Part shown: positions 1 to 64,000 of the stretch, in pieces
Numbering within the stretch: the stretch's first letter is position 1
How the letters are laid out: every line of letters starts with the position of its first letter
Assembly (NCBI GenBank): GCA_963921795.1
Contig: OY997650.1
Coordinates: 13,973,660-14,037,659, forward strand
DNA from: Nannobrachium achirus
Lineage: Eukaryota; Chordata; Actinopteri; Myctophiformes; Myctophidae
DNA: 64,000 nucleotides
Direction: 5' to 3'
Program-made: the position numbers and the translations under genes
The notes under the pieces: model-generated
Seen by the model: only the letters and a program-made list of their open reading frames with translations
The model's database searches: none
Told to the model about the DNA's origin: nothing

Positions 1-555
1 ATTCTAGCTGTTTTTATGCCATCAACTCTCTAAACATTTAGAAATGTGTGTTAAACAAAATACACATTTATTTTTTTCTTCTTATAGGCCTGCAATGTTA
101 AACCTATTAAAGCCTATTTATACACACTGGAACACATGACATTTGCAAAACTTCCACACATTAAAGATTATGTTAATCAAAGATCTGGAAACCACAATAA
201 CATGCCAATAGCTGTTTCCCCCATATAAATATATACAAATTAATGGCCTCAATAATTTTATTTAAACACAATTGGTACTAGATATAGCCCAATATAGACA
301 CAATATTGAATTGATCATTTAAACAAATGTGTCTGTGGCATGATTTTCTTTTTTACACACCATTATGTGCTTATTTTGATCATAAGACCCAATTACTGAA
401 TGTCAAGTCTCCAGGTTTTCTTCACAATATGACACTGATTTACTACGAACGACACTATGGCATATTAGGCCTATGAGTCCAACTAGTAATAGTGTTTCTC
501 AGATGTTTTATTTGCAAGGACCCCTATAAATCTTGAGAGTATAGCTACAAGAGTA
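1..555. other. AT-rich upstream sequence, no feature seen
   Basis: No open reading frame, RNA gene or clear repeat boundary was recognised. The base composition is AT-rich and typical of fish intergenic DNA. Confidence 0.5.
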
Positions 556-720
556 TCACAGGGACATTTGGTTCCATTTGAACCCTCAGAGTTACAGACC
601 GGGCTATCTCTTTGTGTGCTTTTGTGAGTTTGCAGTCAAATTTATCCAATTTATGTATTATTCTTACTCCTTAATGTGTGTGTTTGTCAAACTTTCACAT
701 TTTAAGGTCTCCCCTTAATT

Positions 721-788
721 CTGGCAATGTACAAATGGAACCAAATGAACCCGTTAGGATTCATTTGGTTCCATTTATACACTGCCAG
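721..788. repeat. Palindromic copy of the ATGGAACCAAATGG motif
   Basis: CTGGCAATGTACAAATGG at the left pairs with the reverse complement of CCATTTATACACTGCCAG at the right, giving a stem of about 30 bp around a seven-base centre. The same motif forms a similar palindrome at 54204-54290. Confidence 0.65.
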
Positions 789-1089
789 TGTTACAGACCT
801 GTACAAGTCCATTTAGACCCCCCTAAATGAGTCCCTGGAATCCACTTTGAGAACCACTGCATTTGGCCACAGACCCCCATTGGATACAATTAATTTTTTA
901 ATCCCTGAGATCCCAATCTACACTGTATCATCCTCAGTGTTACTTAAACCCAGAGTGTACAAATCAAACATAATGGACTCTTACTTATCCGTAAAGGTCC
1001 ATTTGGTTCCAGAATGTAAGAGTCCATTTGGTTCCATTTGTATACAAGTCTTGAGTATAGCAGCCGCCTGAAGGTGACTTTTCATACCG

Positions 1090-1345
1090 ATTTTGAAGGA
1101 GGCTAGGGATGTTATCTGGTATCTTGTACACCAGGCCCATTGCAAGATGCTGTATTCTGTCATCTACTTTGAGCCACCCCACGCTTTCGTGGTGATGATC
1201 AGTAAGTTGGGCCTGAGGAGGAAGACCAAGCATTAAGCACGACCCTAATTAGTTTGTTCTGGGCTGTTTTGAGCTTTAACTTTAAGGCAACTGGGGCATC
1301 GCGATACCAAATGAGGATTCTGTGATCAATGAGGGGCCCAATAAT
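1090..1345 (-). pseudogene. Degenerate LINE reverse-transcriptase C-terminal fragment
   Basis: On the minus strand one reads KTAQNKLIRVVLN and, after a frameshift, LPPQAQLTDHH, ESVGWLKVDDRI and LVYKIPDNIP. This order (QNKLIR, LPPRxHL, SVxWLKVxDR, VYKI) is the usual C-terminal end of ORF2 of fish non-LTR retrotransposons. The frame is broken and the fragment is short, so it is a dead remnant. The clade cannot be fixed from this piece. Confidence 0.6.
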
Positions 1346-1640
1346 CACCTCCTAGACTGTTTGGCCGTCTAGCTCAGCTACAGTATCTGCACTTTGGTTC
1401 TTCACCCATTAGTAGTGTCCAAATGGAAGCAAATGGACCATTACGGGTCTGTAACTCTGAGATGTTCAAATGGAACCAAATGGACCCTTACAGGTCTGTA
1501 ACTCTGAGAGTGTACAAATGGTAATGGACCCTCCTCTAACAGTGTGTTCAAATGGAACCAAATGGACCCTTAATGGTCTATACTGTGAGAGTATGGAACC
1601 AAATGGACACTTACAGGTCTGTAATTCAGTGTAATGGAAC

Positions 1641-2156
1641 AAATATGTATTGTGATATTGTGGCAGACATGTGGATGGGTCCCTTATAATACTGTATGAT
1701 GCTTCGTCCTTTGTTGTTAACTCCTGGCAGACTCGTATGACACCAAGAGAACCGCACTTCATACAGTATAACCAACCACAAACAGAACCTCACCATTATT
1801 ATTCATTATTATCGTTATTCACAGGGTAATAATAAAGGTAAGGGTCCATTACAGACTATGGTTGACCTAGTGACCAAGGGCCTAGCCCACTGCACCTTCT
1901 GTATACTGATTGTTGATGACACATGGCTGATCACTACATTAAGGCTTGCCGCTTTACGTACATATATGCCAGGCTTTAAATCACATCCAAGTAGATTCAG
2001 AGATACCATGTGCACCGCCAATATAATCGTGCACATTGATTGTGTAACTGGCCTACTCTGTTATGCAATACCCGTTGTACCCGTCAGAGTACCCACTGTT
2101 TGTGTCCCTTTTAAGGTCATATTTGGAGATTTCAAGAACTCTCTATCCTTGTCCCT
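1641..2156. other. Unassigned sequence upstream of the Harbinger-like element
   Basis: A 100-codon open stretch on the plus strand (1858-2160) has no recognisable motif and low-quality composition, so it is not called as a gene. Nothing else was seen. Confidence 0.4.
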
Positions 2157-2159
2157 TTA

Positions 2160-2687
2160 GGTCCCATTTACACTGGCAGCCAAATCCGGCCTGAATCAAT
2201 AGGTAATGGAAATGAAATAATAGTCCAGAATAAGCTTTACACTACAGAGGAAATGCCCAGCAGCATTCAGTGGACAGTGGACTAGCACTTTGGGGAATGC
2301 CTAATAGGCCTACATGAGAAATGTACAGGAACAAGCAAGCAAGGCAATATATATATTCCACCTGATGAAGGCCAGCTGATGGCCGAAACGTCGTCTAACT
2401 TTATGTTTTAAATAAACACTGTGGAGCATTGAGCTGTGTGCGGACCTCCATTCTTTAATCTCATGTCAACCTGAGCCCAGCACCAGCACTTGGAAAGGAT
2501 GTGCGCATCATCTTGTTCTTTTAACTAATATGTATATTCTGACATCTCTCAGAAAATGGGTTCACAGGGTACGCAGGGTGGCTTTGGGTTGAAGTTGTCT
2601 GAGCACACAGATCCGAATGAACAGTCGGGCCAAAAGATCGGATTTGAGAAGAGTTAGGCTGGATTTGACTGCAGTCTAAATGGGGCC
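2160..2687. mobile_element. Harbinger-like non-autonomous DNA transposon
   Basis: The ends GGTCCCATTTACACTGGCAG and (complement of the right end) GGCCCCATTTAGACTGCAG are terminal inverted repeats. The trinucleotide TTA flanks both sides (2157-2159 and 2688-2690), as expected for the PIF/Harbinger superfamily. No transposase is present. A retroposon tail lies inside. Confidence 0.6.
2355..2470 (+). mobile_element. Retroposon 3' tail (GATGAAGGCC...GCCGAAACGTCG type)
   Basis: The segment carries GATGAAGGCC, GGCCGAAACGTCG and TTTTAAATAAACACTG in order. This is a common 3' end of fish retroposons. It lies inside the Harbinger-like element, so it inserted later or was carried along. Confidence 0.45.
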
Positions 2688-2689
2688 TT

Positions 2690-3086
2690 AGATGCTGACA
2701 GAACCCTCGCTAAAAACCCCAGGACAAAAATCCACTCGTCCTAGACAATTTGCCCTCCTGGCCCCCAAACTGTGGAAAACACTCCTCGTTGCACTAAGAA
2801 CAACAGACCCATTCCATAGCTTCTGCTGTGGCCTCCAGACTCCACCTAGGCCCGTAACACTTATTGTAGCTCACCTACCCCCCAATGACCATACTTGAAA
2901 GCTACATAACATTTAATATAAAGCTTATTTACTGACTAGGTGCTACCTACGTTATTTTTGTCTAGATTTATAATATTTTTTATGCAGTTGATGTGTAACC
3001 TTGCTTATTGTATTGATGTAGGCCTATTACCTTGCTTATTGTAAGTCACTCTGGATCAAGAGTGTCTGCTAAATTCCTAAACTGTA
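2690..3086 (+). pseudogene. L2-like LINE 3' end: ORF2 C-terminus plus tail
   Basis: The plus strand encodes FALLAPKLWKTLLVALRTTD followed by a GLQT-type end. It matches the C-terminal AFxxxAPKLWNSLPxxLR pattern of L2/CR1-type LINE polymerases, with the usual N-S-L-P changed to K-T-L-L. About 200 bp downstream comes GTAAGTCACTCTGGATCAAG and GTGTCTGCTAAAT, the tail shared by fish LINEs and their SINEs. It is a 5'-truncated, decayed copy. Confidence 0.65.
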
Positions 3087-3655
3087 GAGTGGTAAACGTC
3101 TGTTATGTGGAGACTGTGTGAAGAAAGCAAACTGACTTTGGAGAGTGGATTGAAGTAATCAAATGGCAGGTGAGGGGAATTTCTGGAGTTGCCATGGCAA
3201 TCAATTGGCTCAGACAGAGCCTGGAAATTGCACAGGTGAGGGGACTCATTAGGTCCACTGGCAGAGGCTGGCCAGAGTCTGTTGTGGCGGTTCTGGACAA
3301 CCGTGTGTCCGACCAACTCAAGGCCTGGCACTGCATTCCCTGTCGGTGGGTGGAGCGGTTCGCAAAATACTTGGTTTACATATACGTACATTCAGACAGA
3401 TGTACAGTGACTTGGTGTGATCAGAGTAAAAGTATTGTGTTTGTGTTTTTGAATTGTTCTACTGGTACCAGTACAGTAGGCTGGCTACCAGTAGAAAAAT
3501 CTAAAACACAATTCTCTTACCACAGTAACTATGAAAAGAGTAAGACGCCTAAGAGCGAAAAGCGACTTCGCCCTGCACCATCTGTCTTGGCCATATGGAT
3601 AGTGTTATTGTGGTTCCCCTAACAGGGCATCATCTGGGAATACTCATATATGGAC
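3087..3655. other. Unassigned sequence with chance open frames
   Basis: Both strands are open for over 100 codons (3170-3622 plus, 3077-3391 minus), but no motif, Kozak context or splice structure supports a gene. Confidence 0.4.
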
Positions 3656-3940
3656 TTTTATTTTATTTTATCCTTAGCCGTCAGTCAGTCAGTCTGTCAC
3701 GTCACGTCACACTTTTGCCCTATACTCATATCTCCGCCATCGTTGCCAAGGGGCCTTTGCCGCTCCGCTCGCATCCGACTCTGGGGCCTCGGCCTCGGAC
3801 CGCAGAGTGGCACAGAGGTGGCTCGGGGACCACCTCCAGGGCGCGGAGACAGCCGTGCGTAGAGCGGCGGACCCCGCCACTGCGGCCCACTAAAAAGGTC
3901 GTAACTCGGCCCTAGAGCGACCAGGGTGACCTGATGTTCA
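3656..3940. repeat. GC-rich segment with GTCA repeats
   Basis: Short (GTCA)n and (CACGT)n runs at 3677-3712 lead into a GC-rich block to about 3940. It may be part of an unclassified repeat; no coding signal was recognised. Confidence 0.3.
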
Positions 3941-4139
3941 CTTATCTTCCGATTAGGGAGTCTTTACTGGTTAAATATATATCGGACCAGTAACCCATAA
4001 ATGGAGATCCCTGATACCCATAAAAGAAGAGAACTGCAAGAACAAGGTACTAAAAACTACACCCAAAGCAACCACCAGCTACATCCTAGCTGCCTGCAAC
4101 ACCCCCACAAGCAGCTATACTATCACACAAAAGCCCAAA

Positions 4140-6127
4140 GCATGCCCCAGTGTTTTCACTTAATTGTTTTGCAAACTACTACCATAGTATTTACATATAT
4201 AAACTATTATTTTTACAGATTCTTACCGTAAAATAAATTGTTTTCTTTTTTAAAATACAATATGTTTTTTTTACCGTATTAATGAGAGCGTCAATATATT
4301 TTACTGACAAAAAACGTTATTTAAACAAAATCGTATGGTGAAATTTTATGAATTTCTTTGGTATATATATTACAGTGTTTCACTGTAGTAGAAAATGTCA
4401 GTGACAATTTTATCGTTAAAATAAATATTCAAAAATATATATATTTACCGTGTAATAAACATGTTTCTGTGTTATTTCCTTTTTATGGATTTTCACTGTG
4501 AAATGTATGGTTATTCGCCGTCTTTACAATTTTCAGTTTTCAGTTAATTGTTTTGCAAACTATTACCATAGTTTTTACCAATATAAACTATACATTTTAC
4601 AGATTCTTATCGTAAAATAAAATGTTTCATTCTTTTAAATACAATATGGTTTTTCACCATATTACTAAGAGCATCAATACATTTTACTGACATAAAACAT
4701 TATTTTAACAAAATTGTATGGTGAAATTTAATGGATTACTTTGTTATATATATTACGGTGTTTCACTGTAGTAGAAAATGTCAGTGACAATTTTATCGTT
4801 AAAATAAATATTCAAAAATATATATATTTACCGTGTAATAAACATGTTTCTGTGTTATTTCCTTTTTATGGATTTTCACTGTGAAATGTATGGTTATTCG
4901 CCGTCTTTACAATTTTCAGTTTTCAGTTAATTGTTTTGCAAACTATTACCATAGTTTTTACCAATATAAACTATACATTTTACAGATTCTTATCGTAAAA
5001 TAAAATGTTTCATTCTTTTAAATACAATATGGTTTTTCACCATATTACTAAGAGCATCAATACATTTTACTGACATAAAACATTATTTTAACAAAATTGT
5101 ATGGTGAAATTTAATGGATTACTTTGTTATATATATTACGGTGTTTCACTGTAGTAGAAAATGTCAGTGACAATTTTATCGTTAAAATAAATATTCAAAA
5201 ATATATATATTTACCGTGTAATAAACATGTTTCTGTGTTATTTCCTTTTTATGGATTTTCACTGTGAAATGTATGGTTATTCGCCGTCTTTACAATTTTC
5301 AGTTTTCAGTTAATTGTTTTGCAAACTATTACCATAGTTTTTACCAATATAAACTATACATTTTACAGATTCTTACCGTAAAATAAAATGTTTTATTCTT
5401 TTAAATACAATATGGTTTTTCACCGTATTAATAAGTGCATCATTACATTTTACTGACAGAAAACATTATTTAAACGAAATTGTATGGTGAAATTTACTGT
5501 ATTAGTTTCTCATTTATATAACGGTGTTTCACTGTTGTAGAAAATGTCAGTGACAATTTTATTGTTAAAAGAAATATTTAAAAAAACAATTATTTACCGT
5601 GAAATAAACATGTTTCTGTGTTATTTCCTTTTTATGGATTTTCACTGTAAAATATATGGTTATTCACTGTATTTGCAATTTTCAGTTTTCAGTTAATCGT
5701 TTTGCAAACTATTACCATAGTATTTACCAATATAAAGTATACATTTTACAGATTCTTACCGTAAAATAAAATGTTTTATTTTTTAAAATACAATATTTTT
5801 TTTTACCGTATTATTAAGATCATCAATATATTTTACTGACAAAAAACATTATTTAAACAAAATTGTATGGTGAAATTTAAGGTATTACTTTGTTACATAT
5901 AATACGGTGTTTAACTGTTATTAATAAGGTCATTAACACTTATGACAGCCAATGACCGTTAATTTAACATATTTTTTACCCTAAAAGTTACACTTTTTTC
6001 TTGTAAAGGTTTTTATGGTTTATCACCGTCACATGTACAGTGATTCACTTTATTTCAATTTACAGATTTTTACCGTCGCTGTTTTACAGTATATTACCGT
6101 AAAATGTACTGTCATTTTTTACAGTGT
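4140..6127. repeat. 383-bp tandem repeat array, about five units
   Basis: The landmark TTAATTGTTTTGCAAACTA, with minor changes, recurs at about 4157, 4541, 4924, 5307 and 5690, a spacing of 383-384 bp. The second, third and fourth units are almost identical and the outer units more diverged. Each unit is AT-rich and full of TTTACCGT, ACGGTGTTTCACTG and TTTTTACAG pieces. The right end has TTTTTTACAGTG, a typical terminus of a fish DNA transposon. The array may be an amplified internal part of such an element. Confidence 0.85.
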
Positions 6128-6244
6128 ATGCCATGGAAAAGAGGGCATTTGCATTTCTTTCACCATAGTAAAAACTACATTCATGGTCTGGAGAGGGCAC
6201 TTTTTACAGACAGATAAGAGGGGCAGGGGCCCAAGCCCCCTTTG

Positions 6245-6410
6245 ATGTCTATGTGTGCACGTGTCTGTGAGGGCGATATTTCAGGGGGAATTTCATCACG
6301 CTTGGCACAAATGCCCACTTGGACTCATTAGAAGTAGGTGGTCAAAGTTCAACGGTCAAGGTCTCTGTGACCTCACAAAACATGATCATTAAATGACAGG
6401 TATGACATCA
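6245..6410 (+). repeat. Remnant of a dispersed fish repeat
   Basis: The order GGGGGAATTTCATCACGC, CTTGGCACAAATGCCCAC, GGTGGTCAAAGTTCAACGG and CTGTGACCTCACAAAACATG matches a dispersed repeat frequent in teleosts. No ends are defined here. Confidence 0.45.
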
Positions 6411-6786
6411 TGGATAGAACTGCCCATACAAGGAGATATGCATGTGTGCCGTGTTTTTACTTGCGCCAGCAGAGCGCACGAGTACTGCGTTCAGTGGTTT
6501 TGTATGTGGCGTATCTGTTTGTATTTACGACTTTACGCCCGTAGCCAATCAGGGACCAGCATTATTGGTGGCGTCACCATCAACAAGTGCGACCTGATAT
6601 AAATAACAATAAGCGCTCTGCTGGCGGAAATAGTTTTTTTTTTCTTTCTTTTTTTTCTTCAAAAATCTCCAGTAGGCTATAAAGATCTGTAACGAGAAAT
6701 ACAAGCAATGATAACTTTGTAAAGCTGAACAAGTTGAAGTTTGAACTAAATTTGAAGCTCAAAAACAAAGGACTACACACAGAAAA

Positions 6787-7650
6787 ACACTGGGTTAAAA
6801 ACAACCCAATTTGGGTTGTTTCCCAACCCAACACTGGTTAAATATTGGACCGACCCATCGCTGGGTTAATTTAACCTAACATGTTGGGTTATTCATATAA
6901 CCCAATGTGTTGGGTTATTTAAAATGTATTATATTTCCTCATTATTATATATTACTATTATGTTGGTGGTTCCTTTTTTAAATTGAAATTTCATCGATAC
7001 AACTGATAGTTGTCAATTTAATTAAATAATCACATTATCACAAAGCATGGGCGAAGCGATTCAGCCTATGCTAATCTTCCCTGTTAAGTTACAATATCAA
7101 CTAATTTATTGACATTACCAATACAAGGAAGAATAGCATGGTCTCAGAGGCTAAACCTTCAAGAGTCCTTAAAGGTTCTGCATCTAATTTCACCTCTCGG
7201 GGGAGGGAGCTCAACCCTAACCTAGCACCCTAGCACTTTAGCTTATGGTTGAAGCTCAAATACTGACAAATCAAATTCTGACATAATGTCAGTCAGCTTG
7301 CCTTGGCAGACACTTGGATATGACACTGTGTCATATCCACACAGTGTCATTGACACATTTAGCATTTTTTGCTCCTAAAAGCTTAAAATGCCACTGGAAA
7401 TGCTTTACCCAGCATGCTTTGCATTGTTATGCAAAGCAATGGTGACCAACGTATTTACCCAACGTGTTGGGTAGTCCAAAATAACTCAACAAATTCTATG
7501 GAAATTACAACCCAACAGCTAATAACACCATACCCAACAGAAATAACTCAGCGAATTGGGTTATCAGAATACCCATTTGCATGAAAACAACCCAATTAAA
7601 TAACCCAATAGGCTTAACCCAGCCAAAACAACCCATCATTTTTTAGTGTG
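6787..7650. mobile_element. Non-autonomous transposon rich in GGGTT/AACCC
   Basis: It begins ACACTGGGTTAAAAACAACC, and the complement of its right end reads ACACTAAAAAATGATGGGTT. The interior has many AACCCAA and TTGGGTT repeats and a short palindrome at 7320-7355 (ACACTGTGT/ACACAGTGT). No transposase is seen and the target duplication is not clear. Confidence 0.55.
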
Positions 7651-8145
7651 TATAGGTGCCAAACAATGTGGATGGGACAACTAAAGTGAGCCCAAAATTA
7701 ACTCAGCACCGCTCACTTTACACTGCGTGTGATTTTTTCATAATGTTACGTAAACCTTTGCGAAATTTGTCATACATCATAGATAGGTCGTAGATCCTAT
7801 CGCCAAAATAAAAGTCTGGGTTTCCGAGGCTAGGTCGTAGATAACTGACATCACAGACTGGCCACAGAAGTCCAAGATCTACGCCATTAGCATTATTAGA
7901 TCCCATCTGTGTTTTGCGTGGGTTTGTGGGTTCATTGCAGCCTAATGAACCCAAAATGTTTTCTGATGTGTGTGGGGATCCAAATTGCTCCAGAACATAC
8001 TGAAAAACTGCTAGATTGCATAAGGTCTTCAAACGAAGTCTTTCACCAGAATAATGGCGTCATTGGACTAATTACGTTAATTGTTTTCAGCTTTCTTGTG
8101 TCATACTTTTGTATGGTAAGTGTTTTCACCATATGTTTATATTAT
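7651..8145. other. Upstream sequence without recognised features
   Basis: Open frames on both strands near 7718-8110 lack recognisable motifs. Nothing else was seen before the microsatellite at 8146. Confidence 0.4.
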
Positions 8146-8171
8146 CAATCGATCGATCGATCGATCAATCG

Positions 8172-8218
<47 letters not shown>

Positions 8219-8245
8219 AATCCTCAAAATTGCCACAAACTAAAT

Positions 8246-8286
<41 letters not shown>
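8146..8286. repeat. Compound microsatellite (ATCG)n(ATCA)n and (TG)n
   Basis: About 17 units of ATCG/ATCA run from 8146 to 8214. A (TG)n run follows from 8250 to 8286. Confidence 0.9.
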
Positions 8287-8288
<2 letters not shown>

Positions 8289-8421
8289 CTTTTTGTACAC
8301 ATTGTTCATTTACAATTCACTTACTTTTATTTTTACAGTGCAAAGTAAGTGCCTTGTAGTATGGAGCGTCTTGATATCGAATATTGGTGCAACTGTGACT
8401 GGGCGTGCGCGTGTTGTGTTG

Positions 8422-8425
<4 letters not shown>

Positions 8426-8455
<30 letters not shown>

Positions 8456-8690
8456 AAGCCAGTAGAGAGTCCAACCCCGCAACCCGCCCACCGCCCTCCC
8501 TCTCCTCTCCTCCCCGCCCTGCTACACTCCTCGCTCTCTCCTCCTCGGTGTGTGCGTGCGTGTGTGAGTGTGCATGCGTGTGTGTGTGAGGCTGTGAGCG
8601 TGTGTGTGTGTGAGTGTGTATGTGTGTGTGAGTGTGTATGTGTGTGTGAGTGAGTGTGTATGTGTGTGTGGGGTGTGTGCGTGTCTTGGA
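8426..8690. repeat. Imperfect (TG)n tracts upstream of exon 1
   Basis: TG runs at 8427-8454 and 8560-8685, broken by AG, AT and CG steps, flank a C-rich block (8461-8545). They abut the putative promoter and create long spurious open frames on both strands. Confidence 0.85.
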
Positions 8691-8763
8691 CGGGGTCCGC
8701 CCGCAGCGTTCTCCTGCCTTCCCAGCGTAGCTTTTTTTCCCCCCACACACCACTATAACAGAG
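8655..8763 (+). promoter_or_regulatory. mcu: GC-rich promoter and 5' UTR region of mcu
   Basis: CpG density rises sharply from about 8680 through 8960, across the start codon and donor. No clear TATA box lies at a fixed distance, in keeping with a CpG-type housekeeping promoter. The transcription start is not visible from sequence. The AUG at 8764 has a good context (purine at -3, G at +4). Confidence 0.5.
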
Positions 8764-8889
8764 ATGGCTGCGAAAGTGTGCAGATCGGTGCTCCTGTTGT
8801 CCCGGAGCAGCGGCGGTGGGGCGGTGGCGGCGAGCAGCCTGCCCGCACTAGGTGTCTCTTCACAGCGGCACCGTCAGCACATAAGACCG
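8764..8889 (+). CDS. mcu: Mitochondrial calcium uniporter (MCU), exon 1 only
   Basis: This exon encodes 42 residues starting MAAKVCRSVLLLSRSSGGG and ending LGVSSQRHRQHIRP. There is no Asp or Glu, and several Arg and one Lys lie among small and hydrophobic residues, as in a mitochondrial targeting presequence. It resembles the start of vertebrate MCU as I know it (MAA, RSLLLL, a glycine run, then LGVS-RHRQ). MCU is the pore-forming subunit of the inner-membrane calcium channel; its N-terminal domain, coiled coils and DIME pore motif lie in later exons that are not in this window. The exon ends in phase 0 at CCG followed by the consensus donor GTAAGT at 8890. The start is the first AUG after the GC-rich leader. 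The gene name rests on a short presequence and could be wrong; an unrelated mitochondrial protein is the alternative. Confidence 0.7.
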
Positions 8890-8989
8890 GTAAGTCCCCC
8901 GGACCGGACCGGAGCGGAGCGGAGTTCTGCGGAGAGGAGAGGAGAGGCGGGCCGTGGGAGCTCGCAGGACGGCAGTGAGAGATTGAAGC

Positions 8990-11900
8990 AGTCGGTCGGT
9001 CGGTCGGTCGGTCGGTGGTGGGCTGGCTAGAAAGAGGAAGTGTACGGCTGTGGCTAACTAGCCTGAAGAAGCAGTGGCGTCGGTGTCTTGCACGCGCGCG
9101 ATGGACACCAGTCATGTTGCCATACCTTAGCAACAGGCACAATGGAAAGTACATTTTATTATTTCCCCCTGTGGCAGCTTCCATAGCTTGCCAAACCCAA
9201 ATTGACGCCTCTGGCCTGAAGAAGACTGTTCAATTCAACCCGTCCTGCTGGGGTTGTTGTTGCGCTTTCTTTCTTTTTCTTAACGCTATGCGTTAGTATT
9301 ATTTATTCACGTTTCTCTTTTATTTATTTAAAGTCACAGTCTAGTCTTAGGGGTGCTATTTTGATACATTTATGTCAGTGGCAACTGCTGGCAATGCAGC
9401 TTTTTGAGAAGCCCCACACACACACACAGACAGCTCTGCTGTGTTGCTGCCCCACCGTTTACTGTAAACTCCTCCAGTCCTGCCAGCAAGGCTGCCTCCC
9501 CTCTTCTCTCACGTTATGCGTCGTAACCTTATTGTCTACTATTATATCACGTTATTGTATTGTCCTTCAACTTCAACAGAAGCCGTATTTATTCAGTCAC
9601 CGCTTGTTGTTGTACACTTTGGCTATGTCTTTCACCTTGAAGATTGGTTACACCTTCAGTGTTAAGACAATCTCTCCAGTGTGAATCCATTCCACAGCTG
9701 CAGTACATGTTGTGTTGGCTGTGTATGGGGTTGGTCCGGACGGGAATGGAACGGGTAGAAGGAGGCAGTGTGAGCAGTATAGGGAAGGAATGCTATTCTT
9801 CTCGAGCGGGTCCTCGTCGCTATTCATGTTTCCGCTGCTTTTTTAAGGCAGCTGTTCATTTTCTTTCTTTTCTTCTTCCCCAACGTAGCTCCTGTCCTGT
9901 TATTTTTGGTTGACTAGGCTACTGTATCTCCGATTGATTTGTTCTTGTTCCCTTGTCCGCTTGGTTCGTGTGTAAACCGCAGTGTCCCCGTGTGTGTGCG
10001 CTGTGAGTGTTGGTGCAGCAGCAAGCAACTCTGTGGTTTTAAATATGAGGTCAGCTTTTTATGCCTTCCTAAAGATAGAAAGTGGAATTTATTAGATGAT
10101 GTGGGAGAGACTCGTTGTATTCACGATCACGAAGACAGTCATTCAGACACACACACAGTCACACAGACAGACAGACAGACGCTCGCATAAACATGGAACC
10201 CCGCACTTTGATGATGTCAGACATTCCAGCCAGCCTTCTATTCCTCCCTCCCTCCCTCCTTTCTTCCTCCCCCCCCCCCCCCTGCGGGTGTTTCCCCGTC
10301 TTTACAGTTGGGAGCTCCTGCCTGGGTTTCCTGCAAGCTGATGCAGAGACCCATGAAGAACATAACAGAATAACAGATGCATCTCTTTCACAACTTACGG
10401 CATAAATTGTGCATTATTATACCTTGGCGTGTAACTGTGATTTGCTGTGTTATTATACTTTGGCGTGTAACTGTGATTTGCTGTGTATTGTTCTACTTCA
10501 CAGCTTAGCACAATAATTATACCCTGCCTCAGCGGCCTCGGCTTGTCTGCTATAGAAGAACAATACGAGCCATTCCACCAAACTGCCTGATGAGGGAGGT
10601 GAAGGCAATCAGGCAGACTCAATCACTCAGAGCTGCCTTTACAGGGCCTATGCCACGTACAGAACAGTAGTGGCATACTGTATGAAACAGAAAGAATGGG
10701 GAAGTGATGTAATTGCGCCTCAAGCAGGCCTGTAACATTCTGTGGCAAGGACACCTTGCCCCTATTGACACATAACTGTATTTATCTCCCCCACCCTCTC
10801 TCTCTCTCGCACACACACGCACACACACACACACACGCACACCTACCTGCCAGTGGCTTTGTGAAATGATGAAATGAGGACCCCTTACTGCCAGGGTGAC
10901 TCCGAGACTGCCCTGCAGGTTAAGTGGCTGTCAGAACAGACTTGCTGCTTGGATGTGCTTTACTATACAATAGTAGCCATGGCTCTGCCCCCCTGCTGCC
11001 TCTCCTCTGTACCATCACACCGGAGTGTCTCTTTACCCCCCCGTGGAGAGAGATAATGTTCTCTTTAGTTTAGGCCTATCCAAAAACTGTAACTTGATTT
11101 AATGAGCTCAGAACGGGCAGAACTGCCCTCAATAAAAGAAAATTATTCTTGACTGCTGAGATTGTATTTTTCTTGTCTTGTCTTTCATTTGGTCTTGTCT
11201 TTCATTTGAGTGGCATAACGGCGTCTTTTCCAAGTCGACTGCCATCAACGCCCAACTTTCTGACAGTCCTGTGTGACCGCCATGGCAATGTGTGTGCCTT
11301 TGTGAGTAGCTACAACACTGCACAATGGACACGTTTATGTGCCATTTATGTGCCCTCGCTCCTTATGGGCTCATATCTATAAATCTCAAGTGGGACAAAT
11401 GCTTGTGAGCCTCTTATTTGGCCGGTGTTGTTTCCTTAACCACGCAATTGTTTTACGAAAACACTTGCGATATCTTTGTGAGCCTGTGTAGATGGGCTAT
11501 TGTTGCTGGGTGACGTCTTTGCACAACAAGTATAAAATAGGTGGTTAATAAGGTAGTGTGGTTGCTATAGGCAACACACTGTTGTTCTAGTTCACTTTTT
11601 AAATGCCAGCTAAAGTGAACCTGTTATCCTTCTGAAGTTATCTGGGGATTGAGTTAACTGAAGTCATCTCTTGGACAATATAATGTCCAATCAGACAGGA
11701 TTGGGCATGCTTCACTGTGTGTGTGATTTCCCAGGATTGCACCTTTCTAGTAAAAGCCCAGGGAAAGCTTTCGTTGTAAATAGCCGATGGACAAGCTTGT
11801 CGATTTGCTATAAAAATAAAGCATTCCCCACATTATGGATGCTGAGTTTTAAGTGGTTAAATTATGTAACTGGCCAAGTAAAGTAGCAGTTTGAAGTGAT

Positions 11901-12370
11901 TAGGGATTCTCTCAGTATTTCTTGACTGGGATGTGCCATCCATGATCAATCAGATGAGCCAATAGCGAGGGATAGCCACATTAATTGGCTCGTTGATATT
12001 CTAGTTCCCACAATCTGGAGGGCGTTCATTTTAATCCGCTAATTGGTAGTCAAATAACAGCCCAAAGGAAAACATAAAAATGTATACTATGATAACTAGT
12101 TTCTGTTTCATGAAAATTAATGCATCTCAGAATTTGAATTGAAATGTAGTATTTAGCTTAAATATCTAGCTTGAATTGGTCTTACTGACTAGACGTATAC
12201 ATAGTAGTGGGCAATACATTTCTTTATTGAATGCTGTAATCATAAACCATGGTGTAAATGTCTGAAGGTCATGAAAAACATTATTCAAATCAGTACCCAG
12301 AACTTTTGTTTGGGGAAGAGGAGAGGACAGGCTTGTGTCCTGTCCAGAAACGGAGCAAGCCGTTTGGTAT
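8990..12370. other. Mostly unique intronic sequence
   Basis: It holds a (GGTC)n run at 8992-9016, short CA, CAGA and C tracts at 9415, 10144 and 10268, and a 36-bp tandem duplication at 10415-10486. No gene or transposon boundary was recognised. Confidence 0.5.
10415..10486. repeat. 36-bp tandem duplication
   Basis: TTGGCGTGTAACTGTGATTT occurs in two head-to-tail copies 36 bp apart, with one base difference nearby. Confidence 0.8.
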
Positions 12371-12374
12371 AGGT

Positions 12375-12818
12375 GAACGGTCTTCAACAGGGGGTCCGGG
12401 ACCCCTAGGGGGACCTCAGAGTTACTACAGTTGGGCCTCCAAATCTTTGTGAGATCGAATTCTTTTCTCCTTTTTTATATTAACCACTTGAATCCCAGCA
12501 TCCATATTCTGAGAACTTTAGCCAAAGATATCAGATCTACAAGCTCACAACGCCTCGCGCTGGCGTTGTGAGCTTGGACCTTTGTTGTCGAGGGGAAAAA
12601 GAGCAGACTAAGAAGTACAGAGTGAAATGTCAAGATATGTAATGTATTCAAGTAGTTAAATACATATCTGAAAACACAAATTGACATGAATCCAAAATAC
12701 ACTGAATGTGCTGTCAAACAATGAAACTATATGGAAACTATGAAAGGATTGTGGGGGTCCCTGCTTCATCTCTCTCTCAAGTAAGGGGTCCTTGGCCTGA
12801 ATACGTTGAAGACCCCTG
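12375..12818. mobile_element. hAT-like MITE, CAGGGGTCTTCAAC family, copy 1
   Basis: The right end GTTGAAGACCCCTG is intact and the left end is mutated (GAACGGTCTTCAAC). Inside are the family landmarks GGGTCCGGGACCCCTAGGG, the central palindrome at 12521 and CCTTGGCCTGAA. No target duplication survives. Confidence 0.75.
12521..12577. repeat. AGCAGATCTACAAGC palindrome, copy P1
   Basis: The left arm is nearly complete. The right arm stops after GCGTTGTGAGCTTG and then decays. Host: hAT-like copy 12375-12818. Confidence 0.8.
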
Positions 12819-15110
12819 TTATTACAGGCTTGATGGGTCAACCCTCTAGGGATGCAGGGCAGATTGTGGACTCTAGAGGGGCACACTTAACCTGCACTGG
12901 CTTACTATTGATGCAGCTGTCCTATAAAAGGCTCCCCCTCTTGAAGTGTGGTATGGGAGAGAAGAGTCATTGCGAATAAACAGCCCTTGTGAAAGCGGCT
13001 ATAAATCACAGGTTGAAGTGAGTTTCTTTCTCTGGGGTCTATAGGCAAATTGAGTGAATGTTCGTATATTTTGTCACATCTGTAGTAAGTAACACTGACA
13101 AAAATTACAATTGGGTCTGAGGGAGTCTTCCATTCATAGTTATCATGTCATTTAGCAGCAGCAGTGCTATTAAGCACTGTAGATGACTGCTTTGGTGCAA
13201 AACTTTGCTCTCAAAAACTACTGGCCAGAGTGCCGTGGCATTTGTGCACCGTGATCCCCTGGACACCCAAACATTAATCCTTAATTTAGATGTTGGGTAG
13301 ATAAAAACAAAAAAAATAAACAAAAAAAAACCACACACAAAAAAAAAAAAAAAAAAACAGGATTGGCATCACTTTGATTTTCAAACTGTGTTCAAAGAAT
13401 TAGAATCTGTAACCATTTTGTCAATAACAATAAGAAATATAAGCTTGTCTAATCAAATAAAATCTCAACCCAAATCTGCGCTGCCTCAGGGGACTTCGAA
13501 ATGGATGGATTGCCATGAAACTTCCGGAAAGCATTCATGTTTCCCAGAAGATGTCCCCCTTTGATTTTAGTGACTTTATTGCTTTTGCACTAGAGTACCA
13601 CCCATAGGCCAAAATGTCCAATGAAAGTTCACACTTGATGATATATCACAAAATGTAATGGGCAGATTGCAGGATGAATAGCATTCATGTCCTCTAGTCT
13701 AGGGGCTGCTAGCAAGGTTTTAGACTTTTGTTAATTTATGGACCTATTTTTATCTCCAGTGACATGGAGAATAGGAGATATACATTGAAATGTAGCAGTA
13801 GGGTAGGTGTGTGCAGTTGTTTGGACCTTTTGTGGGGTTGAGACTCCACATCTCTGCATTTAATCCAGTCAACGTAAGTGTGTAAACTAATTTACCCCTG
13901 CTGCCATCATCGACTCCGAGTCTGGATTAGTGTGATAAAGGAGTCACTGTCTGCTAGGTTGTGAGACAGCGTGACTATCACTCCTTAGAAAGGTGATAAG
14001 AAAGTACAGTGATGGATACTCCTGTCCACAGAAGCTCTTTTGTATCATGATGATCGCTAAACTGCTCTGTTACTGTTACTATCTAGTTCAATTCATGGGA
14101 GCTGTTGGAGTTTTGACGAATCTGATCTGATTGATCGACAGATCTGGCTGAGAGGGGAAAAGGCTTGATGTATCGATGACAAAATGTTTTTGACGTTACA
14201 TGATGTATGGAATGGCACATTGAATGTTCGTTAATAAGCTACAAAGGGCTGTCTAGGCTAATTAAGGATTCTACTGTTTACTTCTGCTGATTGACAGCTG
14301 TGGACCTCCCTCTTGTATTAGTTGACAACATAGATGATTGATGGCATTTCATTGTAATTTCATTGCCATTTTATTTTTTCATGGGATGGCATACGTCCTA
14401 CCCTGGGACAGGGTAGAACTACATGGGTAGGACTACATTATTCCATTTCCAATTATACCAAATCGAGTACCTCTGATTTCTGAAGCGCATATAATCTGAT
14501 AAATTCAGCGTGTTTTTTTAGTCTTGTTATACAGAAGGACTAATGGGTATGAAACTATGAATTAGGTTCTAGAAAGGCATTTCCTCAGTGTGTGAGAAAA
14601 TTGATCTGAATATTGGATTCTTCTGATGAGGTTGCAGTTATTTTCACCTTTTTCACATTTTTATTGAGAACATCAGCCGATCTAATTTAGATAAGCTGAT
14701 GGCATGTAGTAATGTTACATATAAACGTTTTTGGTGTTCATGTTTCATGGGAGAATCATTTAACAAACAGGGCAACCTCAAGGTGGTAATAGTTGAGCTG
14801 CATGGCTCATTGACTTTCATTTGAGGTGTCTGGCAGTGTGTTTTAGTCCAAGCCTGTTTTGCAGTTTCTAAACGTGGAAGAAAATATTCGCATTATAAAG
14901 CGCGTATGACTTGGACCATAAAAATCACAGCATTGTTTTTTTTGGGTAAGTCATTGCCATCACCTTGTGATTAGGTTAAATCGATTCTTATATTCATAAT
15001 TGTGTATTGATGGCTCTCAGCGGAGATTACAGTTGGATGGGGGGGAAAAAAACAAAAGAACTAGCTGTCACAAGCAGTTCTACAGCACAGAGGAGTAAAC
15101 TTCAATACTT
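12819..15110. other. Intronic sequence, mostly unique
   Basis: An A-rich tract lies at 13310-13358. The block at 13490-13735 (GACTTCGAAATGGATGG, then CATTCATGTTTCCCAGAAG) resembles a diverged dispersed fish repeat. The rest shows no recognised feature. Confidence 0.45.
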
Positions 15111-15193
15111 TTAGATGCAGTTGCAGTGGTTCCCAAACTTTTTAACGTGAGACCCAAAGGAGACATTTTATGTCTCCCCGCCACCCAAACTAG

Positions 15194-15267
15194 TGAAAAC
15201 AGCAGATCTGCAAGCACTCAACGCGCCGCTTCGTGCCGTGTTGTGTGCTTGCAGATCGGCTATTTTC
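15194..15267. repeat. AGCAGATCTACAAGC palindrome, copy P2
   Basis: The arms are AGCAGATCTGCAAGCACTCA and GTGTGCTTGCAGATCGGCT, with a GCGCCGCTTCG-type centre. The outer bases GTGAAAA/TTTTCCC pair only partly. Confidence 0.8.
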
Positions 15268-15378
15268 CCTATTTTGTCTTTTGAAATAATCTTTTTTTTT
15301 TAAACAAAACAAAAAAGGGATATTTACTCGTGCCGTGACCCATAAAAATGGGTCCGCGACCCAAAGATGGTTCCCGAC

Positions 15379-16870
15379 CAGAGTTGGGATCCGTTACTCA
15401 AAAAAGTAGTGCACTACATATTACATATTACCTTTGAAAAAAGTAGTGCCTTACACTACTTCATTACTCCCCGGAGAAAGTAACTAGTTACACTACTCGT
15501 TACACTACTTTTGAGTTACTCCATAAAAAAGCCTGAGATGCATTGCCATATATTAGACGTATTAAATATTTATTATATATTATTATAATATCTAATACAA
15601 TACAGTTATGTTGTTCAATGAAGTGAGTCCCAGGGCTCACTGGTGGTCATTTGAATGAGTCTAATAATAATAATAATATTATGGGTAATAATAAGAAGAA
15701 CAATAAATAAAAATTATAATAATGTAATTATTTCTGAGCCCCTGTGGCCTTGTTGTAATTTAGGTTTGTGCAGCTCACATACATTCATGAGTTTATTCAT
15801 TTATTTATGGACATACAAGGTTTCCACCTGACATTATATAGTTCTGTATCCGTATGTCAGTCAGTTTAAGCAGATTTCATTCCATTTGGCTCCTATGAAT
15901 TTTACAGTCCAGAGGTGGACATGACCTGGCGGAGATCTTCCCCCCACAGAGCGCAGCAGGTCATACTGTAGCAGGCGAAAGTGCATGAACTATAAGGAGA
16001 TGACTCCAGACTCCAGCAGAAGCACTAAAACAATGTCAAACTGATTCTAGCAGCGGAAAACTTCCCATTTGCTTTAAAAAGGCAACATAACAGCGATGTT
16101 TTTGCATAAGGAATTATTAATTGTCCGTCATCATGAGCATCATGTCAGAGTCGCAGAGCTAGGTGAGGTGCTCTTTTTCCCTCTCTCCCTCAGCCTACCG
16201 TGCATTGATTTCCAGTAGGCTTATTCATTCCTGTGGCTCGCAGTCGCTGGATATTTAATAGGGTGTTTTTATTTATCTTGTCACATGTAGGATATTAATC
16301 TAGGCTGTGATTCAAACGTCGGCTTTGCGCACCTCGTGATGCACTGCCGTGCCACTCTTTTTTTCTCTTTTCTCTCTCTCTTTCTCTCTCTCGAAACATA
16401 GGCAAAAGGTAATTCATTTCTTTGCTTGATATTATAAATCTCCTTATTTGGGGGTTTTGCTGTTTTTAGTCCCTTGTTTTAATCTATATGCGACGGTTAT
16501 CAAATGTCGGTGCATGGCTGCTGCTTGATTGCCACAGTGTCACCATGACCTGCTGCTGCGCTGAAAATCAAATGTGTAATCAAATGTGTTTGATTACCTC
16601 TTCTTTGGTTAGTTATTTTAGGGAAATGGCAGTTCCAATGTTCTAAAAGACATGTGATGATGTTTACAATCGGTTCCTGCTGAAGGCAGAAGCAGGAACT
16701 GCAGGCACGAAAGTAGCGAGTAGCGAGTAATGCGACCAGGCAGTATTTGTAGTGTTATTAGTAGTGTTATTATTATTTCGGATGAGTAGTGCCGTTACAC
16801 TACTCGTTACCGAAAAAAGTAGTATTATTACAGTAACTCAGTTACAGTAACTCAGTTACACCCAACTCTG
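15379..16870. mobile_element. hAT-like element CAGAGTTGGG with perfect 8-bp duplication
   Basis: The ends CAGAGTTGGG and CCCAACTCTG are inverted repeats. TTCCCGAC flanks both sides exactly (15371-15378 and 16871-16878). The subterminal parts are rich in GTTACT and AGTAGTG pieces. No transposase frame was recognised in 1492 bp, so it is non-autonomous. It lies inside the older element 15124-16898. Confidence 0.88.
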
Positions 16871-16898
16871 TTCCCGACCCACTGTTTGGGGATCACTG

Positions 16899-17960
16899 CA
16901 GTAGCAGACTGTAGGAGAAAGACAAGAAATGAGGAGACAGCCATCATGTCATTACAACGACCAATCTGGTACACCCTGGCCAAGATATGACTTCCGCTTG
17001 GTTCCAAGATTTCTAGCTGAAGTCTGTGTTTAACGGAAGTTACGTCATGCGGTGCGGGTCTGTTTACATTCCCCAGCGAAAAAACTAAAATAGATTGTAG
17101 CTCTTAGCAGGTGTAACATCACCTGAATCAATGTTTTAGTTTATATATTGTTTATTGTGAGCGCAACCGACGGAGCAGGAGACGTAGACACGTTCTTTTT
17201 CCAGCGGGGAATATGTTAGCAGGAACACCGCACTGTGAAAAGACGACAACTTCCGCAAATATTCAGCCCCACCTCCTAGAACGGTCTCTGCCTCATATCT
17301 TGACCAGGCTTTTCTCTTCGCAGATGAGTAAGCCTGCATGGCTACGCGAGGCTAAATCTGGTATATCCAGACAAGCATGTTAGTCCACTCTCACTCTAGT
17401 GCCACAGTAGTGTATCGTCCTGTAGATTTATTTCTGGACACTCTTAATGACTTAAATATGAGAAAATATGTACTTAACTACAGTCTACACTGTATCTACA
17501 GTAGGCACACTTTGGACATTGGATGTTCCTGGCATTTCTAATGTCATTTCTAATTCTCTATTTCTAATGTTTGATGTTGTCTTTTCAGGTCATTCTGGTG
17601 TTATCATTTTGTCTGTCTCTTGACTGTGACTGTGTAATCTATGGGTATTTCTCATGAGAATGCTTGTGAATTTTTTCCGTGTCCTGTATCGGGGATTACT
17701 ACCAACTACCAAGGTGTGTTGTTAAGTCAACTTGACACAGGTGTGCCACTCACTGCTCTTTGGAACTATTTGTCCTCTCTCTCCCCTAAAGGGAGGACAC
17801 AGCTTTTATGCTCTGAAGAGACTGGGTCTGTTACAGAAAGCTCAGAATCTGCAATGGAGAAGTGTTTGTGTGGGAGGCAGGAGCCTCCTCTTTTGTAATA
17901 TTGTTTTCCCTCCAGCGCCTTTCATAGGATGTGTACTACACAATACAATGCACTGTCTGG
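16899..17960. other. Intronic sequence without recognised features
   Basis: Small open frames at 17136-17339 (minus) and 17641-17898 (plus) show no motif or exon signals. Confidence 0.4.
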
Positions 17961-17962
17961 GT

Positions 17963-18470
17963 AGTTGTCTTCGCCAGGCTGAAAGAAAGGCATGGCCAAG
18001 ACCAAGACAACGATTTCGCCCCTGTCCGTCCGTCCATCCGTCCGTCCGCCCGCGTGTCCTTCCGCGTCCGTCCTTCCGTCTCTTTGTCCAAATCAGTACA
18101 CATTATCTCTATAGTGACTGATCTGTCCGATATTTCAAATTCTATCCTAATAACATTGGCTTCCAAAGTTTGTAAGACTGGTCAGTTTTGAACAAAATTC
18201 CTCAAATCATAAACGCGGCTTGCGATTTCCGTGCAATTTTGAACGCACATTCCCAATAGGTCAAGGAACAAATTCCACTCTTGGCCTGTTATAGCGCCAA
18301 CAGCAGCTCAATCTTTGCAAAACACATTTTTGAAACAAAATGCCTCAAATCATGACAGACTGCCGATGACATGGCACCCTTCTCACATTTGCCTATTATA
18401 GCCCACCAGGGGGCCACAATAACCTACCTGACCTGGCGGAGACCTGTGCTCGGAAGAGCACTGCTTCTAG
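17963..18470. mobile_element. Unclassified repeat bounded by CTTCGCCAGG/CCTGGCGGAG
   Basis: TCTTCGCCAGG near the left and CCTGGCGGAGA near the right are inverted copies. The interior holds a (GTCC)n-rich stretch at 18025-18085. A fragment with GACCTGGCGGAGATC also occurs at 15920. The exact ends are uncertain. Confidence 0.4.
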
Positions 18471-18548
18471 TTCTCCTATTATATTGGACTGTAAAATGTC
18501 TACAATGTCTGTGATGCTCTAGCTCTGCTGAAGTATTACAATGGCCAG

Positions 18549-18712
18549 CAGTAGTGGAAGAAATACTGTCATTTTTTAATTTAACGTAAAAGTATGAATA
18601 CTGCATTGTTGAAATACTAAAGCTGACAAATAATTGTAGTGGAGTAAAAGTATAATATTTGCCTCAAAAGTGTTCTCAAGTTAGTACTTACTGTAGTTAC
18701 TTTACACCACTG
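18549..18712. mobile_element. Short hAT-like GTACTC-family derivative lacking the palindrome
   Basis: The ends CAGTAGTGGAAGAAATACT and TTTACACCACTG match the family of 41423 and 50236. ATGGCCAG flanks both sides exactly (18541-18548, 18713-18720). At 164 bp it has lost the middle of the element, including the palindrome. Confidence 0.85.
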
Positions 18713-19010
18713 ATGGCCAGTAAACTGTGGATTGTATCACAAGGGGAGGGGTGTGTGCTGTTATCAAATGTTTGCATTCCATATGGTTGCCTAGAGAGTG
18801 ACGCCATGTTGCTATAGTTTGAGGTGCATTGTTCTTCTTGGTTGTGTAACGGTACATTTCCCCTGAAACTATCAGATGGCTAGTTAGACCTTTTTATGTA
18901 TCCCGCCAGAGAAATTCAGTAGTCATCATGGCAGTACAGCACTTAGGAAACACAGCACAGGTACAGGTACAGTACCCATTTAGGCCCAGAATTATTGAAT
19001 GCTTTAACCA

Positions 19011-19085
19011 GTGAAAAATTGCAGATATACAAGCTCACAGCGCGGCACCGAGTGCCACGCTGCGAGCTTGTAGATCTGCTATTTG
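19011..19085. repeat. AGCAGATCTACAAGC palindrome, copy P3
   Basis: The centre is GCGCGGCACCGAGTGCC, itself a hairpin. Arms differ at a few bases. Confidence 0.85.
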
Positions 19086-19417
19086 TTTTAAAGTCATGAA
19101 AATGTGTGCAAATCTTTGAATATATGTATTTTCAAAGCGAACGTTTGTAACTCAAATTTTGCTTCTGGGTGGTCCCTGGAACAAAATATTTTGAGATGGG
19201 GGTCAGTGGCCAAATAAATATCACTTTGGGGGTCCTTCACATGACATAGTAGTCTCTCAAAAACAGACTAACTGAGCTCCATAAGTGAAAAGGACCTTTT
19301 CTTTGACGATGGCTGGCCAGATTGCTGACCTATAGAAACATAGGTTTTTCAAAAAATCTTAGAAGGATTCAAAAGACAATTATAGAATCGGGTCAAAATT
19401 CAAATTTTCACGATTCT

Positions 19418-19480
19418 TCAAAAATAGCAGATCTACAAGCTCGCAGCGCGCGCTGTGAACTTGTATATATGCTATTTTTC
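19418..19480. repeat. AGCAGATCTACAAGC palindrome, copy P4
   Basis: The arms are short-centred (CGCAGCGCGCGCTGTG) and end in TCAAAAAT/ATTTTTC. Confidence 0.85.
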
Positions 19481-19619
19481 AATAGTTAAAGCTATAAAAT
19501 AATGATACACAATAATGTGTACAGACACTACTTGGGAAAAAACAAGAGGAAGGAGGTACTCTAGTAAGTAATTGCACAGGGATTATGGATAAATGACCAT
19601 AAATAAAGAGATTTAGCTC

Positions 19620-19975
19620 TAGGGTTGAGTAACACATCCGATGATCGATACTACAGATACCATATAGTAGTATAGTACTGAATATTAGGTACCGTTTGTA
19701 GTGCTGTGTACTGTAACTTGTGATCCACCGGTAGATTGATCTAGAATCTGCTGATCTAGTAAGGCAGCACTGGGCACTGGCAGCAGGCTCTCAGAATGAA
19801 TGCAAGTGTCCCCCTGTAGTACAACATTGTTCAAAAAGTAATAAAATGCTATTAATGTTGTTTTTCTATTGAAAAGTATCGGTTCTCTGGAACCGCCTAG
19901 GCACTGGCACTGTTTTTAAAAAAAATACCGGGTTGGCACGTTTATCGGATAAAACCTAATCAATACCCATCCCTA
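19620..19975. mobile_element. hAT-like MITE TAGGGTTGAGTA, no palindrome
   Basis: The left end TAGGGTTGAGTA and the complement of the right end TAGGGATGGGTATTGA are inverted repeats. Flanks TTTAGCTC and TTTAGCTA agree at seven of eight bases. Confidence 0.8.
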
Positions 19976-20039
19976 TTTAGCTATATTACAGTACCCTTGT
20001 TTGGCCCTCTGCACTGCACTTGGACCGCCTGGGATTTGC

Positions 20040-20980
20040 GTGTTTAACAGGTATAAATATAAACATAGTCAAAGTGCACTACCAGTATATTAACAGTGGT
20101 ATTAACAGGTGTAAATATAGTTAGGGTGCACATACAGTACAGTACACTACAGCATAGTGAGCATACAGGGCTTGGCATTAACCTTTTGAGGCACGTGTCC
20201 TTCCGACAAGTACATTTCCCATTCACTTTTCCGGTTCCAAAAGTCACTTGTCCGGATAAATATGAGTGGTGCAAAGCGCTCCTTCGTTTCACTCGAAGGA
20301 CCACAGATTTCCATGTATGGAGATCTGTGCTCACACAGACACACACACACAAAGTAACTGGTGCGACACGGACATAATGGATCTCCATGTGTGGAGATCC
20401 AAATGTATTAGCCAAATAAATCAGCCAAGAAATCTGCACAGATCTCCCAGGACAGCAACCACCACACTAATCGTCTTCATGAGGACATCAGTCTCCCATG
20501 TCATTGTTTCTTTCCATTTTACCGTGGCATCTATCTATACACAGCGAGGAACCACATCGTGAGGGAAAACGGCTGCTTTCAATAGGGCTGCACAATGACT
20601 GAGAAAAGGATCATCCTGGTCATTGTATTTAATAGCGTAATAATCTCTTATCTCTAAATCTCTTGATAATGATGTTTTTTGATGGAAACTCATGAACTGT
20701 TGTACATTGTGCTATTAGTGCCATACCTTTGACCAGAAGGGTGTTTATGGCCTCTGAACTTACCGTTCGCCTGATAGATGGGGAAATGGATTGTACAACG
20801 TGTCCTTGCCTGATGACAAAATTGTCACTCCAGCCCATTTCCATCTTCAGTCTGACATTGTAACAGATTTACGTGGGGACAGGGATTTGATGTATTTTAT
20901 TTTCTAAATGCCTTTGAAGTTGAGTGCCGTTTGGATTTCAACATGAGTGGTACTTTTAATCAATTTTAGAACAGCCTCGA
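20040..20980. other. Intronic sequence with small duplications and a CA tract
   Basis: A local duplication of ATTAACAG and GTGCACTACAG pieces occurs at 20090-20155. The palindrome GGATCTCCATGTGTGGAGATCC spans 20380-20401, and TCCATGTATGGAGATC lies at 20309. No gene was recognised. Confidence 0.45.
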
Positions 20981-20983
20981 TAT

Positions 20984-21045
20984 TAGCCTCGTAAACCAGC
21001 CTCCTCCAGAAATCTATTTCCGGGAGCAGCTGGTTCACGAGGCTA
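20984..21045. mobile_element. 62-bp foldback element with 9-bp direct repeats
   Basis: TAGCCTCGTAAACCAGC at the left pairs with GCTGGTTCACGAGGCTA at the right. CCTCGATAT flanks it on both sides (20975-20983, 21046-21054). Its interior is CTCC...GGAG, so nearly all of it folds. Confidence 0.75.
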
Positions 21046-21054
21046 CCTCGATAT

Positions 21055-22610
21055 AGCAGCATCTATCTATGCTATCTATGCTATGCTATGCTATGCTCCT
21101 ATTGGTCGCCACTGTTGTTGTTGTTATTACTCCTCCTTGGTTCTGGTGCACAGTCAGCTTGACAATGCTTCACAGCAGCTTGACTATGGCCTTAGGCGGC
21201 GTCCATACGAAAACGAATTTGGGTGATTCCGCACTAGTTCTTTATCGTTTAGACCTTTCTGCCACATGGAGCCGGCGTCTCGTCTTGGGTGCCGGCTCCC
21301 AAGTGAATTAATCTGAAGACGGCGCCGTCGAGTCTCCGTACAGTATGTACAGCCGAATGTGCATAATTCCTGAAACTATGACGTTACAGCACAACTTCCC
21401 TAACCCGCATCTGCCAAGCCCCCAATAACAACGCCAACATGTTGCGTTTGTGCTACTGAGTGCGATAGGGATTTTACAGCAAACTGTACTCCTCCCTCCC
21501 ACACTACCTCCATCAGCAAAAAGCAACAAGCGGGCATGATAAATAAGAAAGGTGCTTTGTGGCAGCTTTACAGCGCCACTCAAAGGCCTGGCATATACTA
21601 CAGTGGTTTTGGTGCGTTCTGGAGACAGACTTGCCATTCTTAGTGGTTATGTAGACACTTGCATTTCTTGAGAGGATTTCGTCTGTACAGTAAACGTTTT
21701 GGAAAAGACTCAGTGTATCGTCTTTGTGTATATGAGGCCCTGTTCCCACTGACCCGTGGTGCTGATTGGCTAATAATTAGTACCCCAGCGGTGATAATTG
21801 GATAATCTCGGTTGAATACTTTTCAGAATCAATTAACAACTCATTGGATGCTGTTATTGGAGTGGATGCTGATTTAAAGGTCTGGACTAGACAGGGGAGA
21901 CAGGGGAGGATATAAGATTTTTATCTTTTTATCACAGTTAAAACACTCCAAGATAATTTATCTTGGAGGCCAATTAGCCGTCTAGCTCACTAAATGTATC
22001 ACTGCTCCCTCGGAGTGTGTTTAGTTTACGAGAAGTGGCCACATACTCACACTAATTCCAGATGAAAAAAACTACAGAAGCCACATTTTTACACTTCGGT
22101 CTGTTTTGAAAAGGACCGAGGTTTAGCACGTCTCAAGGCTCAATTCAGTGTTTCAAAAGCACTCTCACGCCTTAGACCACAAGTCTAGCAGCACTCTTTT
22201 GATGACAGAAAATTGCCACAGTGTTGGTTCATGTTCAGTTTATTTTATGAAAACGGGTAGACATTACAGTTTGACTATGCCAAAATGCAATTTTTTTTTA
22301 ATTTCATTTAAATAACAGACTCCACACAACGCTAAGCCTCAAATGAAGAGAAAAGTTTAACTTTGCTGCTGCATAGATATTCAGAGCAGCAGCCATCCAG
22401 TAGCATACTATGGACGAGATGTACACACTCGACACAACTGGTTTGACAGAAATGGACTACAGTATAAAAGTAACACAGGTTTCCCACTAGGAGCATCAGA
22501 GGTCTTGCTGAGGTCTTGCTGGGCCACAGTTACTTATTACCTCTCGGACGTGCTCATTTTGCGATAAAACAGAGCCATAGACATCACTGCCGCTGCTGGA
22601 GTGAATTCCC

Positions 22611-22645
<35 letters not shown>

Positions 22646-23230
22646 GATGAAGACGAGAATGAATTGCCACGGTATGAAATTAAATGGTTAAACACAAATA
22701 AAATCACTATTTACTTTTATTCAATTGTGTGGCCCTAGCTTGCAAGATCGGTATATGCAGCAGGGACTCTCAATGAAAACAATATAGTGAACTATTGCAG
22801 TACTGTACTTATTTTGCGTTGTTGAATACCCTACTTTTTCCATGTTCGTTCTGAGTTGTTGAATACCCTACTTTTTCCATGTTCGTTCTGACATGTAATG
22901 CTGCCCTATTCTTGTTGGCTGTTAATTCATAACCCCAATTAAAAACTGTAATACGACCATACTGTACCATACAGTGCGACTTTCTCCGAGAGCACAGAAG
23001 CGTTCTAGCATATGCCTTAGAGCGTGTACAGTTTGTTTGAAATGTTCTTGACCTAATTCACTCCTTTCCCCTTCATGGCATGTGTCAAAAGCTCATTATG
23101 GCCCCTTTTTTTTTTACTCTTCTAGCCTCTGCCATTTCCTCCCGCCATATGCTAGAGTTTTTTCCTGTCTCCCCCTGTGCCTCAGTCTCTCTGCCCCTTC
23201 CACTGAGGCCATCACACCACTGGCACACTG
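21055..23230. other. Intronic sequence, mostly unique
   Basis: It holds a (CTATG)n run at 21067-21095, an (AAT)n tract at 22613-22645 and a 37-bp tandem duplication at 22818-22891. No exon was recognised. Confidence 0.5.
22818..22891. repeat. 37-bp tandem duplication
   Basis: GTTGTTGAATACCCTACTTT begins two identical head-to-tail copies at 22818 and 22855. Confidence 0.85.
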
Positions 23231-23237
23231 TGCTTAG

Positions 23238-23745
23238 CCCTGCAAGACCCAAAAATAAAGAAAATAAAATAAAAATCAGATGGTGTTGTAGCAGTCCTAA
23301 TCACAGGAAAATGTAATGTTAAAAAATGTATAATGTTTTTGTAAGGTTTTATAGCCATAAATTATAAATCATAAATCATGCTCTAATTTGCATTCTGGGG
23401 ATATTTTTCACAATATTAACATATGCACGTCTTCTAGACATTCTAATGATCACCAAAAAAAATATTACAGGCATTTTACTTATGTTTTAGTGAGGAATAG
23501 CTTCAGTTAAAAAGTGAGATGTTTTTCGTCCAGACGCTGGAATTTCAACTTCTCTGGGAGGTGTGAATGTCAGCCTCTGTGGGGGGTATTTATATGCAAA
23601 TATCGTGGCCAATGGCATTGTAATACTAAACAATAGGATTTAATGGTGATGTTAATGTGAAAAAAGAACAGGAAAACTAATTATAACATTTTTAAAAAAA
23701 TGATTTAAAAAATGTTGCCAAAAAGCAACGCTGGGCCTTGCAGGG
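23238..23745. mobile_element. piggyBac-like MITE flanked by TTAG
   Basis: The ends CCCTGCAAGACCC and GGGCCTTGCAGGG are inverted repeats. The flanks are TTAG on both sides (23234-23237, 23746-23749). An inverted relative at 29956-30471 has the same interior, including GCAACGCTGGGCC and GCTTTTTGGCAAC, but TTAA flanks. No transposase. Confidence 0.82.
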
Positions 23746-23879
23746 TTAGTGCACCATTCAGTAGGCCTACTTAGGCATACTGTCCTTCTCACGCTTATTA
23801 CTAGGGTTTCCGGTTCCTCAACGATTCACTCTTAACGGTCCCATTCCTTAACGGTTCCCTTTAACGATGCCTATAGGAG

Positions 23880-23935
23880 GTGGTTCCAAATGGACCCTTA
23901 TAGGTCTGTAACTCAAATGGAGAGTGTAGAAGAAA
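23880..23935. repeat. Copy of the AAATGGACCCTTA motif
   Basis: GGTTCCAAATGGACCCTTAT and GGTCTGTAACTC match the family seen at 556-1640. Confidence 0.55.
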
Positions 23936-24032
23936 ACATCCTGAAAGGTCAAAGGGTTTTGTAAATGCGAAACACTTTGACCTTCCGGGACCTTGCAGTC
24001 TCGTGACAGTCACGACACGAGTCGCACGTCCG

Positions 24033-24092
24033 AAAATAGCTGATTTACAAGTTGACAGCTCTGTAGATCTCAGCTTGTAGATCTGCTATTTT
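24033..24092. repeat. AGCAGATCTACAAGC palindrome, copy P5
   Basis: AAAATAGCTGATTTACAAG pairs with CTTGTAGATCTGCTATTTT. The centre is short and irregular. No host element ends were recognised. Confidence 0.8.
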
Positions 24093-24123
24093 TGCAGGTT
24101 CTGTGCCGTGCTACTAAGTATAA

Positions 24124-24310
24124 ATTAGGCCTGTGACGATTCACTTACCTTCCGATTCGATTCATAGGGTGCATTTTCCTGCGATTTGCGATTCGAATCA
24201 CGATTATTGCGATTTTTTTCCCAAAAATTACAGCTTTTTTATATTGAAACATTTTAAAACAATTATAAACAATATAAAACATTAAAAGTTGAATCGTATA
24301 CTTCAAATCA
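24124..24310. mobile_element. hAT-like end fragment (AGGCCTGTGACGATT)
   Basis: AGGCCTGTGACGATTCAC followed by GATTCGAATCACGATTATTG resembles the right end of the TAGGGCTGTCGC family at 44296-44714. The other end is missing. Confidence 0.45.
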
Positions 24311-24925
24311 ATGCAGCCAAATAAAGTCAGTCAATCTTTCTGACATTTATTTCAGCCAAAGTGCCAGTGGTACAACATTACAACAACCATACAACGACCA
24401 TGTTCCTGGTCAAGATGCCAGAAAACACAGAACACAACAGTCATAAAAAAAATACTGCACTGTGCTAGCTTTAGCCATAACATGACATCCTCATGACCTA
24501 AAACTGTTCCTTTAGGACCTGTACTTACTCTGACTGAAAGTGGTTATTTCACCTTCAGGTTAATTTCGCCTAGTATAAATGAGGCTTAATATAGGACTAG
24601 GAGACTGTAATTGCTTCATGTTTTTGCGGTTGAAATTAAAACCAGTTATTCTTCGGTGGATTGTGTAATATGACGACGTGTCAATTCTGGCTTTTACTGG
24701 AGCAAGTGTTGTGTATTTAGTATGCATGGCTGCTGCCAATACACCCTCTCTCTCTCTCTCATCTGCTTCCTTGTGTTGTGCTTACGGCTGTTATGTTAAC
24801 GCTCCTCTGCTTCTGAAAGTTAGTGGAAGCCAAGCGGAGGCATTGACAGCACAGGGCCACATACTGCCGTTTTATACCATTAATTACAGAGATGCTGTGT
24901 CACGCATCACTGTGGTGAGTTAGAC

Positions 24926-25665
24926 CAGGGGTTCCAAAACCTTTCCGTTCCAAGGAGGACCCCCCCCCCCCCAATCCATGGCATCTGGCTGCAGCCCCAC
25001 TGTTGGTGAAAGTGCTTAAAAACAACCCAAAAAACACCCTGTGTGAACTTGAAGTGAGTGATGCTATTTGTTAATTAATTTAATTAACTCTTTTGTCGCC
25101 GAACGAACACTCGTTCTTTTATCCTCCGCGCCATAACGAGCGTTCGTTCTTTTACCTGTCTGAGCACTGTAAGCAGATGAGGGGTGGCGCTGGCGATGAG
25201 GGGTCTAGTTTGTCCATTTCTATGTCTACAACTGGTGCAACCAAGGGACAAACTTCAGCCTTGTTCATTGGAACGGAAGCGCCCGTTCGACTTGTTGTCT
25301 TTTTCACAACACGATGAGGGATACGCTGGTCTTTTACAAAAAAACTGTGGATGGAAATAATGGATGGATATTTTTTTTTTATAAAATCTGTAAAGGTAAG
25401 CAACTTTTATGGCATTAAAAGACATCCTTAGATCCTTATAACATCATATAAATGGCGGTAAAAGAGTTAAGTGTCCCACGAAGCTTGGCCAATGTGACCC
25501 TGGGCGTACAATCGGGTCCTCTGAGTCTCAGGACAAACACACAAAGACAGATGTAGGAGCGGCTAGCACCGCTCAAAACGTTTGGATAGATTCGACAATA
25601 ATGGCGTGTCCAAAAATAGTGTCCATGATACTCGGGGGCACCCCGGTCCCCACTTTGAAACGCTG
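24926..25665. mobile_element. hAT-like element CAGGGGTTCCAAAACC with a nested TTAA element
   Basis: The left end CAGGGGTTCCAAAACC and the complement of the right end CAGCGTTTCAAAGTG are inverted repeats. A C tract follows the left end. No target duplication is preserved. It is interrupted at 25088-25466. Confidence 0.6.
25088..25466. mobile_element. TTAA-flanked MITE (CTCTTTTGTCGCC)
   Basis: CTCTTTTGTCGCC pairs with the complement of GGCGGTAAAAGAG. TTAA lies on both sides (25084-25087, 25467-25470). GAACGAACACTCGTTC and AACGAGCGTTCGTTC form hairpins near the left end. This fits the piggyBac superfamily. Confidence 0.8.
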
Positions 25666-25864
25666 AAACGAGTTTAAACCATGGTGATGGACGAAAGCAG
25701 TCATAAGTACAGTGTCGGCAGGGGATTTCACGCTTGAAATGGTCGACTAGGAGGATGTGATCCTCTCTCCCCTCGGCTGCACAGATTAATTAGCTGCTTC
25801 CCATGTTGATGCTGTGTGGCCGCCTGCATGCCGGGTGTTTCTCTCTCCGCTCACCTCTGTAAAG

Positions 25865-25978
25865 GACGCTGAACCAGGCCAACACGTCTAATGTGATGAT
25901 GGATGGGGTGATGCTTGGTTACCCCCCTCCTCATCTGCAGGACGTCTGGCTGGTTGGCGTGCTCTACCGGGAGGCCAG
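25865..25978 (+). other. Exon-like open segment with good splice signals
   Basis: A pyrimidine-rich tract (TTTCTCTCTCCGCTCACC) leads to the acceptor CTGTAAAG, and the segment ends in AG followed by the donor GTGAGC. Only one frame is open; it reads LNQANTSNVMMDGVMLGYPP and ends DVWLVGVLYREA. The 114-bp length keeps frame, but entry and exit are phase 2, whereas mcu exon 1 ends in phase 0. An alternative acceptor at 25877 would be phase 0. I do not recognise the peptide and it does not match MCU exon 2. It could be an exon of another gene, a non-coding exon, or chance. Confidence 0.3.
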
Positions 25979-26668
25979 GTGAGCCCCCCCCGTGCCCCCT
26001 GCGCTGCAATCTGAAGGTCATCAGTGATGCCACCTTTCATGGAATCACGCGTGGGAATGAATGAGCTCGTTATTGTGTAATCTCTACTGGGGACGGGTCA
26101 CTATCAGCAATTAGGCAAGGTGGCTTTGCTTTACATGAAGGTCACCCGTGCCCACACACACACACACACACTGTTACAGATTATGTCCTAATGTGTGGTT
26201 ATCATATCAAGAGTGTGATATTGGCGTCACCCTGCAGTAGGCCCGAACCACGAACCAGTTTTAAACGTTTACATGGCAAAGAGGTGAGAATCGTGATACA
26301 TAAGGTGAAATCTATTTATATGCTAATATAATAAACTAGTACTGTCACTGTGATTATATTTACATAGTTGGAGGGTTATTTGGATAGTGGATTTTATTGA
26401 GGTTTCTCGTGTTGCCTTGCTGTGACACTTATAGCGTATATATTTGTAGCTGCTATCTTTAGTCACATAAATCCCTCTTAAGTCAAGCCATATAAATAAA
26501 TAAAATGCAGGAAGAGCATCACATGAGTAATAGTAAGACTGGCAGTAATGTGACTGTAGTTTGACAGGTGAGAAATGACTGAGGAGATTGAATTCGATAA
26601 ATAAATAAGCGATATGCAAGGTTGCACGAAAATGTGAATATAGACAAATTAATTGTTATTACTATGCA
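25979..26668. other. Intronic sequence without recognised features
   Basis: A short CA run lies at 26150-26171. Nothing else was recognised. Confidence 0.4.
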
Positions 26669-26670
26669 TA

Positions 26671-26909
26671 TCGTGGTTGTCCGGTGAAAACCTTGTATGT
26701 CCAAAACCGTTCGTTTTGCATTTATCATTTTAAAAATGATTTAAACTAGTGAAAACAGCCGATCTACAAGCACACAATGTGTGCCTGTAGATCTGCTGTT
26801 TTCACTACTTTTGTGCGATGTCCTTGTATGATGAAGCAGGGCTTTACTTTGTGAAAGAACGTACACATTTGAAACTTGGAGATACAAGGTTTCCACCCGA
26901 CAGCGACGA
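26671..26909. mobile_element. TA-flanked MITE (TCGTGGTTGTC), copy 1
   Basis: TCGTGGTTGTCCGGTGAAAA pairs with the complement of the right end, TCGTCGCTGTCGGGTGGAAA. The inverted repeats run about 35 bp. TA flanks both ends. Palindrome P6 sits in the middle. TA flanks suggest a Tc1/mariner-type target, but the superfamily is not proven. Confidence 0.75.
26748..26806. repeat. AGCAGATCTACAAGC palindrome, copy P6
   Basis: AGTGAAAACAGCCGATCTAC pairs with the right arm ending GTTTTCACT. The host-specific AGTGAAAAC is thus inverted on both sides. The centre ACACAATGTGTG is short. Confidence 0.85.
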
Positions 26910-26911
26910 TA

Positions 26912-28943
26912 TGTTCTCATTATTATATGAATATAGAGTATAACCACACCACTGTGTCCTCATAGTAAGTCAATAAATGATTGATGTGCACGGGTGCGTT
27001 TATTTTCTCCAACTCGTATCGGCACCATAATGCTGGATTCTCTCTGCAATCTTCCTCCTCTCTCTTATATTGCTCTCGCTGTGCTGTGCTCCGGCTTTTC
27101 TTAGTTTCTTTGCCATATCTAATTGAAAACAACCAGGATATCAAAGCTGGCAGCGTCGGATATTACATATGCAATTGTTCAACAACTAGAATTTCCCGAC
27201 ATAAATCTAGGCGCGTGTCAGAGGTGGTGTATGAAGATAGACTGTGGAGGGAGAAGGCGAAATTGGTTTCGAGCAGCGAGGAGGATGCCTGCTCCTTTAG
27301 GCCTCGATATACTTAGTCACGTGTGGTGTTGTGCACTGGAAATGTTATCATTTCCGCTGCACGCCGCCGGTGTGCAACTTGCAGTAAGCATACATCTGGC
27401 TCTAATTGATGTTTCAATTCCTCGGGGGGGGAATGAGAGAATCCCATTTTAGGGGTCAGGGTTATGGTGACAAATCTGAGGCTGAGGGATATTGGTGTTT
27501 TGTGAAATAAATAACCTGCATGGCGCCTGTGGGGGCTCGGACTTTCCCGCAGCCTTGACCCTCAGCTCAGTCTTTGAAAAGGAAAACAGGAGAGCAGAGT
27601 TTTTCCGTGTGTTATTATTGCCCTCCCTCCTCTACAGACATCTCAATGCTGGCAGAATGGAGAGAGTTATTGCCATGGCTTAATAACGGCACGTCTATAT
27701 CTCTTCAAGAGTGGTATTTTACTCTTATGATGAGGCTGTTGTTATTTAAATGAGCCAGCAAGTGCACTGTTGAACCTGCCCAAGAGGGATTTAAAATGTA
27801 AAATGAAAGTTTCCTTTGGTGGAACCTTTTGCTTCTCATCTCAATACATTAAGACTTAAGAGAGCCATTAACATTAAGGAAAAGATACCAACTTTAAAGG
27901 AATACTACAACCAGGGCAGGAATTTCATGGAGGCCATGAAGGCCATTTGCCCCTCAGTTTGGCCTTGTGCCCCTCAAACCAATGGCATGACCTGAGGCCA
28001 CAGTGGCCTTAATGCCCCCAGCTGACTGTACCACTTTCTCCTCTGTCTCTTTCTTGCCAATATGTAGACACCAGTGTCTCTTTCTTGTCATGTCTTTTGT
28101 TGAGTCCCCATCTTTTTGGATCAGATTGTATGTACCATAATTTATTTATTTCACTGCAGAGTGTCGGCATATTAAATTTAAAATCATCCTTAACCCTTAA
28201 AATTCAATTAATTCAATGGACCAAAATCTTAATTTGATGGCCTTCCTGCCCTTGCATTTGGCTTTTGTGCTCTCAAAGAATTTACAACACCAAAGGCCAA
28301 GTGGCCTTGCCCCTAAAATGATGAAATTCCAGGCCTGACTACAACGATTTTGAATTAACATAATAGGCTAGCTAATGGACACCACCACAATAGTGGAACT
28401 TAGGACCTCTTACGACTAACTTGTCTGCTAATTACTTTGGAACGGTGTTAAACAGTGTTTTCTTTGTTACAACTTACAATGCACTTAGAAAAGGCTGTTG
28501 AAAGAATAGATAATGCATTACTAAGGCCTTCATCAGCACAAACTTCCACTGCCTGCGTGAAATGGCTACAGATTAACCAGATTTAACACTCTCTGCTGAC
28601 ACATAAACGTAAGAAAACCAAACATTGTTCGACTGTCATGATCTACTGCTGTGGCTAAGTTAAACACCCTTAATGACTCGAGATGTCCCCCCCCCCCCCC
28701 CCTGCGGCCCTGCCTATAAGTAGCAACTCTCTCTGTCAGTAGTGGGATCGATGCACGGCCCAGGGTTAATGGCAGGAGGTCTTGACATTTTCAAGCTTGT
28801 TACACCGGTTTTGTTCTCTTGCTCTCCGCGGAGAGCACTGGAGACAGCCCACTGTCACCTCGGATAAAACCGGGGGGAAGCTGTGATCTTCCAAGGACTG
28901 ATTACACGGTGGGTGTGTGTCTGTGGGTGTGTGGCTGTGTGTG
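26912..28943. other. Intronic sequence, mostly unique
   Basis: A C tract lies at 28687-28702. Open frames at 26981-27316 and 27123-27452 have no motif or conserved splice structure. No transposon ends were recognised. Confidence 0.45.
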
Positions 28944-28951
28944 CAAGAGAG

Positions 28952-29427
28952 CAGGGGTGTGGCACCAAATTCTGGGCCCTGGGTACAAGGATTCACTGCA
29001 GCCCCCCAAGAATGTTCTTCATAGGGGGTACCGTATAACCCATTATTATTATGCGTTCTTTTGTGCTTTAACTATTGAAAAATATAAGTTTTAAAAAAAA
29101 ATATATATGTTTCTATCTCAGTGTTGCTCAAACTTTTTCATGTGAAGGACCCCCAAAATGATATGTATTTGGCCACGGACCCCCATCTCAAAATATGTTG
29201 TTCCAGGGGCCCCCCAGAAGCGTAATCTGAGCAACAAATGTTTGCTTAAAAATTACATATATTCAAAGATTTGCACACATTTTCACGACTTAAAAAATAG
29301 CAGATCTACAAGCTTGCAGCGCGTATATTTGCAATTTTTCTATAGCTAAATTCCAAAATAATTAAGGCCCCTCCACCTTGGGCCCTAGTAACTCAGTCCC
29401 CCTTTCCTCCCCCTGGTGACGCCCCTG
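28952..29427. mobile_element. hAT-like element CAGGGGTGTSGCACC with perfect duplication
   Basis: The left end CAGGGGTGTGGCACC and the complement of the right end CAGGGGCGTCACCAG are inverted repeats. CAAGAGAG flanks both sides exactly (28944-28951, 29428-29435). The interior has TTCTGGGCCCTGGGTACAAG, TTCATGTGAAGGACCCCC and palindrome P7. It is shorter than its relatives, having lost the left palindrome. Confidence 0.88.
29292..29340. repeat. AGCAGATCTACAAGC palindrome, copy P7 (half)
   Basis: The left arm AAATAGCAGATCTACAAGC is intact. Most of the right arm is deleted, leaving TATATTTGCAATTTTTC. Confidence 0.75.
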
Positions 29428-29595
29428 CAAGAGAGACATGAGAGCGTATGGTTTCCAGGGAGATGAGTGCTTTGTTGTCGTGTCACGGTTAAAACAGGAT
29501 GTGTTGACATCACTTTCTGGTTGAGGTCATGGCGGCCAAAGGGGAGCGCATTGCGTTTTAGCAGGATTTATCTTTTCCACCCCGGTGGATAAGTG

Positions 29596-29718
<123 letters not shown>

Positions 29719-29955
29719 AAGCCAAGGTTTTTGGTGTGGCTGTTTATTTAGTTCAGGGGTCTTCAATGTTTTCAGGCCAAGGACCCCTTAGCTGAGAGAG
29801 AGATGAAGCCCCCTCTCTCTACATATTGTATAAATGTGTGGTGCAGATTCATCAATTTCATAGATACTGTAGATTCATAGACTTGTTTGACACCACGTTC
29901 ATCAGTCTATGTTGGATTCATGTTAATGTTTATTTTCAGATATTTAACCACTTAA

Positions 29956-30471
29956 CCCTGCAAGGCCCAGCGTTGCTTTTTGGCAACATTTTTTAAATCA
30001 TTTTTAAAAAAATGTTATAATTAATTTTTTCCTGTTCTTTTTTCACATTAACATCATCATTAAATCCTATTGTTTAGTATTACAATGCCATTGGCCACAA
30101 TATTTGCATATAAATACGCCCCACAGAGGCTGACATTCAAACTTCCCAGAGAAGTTGAAATTCCAGCGTCTGGACGAACAACATCTCACTTTTTAACTGA
30201 AGCTATTCCTCACAAAAAGTAAAGTAAAATGCCTGTAATATTGTTTTTCGTGATCATTAGAATGTCTAGAACATGTACATGTGTTATTATTGTGAAAAAT
30301 ATCCCCAAAATGCAAATTGGAGCATGATTTATGATTTATGGCTATAAAACCTTACAAAAACATTATTAATTTTTTTATATTACATTTTCCTGTGATTAGG
30401 ACTCCTACAACACCATCTGATTTTTTTCAACTTTTTTTTGGCCAGTAGAAATTAATTCGGGCCTTGCAGGG
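29956..30471. mobile_element. piggyBac-like MITE with TTAA duplication
   Basis: The ends CCCTGCAAGGCCC and GGGCCTTGCAGGG are inverted repeats. TTAA lies at 29952-29955 and 30472-30475. It interrupts the hAT-like element, so it is younger. Confidence 0.88.
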
Positions 30472-30548
30472 TTAAATCGCTGATATCTTGTAAACTTGAC
30501 CTTTCACTATGTTGGTCTGCTGTTTTTTTTACCTCTACATACCTATTT

Positions 30549-30627
30549 GCCGAAAATAGACGATCTACAAGCTCTCAACGCCTCTTAGCGCGAGGCGTTG
30601 AGAGTTTGTAGATCTGCTATTTTTGGC
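30549..30627. repeat. AGCAGATCTACAAGC palindrome, copy P8
   Basis: The centre AACGCCTCTTAGCGCGAGGCGTT folds on itself. The outer GCC/GGC symmetry is the one specific to this hAT family. Confidence 0.88.
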
Positions 30628-30903
30628 TAAAGTTCTCCTCGGAATAGGGATGTGAGGGTTCAAGTTGTTAATGTAAAAGAATTATCTTATCACACAAGGA
30701 TTTGGTGGCCCCCCTGTAGTCACTCTAAGGACCCCCAAGGGGTCCCAGACTCCCTGTTGAAGACCCCTGGTTTAGTTGTTACATTTGAACTAAGTATCCA
30801 CACTCCAATCGCTCCTTTTTAGCCTGGGTGGCAGCTGACTAGCTTTAATTACATCCTTCAGACATGAAGCTTATTTATTCTCTGAACAGAAGTGGGTGTG
30901 ATT

Positions 30904-31382
30904 CAGTGATGGAAAAAGTACTCACATTTATTTACTTAAGTAAAAGTATCGACACTGCAATGTATAAAAACTCTCTTACAACTACGTAAAAGTCTAGAAT
31001 TCTAAGTAAAAGTTCAAAAGTATTGTTATCAAAATGTACTTAAAGTACCAAAAGTAGAAAGTACTTATTGTGCACATGTTTTGAAATGTATCAAAATCTT
31101 TTGAAAATAGCAGATCTACAATGCGGCGTGAATCTCGTGATGCAACGCATTGGGAGTTTACAGATGAGCTATTTTCAAATGGCCGAAATGTATATAGGGC
31201 TGAAGTGGGTTATGTATGTTTTGCAATGATAATTAAAATCTACAAAGTAACTAAAGTTCACAAATAATTGTAGCGGAGTAAAAGTACAATATTTGCCTCT
31301 GAGATGTAGTGGAGTAGGATTAAAAGTACTGAACATTGGAAATAAATACTCTTACTTACTTACTTACTTACTTTGCACCACT
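30904..31382. mobile_element. hAT-like GTACTC family, copy with palindrome P9
   Basis: It starts CAGTGATGGAAAAAGTACTC and ends near CTTTGCACCACT. The interior has many AAGTAAAAGTA and AAAGTAC pieces. The target duplication is not clear. Confidence 0.75.
31101..31178. repeat. AGCAGATCTACAAGC palindrome, copy P9
   Basis: The outer TTGAAAATAG/CTATTTTCAA is well paired. The inner arms are mutated (AATGCGGCGTG against AACGCATTGGG). Confidence 0.75.
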
Positions 31383-32890
31383 CCTGACTAGCTTTAGTTA
31401 CAGCCTTCAGACATAAAACATATTTATTCTCAGAGGAACCGGGTCCTGAACAGAAGGGGGTGTGGTTTCTACAGAGCAGCGTTACTGAAATGCATAAGGT
31501 ACAGCCTGGGGGAACCAGGAACGGGAACTCTCTCTGTTGACAGAGGTAAGGATTGTAACCGTAGACCTAGAGTAAATGTGATAAGTAGGTTTTTTTAGAC
31601 CTTTGGATAAAAACACTGGGTCTGAAAACGCTCAAAAGTAACCGTGACACGAGGCCAAAATAGGAGGGCGAATATGAAGTAACAAAAATTGGAGGAATAC
31701 AGCATTCCTCCAAATTCAGCGAAGGCAATATCTGCCAAACACAGCAAAGACCATAGTATAATAGTATATATATAGGCACCTGGGAAATAAGACCCTCCCT
31801 CCCTTCAAGGAAGCTATAGGTCAGATTGCTTGAGGGACATGCCCCTTCCTTCCTGGCAAGCCACACCTCCAGGGTCCACGGTACAAGCAGGAAGTGACTG
31901 GGTCATGGGACAATTAGTCTCGCGTTGCCAGACAACTATTCCACAATCTCCAAAGTCCGAATGCTAAATAGAGTCTGGAACTACAGCTCCTGAACGGCGA
32001 GTAATGGAAACTTGCATTACCGTTCAAGAAGATATATTTTAAAATGTCATTTCTGCTAAGCAGCAAGCTAAACATGCTTAGATGATTTGTATTTATATAA
32101 TGATAAATGTGCGCAATGTGAGACGGAAACGGAAGTGACGAGGAGGCTTCACTTCCGCTTTAACCGGTCGTTCTTCTTACGTTATTCCAGACTGTATGAC
32201 GGGAGCATTTGCAAATCGCGGAGTCAACAATCTGGCAACGCGAGACTATGGGACAATCAAAAGCTGATAGCCTTTGTTTGGATTACTCGGTTCACATCCT
32301 CTGACCACAGTTAAATGAGATAGCAAGTCATTGTATGTTTGAGTTCATCACAGTGGAAAATTGGACCTAAGGATAGCGGTAGAGAGGGAAGGCCATGTTT
32401 TATCATTGGGAGTTTTGAGACATCTTGCGTCTGGGAACAAAAGTGTTTGGAACTACCAGTCGTCCTTCAAAAATATCCTGGCTAAAGGTAGTCCTCACAT
32501 AAAATGTCTAATGTCCATACATTAATCTTAATCTTCTATGCAGGGTGAAGAAAAGCCCAAATTGAATTGAGATTGATAATGATCATCTCCCTGCCTTGAC
32601 AAAAACGTTCTTTTAGTAGCCTTTTATGATATCTTGGCTCGGGTTTGTCTTGAGGTGCAGTTTCTCTGATGCAATTTCTAAGTGGGTTAAGGAGGGGTCT
32701 TGGATCAATGAAGGCATGGCTGAGAATGTGGAAGTGTAATTTCATTTCATGCTGATCAATGGACATCATTTGAAATCTTGAGAGCCTCTCCCCACGACCC
32801 CATTTATAACCTGCCAAATAAAATAAGCTATCTGCATTGTGTGAGTGATGCAAGGTGTAAATGAAGAAACTAAAGGCAGACTCTTAACCA
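31383..32890. other. Intronic sequence without recognised features
   Basis: Open frames at 31567-31866, 32087-32314 and 32536-32853 have no recognisable motif. No transposon ends were seen. Confidence 0.4.
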
Positions 32891-33224
32891 GTAAAGGAGT
32901 AGTTCACCCAAACATATATAATGAAACCTTCATATTCATACATAAACCACTTTAGCCCTACCTAAGCTGTTGAAAATGGACGATCTACAAGCTTACAACG
33001 CGTCGCATCTTGGCACGTTGTGAGCTTGTAGATCTGCTATTTTCAAACATTTTGTACTTTTACTTTTGGTACTTTAACTAAATTTTGATGCCAATACTTT
33101 TGTACTTTTACTCAAGTGCATTGTGAATTCCAGACTTTTACTTGCAACAGAGTATTAATACATTGCAGTATTGATACCTTTCCTTAAGTATAGAATGTGA
33201 GTACTTTTTTTTCCACCATTGGCC
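32891..33224. mobile_element. Two truncated elements joined: TTAA foldback end and GTACTC family
   Basis: TAAAGGAGTAGTTCACCC at 32892 is the end of the foldback family seen at 48740. From about 32935 the sequence is an inverted GTACTC-family copy that ends GAGTACTTTTTTTTCCACC at 33224 and contains palindrome P10. Confidence 0.65.
32970..33046. repeat. AGCAGATCTACAAGC palindrome, copy P10
   Basis: TTGAAAATGGACGATCTAC pairs with GTAGATCTGCTATTTTCAA. The centre is CAACGCGTCGCATCTTGGCACGT-like and imperfect. Confidence 0.85.
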
Positions 33225-33303
33225 TAGGCGTACAACAGACTTTGGACAAACGAACAAAGCCAGATGTTGGAGCTTAGCTACTTCCAGGAGATGAAGTCTG
33301 CTT

Positions 33304-33752
33304 CAGTGTTTTCACTGATTTCGTCGACTAAAACTATGACGAAGATTTTTGTCGACTGTTTTTTTCACTGACGAAAACGAAATAAAAACTAGAAAAGAGA
33401 GTAATTGAATGTTTGGTTGCTCTCAGGTGTTGCGTGCTGAAAATATCCGATCTACAAGCTCACAACGCGTCGCGCGACGCATTGTGAGCTTGTAGATAGT
33501 CTATTTTCAGCACACAACCAAGTTTAAAATCAGCCATTACGATGCCACCAACAAGGCCTGCCAAAATACATTTTAGTCGACTAAATCAACTGTAGATTTA
33601 GTCGCCTAAAATCTTATGATAATTAGTCGACTAAAATTAAGACTAAAACTAATACTTTTCAGGTGACTAAATTATGACTAAAACCGAATGACATTTTATT
33701 CAAAAGACTATGACTAAAACTAAATCAAAATTTGCTGTCAAAAACAACACTG
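33304..33752. mobile_element. hAT-like MITE CAGTGTTTTCAC with perfect duplication
   Basis: CAGTGTTTTCACTGA pairs with the complement of GTCAAAAACAACACTG. GTCTGCTT flanks both sides exactly (33296-33303, 33753-33760). The subterminal regions are rich in GTCGACTAAAA. It carries the most extended palindrome of the window, P11. Confidence 0.9.
33429..33518. repeat. AGCAGATCTACAAGC palindrome, copy P11 (90 bp)
   Basis: GTTGCGTGCTGAAAAT at the left pairs with ATTTTCAGCACACAAC at the right, a host-specific extension of 16 bp with one mismatch. The inner arms follow, and the centre CGCGTCGCGCGACGC is nearly perfect. Confidence 0.92.
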
Positions 33753-33854
33753 GTCTGCTTGCCCTGTTGGTCAACCACCACACAGATCTTCCGGCTATAG
33801 GTTGGAAACGGTTAACCCGTTTAGGCCTAGAATTATTGAATGCTTTAACCAGTG

Positions 33855-33908
33855 AAAAATAGCAGATATACAAGCTCACAGCTGCGAGCTTGTAGATCTG
33901 CTATTTTT
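33855..33908. repeat. AGCAGATCTACAAGC palindrome, copy P12
   Basis: The arms join almost directly (CAAGCTCACAGCTGCGAGCTTG), so the GC-rich centre is lost. It pairs over about 24 bp. Confidence 0.88.
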
Positions 33909-34255
33909 GAAAAAGTCGTGAAAATGTGTGCAAATCTTTGAATATATGTATTTTCAAAGCGAACTTTTGTAACTCAAACTTTGCTTCTGGGAGGTCCCTC
34001 CGTCCCTGGAACTAAATATTTTGAGATGCGGGTCCGTGGCCAAATAAATATCATTTTGGGGGTTCTTCACATGAAAAGGTTTGAGAACCACTGAAATAGT
34101 AGTCTCTCAAGAACAGACTAACTGAGCTCCATTTAATTGAAAATGACCTTTTCTTTGACGATGGCTAAAGCCAGATTGCTGACATAGAAGCATAGGTTTT
34201 TCAAAAAACCTTAGAAGGATTCAAGGGGTCAAAATTCTATTTTTTCACGATTTTT

Positions 34256-34313
34256 CAAAAATAGCAGATCTACAAGAGTGCCGCGCTGCAAGCTTGTATA
34301 TCTGCTATCTTTC
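34256..34313. repeat. AGCAGATCTACAAGC palindrome, copy P13
   Basis: The left inner arm is partly deleted (CTACAAGAGTGCCGCG). The outer arms are intact. Confidence 0.8.
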
Positions 34314-34684
34314 AATAGTTAAAGCATAAAATAATGATACACAAGAATGTGTACCCGTTCTAAATGGGTTTTAAACAGAGACAGATCAGACGGCACATCC
34401 TGGGCGAGTCCGACCCAGAGGGAATCCCAGAGAGCAACTCTCTCCGTGTTCAGCCTGGCTTCTGCTCTGTTTGCAACGTAATTGCACAGGGCCAAGGTCT
34501 GCCATGCTAGAGACACACACACACACGCGCAGACACACAGGGGTGTCGCACCAAATTCTGGGCCCTGGGTACAAGGATTCACTGTGGGCCCCCCATGAAT
34601 GTTCTTCATCATAGGGGGAGGGGGTTTAACCCATTTAGACTGGGAACGCATTATTACGCGTTATTTTGTGCTTTAATTATTGAA

Positions 34685-34728
34685 AGATAGCAGATATACA
34701 AGGTCAGATATACAAGCTCTATTTTTTG
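34685..34728. repeat. AGCAGATCTACAAGC palindrome, copy P14 (degenerate)
   Basis: GATAGCAGATATACAAGGTC is followed by AGATATACAAGCTC in the same orientation. The right arm is replaced at the junction with the nested element. Confidence 0.6.
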
Positions 34729-34970
34729 AGCGGTGGTCACGCCGCTCCTATACGTGGCGTGTGTGTAGAGGTACGTGTATGTGGGTGGGTGCGTCCGTGG
34801 TGGGTGCGTCCGTATGTAGCCTCAAGCCTGTGGTGTAGTACCTTTTCTAACCACACATGTTAAGGGAGGGGTGCTGTTTTCAGGCCAGGCCAGGCACACA
34901 CACACACGCACACACACACACACACACACACAGGGGAGAAGGGGGGGGGGGGGGGGGTAAACCACCGCTC
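34728..34970. mobile_element. Element bounded by GAGCGGTGG/CCACCGCTC, copy 1
   Basis: GAGCGGTGG at the left and CCACCGCTC at the right are inverted repeats. The left end also folds on itself (GAGCGG with CCGCTC). The interior holds GTGGGTG-rich, CA and G-tract sequence. A relative lies at 38941-39187. Confidence 0.55.
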
Positions 34971-35245
34971 AGTTCACACGGGTGTGATTTTTTTTTAAAT
35001 CGTGACAATTTGTGCATGGCTTTGAATATTTCAAATCCTTCTATGTTTCTATGTCAGTGGTGCTCAAGCGTTTTCATGTAAAGGACCCCCAAAATATTTA
35101 GTTCCAGGGACCCCCCAGAATCAAAATTTGAGTTACAAATGTTAACTTCAAAAATACATATATTCAAAGATTTGCACACATTTTCACAACTTGGGCCCTA
35201 GTAACTCAGTCGCACTCCCCCCCCCCCCCCCCCCTTGTGACGCCC

Positions 35246-35358
<113 letters not shown>

Positions 35359-35522
35359 GGATTCACCAGCGGAGCAGGCAAACAACCAACACCCCCTGAG
35401 CCCAGCTTGTGTCAACGCTGTGCCCGTACCTTCTCAACCCTCCTCTGTAATGACTGCTGCAGAGAGACACAATCAAGGCTTTTATTACTTGTGGGCTTGT
35501 GGGCCGGAACACAAGCCCATTC

Positions 35523-35525
<3 letters not shown>

Positions 35526-35594
<69 letters not shown>

Positions 35595-35612
35595 GCGTGT
35601 GCGTGCGCGTGC
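35526..35612. repeat. (TG)n microsatellite
   Basis: About 33 TG units end in CGTG variants. Confidence 0.95.
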
Positions 35613-35827
35613 GGTGTAATGTAACATTTACTCAAGTACCATACATAAGTACACTTTTGAGGAATTTTCACTTTACTGGCGTATTTGCAGTGTTCAATAC
35701 TTTTACTTCTACTCCACTACATCTCAAATATTGTACTCCACTCCACCGCAATTATTTGAATACTGGTTACTTTGTAGATTTGGTGTGTTATTACAAAACA
35801 TACACTAAACACTTCATTTTGTACTTT

Positions 35828-35876
35828 TGGAAATAGCTGATCTGCAAGCTCACAATGCGTTTTCTGTTATTTTCAA
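35828..35876. repeat. AGCAGATCTACAAGC palindrome, copy P15 (degenerate)
   Basis: The left arm GGAAATAGCTGATCTGCAAG is present. The right arm is reduced to CTGTTATTTTCAAAA. Confidence 0.7.
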
Positions 35877-35948
35877 AAGATGTTTTTGAGAACTTGGAAA
35901 AAAATGGAACATTCTGCATAACGAGTACTTTTACTTTTGGTACTTTAA

Positions 35949-36489
35949 CTCATTTAGTGCCACCCCTTTCACCACTAGAGGGCGCCCAGTGGCCAGAGAA
36001 AATCCCATAGAGATATGCTGGTATATGCAGAAGCCCTGCAGCCATGACTTGCCTGAACACTTTCCTTTGTGCATGACTGCATGTACAGGAAGAGGATGAA
36101 GTTAGCTTGAAGTTAGCTATTGGCTACCAAGCATTTTAGAAGCCTTATTTTCGTCAACTTAGCCATGATTAAACCTTGCACACCTCATGCATGGGAAAAA
36201 AACAGAGAAGAATGAGCTCTGAAAAATCCAATGCAATCCAGAGTGGATTTGTGCAGTTTGTTCACAGCTTTCAAACAAAAAAATCCGATTGGAAATCCGT
36301 TCAGGCATTCTTGAGATAATCGCCCTTATGTTTTACATGTAATGTAAACAAAAATGGCTGCCCTGTATGTTAGATGGGGTTGTATGGGGGTGGAACATGC
36401 AAAATCGCGATTGAAATCATGTTCACCAGATTTGATGGGGTCCAAAAAAAAAAAAAAAAAATTCAAAAAAAAATTTTTCAAAAAAAAAA

Positions 36490-36526
<37 letters not shown>

Positions 36527-36603
36527 TCCCGAACTTGTTCGGGATAGGCACCCTGTGATACGATCATATATCCCGAACTAATTCGGGATAGGCACTCAAT
36601 GAG
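35949..36603. mobile_element. TTAA-flanked MITE (CTCATTTAGTGCC)
   Basis: CTCATTTAGTGCC pairs with the complement of GGCACTCAATGAG. TTAA lies at 35945-35948 and 36604-36607. It holds CCCGAACTTGTTCGGG and CCCGAACTAATTCGGG hairpins near the right end and a long A/T foldback at 36439-36523. Confidence 0.85.
36439..36523. repeat. A-tract/T-tract inverted repeat
   Basis: Runs of A broken by TTC precede a T run of more than 30 bases. They can pair into a foldback. Confidence 0.85.
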
Positions 36604-36733
36604 TTAAGTACATTTGATGCCAATACCTTTGTACTTTTGCTCAAGTGAGTTTTTGATTACTGGACTTTTACTGCAGTATTGATACTTATACTTAAGTAAA
36701 AAAATGTGAGTACTTTTTCCACTACCGGCATGC

Positions 36734-37131
36734 ACATGCATGTGGATATGTAGGTGTTCATCCTTTACACACCAAGGGCATGACGAATAAACGATAAGAA
36801 AATGTGTAATACTTGCCGACAAATATTTCACATCCAAAATGCCTCATTTATAGACGTTGATGCCTTTATTGACGATGCTAAATCTCATAAAAAATTAAAC
36901 GCACACAGCAGTTTGAAAAATAAATAAATATATATAGATATATATATATGTTTTCGGACGGAGTTAATCGCTCTGGGAAAAATGAAAACCCCCTGGTGTG
37001 TAAGAAATCTCTCCCCTGACTGGTTTTAAGTACTGGTTTTAAATGAAGCAAGGTGGCTTTGCTTTGAGTTTGGTCCCTTTTAATTAACTTCTATATATCA
37101 GCAGGCAGCGCGCAGATCAATGAGAGGTGAC

Positions 37132-37179
<48 letters not shown>

Positions 37180-37480
37180 GTGCACGTGTGTGTGTGTGTG
37201 TGTGTGTGTGCGTGTCTATGGAGGGAAGGTGGGGGTTAATGCTCACCCCTAGCTTACCTCAGCATTTTTGGAGCCATCACAATGTAATGTCATTTTAATG
37301 GTATATGCTAGCAGAATTCAGTGGATTAACCCTGCTGTAAGGAGATTATTGTATCAAAGTTCAACAGTTCATCTTTCAGCGATATGTTGTCATCCAATTA
37401 GAATGAATACATTGCAAATGATATAATAATGCTGCAATGTTTGTTTTTTCTATTCATGGGGTACACGGCGTACTGTAGCT
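36734..37480. other. Intronic sequence with a (TG)n microsatellite
   Basis: The (TG)n tract at 37134-37210 is broken once by CGTGCACG. Nothing else was recognised. Confidence 0.6.
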
Positions 37481-37484
37481 TTGT

Positions 37485-37752
37485 GAGGCGTTGTGAGCTT
37501 GTAGATCGGCTATTTTCGGCAAAGAGGTTCGATGTAGAGGGGAAAAAGAGCTGACTAAGTGCAGAGTGAAAGGTCAAGTTTATTAAGTATTGACGGTTCA
37601 AGTGGTTAAATATCTGAAAACACAAATTGACATGAATCCAAAATACACTGATTGTGCTGCCAAGCAATGAAACTATATAGAATCTATGAAAAGGTTGTGC
37701 TCTCTGCTTCATCTCTCTCTCAACCAAGGCCTGAAAACGTTGAAGACCCCTG
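37485..37752. mobile_element. hAT-like MITE CAGGGGTCTTCAAC, right half only
   Basis: It begins inside the palindrome (right arm P16, 37485-37520) and runs through GACATGAATCCAAAATACAC to GTTGAAGACCCCTG. The break falls within the palindrome. Confidence 0.8.
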
Positions 37753-38037
37753 CCATAGAGTGTTTGTTCAGTAATAGGGGTCTCTCTCCTTGTCTCTCCA
37801 GCGCTTTAGTGAAGAGAATGCCCTTTCAGGTCGATATACCAATTCTATCATGTGAGAGAACTCGTGCAGAATGCAGGATGACACAAAGAAATGAGCAGAC
37901 AAAATTGCTCCTCTCTCCTGATTGGTTGAAAATGTGCAACCCACCTGAAAATATTATTCTCTGTTCATGAAAGTGCTGCAGTGATAGGGGAACCCTGTTA
38001 CCGAACAAACACTCTGTCAATGAATACTGATTCAGAA
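37753..38037. other. Intronic sequence, possible weak splice acceptor
   Basis: CTCTCCTTGTCTCTCCAG ends at 37801 and looks like an acceptor, but no consensus donor follows and the frame stops soon after. Confidence 0.3.
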
Positions 38038-38039
38038 TA

Positions 38040-38266
38040 TCGTCGTTGTCGGGTGAAAACCTTGTATGTCCAAAACGTTTTGCATTTTTCGTTTTTAAAA
38101 TGATCTAAACTAGTGAAAACAGCCGTTCTGCGTTGTGTGCTTGTAGATCTGCTGTTTTCACTACTTTTGTGCGACGGCCTTGTATGATGAAGCAGGGCTT
38201 TACTTTCCGAAAGTAACATACAAATTTAAAACTTGGAAATACAAGGTTTCCACCCGACAACGACGA
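38040..38266. mobile_element. TA-flanked MITE (TCGTCGTTGTC), copy 2
   Basis: TCGTCGTTGTCGGGTGAAAA pairs with the complement of TTTCCACCCGACAACGACGA. TA flanks both ends. Palindrome P17 lies in the middle. Confidence 0.82.
38112..38162. repeat. AGCAGATCTACAAGC palindrome, copy P17 (shortened)
   Basis: AGTGAAAACAGC and GCTGTTTTCACT are intact. The left inner arm is deleted (CGTTCTGCGTTGTGTGC). Confidence 0.82.
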
Positions 38267-38348
38267 TATAGTGCTTTAACCCAAAAGAAACATTTGTTTC
38301 GACCAAAAAATATCACTTACCCTACCATTTATTCTTAAAAGCTTGCTG

Positions 38349-38416
38349 AAAATAGCTGATCTGCAAATCTCACGGTGCATCGCGTTGCGTCGTGAGGCTG
38401 TAGATCGGTTATTTTT
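38349..38416. repeat. AGCAGATCTACAAGC palindrome, copy P18
   Basis: AAAATAGCTGATCTGCAAAT pairs with GGCTGTAGATCGGTTATTTT. The centre is CACGGTGCATCGCGTTGCGTCGTG-like. The host element was not identified. Confidence 0.75.
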
Positions 38417-38747
38417 TGGTGAGGGACACTGTCGTACGTTACAGTATAAATCACACATTACACTGCACATTCCTCTATATTTGAAAGTCAAAAGTGGCAG
38501 AAGGGGATTGATGTGCGATGGATGCAATCTACCAGAGATACAATCACAGTCTGTGCTCAAAGGCACCTCTGGGAAGAGTATCGGCTAGGCAAATTACTTA
38601 TGTAAATATACTTGATATTATAGACACGAAGCCCGGGTGCAGAAGATTTGGACATTGTGTTTTTGTTTTGTTCCTTGGAACAAGGGCACCCAATTCTTGA
38701 ACCCCACCAGCAGCCAGGGCACTCAAGCGAGGACAGAGAGTGTACGA

Positions 38748-38900
38748 CAGGGTTCTTCAACGTTTTCAGGCCAAGGACCCTTAGTTAAGAGAGAGACGAA
38801 GCAGGGACCCCCACAACCTTATCATAGATTCCATACAGTTTGATTGTTTGACAGCACAATCATCAGTGTATTTTGGATTCATGTAAATTTGTGTTTGTAT
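38748..38900. mobile_element. hAT-like MITE CAGGGGTCTTCAAC, truncated inverted copy
   Basis: CAGGGTTCTTCAACGTTTTC starts the copy. It runs to TTGGATTCATGTAAATT and then stops before the palindrome. Confidence 0.75.
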
Positions 38901-38940
38901 TACCACGGCACGCACGCGTAATGTGGCCGACGTTTTTTTT

Positions 38941-39187
38941 GGAGCGGTGAAAGCGCTCCCAATAGACAGGTATGTCCGTGGGTATGTGGGTGGGTGGGTG
39001 GGTGGCTGGCTGGGTGGCCGTGTCCGTAGCCTGGCAATACCTTGAGTCGCCACACACAACACACTAGTTAAAGGAGGGGCGCTGTTTTGTGCAGGCCAGG
39101 CACACTCACCACTCACTCACACACGCACGCAACACACACACACTCACACACACACACACACACACTGCTGCTCAGATTCACCGCTCC
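38941..39187. mobile_element. Element bounded by GGAGCGGTG/CACCGCTCC, copy 2
   Basis: The ends are inverted repeats. The left end also folds with GCGCTCC 12 bases further in. The interior matches 34728-34970 in order: GTGGGTG repeats, GGGGCGCTGTTTTG, then a CA/CACT tract. Confidence 0.6.
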
Positions 39188-39620
39188 ACTTCGAACCGAG
39201 GTTTGATTTTTTTCTTCGATTAAAGCGACGAGGACCTGCGGTCTCGTTAGCGGTTGTTAGGAGGAGAGGTGTACTTGTTAATGAAACCCGACAGCCATAA
39301 TTGTTGTTCATCGGTCATTGAGTAGGAGCCACGCGCCCGTTTTGTAGGAGCTTGCTTATCTTTATGGACGCAGATGCTGCCTCTGTGGTATTATTCATAT
39401 GTAGTAGGGGCTTTATGCTAATTAGCGCTATCACGGCCAAGGACGTGTGATTAGGAGGACTGCTCCTCGGGAGCTGTGGCGTCTACTCAGACCGTGACTG
39501 TTGCGGCAACACTGAGGCAATGAGGTGGAGGTCATTATTCTCGCTCACTTAACATGCCGAGGCTCGGTTAGCCACTGGGTGTGTGTGGTACAGATATGCA
39601 GGTCCGCGTTTGTGGGTAGT
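39188..39620. other. Unique-looking intronic sequence
   Basis: No repeat was recognised. It includes TATGCTAATTAGCGC, an octamer/homeodomain-like site. A regulatory role is only a guess. Confidence 0.3.
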
Positions 39621-39621
39621 G

Positions 39622-40045
39622 CAGGGGTCCTCAGAGTTACTACAGGGGGTCCTCCAAATCTTTGTGTGATAGAGGCTTTTTTTCCTACTTTTCTATATTA
39701 ACCACTTGAACCATAGCATCCATATTCTGAGAACTTTAGCCAAAAATAGCAGATCTACAAGCTCACAACGCCTCGCACTGCGAGGCGTTGTGAGCTTGTA
39801 GATTGGCTATTTTTGGCAAAGAGGTTTCATGTAGAGGGGGAAAAGAGTACAGAGTGAAAGTTTACTAAGTATTGACGGTTCAATTTGTTAAATATCTGGA
39901 AACACAAATTTACATGAACCCAAAATACACTGATGATTGTGCTGTCAAATGATGACACTATGGTATCTATGGGTTGTGGGGGGTCCCTGCTTCATCTCTC
40001 TCACGACTAAAGGGTCCTTGCCCTGAAAACGTTGAAGACTGGGGT
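39622..40045. mobile_element. hAT-like MITE CAGGGGTCTTCAAC, copy with rearranged ends
   Basis: The left end lacks the TCTTCAAC block (CAGGGGTCCTCAGAG). The right end reads GTTGAAGACTGGGGTCTTCA, an inverted duplication of the terminus. P19 is intact. Confidence 0.75.
39739..39817. repeat. AGCAGATCTACAAGC palindrome, copy P19
   Basis: It is almost perfect: GCCAAAAATAGC and GGCTATTTTTGGC outside, CAACGCCTCGC and GCGAGGCGTTG inside, loop ACT. Confidence 0.93.
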
Positions 40046-40795
40046 CTTCAACGGCAGTGTGTAAGTCTGGAGAAGTTTGGTATTTCATTCTCTCAATATA
40101 GTGTTACTCCTCCATCGCCAGCTACTGTAGCAAACCCTCCCACAAGGCTAAAAATAGGATGGCTTCGATGATGGTGGAGTCTTCGTCAGAACACGCATCT
40201 CCTTAGAGACAGACTGCTCTGCGTTTAGGCCTGTAACTGAGGGAGATCAGAGACTCTGGGGCAGTTGAGGTGAAAGCTAGAGGCGTTGCTTGGGTTTAGT
40301 GATGTACCTGTGCCTGTGCGCTCCGAGCCAAATTTAGCTTTCTGGGCAATGTATCCCTACAATCTGGAAATGCAAAATTGGAGCACGCTTTGTATTGTCA
40401 GGCGGAGCTGTCAAAGGTTTTTACAATCCTGTGAAATCTGACTCGGCCGTATTCCCGGGATCGTCTCAAATCGCTGTGCGGAAGAAAACATGAACCGGTC
40501 GACCACACAAGCAAACCCCACTCTGCTCTTGTCTCATCAGCCCTCCTCCACACAAACAAACAAACAAACACGCACACATACATGCGCACTACATAATACA
40601 ACCCAAACAATCTGCATGCATGCAAAAACCTTTGTGCGCACAGGCATAGATTTGAATCTTATTTTCATGAGAGAAGCAATAGTAGAGGGACAGCCTGACA
40701 GCAAGGGGCACACTGGCAGGCAGCAGTGTGCATTTGTGCGTGCGTGCGCAAGTTCATGTAAACACACCGGCCACCATTAAGTCACTCTCTTTTGG
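40046..40795. other. Intronic sequence without recognised features
   Basis: Small (CAAA)n and CA runs lie at 40552-40580. No gene was recognised. Confidence 0.4.
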
Positions 40796-40970
40796 AGACT
40801 CATGCCATGGAGACTTGAGTTCAATAATATATTTTTTGTATTTTTCGCATTCCTAAGACAAAAAAAATATTATAGTAATTTTACCCCCATTGATTCCGGA
40901 TGGGGACCCAAATGCATTTGGTGTGAGTAATCAATAGAAAACAAAATGTCATTTTGGGGATGAACTACTC
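40796..40970. mobile_element. TTAA foldback family, partial copy
   Basis: CATGCCATGGAGACTTGAGT, CCCCCATTGATTCCGGAT and GATGAACTACTCCTTTAA match 48740-49015. The left terminus is missing and the right arm is internally deleted. Confidence 0.75.
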
Positions 40971-41422
40971 CTTTAAATGCATGGCTGTAGTTTCAGCCAC
41001 TGCTCTCCTTTGCAAGTGAGTGCACCCTCCATCTCCTGGGTATTGATTTGAGTCTGGGTGGGGTTTCCCACAGTTCCAGTGGCATCCGCGTGAAAGAGTG
41101 CTGTGTTCTCCGCTGTGACAGAGCCGAGACCCTCTCCCACCCAGTATGGAATAACTGCCCTGCTCTCTGGCCCCCTGTTTGAGTTCTCTGTTCTCAGCAC
41201 CGCTCAAGTGAGCCTCCATGGTGTCTCTGTTGCGTTGCATGCTGCAGCAGGAGGAGGAGGGGAACATGTAATTATTTGGTTGTCAGAGCAGGGCTTACCA
41301 GATCCATACAACACCCCAGCATGGAATACAACCACTTAAGTATGTCAGCCGCCCAGCCCAGGTCCCAGCCTCCCAGCCAGCCAGCCTGCTGTAGCAGCCA
41401 GGCAACCAAACAGCTAGCCAGC

Positions 41423-41894
41423 CAGTGGTGGAAAAAGTACTCACATTTTGTACTTACGATGTAGATGTACTTTGTTACAAGTAAAATTCAGGAATTCAAA
41501 ATGTACTTAAGTAAAAGTGTGAACGTGTTGGCATCAACATGTACTAAAGTACCAAAAGTGAAAGTACACAATGTTTGAAAATAGCAGATCTACAAGCTCA
41601 CAACGCGTCGCATCGCAACACGTTGTGAGCTTGTAGATCGTCTATTTTCAAATAGCCTAGGTATGAAATAGGGCTAAAGTGGTTTATGTATGTTTTTTAA
41701 GATTATTTATATCTGCAAAGTAACGAGTAACTAAAGTTTTCAAATAATTGTAGTGGTGTAAAAGTACAATATTTGGATCCGAGATGTAGTGGAGTAGAAG
41801 TAAACGTATTGGAAATTGGAAACACTCAAGTAAAGTACAAATACTTCAAAATTGTTCTTAAGTACATTACTTCAGTATCAGTAGATTTACTTAA

Positions 41895-41897
<3 letters not shown>
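41423..41897. mobile_element. hAT-like GTACTC family in a (CAGC)n setting
   Basis: It starts CAGTGGTGGAAAAAGTACTC. The right terminus is lost into a (CAGC)n tract at 41896-41926. It carries P20. Confidence 0.8.
41574..41652. repeat. AGCAGATCTACAAGC palindrome, copy P20
   Basis: TTTGAAAATAGC pairs with GTCTATTTTCAAA. The inner arms CAACGCGTCGC and CAACACGTTG are nearly complementary. The stem is over 30 bp. Confidence 0.92.
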
Positions 41898-41926
<29 letters not shown>

Positions 41927-42285
41927 TGTAAACGTTCCTTCAGAAAAGAGCCGGGGTGTGGATTCTGTGGAAAGAAATTGGCATGAGAGTTTTAAGGATC
42001 AGAGAGGAGGTCAGTGATGTAACTCTTGACTGGCAGAGTTTTTTTAACAGTCAGACTCTATAATCCCACCAGGGGAACAAACCGCAGGGCAATCCCTGCC
42101 AGGGCCCTGACCTGGAGGGGATGAGTGCATCTCTAGATGGGTGGATGACAGGCAGCGGAAGTGTGGAGGGAGCACAAGGTGAAATGGGTATAAACAACCA
42201 GAACAGCAACATTTTAAAGCCCTTTCTACCAGTGCTTCTCTTTGGTGTTGTCAGGTCATCTGAAACATTTCTGATGTTAATAATA

Positions 42286-42596
42286 CAGGGTTCCTACGGT
42301 CATGAAATTCCTGGAAATATTTTGAGGTGTGAGCATGTAGATCTGCTATTTTCACAATAAAACCGTGTTATACAAAATTCCTCTACTCTTAGTGCTCGTC
42401 AGGGTTCAAATATGATTATTTCGGATGTTGAGAACCATTGGCATACACTACCTGTCTTTGGGCATTGCGCATGGGAGTAAACGACTCGTTATTGAGCTGA
42501 ATTATTGTTATATAGTCCTGGAAATCTGGTTAAATATTCTGGAAAACGTTTGGAAAAGTTTTGGAAATGAATTGGTAAAGATGTGTGGGAACCCTG
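42286..42596. mobile_element. hAT-like MITE CAGGGTTCCTACGG
   Basis: CAGGGTTCCTACGGTC pairs with the complement of GTGTGGGAACCCTG. The interior has repeated GGAAA pieces. P21, a right-arm fragment, lies at 42325-42355. The target duplication is unclear. Confidence 0.7.
42325..42355. repeat. AGCAGATCTACAAGC palindrome, copy P21 (right arm only)
   Basis: GTGAGCATGTAGATCTGCTA and TTTTCAC remain. The left arm is absent. Confidence 0.75.
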
Positions 42597-43109
42597 ATAA
42601 TATGACTGTGCCGGCGCTGGTGGGACTGGAGTTGTGCTTGGCAGCACATCACTGTTGAGCTAGATGTGAAAATTCACAGATGTTGACGTGTCGTCGTGCT
42701 GTTTGGCTTCAGAAAGATGGAGCGACCGAACAATTACCCCGACCTTTTCACGTACTCTCAAGAGCCGAAGGGGTCCGTGGTGTTGCCCGGGTAACGCAGC
42801 CTAGCTGCATGTGGGGAAATATGTTTTTTTTTTCTTTCAGTAGATACTTGACAGTAATCCAATCTTATCGTACGTGGGCATCAGCTTTCTCCAGCCTACG
42901 TACAGGGACCGCTTCTCTCTTTTTGTTCGTATCAGGCTTCAATATTTCAGGCTCTTTAACTCTTTATATCTCGACACACACATCTCTGCCTATTTACAAA
43001 GTATTCATGAGGCTTGTGGAAAAATGATGGCACATTATTGTACAGGAAACCCAGGCTTTTGTTGTACAGGTGATATCCTTTCATTCCAGTTTTTGGAGCT
43101 GTGTGAAGC
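42597..43109. other. Intronic sequence without recognised features
   Basis: Open frames at 42680-43027 and 42874-43173 lack motifs. Confidence 0.4.
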
Positions 43110-43718
43110 ACAGGTTCCCTATACGTGGCCGTGTGGGTCTGTCTGTGTGTCTGTGTGTCTGTATGTAGCCTGAACTTCCTAAACTTCGGCACGCTACTAG
43201 TCCCACAGTTTTGCCACCACACACTCGCGCCATATGTCAAATCGACCGGCTTACTCGGGAATCGTGGGCTAGTAACTTGCTAAGAGAAAGGTTCAATAGT
43301 TTAATTGATATTAATTTATTAGTGAATTAATTTTCCCCATTGACTTCTAATGGGAATCGCAAAAACTCACATTCAATTATTTGTCTCTCGCAAACCATAG
43401 GGGCTAGAGTTTCAAGACTTGGAGAGGAGGTTCATAATGATTTCAAGGATTAAATAAAAAATAATTGTGTCATTTGGCCGCATGGTGGCGCCATAACACC
43501 CCACTTTACGTTTTGGCCTGTAACTCTTGAACCGTAGGTCGGAAAATTAAAAATATTTTTTCCCTGGATTCCTTGGGTCATGACGCATCTCCCCATATAG
43601 GCCACGCCCATTTGCGCCATGATAGATTTTCCGCCATCTTGAATTTTCTCCAAAACACACTTTTTGCTCCTTTTCCTACATATTTTCTTCAAATGTCACA
43701 AAAATCGGTACACATGAT

Positions 43719-43772
<54 letters not shown>

Positions 43773-43795
43773 CTCCACTTCACACGGGTGTGATT
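43110..43795. mobile_element. Diverged relative of the GAGCGG-bounded elements
   Basis: CCTATACGTGG, a GTCTGTCTGTGTG stretch, a long middle with GGCCTGTAACTCTTGAACCG, a CA tract at 43722-43770 and CACACGGGTGTGATTTTTT occur in order. The GAGCGG terminus itself is not seen. Confidence 0.45.
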
Positions 43796-44290
43796 TTTTA
43801 AGCTACCGCTAAGGCTGTGCCTCATATTCTCTCTTAAAATACAAAGGATTTGAATCTACATTGTTAATATTAAATTGCTTTTTGTCATGTCGAGCTCACA
43901 AAATGAGTACATAAAGTAGCGTGAATGCTAAATAAATTCTCTGGTTTGTCCTTGCCCGCCGGGTAGGCCAGCATTGCATTACAGTCCTGAGAAGAGGGCC
44001 CTAGCTGGGATTTTAATCTTGATTCTTGAAATAATAAAGATGACTTCATTGAAATGCCTACATAAATCTTCTACACGAACATAGCATGTCCCAACAACAC
44101 TATCAAGTGACTTCCTACATGGCCCTCCCAGCATTCCTTTTGGGTGGGTGGGTGATGGCGTGAGGCCCCAGGATGTCTCTTGTTACTGGTGAACTGGACA
44201 TGCTCTGAACAGGGACGGGTAGAAACACTAACAAATAGTGTGCATGTCGATGGTGAACCACATGAACCACATGAACCACATCAACCATAT
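43796..44290. other. Intronic sequence without recognised features
   Basis: A short direct repeat of ATGAACCACATGAACCAC lies at 44259-44282. Confidence 0.4.
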
Positions 44291-44295
44291 CGCTG

Positions 44296-44714
44296 TAGGG
44301 CTGTCGCAATTATTACATAATAGTCTAATCGCGATTATTTGACATAATCGCGATTATTTTTCAGAATCGTCATAATCGTTTCCATGTTGAAAAATGTTCA
44401 TATATTAAAAGAAAATGCAAAAATAGTGGAAATAGCCGATCTACAAGCTCACAACGCGTCTCATCGCGACGCGTTGTGAGCTTGTAGATTGGCTATTTCC
44501 ACTATCAATGTTCTTTTTTAAGTATAAAGTTGTCAAATATGTCAGCAATTTCTTTGTATATTTAGGTTATGTGTCATATCTGCTATGTGCAACTTCAAAG
44601 CCTAAAAGCCAAACAGAAATGTAATTGTCAGCGGAAAAAACACAATTAAATCGTTAATCGCAATTATTGACAATTAATCGTCATGTAAAATGTCATAATC
44701 GTGACAGGCCTCTA
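44296..44714. mobile_element. hAT-like MITE TAGGGCTGTCGC
   Basis: TAGGGCTGTCGCAAT pairs with the complement of TCGTGACAGGCCTCTA. Flanks TATCGCTG and TATAACTG agree at six of eight bases. The subterminal parts are rich in AATCGCGATTATT. It carries P22. Confidence 0.8.
44423..44505. repeat. AGCAGATCTACAAGC palindrome, copy P22 (83 bp)
   Basis: The host-specific ATAGTGGAAAT is inverted on the far side as ATTTCCACTAT. The stem continues through GCTCACAACGCGTC to a tiny loop, with two mismatches in about 38 pairs. Confidence 0.94.
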
Positions 44715-45230
44715 TATAACTGTACATCTCAAACCTTTATTTTTTTATTTCAAGGATCAAGTTTCAAGTTTAATCTTTGATTAGGTTTCCACATCGTGTT
44801 ATTTTTCCTACAATGATGTAGGAAACCTTCCTTTGACTTCTTGAGAAGGGTGTGCTCGCTCGCTCCTTTGTCAAACATTACAGGATGGACAAGTATTGAG
44901 TCAAATGGACAAGTCGTCCATTATGCTCTGACAAAGGACTGTGCAGGCCCCTTCATATTACGTCAAGGAGGGTTTTACTCTTTATATTTTTGCATACTTT
45001 CTTGCCTATACCTTGGAGTCTGGGATGTGCATGAGTAGGCCCACTCTCCATTAGAATAGGTTCTTCTGAGACGGTAGGAATGAGTGTCCGTAATGTGTTA
45101 TGTCTACACTTCTCTTCTGCAAATTGTGTCTGTGTCTGTGTGTGCGGTATAATGTGGACATGGGCAATATACAGTATATATATACGATTTAATGGGATTT
45201 TTGAATCAAGTGTGTCTTTCTTTGCTGCAG
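44715..45230. other. Intronic sequence without recognised features
   Basis: Nothing was recognised before the microsatellite at 45232. Confidence 0.4.
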
Positions 45231-45430
<200 letters not shown>

Positions 45431-45634
45431 CGTAGTAGGCAAGACACAGCGCATAGCAAACAGAGCAGTATTGATTGTTCAGAACAATGGCTACTCTGTT
45501 TGCCAAATGCAGCATGTGTTGATGCTGCTAGGCCATGTTTACAGAAGTGAGGAGAGGGACCTCTGAGGTGACCGAATTAAATAAATGAGCTCTCGGGTAC
45601 TTTAAGGGTAATGAAAACGGTTGGTACACCGCTT

Positions 45635-45740
45635 AGGGATGGGTATATGGGGAATTGGGGATATCCTGGATATTTGAACCACTTTCAACCTGGTATCCCT
45701 ATTTTGGGCATGTCATTACCGGAAAAAACATGAAGTGAAA
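45635..45740. mobile_element. hAT-like terminus fragment (TAGGGATGGGTATA)
   Basis: TTAGGGATGGGTATATGGGG resembles the end of the elements at 19620 and 50920. The opposite end was not found. Confidence 0.4.
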
Positions 45741-45885
45741 TTAATTGTATTCCCCAAAGTGTAAACGTTTTCTTTTTTTTGCGTTCACTCACAACATGTT
45801 GCGAGTCAATGATTCAACCAAACATAAAATTACTCGTCTTTTAGTTCTTCTTTGATCTCTTCTCCACTAGTCCCTCCCTAAAATA

Positions 45886-46085
45886 ATAGCCTAGGGGCGC
45901 CCGCCGGCCTACTGATCCAGGCGCATAGCACTTAGGCATTGCCACATAGGCATGGATGCCTGGTGGCGTCGCCGGTTCGATTCCCGATCCGGACGACCTT
46001 TGCCGCGTGTCACTCCCCATCTCTCCCCCCATTTCCTGTCGGTCTACTGGCCTATCAATAAAGGCATAAAAGCCCCAAAATAATA
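45886..46085 (+). mobile_element. tRNA-derived SINE
   Basis: GGTTCGATTCC at 45974 matches the pol III B box. It is followed by CCGCGTGTCACTCCCC, CCCCATTTCCTGTC and ATCAATAAAGGCATAAAAGC, a tail frequent in fish tRNA-SINEs. The A box is not clear. Confidence 0.65.
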
Positions 46086-46525
46086 CAAATAAAAATAATA
46101 AAAAATAATAGTCTAGTTTTTATTTGTTGCCTTTTATTTAGTTTTCGTCAGTGAAAAAAGGTTGTAATTTTTCCGTCATATAGTCGACGAAGTTAACACA
46201 TCAGAAGACTCAAGATTTTCACTTCTAGGCTAACATGGCAGGTAATGTTATCTAGAAGGCTGCTGACCTCAGTGGACCCGGCCAGCTCTATCCTAGGCAC
46301 GCTGTCATCAGAGGCACCTGAAAAACACTGACGCCAGCAGTTACAAGGACAGCCACCATAAAAATCTGTAGAGTTATTGCGTGGACTATTAGTTTACAGT
46401 ACATTGCTCCACATGTAACGTTAGTGTAATGTGAGCCGTGTTGTTATGATGCCAGGAGGCCCCGGAGGCCTCATGGAGACCGGGCTAAGCTGGGAGGTGC
46501 TAATGGAGAAAGGATGTGTGCTCAT

Positions 46526-47236
46526 TAGGGCTGGGATATACACTAGTATAGACCTAATGATATATCACTGGGATATACAGTTTAGACCAAATGATATATC
46601 ACTTATCACAATATTTTTACACAATATTGATATAGACGTTCAGAAATAGCCTCGTTGTGAGCTTGTAGATCTGCTATTTTTGAAAATGTTCCAATTTTTA
46701 TAACTTAATCCAAACGTAGACCTATACAGTATCTACTACAGTATACAGTATGTTGTTATAGCCTTCAAGCTGGAAGCACCTATGTGTGTAGTTGTTGCAA
46801 TATACAGTATAGCAACATAATATATATATATATAAAATATATAAAAAATCAAACCCAAGTTTGAAGTGTGCGTGCATGCGTGCATGCGTGTGTGTGTGTG
46901 CAGCAGTTCATTTCAGGATTGTGCGTGTGCGTGCGTTTATTATAGTAGTTCATTTCAAGGTTGTGCGTGTGCGTGCGTCTATTATAGTAACCCACTCGCA
47001 TAGTAACCTACACACACTCTCACACAAAGGAGACGGCGTACCACTGCAAAAAAAAAAAGAGTCAATATTTAGAAGCCGTTTTAGAATCTTCCTCAGGTCT
47101 AAATGGGAGACAACACACTTAAGTCATATCACAATATTCAAAATAACAGACAATATCTAGTGTCATATCACAGTATCTATAATATCGATATCATACATAC
47201 CGGTAGGCTGTGGGCACTATGGATTGCCCAGCCCTT
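46526..47236. mobile_element. hAT-like element TAGGGCTGGGATA with perfect duplication
   Basis: TAGGGCTGGG and CCCAGCCCTT are inverted repeats (last base changed). GTGCTCAT flanks both sides exactly (46518-46525, 47237-47244). The interior has repeated GATATATCAC, P23 and short GTGCGTGCG runs. Confidence 0.88.
46644..46686. repeat. AGCAGATCTACAAGC palindrome, copy P23 (left arm deleted)
   Basis: AAATAGC is followed directly by CTCGTTGTGAGCTTGTAG and ATCTGCTATTTTT. Confidence 0.78.
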
Positions 47237-47526
47237 GTGCTCATAGCTTCAGGGCTGGACTGGTCTTACACACATACACTCACACACACACATACTGTAC
47301 CATACTGTAGGCCTGCATACGCATTCGTACATACAGTGTAGACGCTGTTAAACTGTGTTGTCACAGGAGCAGGAAAACAGCTCTTTTCATCTAGATTAGA
47401 ATAAAGCTCCTATGCTCCAGTTATGCAAACACCTGCAGGGACCAAACTGTGCTGACACTGTGCCGCCTGTCATTCTACTGCCTCATGGGGCAGCTGGCTG
47501 GTTTAAGCAGACTATGCACATGCACG

Positions 47527-47541
47527 TGTGTGTGTGTGTGT

Positions 47542-47604
<63 letters not shown>
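47527..47604. repeat. (TG)n(CA)n microsatellite
   Basis: A short TG run switches to a long CA run through GCGCAC, which makes it partly self-complementary. Confidence 0.9.
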
Positions 47605-47606
<2 letters not shown>

Positions 47607-47841
47607 GTCTCAGAGGATCTTGAAAGTGCACTGAAAGCACTTTTCTCTAGTCCAGAAGTGGGCCTTTCTCCATTACTTAATGCAAATTATTTTGCTTTTT
47701 TCATTTACCTATAACCCTTGATCTGTCTGTTCTACTTTTACAGTATATTGTTAAAGGTAGGGCAGCAGATATTGTACTAAGGGACATTCACATACTAGTT
47801 CATATCTAGACAACGTTATAAGTAGCTTTTTATATATATAC

Positions 47842-47886
<45 letters not shown>

Positions 47887-48730
47887 ATGATTAGAATTGA
47901 CTTAAAATGAAAGGTTCTGAATACGCTGCTGTACTTGTAGTGGAATGGAATTGCATAATCGTTTTACTTACCTTATTGACTGTACAATAATACCTATAAA
48001 TGTACAGTACTGTATGTACATTATAACTGTCTAGCATTAAAAACTAAGATATTTGCAATGCTCTGGAAGCCATTCTATTGTTAAATATGAAATGCAATAT
48101 TTATTGATGATATCCAATATTGAGTGAATCCACATTATCAGTCGGGCTACTGTAATACCGGGCTGATAGGGATCCTTGTATTCATACAGAAGTGAGTGTG
48201 AGTTGATCAGGGTTGATCTTCTTCCACTGCTGACACCAGAGCCTTCACAGCCTGGGAAATGTGAGGGCGGGAGGGATTTAACTGCTCAAAACACAGATTT
48301 CCAAAATGTCTATGTACGTTTATTCCTGTGAGAATTCTAATTTAATAACATCATAGATACAGGGTTTTCCACATTATTTGAATATCCAGAGTATAAAATG
48401 ATCTGTTGCCCCCTTTAAATCCCTCTCTTATTCATAGGACAGTCCTCGTTTCAGTATGCTGCAACCAACGGGTTTGTTTTGCTGGATTCTTTCTTGGTTG
48501 TGTTTCAAACATTTCAGATACTCCAAACAACAGCTGGATCTGACAAACCTTCAAAGCAGAACTGTGTGACTGACAGTGGCTCTTGCTTGTTGACTGTCAG
48601 TACAGTATGTCCAGTATGTTTTTATGGCCATACCCATGCCTGTTTAAATAAAGAATAAAATGCAGTGGCCAAGTTACTTACTGCCTACCTATATTCAGTT
48701 GCCTTCCAAAGACCTTGGGCTCTATTTTGA
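47605..48730. other. AT-rich intronic sequence with a (TA)n tract
   Basis: (TA)n runs from 47834 to 47881. Nothing else was recognised. Confidence 0.5.
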
Positions 48731-48739
48731 TTGTTTTAA

Positions 48740-49015
48740 AGGAGTAGTTCACCCCCAACATGACTTTCTTTCTATTGATTACTCATGCCATGGCGACTTG
48801 AGTTCAATAATATGTATTTGTATTTGTTGCATTCCTAAGACAAAGAATGTATTATAGTAAATGTACCCCCATTGATTCCGGAATCAATGGGGGTCTGATG
48901 TAATCAGATTATTGTCTTAGGAATGTGACAAATACCAAAACATATTATTGAACTCAAGTCTCCATGACATGAGTAATCAAAGGAAAATAAGTCATTTTGG
49001 GGGTGAACTACTCCT
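48740..49015. mobile_element. TTAA-flanked foldback element (AGGAGTAGTTCACCC)
   Basis: AGGAGTAGTTCACCCCCA begins arms of about 110 bp that are reverse complements with few mismatches. The centre holds a perfect 28-bp palindrome around TTCCGGAA (48866-48893). TTAA flanks both sides (48736-48739, 49016-49019). It could be Kolobok- or piggyBac-related. Confidence 0.85.
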
Positions 49016-49284
49016 TTAAGTTCCAGCTATTATGCCTTAACCTAAAGGCCTGTCCATACTGTCTCCGACCACTGCATGGAAAGGTCTGGTTCAACTACAA
49101 AATGACGTCTCTCGCATCCTCTGAAAAGCATTAACCCGAGTTAGAGTTCGGAAAGGCCTTTAAGTTAAGGCATAAGAGCTGGTACTTAAGACAATCAAAA
49201 CACAGCCCTTTGTGTTGGTAGGTATGATGATCTATTCATCAAAGAGTCATGCATCTTCTAGAACTTACTTACTTAGTTACTTGA

Positions 49285-49446
49285 GCCTGTATCAGAGTCG
49301 GCACCGCGGTGGAAGGCTATACACCGCGGTGTAGTGCAGTGTAGTCTTTTTGAGCGTTAACGTTGTAGTTTTATGACTCAAAAAGACTACACCGCACTAC
49401 ACCGCTGTGGATAGCCTTCCACCGCGGTGCCGACTCTGATACAGGC
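49285..49446. mobile_element. 162-bp foldback element (GCCTGTATCAGAGTCGG)
   Basis: The two arms are about 70 bp and nearly perfect complements, with internal CACCGCGGTG palindromes repeated twice per arm. The loop is about 20 bp. Flanks TTACTTGA and TTACTTAC are similar direct repeats. Confidence 0.82.
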
Positions 49447-50227
49447 TTTACTTACTTATTACTTACAAAGTCTCTCCACTTCCATCTGTCTTTCTTTGGC
49501 CATCTTCTCTATGGTCCCTTCCACATCTCTGATGGTGTTGCTGGACTACCGGCACTGCTCAGTTGTGATTGGATTTCACTCCCTCTGAAGTAGTGAGTTG
49601 TTTATGCAGTGCATGTCATCTTGTTGGTTGATGTTGAGAAGTTTATTGTTTGAGTCTTGAGACAGGAAATATACGCACGATTATGCACAGGCATGATGTG
49701 TGGAGTCTGTGGACAATGAATAGTTTATGGATGTTGCTTTCTAAATCTGTGGTTTTCTAGCATTCTGCACCGTATAGTAGTGTTGATATAGTCTGCAGCT
49801 TTGGAATATACCAAATCTCAGCTGAAGGGGAACACACACCAGCGGTGGCAGACGCGCGTTCACGCCTCACTCGCCACTCTGACATGCCACTGTTGTATTT
49901 CCAGGCGTTGCCGCGCGGTGAAAAATGTCCGCATCCGGTGTGTGTTCCCCTTAATATTCACATTTAGGCCTACCTGCTATTTTACTTTACTAAGTTACTT
50001 TGTTGCGGCTTAATTGATGAACTTGTCATTGCACTCTATTCCATGACCATTTAACCTGTTGTGTGTTGACTGGAGCCCATGCCATTTACCCAGAGCAATC
50101 TGCTAAATTGTAATTGCTATGCAAAGTGGGTGGGTGGTTGCCATCTATTGTTAATAGAGTCTAAGTAAAACCAATCTGCCACAGGCCCAGGGCTGGCAGG
50201 GATAGAGCAGAGATTTTGTAGTGTAGG
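49447..50227. other. Intronic sequence without recognised features
   Basis: GGGGAACACACACCAGCGGT (49828) and the complement of GCATCCGGTGTGTGTTCCCC (49931) are inverted 80 bp apart and may be the ends of a short element. Confidence 0.4.
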
Positions 50228-50235
50228 CCTACACA

Positions 50236-50718
50236 CAGTGGTCGAAGAAGTACTCACATGTTTTACTTAAGTAATAGTATCAATTCTGCAATGTAGAAAT
50301 ACTGTACTCTGTTACAAGTAAAAGTCAGGTATTCAAAATGTACAAAAGTATTGGCATCAAAATGAATTAAACTTAAATTATCAAAGTAACAAAAAAGTTC
50401 TCATTTTGTAGAATGTCCCATTTCACCAGTTAGAAATGTGTATTCTTTTGAAAATGGATCTACAATACGTTGTGAAGCGACGCATTGTGAAATGGTTTTC
50501 AAATGGCCGAAATGTATATAGGGCTGGGGTGATTACTGGTTAATTTATGTTTTGTGCTAATAATCTAAATCTCTCTTGTAGTTAGTAAAAGTACAATATT
50601 TGCCTCTGAGATGTAGCAGAGTGTAAGTAAAAGTATTGGAAATTGGAAACATGCCAGTAAAAATTCCTCAAAAGTGTACTCAAGTACAGTAAATGTATTT
50701 AGTTACTTTACACCACTG
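50236..50718. mobile_element. hAT-like GTACTC family with target duplication
   Basis: CAGTGGTCGAAGAAGTACTC and TTACTTTACACCACTG are the ends. Flanks CCTACACA and CCTACAAA agree at seven of eight bases. It carries the decayed palindrome P24. Confidence 0.88.
50447..50503. repeat. AGCAGATCTACAAGC palindrome, copy P24 (degenerate)
   Basis: TTTGAAAATGGATCTACAAT and CATTGTGAAATGGTTTTCAAA remain. The AGCAG and CAAGC parts are deleted. Confidence 0.75.
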
Positions 50719-51069
50719 CCTACAAAGTACACGACATTGGACCGCCTGAAAGTGTGGGGGGGTCAATATTATATTATTATTCCGGTACCCCATGGCACAC
50801 AGCTTACCTGCCTATGTGTGGGCGAACACAGAATCAAATTCCACCAGGGAGACAAATCTTGGCACGACTTTGGTGAAAAAACACCTGGAATTCAGAGTTA
50901 ACTTTTCACTCGTTAGCACTAGGGATGGGACGATAAGCGATATTATCGTTTATCGTGATAAAAAACACTTGCGATAATCTTATCGTGGAGATTTAATTTA
51001 TCGTGATATCGTCCTCCGTCATGCACTGGGATCAATTCACCTTTTATTTGCTAAGCTGCATATCCGGTA

Positions 51070-51729
51070 CCACTTAAACCCTCTATAATTGGTAAAAGGT
51101 ACTTACTTGATACAGCCTTTTTTTCACACTTAAACCCTCTATAATTTTTTCACACTTAAACCCTCTATAATTGGTAAAAGGTACTTACTTGATACAGCCT
51201 TTTTTTCACACTTAAACCCTCTATAATTGGTAAAAGGTACTTACTTGATACAGCCTTTTTTTCACACTTAAACCCTCTATAATTTTTTCACACTTAAACC
51301 CTCTATAATTGGTAAAAGGTACTTACTTGATACAGCCTTTTTTTCACACTTAAACCCTCTATAATTTTTTCACACTTAAACCCTCTATAATTGGTAAAAG
51401 GTACTTACTTGATACAGCCTTTTTTTCACACTTAAACCCTCTATAATTGGTAAAAGGTACTTACTTGATACAGCCTTTTTTTCACACTTAAACCCTCTAT
51501 AATTTTTTCACACTTAAACCCTCTATAATTGGTAAAAGGTACTTACTTGATACAGCCTTTTTTTCACACTTAAACCCTCTATAATTTTTTCACACTTAAA
51601 CCCTCTATAATTGGTAAAAGGTACTTACTTGATACAGCCTTTTTTTCACACTTAAACCCTCTATAATTTTTTCACACTTAAACCCTCTATAATTGGTAAA
51701 AGGTACTTACTTGATACAGCCTTTTTTTC
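51070..51729. repeat. Two-unit minisatellite, order ABA-ABABA-ABABABA
   Basis: Unit A is 56 bp (CACACTTAAACCCTCTATAA, then GGTAAAAGGTACTTACTTG to a T run). Unit B is 26 bp (the same start cut to a short T run). Nine A and six B units alternate in the order A B A, A B A B A, A B A B A B A. Units are virtually identical. Confidence 0.92.
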
Positions 51730-51744
51730 ACTCGATCAGATATC

Positions 51745-51798
51745 TTTGCCAAAAAATAGCGGATCTACAAGCTCACAGATCTGCTATTTTTTGGCAAA
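51745..51798. repeat. AGCAGATCTACAAGC palindrome, copy P25
   Basis: TTTGCCAAAAAATAGC and GCTATTTTTTGGCAAA are perfectly inverted. The inner arms have collapsed (GATCTACAAGCTCACAGATC). Confidence 0.9.
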
Positions 51799-51908
51799 TG
51801 TTCCACCCCAGGATAATGGATTTTGATTTTATCGTGATAATATGGTAAATCACGATTTCTTTTGTCACAATAATCGTGATATGAAAATGTCATATCGTCC
51901 CATCCCCA

Positions 51909-52470
51909 CCTGACGGGCAAGTGCATTCCGTCTTCATGAAATATTGTCTATTTATGAAGAACGATTCTACCTTTTTACAACTAGAAGTAGCTTGCACTCA
52001 TTCTGGTTTTTCAAAGTCACTGTTGCCACTCAGCAATTATCGATTTAGCATTGATTTTATGTTTTCCAGCTAAGATTTTACCTATCATTTTATAATGGGC
52101 GATTAACTTTTCGGGACATCTGGGCATAGCCTTTGGGCAGAACATGACCTGTACTTGCCAGATGGGCAAGTGCCTCTGAGACCGTGTTAACCCCTGAGCT
52201 TTGTTTAATTCAATTTATTGTATGAATGAACATGAGTGATACACATCAGCTACATATGTGTGAAAGGACACCCTTGCACATGCACACACTTGGCTACCAA
52301 AAAAAAAAAATAGCAGATCTACAAGGTCATAAGTCATAACCCATTGACCACACAACTTGTTTTGAGCTTGTAAATCTGCTATATTCAGCGAAGACAAACA
52401 TTGGTGTGTAGAGGGACAAAAGGAATGGGGCCTAGTATTAAACAGTAGACCCCTTGGGGACACCGGGCAA
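51909..52470. other. Intronic sequence with palindrome P26
   Basis: Apart from the palindrome at 52300-52386, nothing was recognised. Confidence 0.4.
52300..52386. repeat. AGCAGATCTACAAGC palindrome, copy P26
   Basis: TAGCAGATCTACAAGGTC pairs loosely with GAGCTTGTAAATCTGCTA. The centre is long and unpaired. Confidence 0.75.
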
Positions 52471-52474
52471 CTAA

Positions 52475-53301
52475 AGGCTCAAACACACTGCCCGACCTTT
52501 TGAGCCGATTGTGCTGTCAGCGACCATTTTTGGCGCTCGCCGACAAAAACGGCGATCTGCAGCTAGATCGGGCTTTGCTCGCCGAGGTTTCACTCGTTTT
52601 GTGTGAAAAGCACTGCGAGAAGATATGGCCCCGATCATAGCACTCGCCGATTTCTTCCTTAGCATTTCTAGATATCTATAGCAATTGATATTTGGCTCTG
52701 TCGTAAACTGGACATCATACAGTATGAAAGAGGTTACACACCCTGAGAAGATCTGTGTTAAATGAGAGCACAGACTGCTGTGATCACAGACAGAACGTCT
52801 GTCTATCATGAATAGGCTATATACCTTTATTCTGAGGGTAAATTCAGGTGTCTTATTGTAATATTGCTGTTAAATAATAGTCTGTTTCATCATTATAATA
52901 TAGATGCTGTTTCATAGCAATATAAAACCAATGCATCTGATGAAACCATGCAGCAGCACAGCTGTTGTTATTATGTAAACATCTAACAGGTGCGCATTGC
53001 GCTTGCTCTATCTGTGTGTGCGTGTGCGTGCGTGCGATGACAAGACGGAAAATCATTAGCGCCCTGATCGCTCTCGTGTATAATTAGAATAAAAACAAAT
53101 GTAATATTTGCTATGTATCAGGGATGCATCCTGGTGAAATATCTGGCAGTGTGTGATTCCTGTCGGACATCAATCACATAGTGTGAAAACCACAACGATA
53201 TTATGACGATTTCAAGAAAATCACTTGTGTAGTGTGAAATAGTCTATTCCACGATCTGATGACTCGCCGACCACACCATATCATACAGTGTGTTCGAGCT
53301 T
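52475..53301. mobile_element. Harbinger-like element AGGCTCAAACACACTG
   Basis: AGGCTCAAACACACTG pairs with the complement of CAGTGTGTTCGAGCTT. TAA flanks both sides (52472-52474, 53302-53304). No transposase frame was recognised. TWA-type target sites fit PIF/Harbinger. Confidence 0.65.
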
Positions 53302-53304
53302 TAA

Positions 53305-54200
53305 GTAAAGAGGGTTTAAGAGGTTATGCCCTGTTTTATACTTTGTCCTACAACGGTACAAACTAATCGACTAGTTTGATTAACTGTTGCACCCTCGGGT
53401 AGCTGTGTGTGAATACAATTGGAACTCCAGTATCCTTTTCATGGTAGCGCATGGTCAAGAATTGGATGTATTGGCTGGAGACCTTGAGAGATGTTCCGGT
53501 TTACTTGAGTGGGCATTGATTGCACGGAGCGCACAACAGCATTTAAATCACCTTTTAATTAGTATTCATTAGATGGCCGTGGGGGCATTTTTTGCATGCG
53601 GCTGTTGCAAAAAAATCCCAGTTAAAGCCTATACCTCGTAACCTGTCGGGCCCATGGGAGTCGTTGTGCAATTATGCACACCTATAACTTGGGGTAAATC
53701 TAAATCAAGTGGGATGTCTACATGATCTGATTCTGTAATGCAATTCAGCCATTCGGTACAAGTGCGTAGGTGTTGTTTCTTTGTGTGCTATATGTGGCTA
53801 CGGTACTGGCACTGCTGATACAGAGAAAGAGGAGTGTATTAAGATCTGTGTGTGTGCAAGCACGCACGCACGCACGCACGCAAGAGTTTCCTCATCCCAA
53901 CAGAGAGAGAGAGCTGGTGCTCTCTCTCTCTGTGTGTTTTCCTTCATGCTTCCTCCCTCTCTCGCCCATGCGTCCCCTGTGCCGTTAATCAACAGTGTTT
54001 ACCTCTACAGTACGTTTAGGCAGTTATATGTTGTGTTTATGCGTATAAACGGAAACGGTACATCCCAGAGAGAACACTTTCCCAGCTTGAACCCTCTTTT
54101 TCACCAGCTTTGCTGTCGTTGTGGGCCGTGGTGGGCCCTTCGTGCGCAGCCAAGTTCTGAGTGTTAATGTTCTGAGTGTTCCAATGCAACCCAAAGGGCC
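53305..54200. other. Intronic sequence with (GCAC)n
   Basis: (GCAC)n runs at 53859-53882. A TCTC/GAGA-rich inverted pair lies at 53903-53933. No gene was recognised. Confidence 0.45.
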
Positions 54201-54203
54201 CAT

Positions 54204-54290
54204 TACTCTGAGAGGATACAAAATCTACAAATGGAACCGAATGGACCTGTTGGGGTCCATTTGGTTCCGTTTTTGTATCCTCTCAGAGTT
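54204..54290. repeat. Palindromic copy of the ATGGAACCAAATGG motif
   Basis: TACTCTGAGAGGATACAAAA pairs with the complement of TTTTTGTATCCTCTCAGAGT. Inside, AAATGGAACCGAATGGACC pairs with GGTCCATTTGGTTCCGTTT. Confidence 0.82.
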
Positions 54291-54982
<692 letters not shown>

Positions 54983-55032
54983 CATGTGATGAGCAGAGGA
55001 GACGAGTGAGGGAAGAGTGCACCGCCCGCCTT

Positions 55033-55489
55033 CAAGGGTGTCGCACTAAATTCTGGGCCCTGGGTTCACTGTGGGCCCCCCACGAATGTTCTTCATAGGG
55101 GGATAGGGGGAGGGGGTTTAACCCATTTAGACTGGGAACGCATTATTACACGTTATTTTGTACTTTTAACTATTGACAATAGCAGATCTACAAGCTCACA
55201 ACGCGGCACCGAGTGCCGCGCTTCGAGCTTGTAGATCTGCTATTTTTTTTAAATCGTGAAAAAGTCTTTGAATATTTTCTACAGTATATGTGTCTTCTAA
55301 ATCCTTCGAAGGTTTTTTTTGAAAAACCTATGTTTCTATGTCAGTGGCGTTCAAACCTTTTCATGTGAAGGACCCCCAAAATGACATGTATTTGGCCACG
55401 GACCCCCTTCTCAAAATATTTAGTTCCAGGGACCCCCCAGAAGCAACATTTTTTGTTACAAATGTTCGCCCCCCCCCTTGTGACACCCC
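55033..55489. mobile_element. hAT-like CAGGGGTGTCGC family, copy with P27
   Basis: CAAGGGTGTCGCACTAAATT starts it and CCCCTTGTGACACCCCG ends it. TTTAACCCATTTAGACTGG and TTCATGTGAAGGACCCCC lie inside. The target duplication is unclear. Confidence 0.75.
55178..55245. repeat. AGCAGATCTACAAGC palindrome, copy P27
   Basis: The centre CGCGGCACCGAGTGCCGCG is a perfect hairpin. The arms are intact. Confidence 0.93.
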
Positions 55490-55820
55490 GGCCTTCCTTC
55501 CTCCACCCTGTTCCATTGCTCTCTGCTCGGTGTTTTCTTGGCAGGAGGAAAACTCTCTCTCTCTCGTCTCTGGCCAGCCCTGCAGCAAAGCCCACCACTC
55601 TGACACTCAGCACAAACACACAAAGAAAATAACACCCATTATGTCCTTGGGAGAAGGTCATGACCAGTTGAGAGACCATAGGAAAGAAAGGGTGAAATGG
55701 CGAACGTGTTGTGAATTGTGTGTGTCAGCCCGTTTGCTTTGGGCTTTTACTTTGGTCGCGTGGCAGAGTCTTTCCTCCCAACGTATTCTTTCTCTATCCG
55801 TCTGTCTGTATGCTGTAGAC

Positions 55821-56203
55821 CAGGGTTCCCCAATAGGCGGCCCGCGGGCCATTTGCGGCCCGCAGGGGGCTACTGTCTGGCCCCCACCAACCCCTGTAAT
55901 AATGGTGGTATAAGAGCAGCAACAACACTAGTATATCGTCATTGTCGGGTGGATAACCCGTATCTCAAAATGTGTACATTCTTTCGCAAGGTAAAGCTCT
56001 GCTTCATCAAACAAGGCCGTCGCACAAAAGTAGTGAAAACATAACGGTTTTGGACATACAAGATTTTCACCCGACAGCGACGATATCTAAACTGTCACTG
56101 GAGTAGCGGGAACGCCACCGTCGCCCCCCTGCAATGTTGTGGCCCTCGGCTTGGTACCCTAGACATAATTTGGCCCTTGGGGAAAACTAATTGGGGAACC
56201 ATG
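55821..56203. mobile_element. Charlie-like hAT MITE with perfect duplication
   Basis: CAGGGTTCCCCAA pairs with TTGGGGAACCATG apart from one terminal base. CTGTAGAC flanks both sides exactly (55813-55820, 56204-56211). The interior starts GGCGGCCCGCGGGCC. It has no palindrome of its own but is interrupted by the TA-flanked MITE at 55936. Confidence 0.9.
55936..56083. mobile_element. TA-flanked MITE, copy 3, lacking the palindrome
   Basis: TCGTCATTGTCGGGTGGATA and the complement of TTTTCACCCGACAGCGACGA are the ends. TA flanks both. It is inverted to copies 1 and 2, and the segment carrying the palindrome is missing. Confidence 0.8.
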
Positions 56204-56369
56204 CTGTAGACCTCTGTCTATCTCGCTCTCAATGCTGGGTCCGGGGTCCACCAAATGGATTTTGTTCCATTTTGTACGCTGTCAAGGGTTAAATTAACAC
56301 TGATAATTTGACAGCTGGGACTGGGGTCACCGAGATGAAGACATTTATGTCCGGTGGGGGCCCCATAAA

Positions 56370-56454
56370 TGGCAAATGGTGCATTTTTATAGCAGAAAGG
56401 CATTTTACAATGATTGTGCACTATGTGTGACTGTGCACTATATTCGCCCTTTCT

Positions 56455-56516
<62 letters not shown>

Positions 56517-56580
56517 GATGGCGGTGGAAACCATTCAAGTCACCAACCGGCTCATCATCGGGAGCAATTAAGGGGCTTCA
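56370..56580 (-). mobile_element. tRNA-type SINE fragment, antisense, with internal CA tract
   Basis: Read on the minus strand, TTGCTCCCGATGATGAGCC, GGTTGGTGACTTGAATGG and TTTCCACCGCCATCG match the body of the SINE at 62270. A (CA)n run at 56456-56514 separates this from the tail (GTGCACAATCATTGTAAAAT in minus sense). Confidence 0.7.
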
Positions 56581-57106
56581 GTCTGCTATTTTCACAATGT
56601 TCGCCTCTTGCTTACTTAATATTTGACAGTTTGGCCAGTTTGGTATTAAAGCGGTCTTGAAAATCCTTAAATTGTCACTTTATAAATGTGCAGATACCCT
56701 GTATACACTTATGTTGGTTTGTTTACCGTTGAGTGAGACTTTTTTTTTACATTAAGCAATTCAATTCAATTTTCAATTCAAAGGAGCTTTATTGGCATGA
56801 GAAGCTAATCATCTGGGGACCCCACAAAATAATTTTGGGTCCCAATCCCAATAAGTTTGAGAACCACTGACCTAATGCATATCAAACTGGGGGTCTTTTG
56901 AAATGAAGAAGGTTGAGAACCCCTGCCAGAGAAAGACAGGCATCCAGCCAGTGAGCCCTCCTTCAGGGGTGTCGCACCAAATTCTGGGCCCCGAGTACAA
57001 GGGTTCACTGCGGGCCCCCCATGAATGTTCTTCATAGCGGGAGGGGGGTTTAACCCATTTAGACTGGCAACGCATTGTTACGCATTATTTTGTGCTTTAA
57101 CTATTG

Positions 57107-57170
57107 AAAAATAGCAGCTCACAGCGCGGCACCGAGTGCCGCCCTGCAAGCATGTAGATCTGCCATTTTT
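57107..57170. repeat. AGCAGATCTACAAGC palindrome, copy P28
   Basis: The left arm lost GATCTACAAG (AATAGCAGCTCACAGCGC). The centre GCGGCACCGAGTGCCGC is a hairpin. Confidence 0.85.
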
Positions 57171-57347
57171 TTTTAATCGTGAAAAAGTATCTGAAAAAGT
57201 TATGTTTCTATGTCAGTGGTGCTCAACCTTTTTCACGTGAAGTACCCCCAAAATGATATGTATTTGGCCACGGACCCCCATCTCAAAATATTTAGTTTCA
57301 GGGACCCCCCAGAAGCAAAATTTGAGTTACAAATTGCACATCAACTT

Positions 57348-57425
57348 TTCAAAAACAGCAGATCTACAAGCTCGCAGCGTGGAACTCTGTGCTGCGCCGT
57401 GAGCTTGTATATCTGCTATTTTTCA
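57348..57425. repeat. AGCAGATCTACAAGC palindrome, copy P29
   Basis: CAGCAGATCTACAAGCTCGC pairs with GTGAGCTTGTATATCTGCT. The centre is GTGGAACTCTGTGCTGCGC. Confidence 0.88.
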
Positions 57426-57529
57426 ATAGCTAAAGCATAAAATAATTAAGACCCCTCCACCTTGGGCCCTAGTAACTCAGTCCCACTCCCCCCCCCCCCC
57501 CCTTGTGTTGTGACGCCCCTGGCAACATG

Positions 57530-58165
57530 GCAGGAAAAGCCCTCGGCTGGCCAGCGGTCATTCAGCCACTCTGCGCCGTGCGTCACCTCCTCCGCCTCCC
57601 CCTCCCCCTCCGCCCACACACGTGCAGCCACTGGGTGACATGGTCTGCTTAATGTGGTGGAAATTTCATTTAAACTCATCTCCCCTTCTCTCCGTCCCCA
57701 TCTCTCCCCTCTCATCTCTCCACTCTGTGGCCTCTTGAGAGAGGGTGATTGCCATTGCAACCTCCCCCAAACGCCTCTCCTCCCCCCAATCCATCTCCCT
57801 GGGGCTCACCGCCTCTGTCTGACTGGTGAGGTAAATGCAAAGAGACAACGAGACATCGAGATGAAGGGAGGAGGGGTTGAAAGAAAAAAGAAAACATGAC
57901 CAAGTGAATAGGATAGATAAGATGGATTAAGAGTTTAGATCACTTTAATCGGGCAAATGTAATAACAGTCCGGCCGGGGTTCCTTGTTAAGTTGTGGGAC
58001 TTATGGAGATGAGGCTAAGTTCGTGTAAATCGTTTTCAAACTTGAAGACCCTGAAATCAACCTAAAAATGTTACCCATCATCATCATGTTTAGCGTGACC
58101 AAAATACTATGACAGCGTTTGTGCTTTTCAGCGATGGGAGCACGCATGCATGCACGGCACGGCAC
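57530..58165. other. Intronic sequence with CT-rich stretch
   Basis: A pyrimidine-rich block at 57580-57800 makes long spurious minus-strand frames. No exon was recognised. Confidence 0.4.
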
Positions 58166-58330
58166 GCACAGACAGAGTAAACAGGCCGGCCCGGACCGCT
58201 GGCGTGGCGGTCCGGGCACCTATGTTCCAATGTAGCCTGATGGTGCGCCGAGGGTTCGAGTCCCGATCCCGGGGACTTGAGTGCTTTGTGCCAAGATGTA
58301 GGAGAAATATAGGCCAGATGTAGGCCACAC
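58166..58330 (+). mobile_element. Probable tRNA-derived SINE head
   Basis: GGTTCGAGTCC at 58253 matches a pol III B box, with GGCGTGGCGGTCCGGGCACC upstream in the position of the A box. Confidence 0.45.
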
Positions 58331-58370
<40 letters not shown>

Positions 58371-58445
58371 GTCAAACTTATATAGCGCATTTCTAGGTAC
58401 TCAAAGTCGCTTTACTGAACAAAATAAAGGTAAAACACTTCATTA
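58331..58445 (-). mobile_element. Retroposon tail with (AAT)n
   Basis: An (AAT)n tract (58333-58368) abuts ACTTATATAGCGCATTTCTAG and ACTCAAAGTCGCTTTAC, a motif found near the 3' ends of fish retroposons in this orientation. Confidence 0.5.
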
Positions 58446-60215
58446 AGAAAATAATTAAAAGGTTAAAAGGCTAAAGAAGAGCCCGGACAGTGCCAGATGT
58501 AGGAGCTTAGATCCTTCCAGGAGCACCGCTCAAAAAGAAATGTAAACAATGTACACATGTGTACAATGTATGTCACATTTTTCTTCTGGGTTGAAATAGC
58601 CACTGATTGACACACCTGGCCTGGCATGACTAACGGCCTGGCTACAATACCTGTTGCCATTATCACTGGAATGTCTGGGCGAGACACCGGTTATAAATGC
58701 ATTAGAGTTACCGCCAAATCTCTGAAGACGCTAATAACCTTTACTCTAGCTACATGGGGCCATTATCACTGCTGTTAATTTACTTTTTTTTTGTCAGAGA
58801 GGCTCATTTGCATATAAAAAGGACAATTTTGTGCAAAAAAACATTTATGCATATTGCCTAGTTTTAATGCATGCTAATAGCACTGGGGCACAAGAGACAG
58901 GGTTGTAAGTATTGGAGGGAGTACAGGAGATCACCCTTTGTTGACATTTACCATCTGCCATAGTTATTAACCTGCCCACAGACGCGTGTGGCACGGTGTT
59001 ATCACCCCTGTTTGTGTGACTGTGTACCAAATAACTCATGAAACATGGTGGGAGTGATCAGTACAGGAGATAATTAACTTTAGAGTCAAAAAGTTCGAGA
59101 TTAAGGTCAAGGTCATAATTACCATATCACAGTGGTTCTCACACTTCTTAATGTTTCAAATTGACACTTATTAGCCCACACGGACCCCCATTTGAAAAGA
59201 TATGCCAGGGACCCCCATAAGAGGAGATTTTTACGGCGCTAGCAAGTGATTCTCAACCATTTTAATTTCAAGGACCCACAGTTTGACATGCATTAGGCTA
59301 TGGGGCCACATTTAATGGTATTGCTATCTCTTGAGACCCCAATTTATATTGTAACATCAATGTTAATTTGACTCTTGAGAGTGTGGGCCATCAGATTAAG
59401 TAAGTCTGCTTCTCAGTCACATTGTACTAAACAATTGCTTCTTTTGATAGAAATTCATGTTTTCCACGGCTAAATCTGGAAGAAAAACAGTCCATCTGAT
59501 GATTTAATGCTTACTAGTAAGTGGTCTTGCATTCACAGAGGTTGAGTCAACTCTAGTATACTGTATATATAACCATAATCATTGCCTGAGTGAAGGTGTG
59601 ATAAATTAAGTCCATTTAATTTCAACGTGCTTGGAGAGCAGGGCCAGCTGAGGTGGTATGCTGGTATGCAAGGCAGCGTGTAGGGGAGAGGGGATGTCTG
59701 TAATGATGATTCCTCCAAAAGACAAGGTCCTGCTGGCTGGCACTCATTGACAGTGAAATGAGTCTGCAGGTAACGCTCTATTTCATCTGGGCTCCATTAC
59801 ACCATGTCTGGAGTCTCTTCTCCTCACTCCACAAATCTTTGCCCTTTTCAATTAATGCCCTGGCATCAAAATGAATGAGTGGAGAAGAAGAAATCATACT
59901 TTGGGTGAAGAAGCCCCTAAGCACTCCAAAACCGTGATTGTCAACCTTTTTTTATTTTTTATTTCAAGGACGCCCAGAAAACGTTGAAGACCCCTGCATT
60001 AGGCCACGGACCCCCAAGGCCACAACACAATTTTTAGACAAACACTTAACATAATATGTTAAGTGTATCCCTTGAAGCTTAGTGGGAGTGATGATCAGCA
60101 TGCAGAGATGAATAGCTTTTGGGTTTCAAAGTTCAAGGTCCCACACTTTCACAGTGTCAGGGGGGACCGTCAAGGCCGCTTCTTTTCACCTGACAGTGAG
60201 GAGTTACATCATGCA
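58446..60215. other. Intronic sequence with scattered hAT end fragments
   Basis: Fragments such as CAGTGGTTCTCACAC (59131), AAGTGATTCTCAACC (59244) and ACGTTGAAGACCCCTGCA (59981) are decayed hAT-like termini. No intact element or exon was recognised. Confidence 0.45.
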
Positions 60216-60221
60216 GGTGGA

Positions 60222-60310
60222 TAGATAGATACCTTTATTATCCCACGGGGGAAATTCAGTTGCCCAGAGGCAACACAGCAGTTAAAGGTTACAAGTTACA
60301 AAGAAAAAGA
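60222..60310 (-). mobile_element. Retroposon 3' end (complement of AATAAAGGTATCTATC)
   Basis: GATAGATAGATACCTTTATT and CCCACGGGGGAAATTCAGTTG, in minus sense, give a GAATTTCCCCC...AATAAAG...TATCTATC tail typical of a fish LINE. Confidence 0.55.
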
Positions 60311-60694
60311 CTACTGTAGTGTACAGCGTCAAATAAAGCAAGGCACAATAAAAAGAAGAATATAAACATAGTGTCTAAAGAGCGTTCACAAAAAAGAAGA
60401 ATATGTACATAAAGTGACCAAGAGTGTTCCAGTAGTGTAAGGTAACAGTTATTTGGCCTTGGCAAAAGCGACCGTTATGAGTCTCGTTGTATTGCTTGAG
60501 ATGTAACGCATGTGGAGGAACAACTGTAGGAGTAGCTAGTGCAGTGACGGAGATCACACTCGGATCACCCATCTTCTCCTTGTTGGAGCCGGATGCACAC
60601 AGTGCACTGTGTTGCGAACACTGACTGTAACCCTTTCACACACACAGTTCTGACACCTGCTGTTCTATGCTGGAACCCTATGTCAGGTTGTATC
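60311..60694. other. Intronic sequence without recognised features
   Basis: Nothing was recognised. Confidence 0.35.
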
Positions 60695-60702
60695 TCATAT
60701 TG

Positions 60703-61160
60703 CAGGGGTCTTCAACAGGGGGTCCGGGACCCCTAGGGGGTCCTCAGAGTCATTACAGGGGGTCCTCCAAATCTTTGAGTGATAGAATTTTTTTATATTA
60801 ACCACTTGAAACCTAGTGTGCATATATTGAGAACTTTAGCCAAAGATAGCAGATCTACAAGCTCACAACGCCTCGCGCTGCGAGGCGTTGTGAGCTTGTA
60901 GATCTGCTATTTTCGGCAAAGAGGTTTGGTGTAGAGGGGGAAAAAGAGACGACTAAGTACAGAGTGAAAGGTCAAGTTTATTAAGTATTGACGGTTCAAG
61001 TGGTTAAATATCTGAAAACACAAATTGACATGAATCCAAAATACACTGATCATCGTGCTGCCAAACAATGAAACTATATATACTAGAAGGTAATGGGGGT
61101 CCCTGCTTCATCTCTATCTCAACTAAGGGGTCCTTGGCCTGAAAACGTTGAAGACCCCTG
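60703..61160. mobile_element. hAT-like MITE CAGGGGTCTTCAAC, best-preserved copy
   Basis: CAGGGGTCTTCAAC and GTTGAAGACCCCTG are perfect inverted ends. Flanks TCATATTG and TTATATTG agree at seven of eight bases. At 458 bp it is full length and carries P30. Confidence 0.92.
60839..60917. repeat. AGCAGATCTACAAGC palindrome, copy P30
   Basis: The arms through CAACGCCTCGC and GCGAGGCGTTG are perfect with loop GCT. Only two outer bases mismatch. Confidence 0.95.
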
Positions 61161-62070
61161 TTATATTGAATAACTTACTAGCGTTACTGCCTTCACCTTT
61201 CATGGAATTGGATAGTGGTGAGTGTGTACGCTATTTAAACACTCCTGGCCAGCAGCATGTACCTTTCGCTTGCCTGGCTCGGTTGTGAAGTCGTTAATTA
61301 TGGCTACAACAGAGCGTTTTGAAAGCCCGATAGTTGAATGGAATGCAGACAGAATCGTCGGTGTTCGACAAAGCAGAGTGAGCCTGCAAGTTCACTACAG
61401 TCACGTAGCAGCAAGAAGCAATGTTCCTTTCATCTTTGTAGTAAAAATGTTTTTTAAAACCGCCAGTAATCACTAAAAATGCCCCGGCCAATGAAAACAG
61501 GTTATAATGAAAGGATAGTAACTGGAAGATAAGATTTGAGGGAGAGTGACGGGTTAGTACGAGAGGAAGAGGAACAGTTTCAGCTGCAGGAGGGATTTTA
61601 ATTCAGCTAAGAATGAAGTCTTTGATCTCAAACTAGAATTGGAAAATAACTTTCGTTATCTGAAATAAAAAAAATAAAGATTAGGCTTTACAAAACCTTT
61701 TTGAATTTCATTTCATCCCTGACAAATACTCCATATTAGAATAGAAATATTACAATAAAAAAACTAACACTAAAACTAATAATATGCTGTATATTATATA
61801 TAATATATTCCTTTTCAAAACATAAAAACTGCAAACTCACTTTTAAAAAACAAACAGTGAAGGTACCCTCACTGGGGTTAGGTCACAGCAGTGCATGCAT
61901 AATGACTCGTCAAGCTTAATTTGTACCCTGTCTCCTCCGGAAGAGCAGGATTTACAACCTGGGCATCAGGAGGACGTCAAAACCAACCAACCGAAGAGGA
62001 GATGGAGGAAGAACTCATTGCGTTCACGTTATTTATTACAGGGCTCAATTCCTGACCAATGTTCCTGGGA
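61161..62070. other. Intronic sequence without recognised features
   Basis: An 84-codon open stretch at 61222-61476 has no recognised motif or splice signals. Confidence 0.4.
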
Positions 62071-62089
62071 CTGTGGCTAGAATTGCGGG

Positions 62090-62520
62090 GCCAGGTGCTC
62101 GGGTTGGCACAGTAGCAAAGTCCCTGCTCACCTACCCAACGAGGTTACTTGTGGGTTGGAATCCACTGCGGTGCATCAGGCTTTGTCTGGCGTCAATGCA
62201 ATCACAGTTTGCCCATGTTCAGGGGAGAGAAGCCTGGCCGGGCGGGGAGGGTGATATTGGTCACTGCATGGTCATGCAGTAGCTCAGGGGTAGAGTGGCC
62301 GCCATTAGAACACAAGAGGGTTCCCAAAGGGTTCCCAGTTCGATCCTGGGCTCCCCCAGAGTTGGTGTCAAAGAGTCTGTGAGCAAGACTCTGAACCCCT
62401 TGTTGCTCCCGGTGAGCAGGTTGGTGCCTTGCATGGTTTCCTCCGCCATCGTTGTATGAACGTGTGAGTGAATGGGTGAATGTAATGCACAATCTCTGTA
62501 AAGCGCCTTGGATAAACGAA
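62090..62520 (+). mobile_element. tRNA-derived SINE, with a second tRNA-like head upstream
   Basis: At 62278, AGTAGCTCAGGGGTAGAGTG resembles a pol III A box, and CCCAGTTCGATCCTGGGC (62335) a B box arm. The body continues CTTGTTGCTCCCGGTGAGC, GAATGGGTGAATGTAATGC and CTGTAAAGCGCCTTGGATAA. A second tRNA-like start (TTGGCACAGTAGCAAAGTCC) lies at 62104. Confidence 0.7.
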
Positions 62521-62904
62521 AGGCCAGTAAACTTGAAAAGCCACTGAAATAACCCTGCATTGAGGGCCAATATCCCTGTAATGGATGTAGTTAATTTTGT
62601 GTGGTCCTGGTTAATGGGAAGATGAAGCTATTATGGAGTCATTGTGATGTCACAGGGTCACCACGACGCTGTGCTGACCAAGCACTCATCTGATGCTCAC
62701 TTTCTCTAAAGATAATGGACGAATGGATCCAGGAAGTCCTCTGGGGTTTTCATAGCGATGACAAAGAAGCTAAGGCTTTCCGTTGTTATTTATAGACCTT
62801 TGATCTACGTTTTTTCTTTTTTTTTTTTGCATTAAGGTGGCCGAATAAGACCATTTTGTTTTACGCTTAACATCATATGTCAGCATCTCCCGTTAATACT
62901 ACAT
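62521..62904. other. Intronic sequence without recognised features
   Basis: A T-rich tract lies at 62812-62830. Confidence 0.4.
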
Positions 62905-63250
62905 TCAATACTCGTTTATCGTGATAAAAAAACTCACAATAATCTTATCATGGAGATTTGATTTATCGTGTTATCGTCCTCCTCCTTCATGCACTGGGAT
63001 CAATTCAGCTTTTATTTGCAGAGCTGCATATCCGGTACCACTTAAACCCTCTATAATTTGTAAAAGGTACAAGTTATAATATACGTATTTGATACAGCCT
63101 TTTTTCACTCTGTATCAAATGTCTTTTGCCAAAAAATAGCCGATCTACAAGCTCCCAACGCATCGTGTTGTGAGCGTGTAGTATGTGTGATAATATCGCA
63201 AATCGCGATTTCTTTTGTCACAATAATCGTGATATATACGTTAAGACCTG
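62905..63250. mobile_element. hAT-like TAGGGATGGGACGATA relative, ends lost, single minisatellite unit
   Basis: CTCGTTTATCGTGATAAAAA, CATGCACTGGGATCAATTCA and CACTTAAACCCTCTATAATT match 50920-51908 in order, but unit A is present once and unit B is absent. P31 lies near the right. Confidence 0.8.
63124..63181. repeat. AGCAGATCTACAAGC palindrome, copy P31 (right arm cut)
   Basis: TTTGCCAAAAAATAGCCG matches P25 of the same host family. The right arm ends at GTGAGCGTGTAG. Confidence 0.8.
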
Positions 63251-63394
63251 AGGCCGATTCTACAAATGTTTTCTAATAGTATGCCTGTGAATCATTGTTA
63301 TATATTCGATGCACACTAGTCCATGATACAGCAATATCATCCCTCAAAAACCCTTGAACCGACAGTGATGTTTTGTGTTGGGCACAGCCACACT

Positions 63395-63485
63395 GTAAAA
63401 GTCCACAGTGATCATTTAACTCTGAGACTGTAAAATATAACCAAATGGACCTGTAAGGGTCCATTTTAGTAACAGGAGACACAAC
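63395..63485. repeat. Copy of the ATGGACC / CTCTGAGA motif family
   Basis: TTTAACTCTGAGACTGTAAA, AACCAAATGGACCTGTAAG and GGGTCCATTTT form a weak palindrome related to 54204-54290. Confidence 0.6.
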
Positions 63486-63515
63486 CTGTCCCTTGCAGAC
63501 ATCACATTGATGCTG

Positions 63516-63516
<1 letters not shown>

Positions 63517-63542
<26 letters not shown>
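63517..63542. repeat. Poly(A) tract
   Basis: An uninterrupted run of about 26 A. No retroposon body was identified upstream. Confidence 0.9.
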
Positions 63543-63546
<4 letters not shown>

Positions 63547-63949
63547 CCCGTAGGACATTGTTTCAGGCTTTGGCTCAATGGTCTGTGACTGACAGCACCT
63601 TTTATACTGCAGCCTATTGAATGACATCACGTGCTAAGGCCAACTATGAGTGTGGCATAATTTAACTCCTATCCTGGAAGTTATAAAACACCACTGCTGT
63701 CCAAGTAACATTAATTAAAGAATTATTAAACCAAAACCATATAATGGTACAGCTCTGGCTCTTTTTCTATGAATTCAATCATCATAATGTCCTATGAATT
63801 CGCCGGATATGAGCTCTTATTTGTTTTGACGAGAAAGATCTACTTGTAAGTAGAAGAAATGCATCTTTTTGGTCTTGGGCCTTCCATGCTCTATGTCAAC
63901 AATAAGAACAAAATGTTACACTAGCCTCAAACGCACTTCATATAAAATA

Positions 63950-64000
63950 TCGCCTCTGTCGGGTAGAACCCTCATTATGTCCAAAACTGTGTGTTTTAAG
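63950..64000. mobile_element. TA-flanked MITE, copy 4, cut by window end
   Basis: TCGCCTCTGTCGGGTAGAAC and TATGTCCAAAAC match the left end of copies 1 and 2. Confidence 0.65.

Follow-up and report, generated by a model that had tools for sequence, protein, structure and literature searches.

A hairpin of about 85 bases inside small DNA transposons of different families in Nannobrachium achirus

How does one palindrome come to lie inside transposons that share little else? The question is raised by a stretch of 64,000 nucleotides of contig OY997650.1 of Nannobrachium achirus (hereafter the window), for which an earlier note had described about 31 copies of a palindrome between 12.5 and 63.2 kb, carried by many host families. 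The observation as a whole proved to be real and larger than was claimed, while the interpretation placed on it holds only in part.

Copies of the palindrome and their carriers

Searching the window with a 17-base arm, allowing up to three mismatches, yielded 45 matches against 0.16 expected, which rules out a chance origin. These matches group into 29 clusters, and an nhmmer model likewise gave 29 copies. As 27 copies were found by both searches, their union is 31, in agreement with the number first described. Those seen by the arm search only are 11749-11809 (a weak copy, with three mismatches in one arm) and 34689-34719, and those seen by nhmmer only are 31104-31175 and 38349-38415. The description of the palindrome as two arms of 17 bases, on the other hand, had to be corrected, as the palindromic unit spans ~85 bases.

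A local cluster confined to the window can be discarded as well. In an unselected sample of 20 x 10 kb, each taken from position 10.0 Mb of contigs C1-C20, nhmmer found 80 copies covering 4,363 of 200,000 bases (~2%), which extrapolates to roughly 0.66 million copies genome-wide. The genome search for the arm core that had been proposed as a check was run and revealed great abundance, with 155,994 occurrences of the exact 17-mer arm on both strands (mirrored control, 0) and 463,584 of the exact 11-mer core GATCTACAAGC (mirror control, 97). An exact 20-mer of the hairpin had 0 matches in viral contigs and 0 in prokaryote contigs. The Rfam scan of the window gave no match at the gathering threshold, and the best score for one hairpin copy was 39.6 bits against a curated 100; as all Rfam matches lie below threshold, a microRNA precursor or other Rfam family was rejected.

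Among the TTAA-flanked carriers, family A provides hairpins at 19015-19084 and, at the other end and with a central deletion, 19421-19478, together with a partial hairpin at 29294-29324. The family A element at 33812-34310 (+; TTAA CCCGTTTAGG, right end not fixed) holds two hairpins, at 33856-33907 and 34258-34310. Further family A copies lie within other transposons: two same-direction arms at 34689-34719 (TTAA at 34626, within hAT CAGGGGTGTCGC at 34538), and hairpins at 55178-55246 (TTAA at 55118, within hAT-like CAAGGGTGTCGC at 55033) and 57108-57169 (TTAA at 57050, within hAT-like CAGGGGTGTCGC at 56964). In the hairpin at 57352-57422, the family A interior is fused to a different end (group A1h). 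Family C appears as a hairpin with one arm degraded (12525-12578; TTAA ends at 12480 and 12659), as a hairpin within a pair of CAGGGGTCTTCAA ends (30553-30623; ends at 29754 and 30769), as a single arm (37477-37516) and as a TTAA-flanked carrier beginning with CCACTTGAA (39698-39891, +; hairpin 39743-39813). Another TTAA carrier of this family (60798-61007; hairpin 60843-60913) is contained in hAT CAGGGGTCTTCAAC (60703-61160, +), which has a target duplication matching at 7/8 bases.

The TA-flanked family B has terminal inverted repeats (TIRs) beginning with TCGTC and is represented by an element at 26669-26911 (+), with a centrally deleted hairpin at 26752-26802, and by one at 38038-38268 (+, including the TA; TIRs 38040-38266, 227 bases), with a hairpin remnant at 38123-38158. 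A third B element, without the hairpin core (55934-56085), lies in hAT CAGGGTTCCC at 55821-56203 (+; duplication CTGTAGAC). The hAT-like carriers include family K (15124-15395, +, with CAGTGGTTCCCAAAC, right end approximate; hairpin and basal stem 15187-15274, core 15196-15266 found by both searches), family H (33304-33752, +, CAGTGTTTTCAC, with the 8-base duplication GTCTGCTT on both sides; hairpin 33440-33507, basal stem GTGCTGAAAAT/ATTTTCAGCAC) and family D, a hAT MITE beginning with TAGGGCTGTC (44296-44712, +, right end set by eye; hairpin 44430-44498). Family E contributes hairpins at 32973-33043 and 41578-41648 (a left end, CAGTGGTGGAAA, lies at 41423 but no right end was located), the weak copy at 31104-31175 and a single arm at 35831-35859; family F a centrally deleted hairpin at 51753-51818 and a partial one at 63133-63181; and family G (GAGCATGTAGATCTGCT) a single arm at 42326-42352. 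Degraded hairpins at 24033-24092, 38349-38415 and 52307-52382 and a single arm at 46647-46680 were given no family.

The carrier elements measure 227 to ~560 bases, with TIRs and 8-base, TTAA or TA flanks as in MITEs; this applies to the families with both ends located, as E, G and I have a single end or ends set by eye. Six hairpin-bearing elements at other loci show duplications matching at 8/8 bases. The host ends named in the earlier note were checked in part. Its count of at least ten host families should be lowered: different terminal repeats, TTAA ends and TA ends were indeed found, but several of the hosts represent a single carrier that sits within various hATs, and there are therefore fewer independent carriers than terminal repeats. 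We count about nine small non-autonomous DNA transposon families of three insertion types (8-base hAT-like, TTAA and TA). The evidence for family H is its copy in the window plus one related flank, and family I, whose four loci lie within 10 kb of C1 (L001, L002, L003 and L029) and are perhaps local duplicates, is not among the nine. When elements with TIRs plus a duplication were collected without using the core, 6/15 contained the hairpin and 9/15 did not. The TIR scan produced several spurious TA pairs built from the hairpin itself, which were removed by eye, and at least one hairpin-free element, L028:6064-6444, is a false pair of hairpin arms.

Structure of the hairpin

The ~85-base unit is a non-coding hairpin module with a 41-bp stem and a 3-base tip. 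The middle of the stem is conserved, the tip inverts, and the letters of the basal stem vary by family yet still pair. When the two arms of each consensus were compared (11 consensuses), they agreed at 51/66 positions for offsets 7-12 versus 21.5 with shuffled partners (0/20,000 shuffles), and at 21/66 versus 18.1 for offsets 13-18 (4,465/20,000). Across 20 hairpins of 41 pairs each, 89.1% of cells are paired and 20 of the 41 pairs have changed on both sides (6-12 in slid controls), with a mismatch at stem pair 4 persisting in most families. Symmetrisation in single copies is weak, with 4 symmetric two-sided changes where 3.99 two-sided changes of any kind are expected; for family B single copies the figures are 3 symmetric changes versus 0.55. 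As single copies are hardly symmetrised, quasi-palindrome correction was rejected as the sole account.

The orientation of the tip in family D requires 10 changes on a tree of 28 labelled copies (9.3 when shuffled), and a single clade is rejected (p 1.8e-11). For family B, the tip reads ACC in 38, GGT in 22 and otherwise in 15 of 75 copies, the set used for tip and symmetry being 75 of ~100 listed rows; those omitted are 23 rows altered in length and two from a trio of identical neighbours. Such recurrent inversion of the tip suggests extrusion of the hairpin in vivo. Deletions at short repeats inside the hairpin arms, which occur in D and B among the matches listed, point to extrusion as well.

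A stem of similar length, with free base and tip letters and a conserved middle, is consistent with a structure that is selected because it aids multiplication of the carrier (by end pairing, replication stalling, a structure-binding factor or a small RNA), the pairing being kept by selection. Hairpin-bearing MITEs would therefore be abundant, and both the high copy number and the six hairpin-bearing elements collected without the core point the same way. However, the remaining nine of those 15 lack it, even if one at least is a false pair, of the copies whose stems match exactly about 8% in B and 11% in D have lost the middle, and the Rfam matches fall below threshold only. We regard this account as possible, if rather doubtful.

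Limits of the likeness and retention within carriers

The consensuses of B, which is TA-flanked, and K, an old hAT family, agree at 14/14 bases left of the core and 12/13 right of it and only at chance level beyond, so that likeness ends, left and right, where the stem does, with the left consensus of B having been chosen partly by its stem motif. The core letters themselves differ (AAGCAC in B, AAGCTC in most K copies), as does the tip. Flanks outside the stem do not match between families, host flanks fail to align, and the internal region is better conserved between families than are the terminal repeats. The hairpin is homologous across families, with homology stopping near the stem base. 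That hosts are unrelated despite the shared core, as had been proposed, stands for these unmatched flanks but less well for families C and F, whose apparent relatedness extends past the stem.

Nesting alone could also distribute the hairpin, if one or two ancient transposons of the TTAA or TA type had inserted in many hATs and later been trimmed by deletion until the hairpin was left. Nested pairs do occur (TTAA family A in CAGGGGTGTCGC, TTAA family C in CAGGGGTCTTCAAC and TA family B in CAGGGTTCCC), B-flanked hairpins also lie within L010:659-1106, L013:6642-7199 and L026:2255-2766, and the A interior, lacking its TTAA ends, occurs in hAT element L026:3999-4500. In K, however, trimming would have had to stop at the base of the stem both left and right, and D, G, H and J have no visible carrier remnant in the comparisons made; we consider nesting by itself unlikely.

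Within its carriers, the hairpin is usually retained. In 264 kb, unselected for the hairpin except for the window itself and searched with flank queries from hairpin-bearing copies, the hairpin is present at 36/41 places where both flanks belong to one family, and a remnant at 4 more (family I is absent from this sample). The hairpin is therefore an early arrival in each family. Aligned copies of D and K held it in 9/9 and 11/11 cases, counts that are biased because these copies were retrieved as best matches to a query containing the hairpin. Long-gap places outnumber short-gap places in both family D (3,002 vs 364) and family B (17,920 vs 1,538), although the short-gap patterns require both basal stems and would therefore miss any host into which the hairpin had never come. 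Among the matches listed (~100 short-gap places for each family), the 61-base core is exactly absent from three D places and one B place, and the exact joins in D also fit a deletion between two TA at the core edges. Among the matches listed, flanks without a nearby core, judged by eye, were mostly offset or a remnant; one candidate is L028 near 6689, which may be a host site without the hairpin, and the 264-kb count puts the same question more strictly. The flank and short-gap searches established no hairpin-free host ancestor and therefore do not discriminate among insertion, copying and descent from a common element of great age. No direct repeat borders the hairpin in B or K, and the hairpin has no terminal repeats of its own with a target duplication.

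An independent mobile element, a foldback or hairpin that transposes, perhaps with hairpin tips elsewhere as its targets, and has the transposons only as hosts, is most improbable. In its favour, one ~85-base unit lies in unrelated hosts, the palindromic host sequence beside the core might represent a palindromic target site, and the core is at times exactly absent. On the other side, neither a target duplication nor an enzyme was seen, no copy was shown outside transposons, and the D joins have the other explanation just given. From the original idea of a small mobile or copied palindrome spread by transposons, we thus retain the passenger in many carriers and not its own mobility; the hairpin is probably not mobile by itself.

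A probable passenger of transposons and its known counterparts

Since the ~85-base hairpin occurs in families otherwise sharing little, it looks like a passenger handed from transposon to transposon. The explanation we prefer, giving it about an even chance, is that this passenger of about nine families spread by carrier nesting together with hairpin-delimited copying. By the first route, a carrier would transpose into another transposon, and the pair would then be trimmed and amplified. By the second, a polymerase repairing or replicating DNA within a transposon would stall and switch template at the hairpin base, leaving no target duplication and making the hairpin the unit of transfer; the copying step itself was not seen in the sequences compared. 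Template switching inside the hairpin would invert the tip and may help the arms to stay complementary as letters change, and the carriers may in addition select for hairpins of this size. Taken further, the hairpin could be an enzyme-free, coding-free vertebrate nuclear parasite of transposons, whose own folding delimits what is copied from superfamily to superfamily and which would have come to occupy ~2% of the genome by this means, a reading we put forward only tentatively.

The closest counterpart is CMITE of Acropora, in which, according to the available text, MITE families that differ in their terminal repeats have a conserved 75-base internal region, as with the hairpin here, and the origin of that region is called a mystery for that case (PMC2872659). 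The CMITE families have TTAA and a piggyBac-like terminal motif in common, with ~1,600 copies in A. millepora, whereas the carriers here include 8-base hAT and TA types; that text reports neither a hairpin unit nor sharing across superfamilies (PMC2872659). Angel, a zebrafish MITE, also folds, and a model of stem-loop amplification and reinsertion was built on it (Izsvak et al. 1999, via PMC12628747). As described there in brief, it is the MITE itself that folds in Angel, unlike an 85-base hairpin common to different transposons, and it is by this description that we set the two fish elements apart. The repetitive hairpin-forming elements in intergenic DNA of sponge mitochondria (PMC2800124, available portion) and the GC clusters of yeast mitochondria (PMC4478555, available portion) are likewise short repeats that spread, but these are organellar, while the present hairpin is nuclear and lies in great numbers within DNA transposons. 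Searches of open-access papers showed nothing on this hairpin unit among the matches listed; of six core 14-mers one was matched, by a paper that in its visible text concerns human bilirubin genetics, and 'angel' in the accessible part of PMC4683633 refers to angelfish only.

Where MITE families obtain their interiors has been asked for a long time. As one folded module recurs in about nine families, which fall into three insertion types, and apparently sets its own boundaries, this question becomes testable in one genome. The hairpin would mislead any annotation of transposons in which families are grouped by the likeness of their interiors, and its thousands of copies, with their tip inversions and arm deletions, form a natural record of how hairpins behave in the germ line.

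Copies of the hairpin and their carriers

Within the window, the 17-base arm was matched 45 times at up to three mismatches, against 0.16 expected, and these matches fall into 29 clusters. A profile model likewise found 29 copies; 27 are common to both searches and the union is 31, which bears out the earlier note's count of about 31 palindrome copies. Among 59 head-to-head clusters in the first 288 kb examined, 34 consist of two arms separated by 27 bases, 61 bases in total, and many of the shorter ones contain central deletions. The hairpin family is genome-wide. In 200 kb chosen regardless of the hairpin, 80 copies covering 4,363 bases were found, and the genome would contain some 660,000 copies if this sample is typical, an estimate that is rough because each of the 20 sampled places lies at 10.0 Mb of its contig (C1-C20). 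The exact 17-mer of the arm occurs 155,994 times genome-wide, and the exact 11-mer of the core 463,584 times, as compared with 97 for the mirrored control. At locus L050 (~446-624), the core itself forms an array, with several arms following one another.

When 168 copies were clustered by their flanks, carrier families A to K separated. Families A (end CCCATTTAGG) and C (CCACTTGAACC) are TTAA-flanked, B (TCGTC) is TA-flanked, and D (TAGGGCTGTC), F (TAGGGATGGGAC), H (CAGTGTTTTCAC), J (CAGGGACGTGC) and K (CAGTGGTTCCCAAAC) are hAT; E, G and I end in CAGTGGTGGAAA, CAGTGGTTCTCAACC and CAGGGGTGGGCAAC, respectively. The labels hAT, TTAA (piggyBac-like) and TA reflect ends and duplications alone, and for E, G and I they are based on one end or on ends judged by eye. 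An 8-base duplication matching at 8/8 positions flanks six hairpin-bearing elements, including one of family F (L013:1052-1464); 8-base duplications were found for a J element (L018:7624-7903), a K element (L023:1089-1447), D copies at L069, L072 and L076 (by eye) and family H. An unanchored scan of 264 kb for terminal inverted repeats with an exact 8-base duplication yielded 15 elements, six with the hairpin and at least one of the other nine a false pair, while its mirrored control yielded no elements.

Several local arrangements were also observed. A tandem array at 51071-51731 of the window, whose unit measures 82 bases with further forms of 56, 138 and 220 bases, derives from the family F left flank and stops just short of the F hairpin at 51753. 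Four family I hairpins with matching flanks lie inside 10 kb of C1 (L001, L002, L003 and L029; 25-36 kb), reflecting either local duplication or a clustered family. At L021:4483-4661, a short TA-flanked inverted-repeat pair contains additional partial hairpin arms.

Extent, pairing and tip of the hairpin

The palindromic unit, about 85 bases long, is a hairpin. Read outward from the 61-base core, left and right flanks resemble each other within one copy: in 71 copies, identity at offsets 6-9 was 0.76, 0.49, 0.73 and 0.66, against 0.47, 0.25, 0.30 and 0.30 for shuffled partners, and reached background by about offset 15. Across 11 family consensuses (that of I moved one base by hand, H represented by single copies, and the H and K strings hand-copied from earlier results), own-arm matches numbered 62/66 at offsets 1-6 (55.2 shuffled), 51/66 at offsets 7-12 (21.5 shuffled; 0 of 20,000 shuffles equally high) and 21/66 at offsets 13-18 (18.1 shuffled; 4,465 of 20,000 equally high). 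In 20 representative hairpins with 41 pairs, 89.1% of cells were paired; 20 pairs and 84 cells were changed on both sides, against 12.5 and 33.5 when shuffled and 6-12 and 12-29 with partners slid 1-3 columns, and as up to four copies per family are included, shared changes are counted more than once. Five stretches folded alone gave z-scores of -9.5 to -15.6.

The consensuses of K (from eleven copies, eight of them retrieved specially) and B (its left side chosen partly via its stem motif) agree at 14/14 bases left of the core and 12/13 right of it, with chance level beyond. These limits coincide with the stem base, and the two transposons, which differ in ends and target type, therefore have one hairpin in common. 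The K and B cores are homologous, though they differ in letters, with AAGCAC in B, AAGCTC or its remains in most K copies, and different tips. It is established that homology is confined to approximately the hairpin, which is present in nearly all family copies seen.

Family K is old. Of 4,175 candidates at first look, 40 were scored and are 73-79% identical, save eight near-identical copies at and around the query locus on C15. The element of L023:1089-1447 lies there in eight places (9.93-10.06 Mb, 100% identity after rounding) at intervals of 17.5-18.3 kb, which form a large segmental tandem array. Three B hairpins whose sequences agree as far as listed, spaced by ~1.37 kb on C1 (2748552, 2749920 and 2751282), are probably a tandem repeat.

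Apparently the hairpin folds in vivo. The D tip, the three apical bases, is ATC or GAT with arm orientation unchanged. On a tree that covers 29 D copies and leaves out the core (28 labelled, 16 ATC and 12 GAT; long branches for L072 and L084, left end not found in L080 and L086), 10 tip changes were needed, against about 9 when shuffled; the starred branches force three, and one clade was rejected (p 1.8e-11). This tip ratio is uninformative on frequency, as ten copies with each of GAT and ATC had been deliberately picked from the matches listed. In 75 intact B copies among the matches listed, the tip is ACC in 38, GGT in 22 and other in 15. At pair 4, A stands opposite C in several families; B keeps this mismatch in 52/75, with C/C in 10, A/A in 5, the reverse in 4 and others in 4. 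Symmetric two-sided changes elsewhere in B arms are few (3 against 0.55 expected, p 0.018), and the mixed-family sample shows no excess, since its 4 equal the 3.99 expected for two-sided change of any kind.

Search for carriers lacking the hairpin

In the window and the 200-kb sample, both flanks of one family were found at 41 places, 36 with the hairpin; four of the other five retain visible arm remnants and one (B, window 56011) only a stem piece. Distant hairpin-free hosts would escape this search, as its queries derive from hairpin-bearing copies. Exact basal stems enclose gaps of 47-75 bases at 3,002 (D) and 17,920 (B) places genome-wide and of 0-30 bases at 364 and 1,538, a pattern that requires both stems and so cannot reveal a host that never had the hairpin. 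Most of the roughly 100 short-gap matches at the head of the listing are remnants whose two sides meet at a short repeat (GATC or AGCT, for example), and the gap is zero in three (D) and one (B). Nine D and eleven K aligned copies all carry the hairpin or part of it; those from outside the window and sample were retrieved by queries containing it. The junction expected of a hAT never entered by carrier C gave four matches at 2-3 mismatches (control 0) in a search run with no positive control, and by eye these are unlike family members. The hairpin came early into the carrier families, and no empty host was established. Near L028:6689, a relative of family G with ~20 different bases where the hairpin is expected is a candidate empty or replaced site. 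Two near-identical G relatives 1.16 kb apart (L028 ~7811 and ~8972) have the hairpin cut down to a stub.

Proposed routes of spread among transposons

Carriers with target duplications, nesting of carriers and tip inversion are established. Long palindromes promote replication stalling and template switching. The hairpin may be transferred by copying that begins and ends at its base, during repair within the transposon, and nesting of carriers would be a route alongside. A genuine alternative is that selection favours the folded shape; it predicts a similar stem length with free letters and may act alongside such copying.

In the portions of the sources available, the coral CMITEs likewise have an interior (75 bases) common to families with different terminal repeats, all of them TTAA (PMC2872659), whereas the carriers here also include 8-base hAT and TA types. 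The zebrafish Angel MITE gave rise to a stem-loop amplification model (PMC12628747), and the mitochondria of sponges contain hairpin elements that spread (PMC2800124). A hairpin common to several transposon superfamilies is not described in those portions for CMITEs, Angel or the sponge elements.
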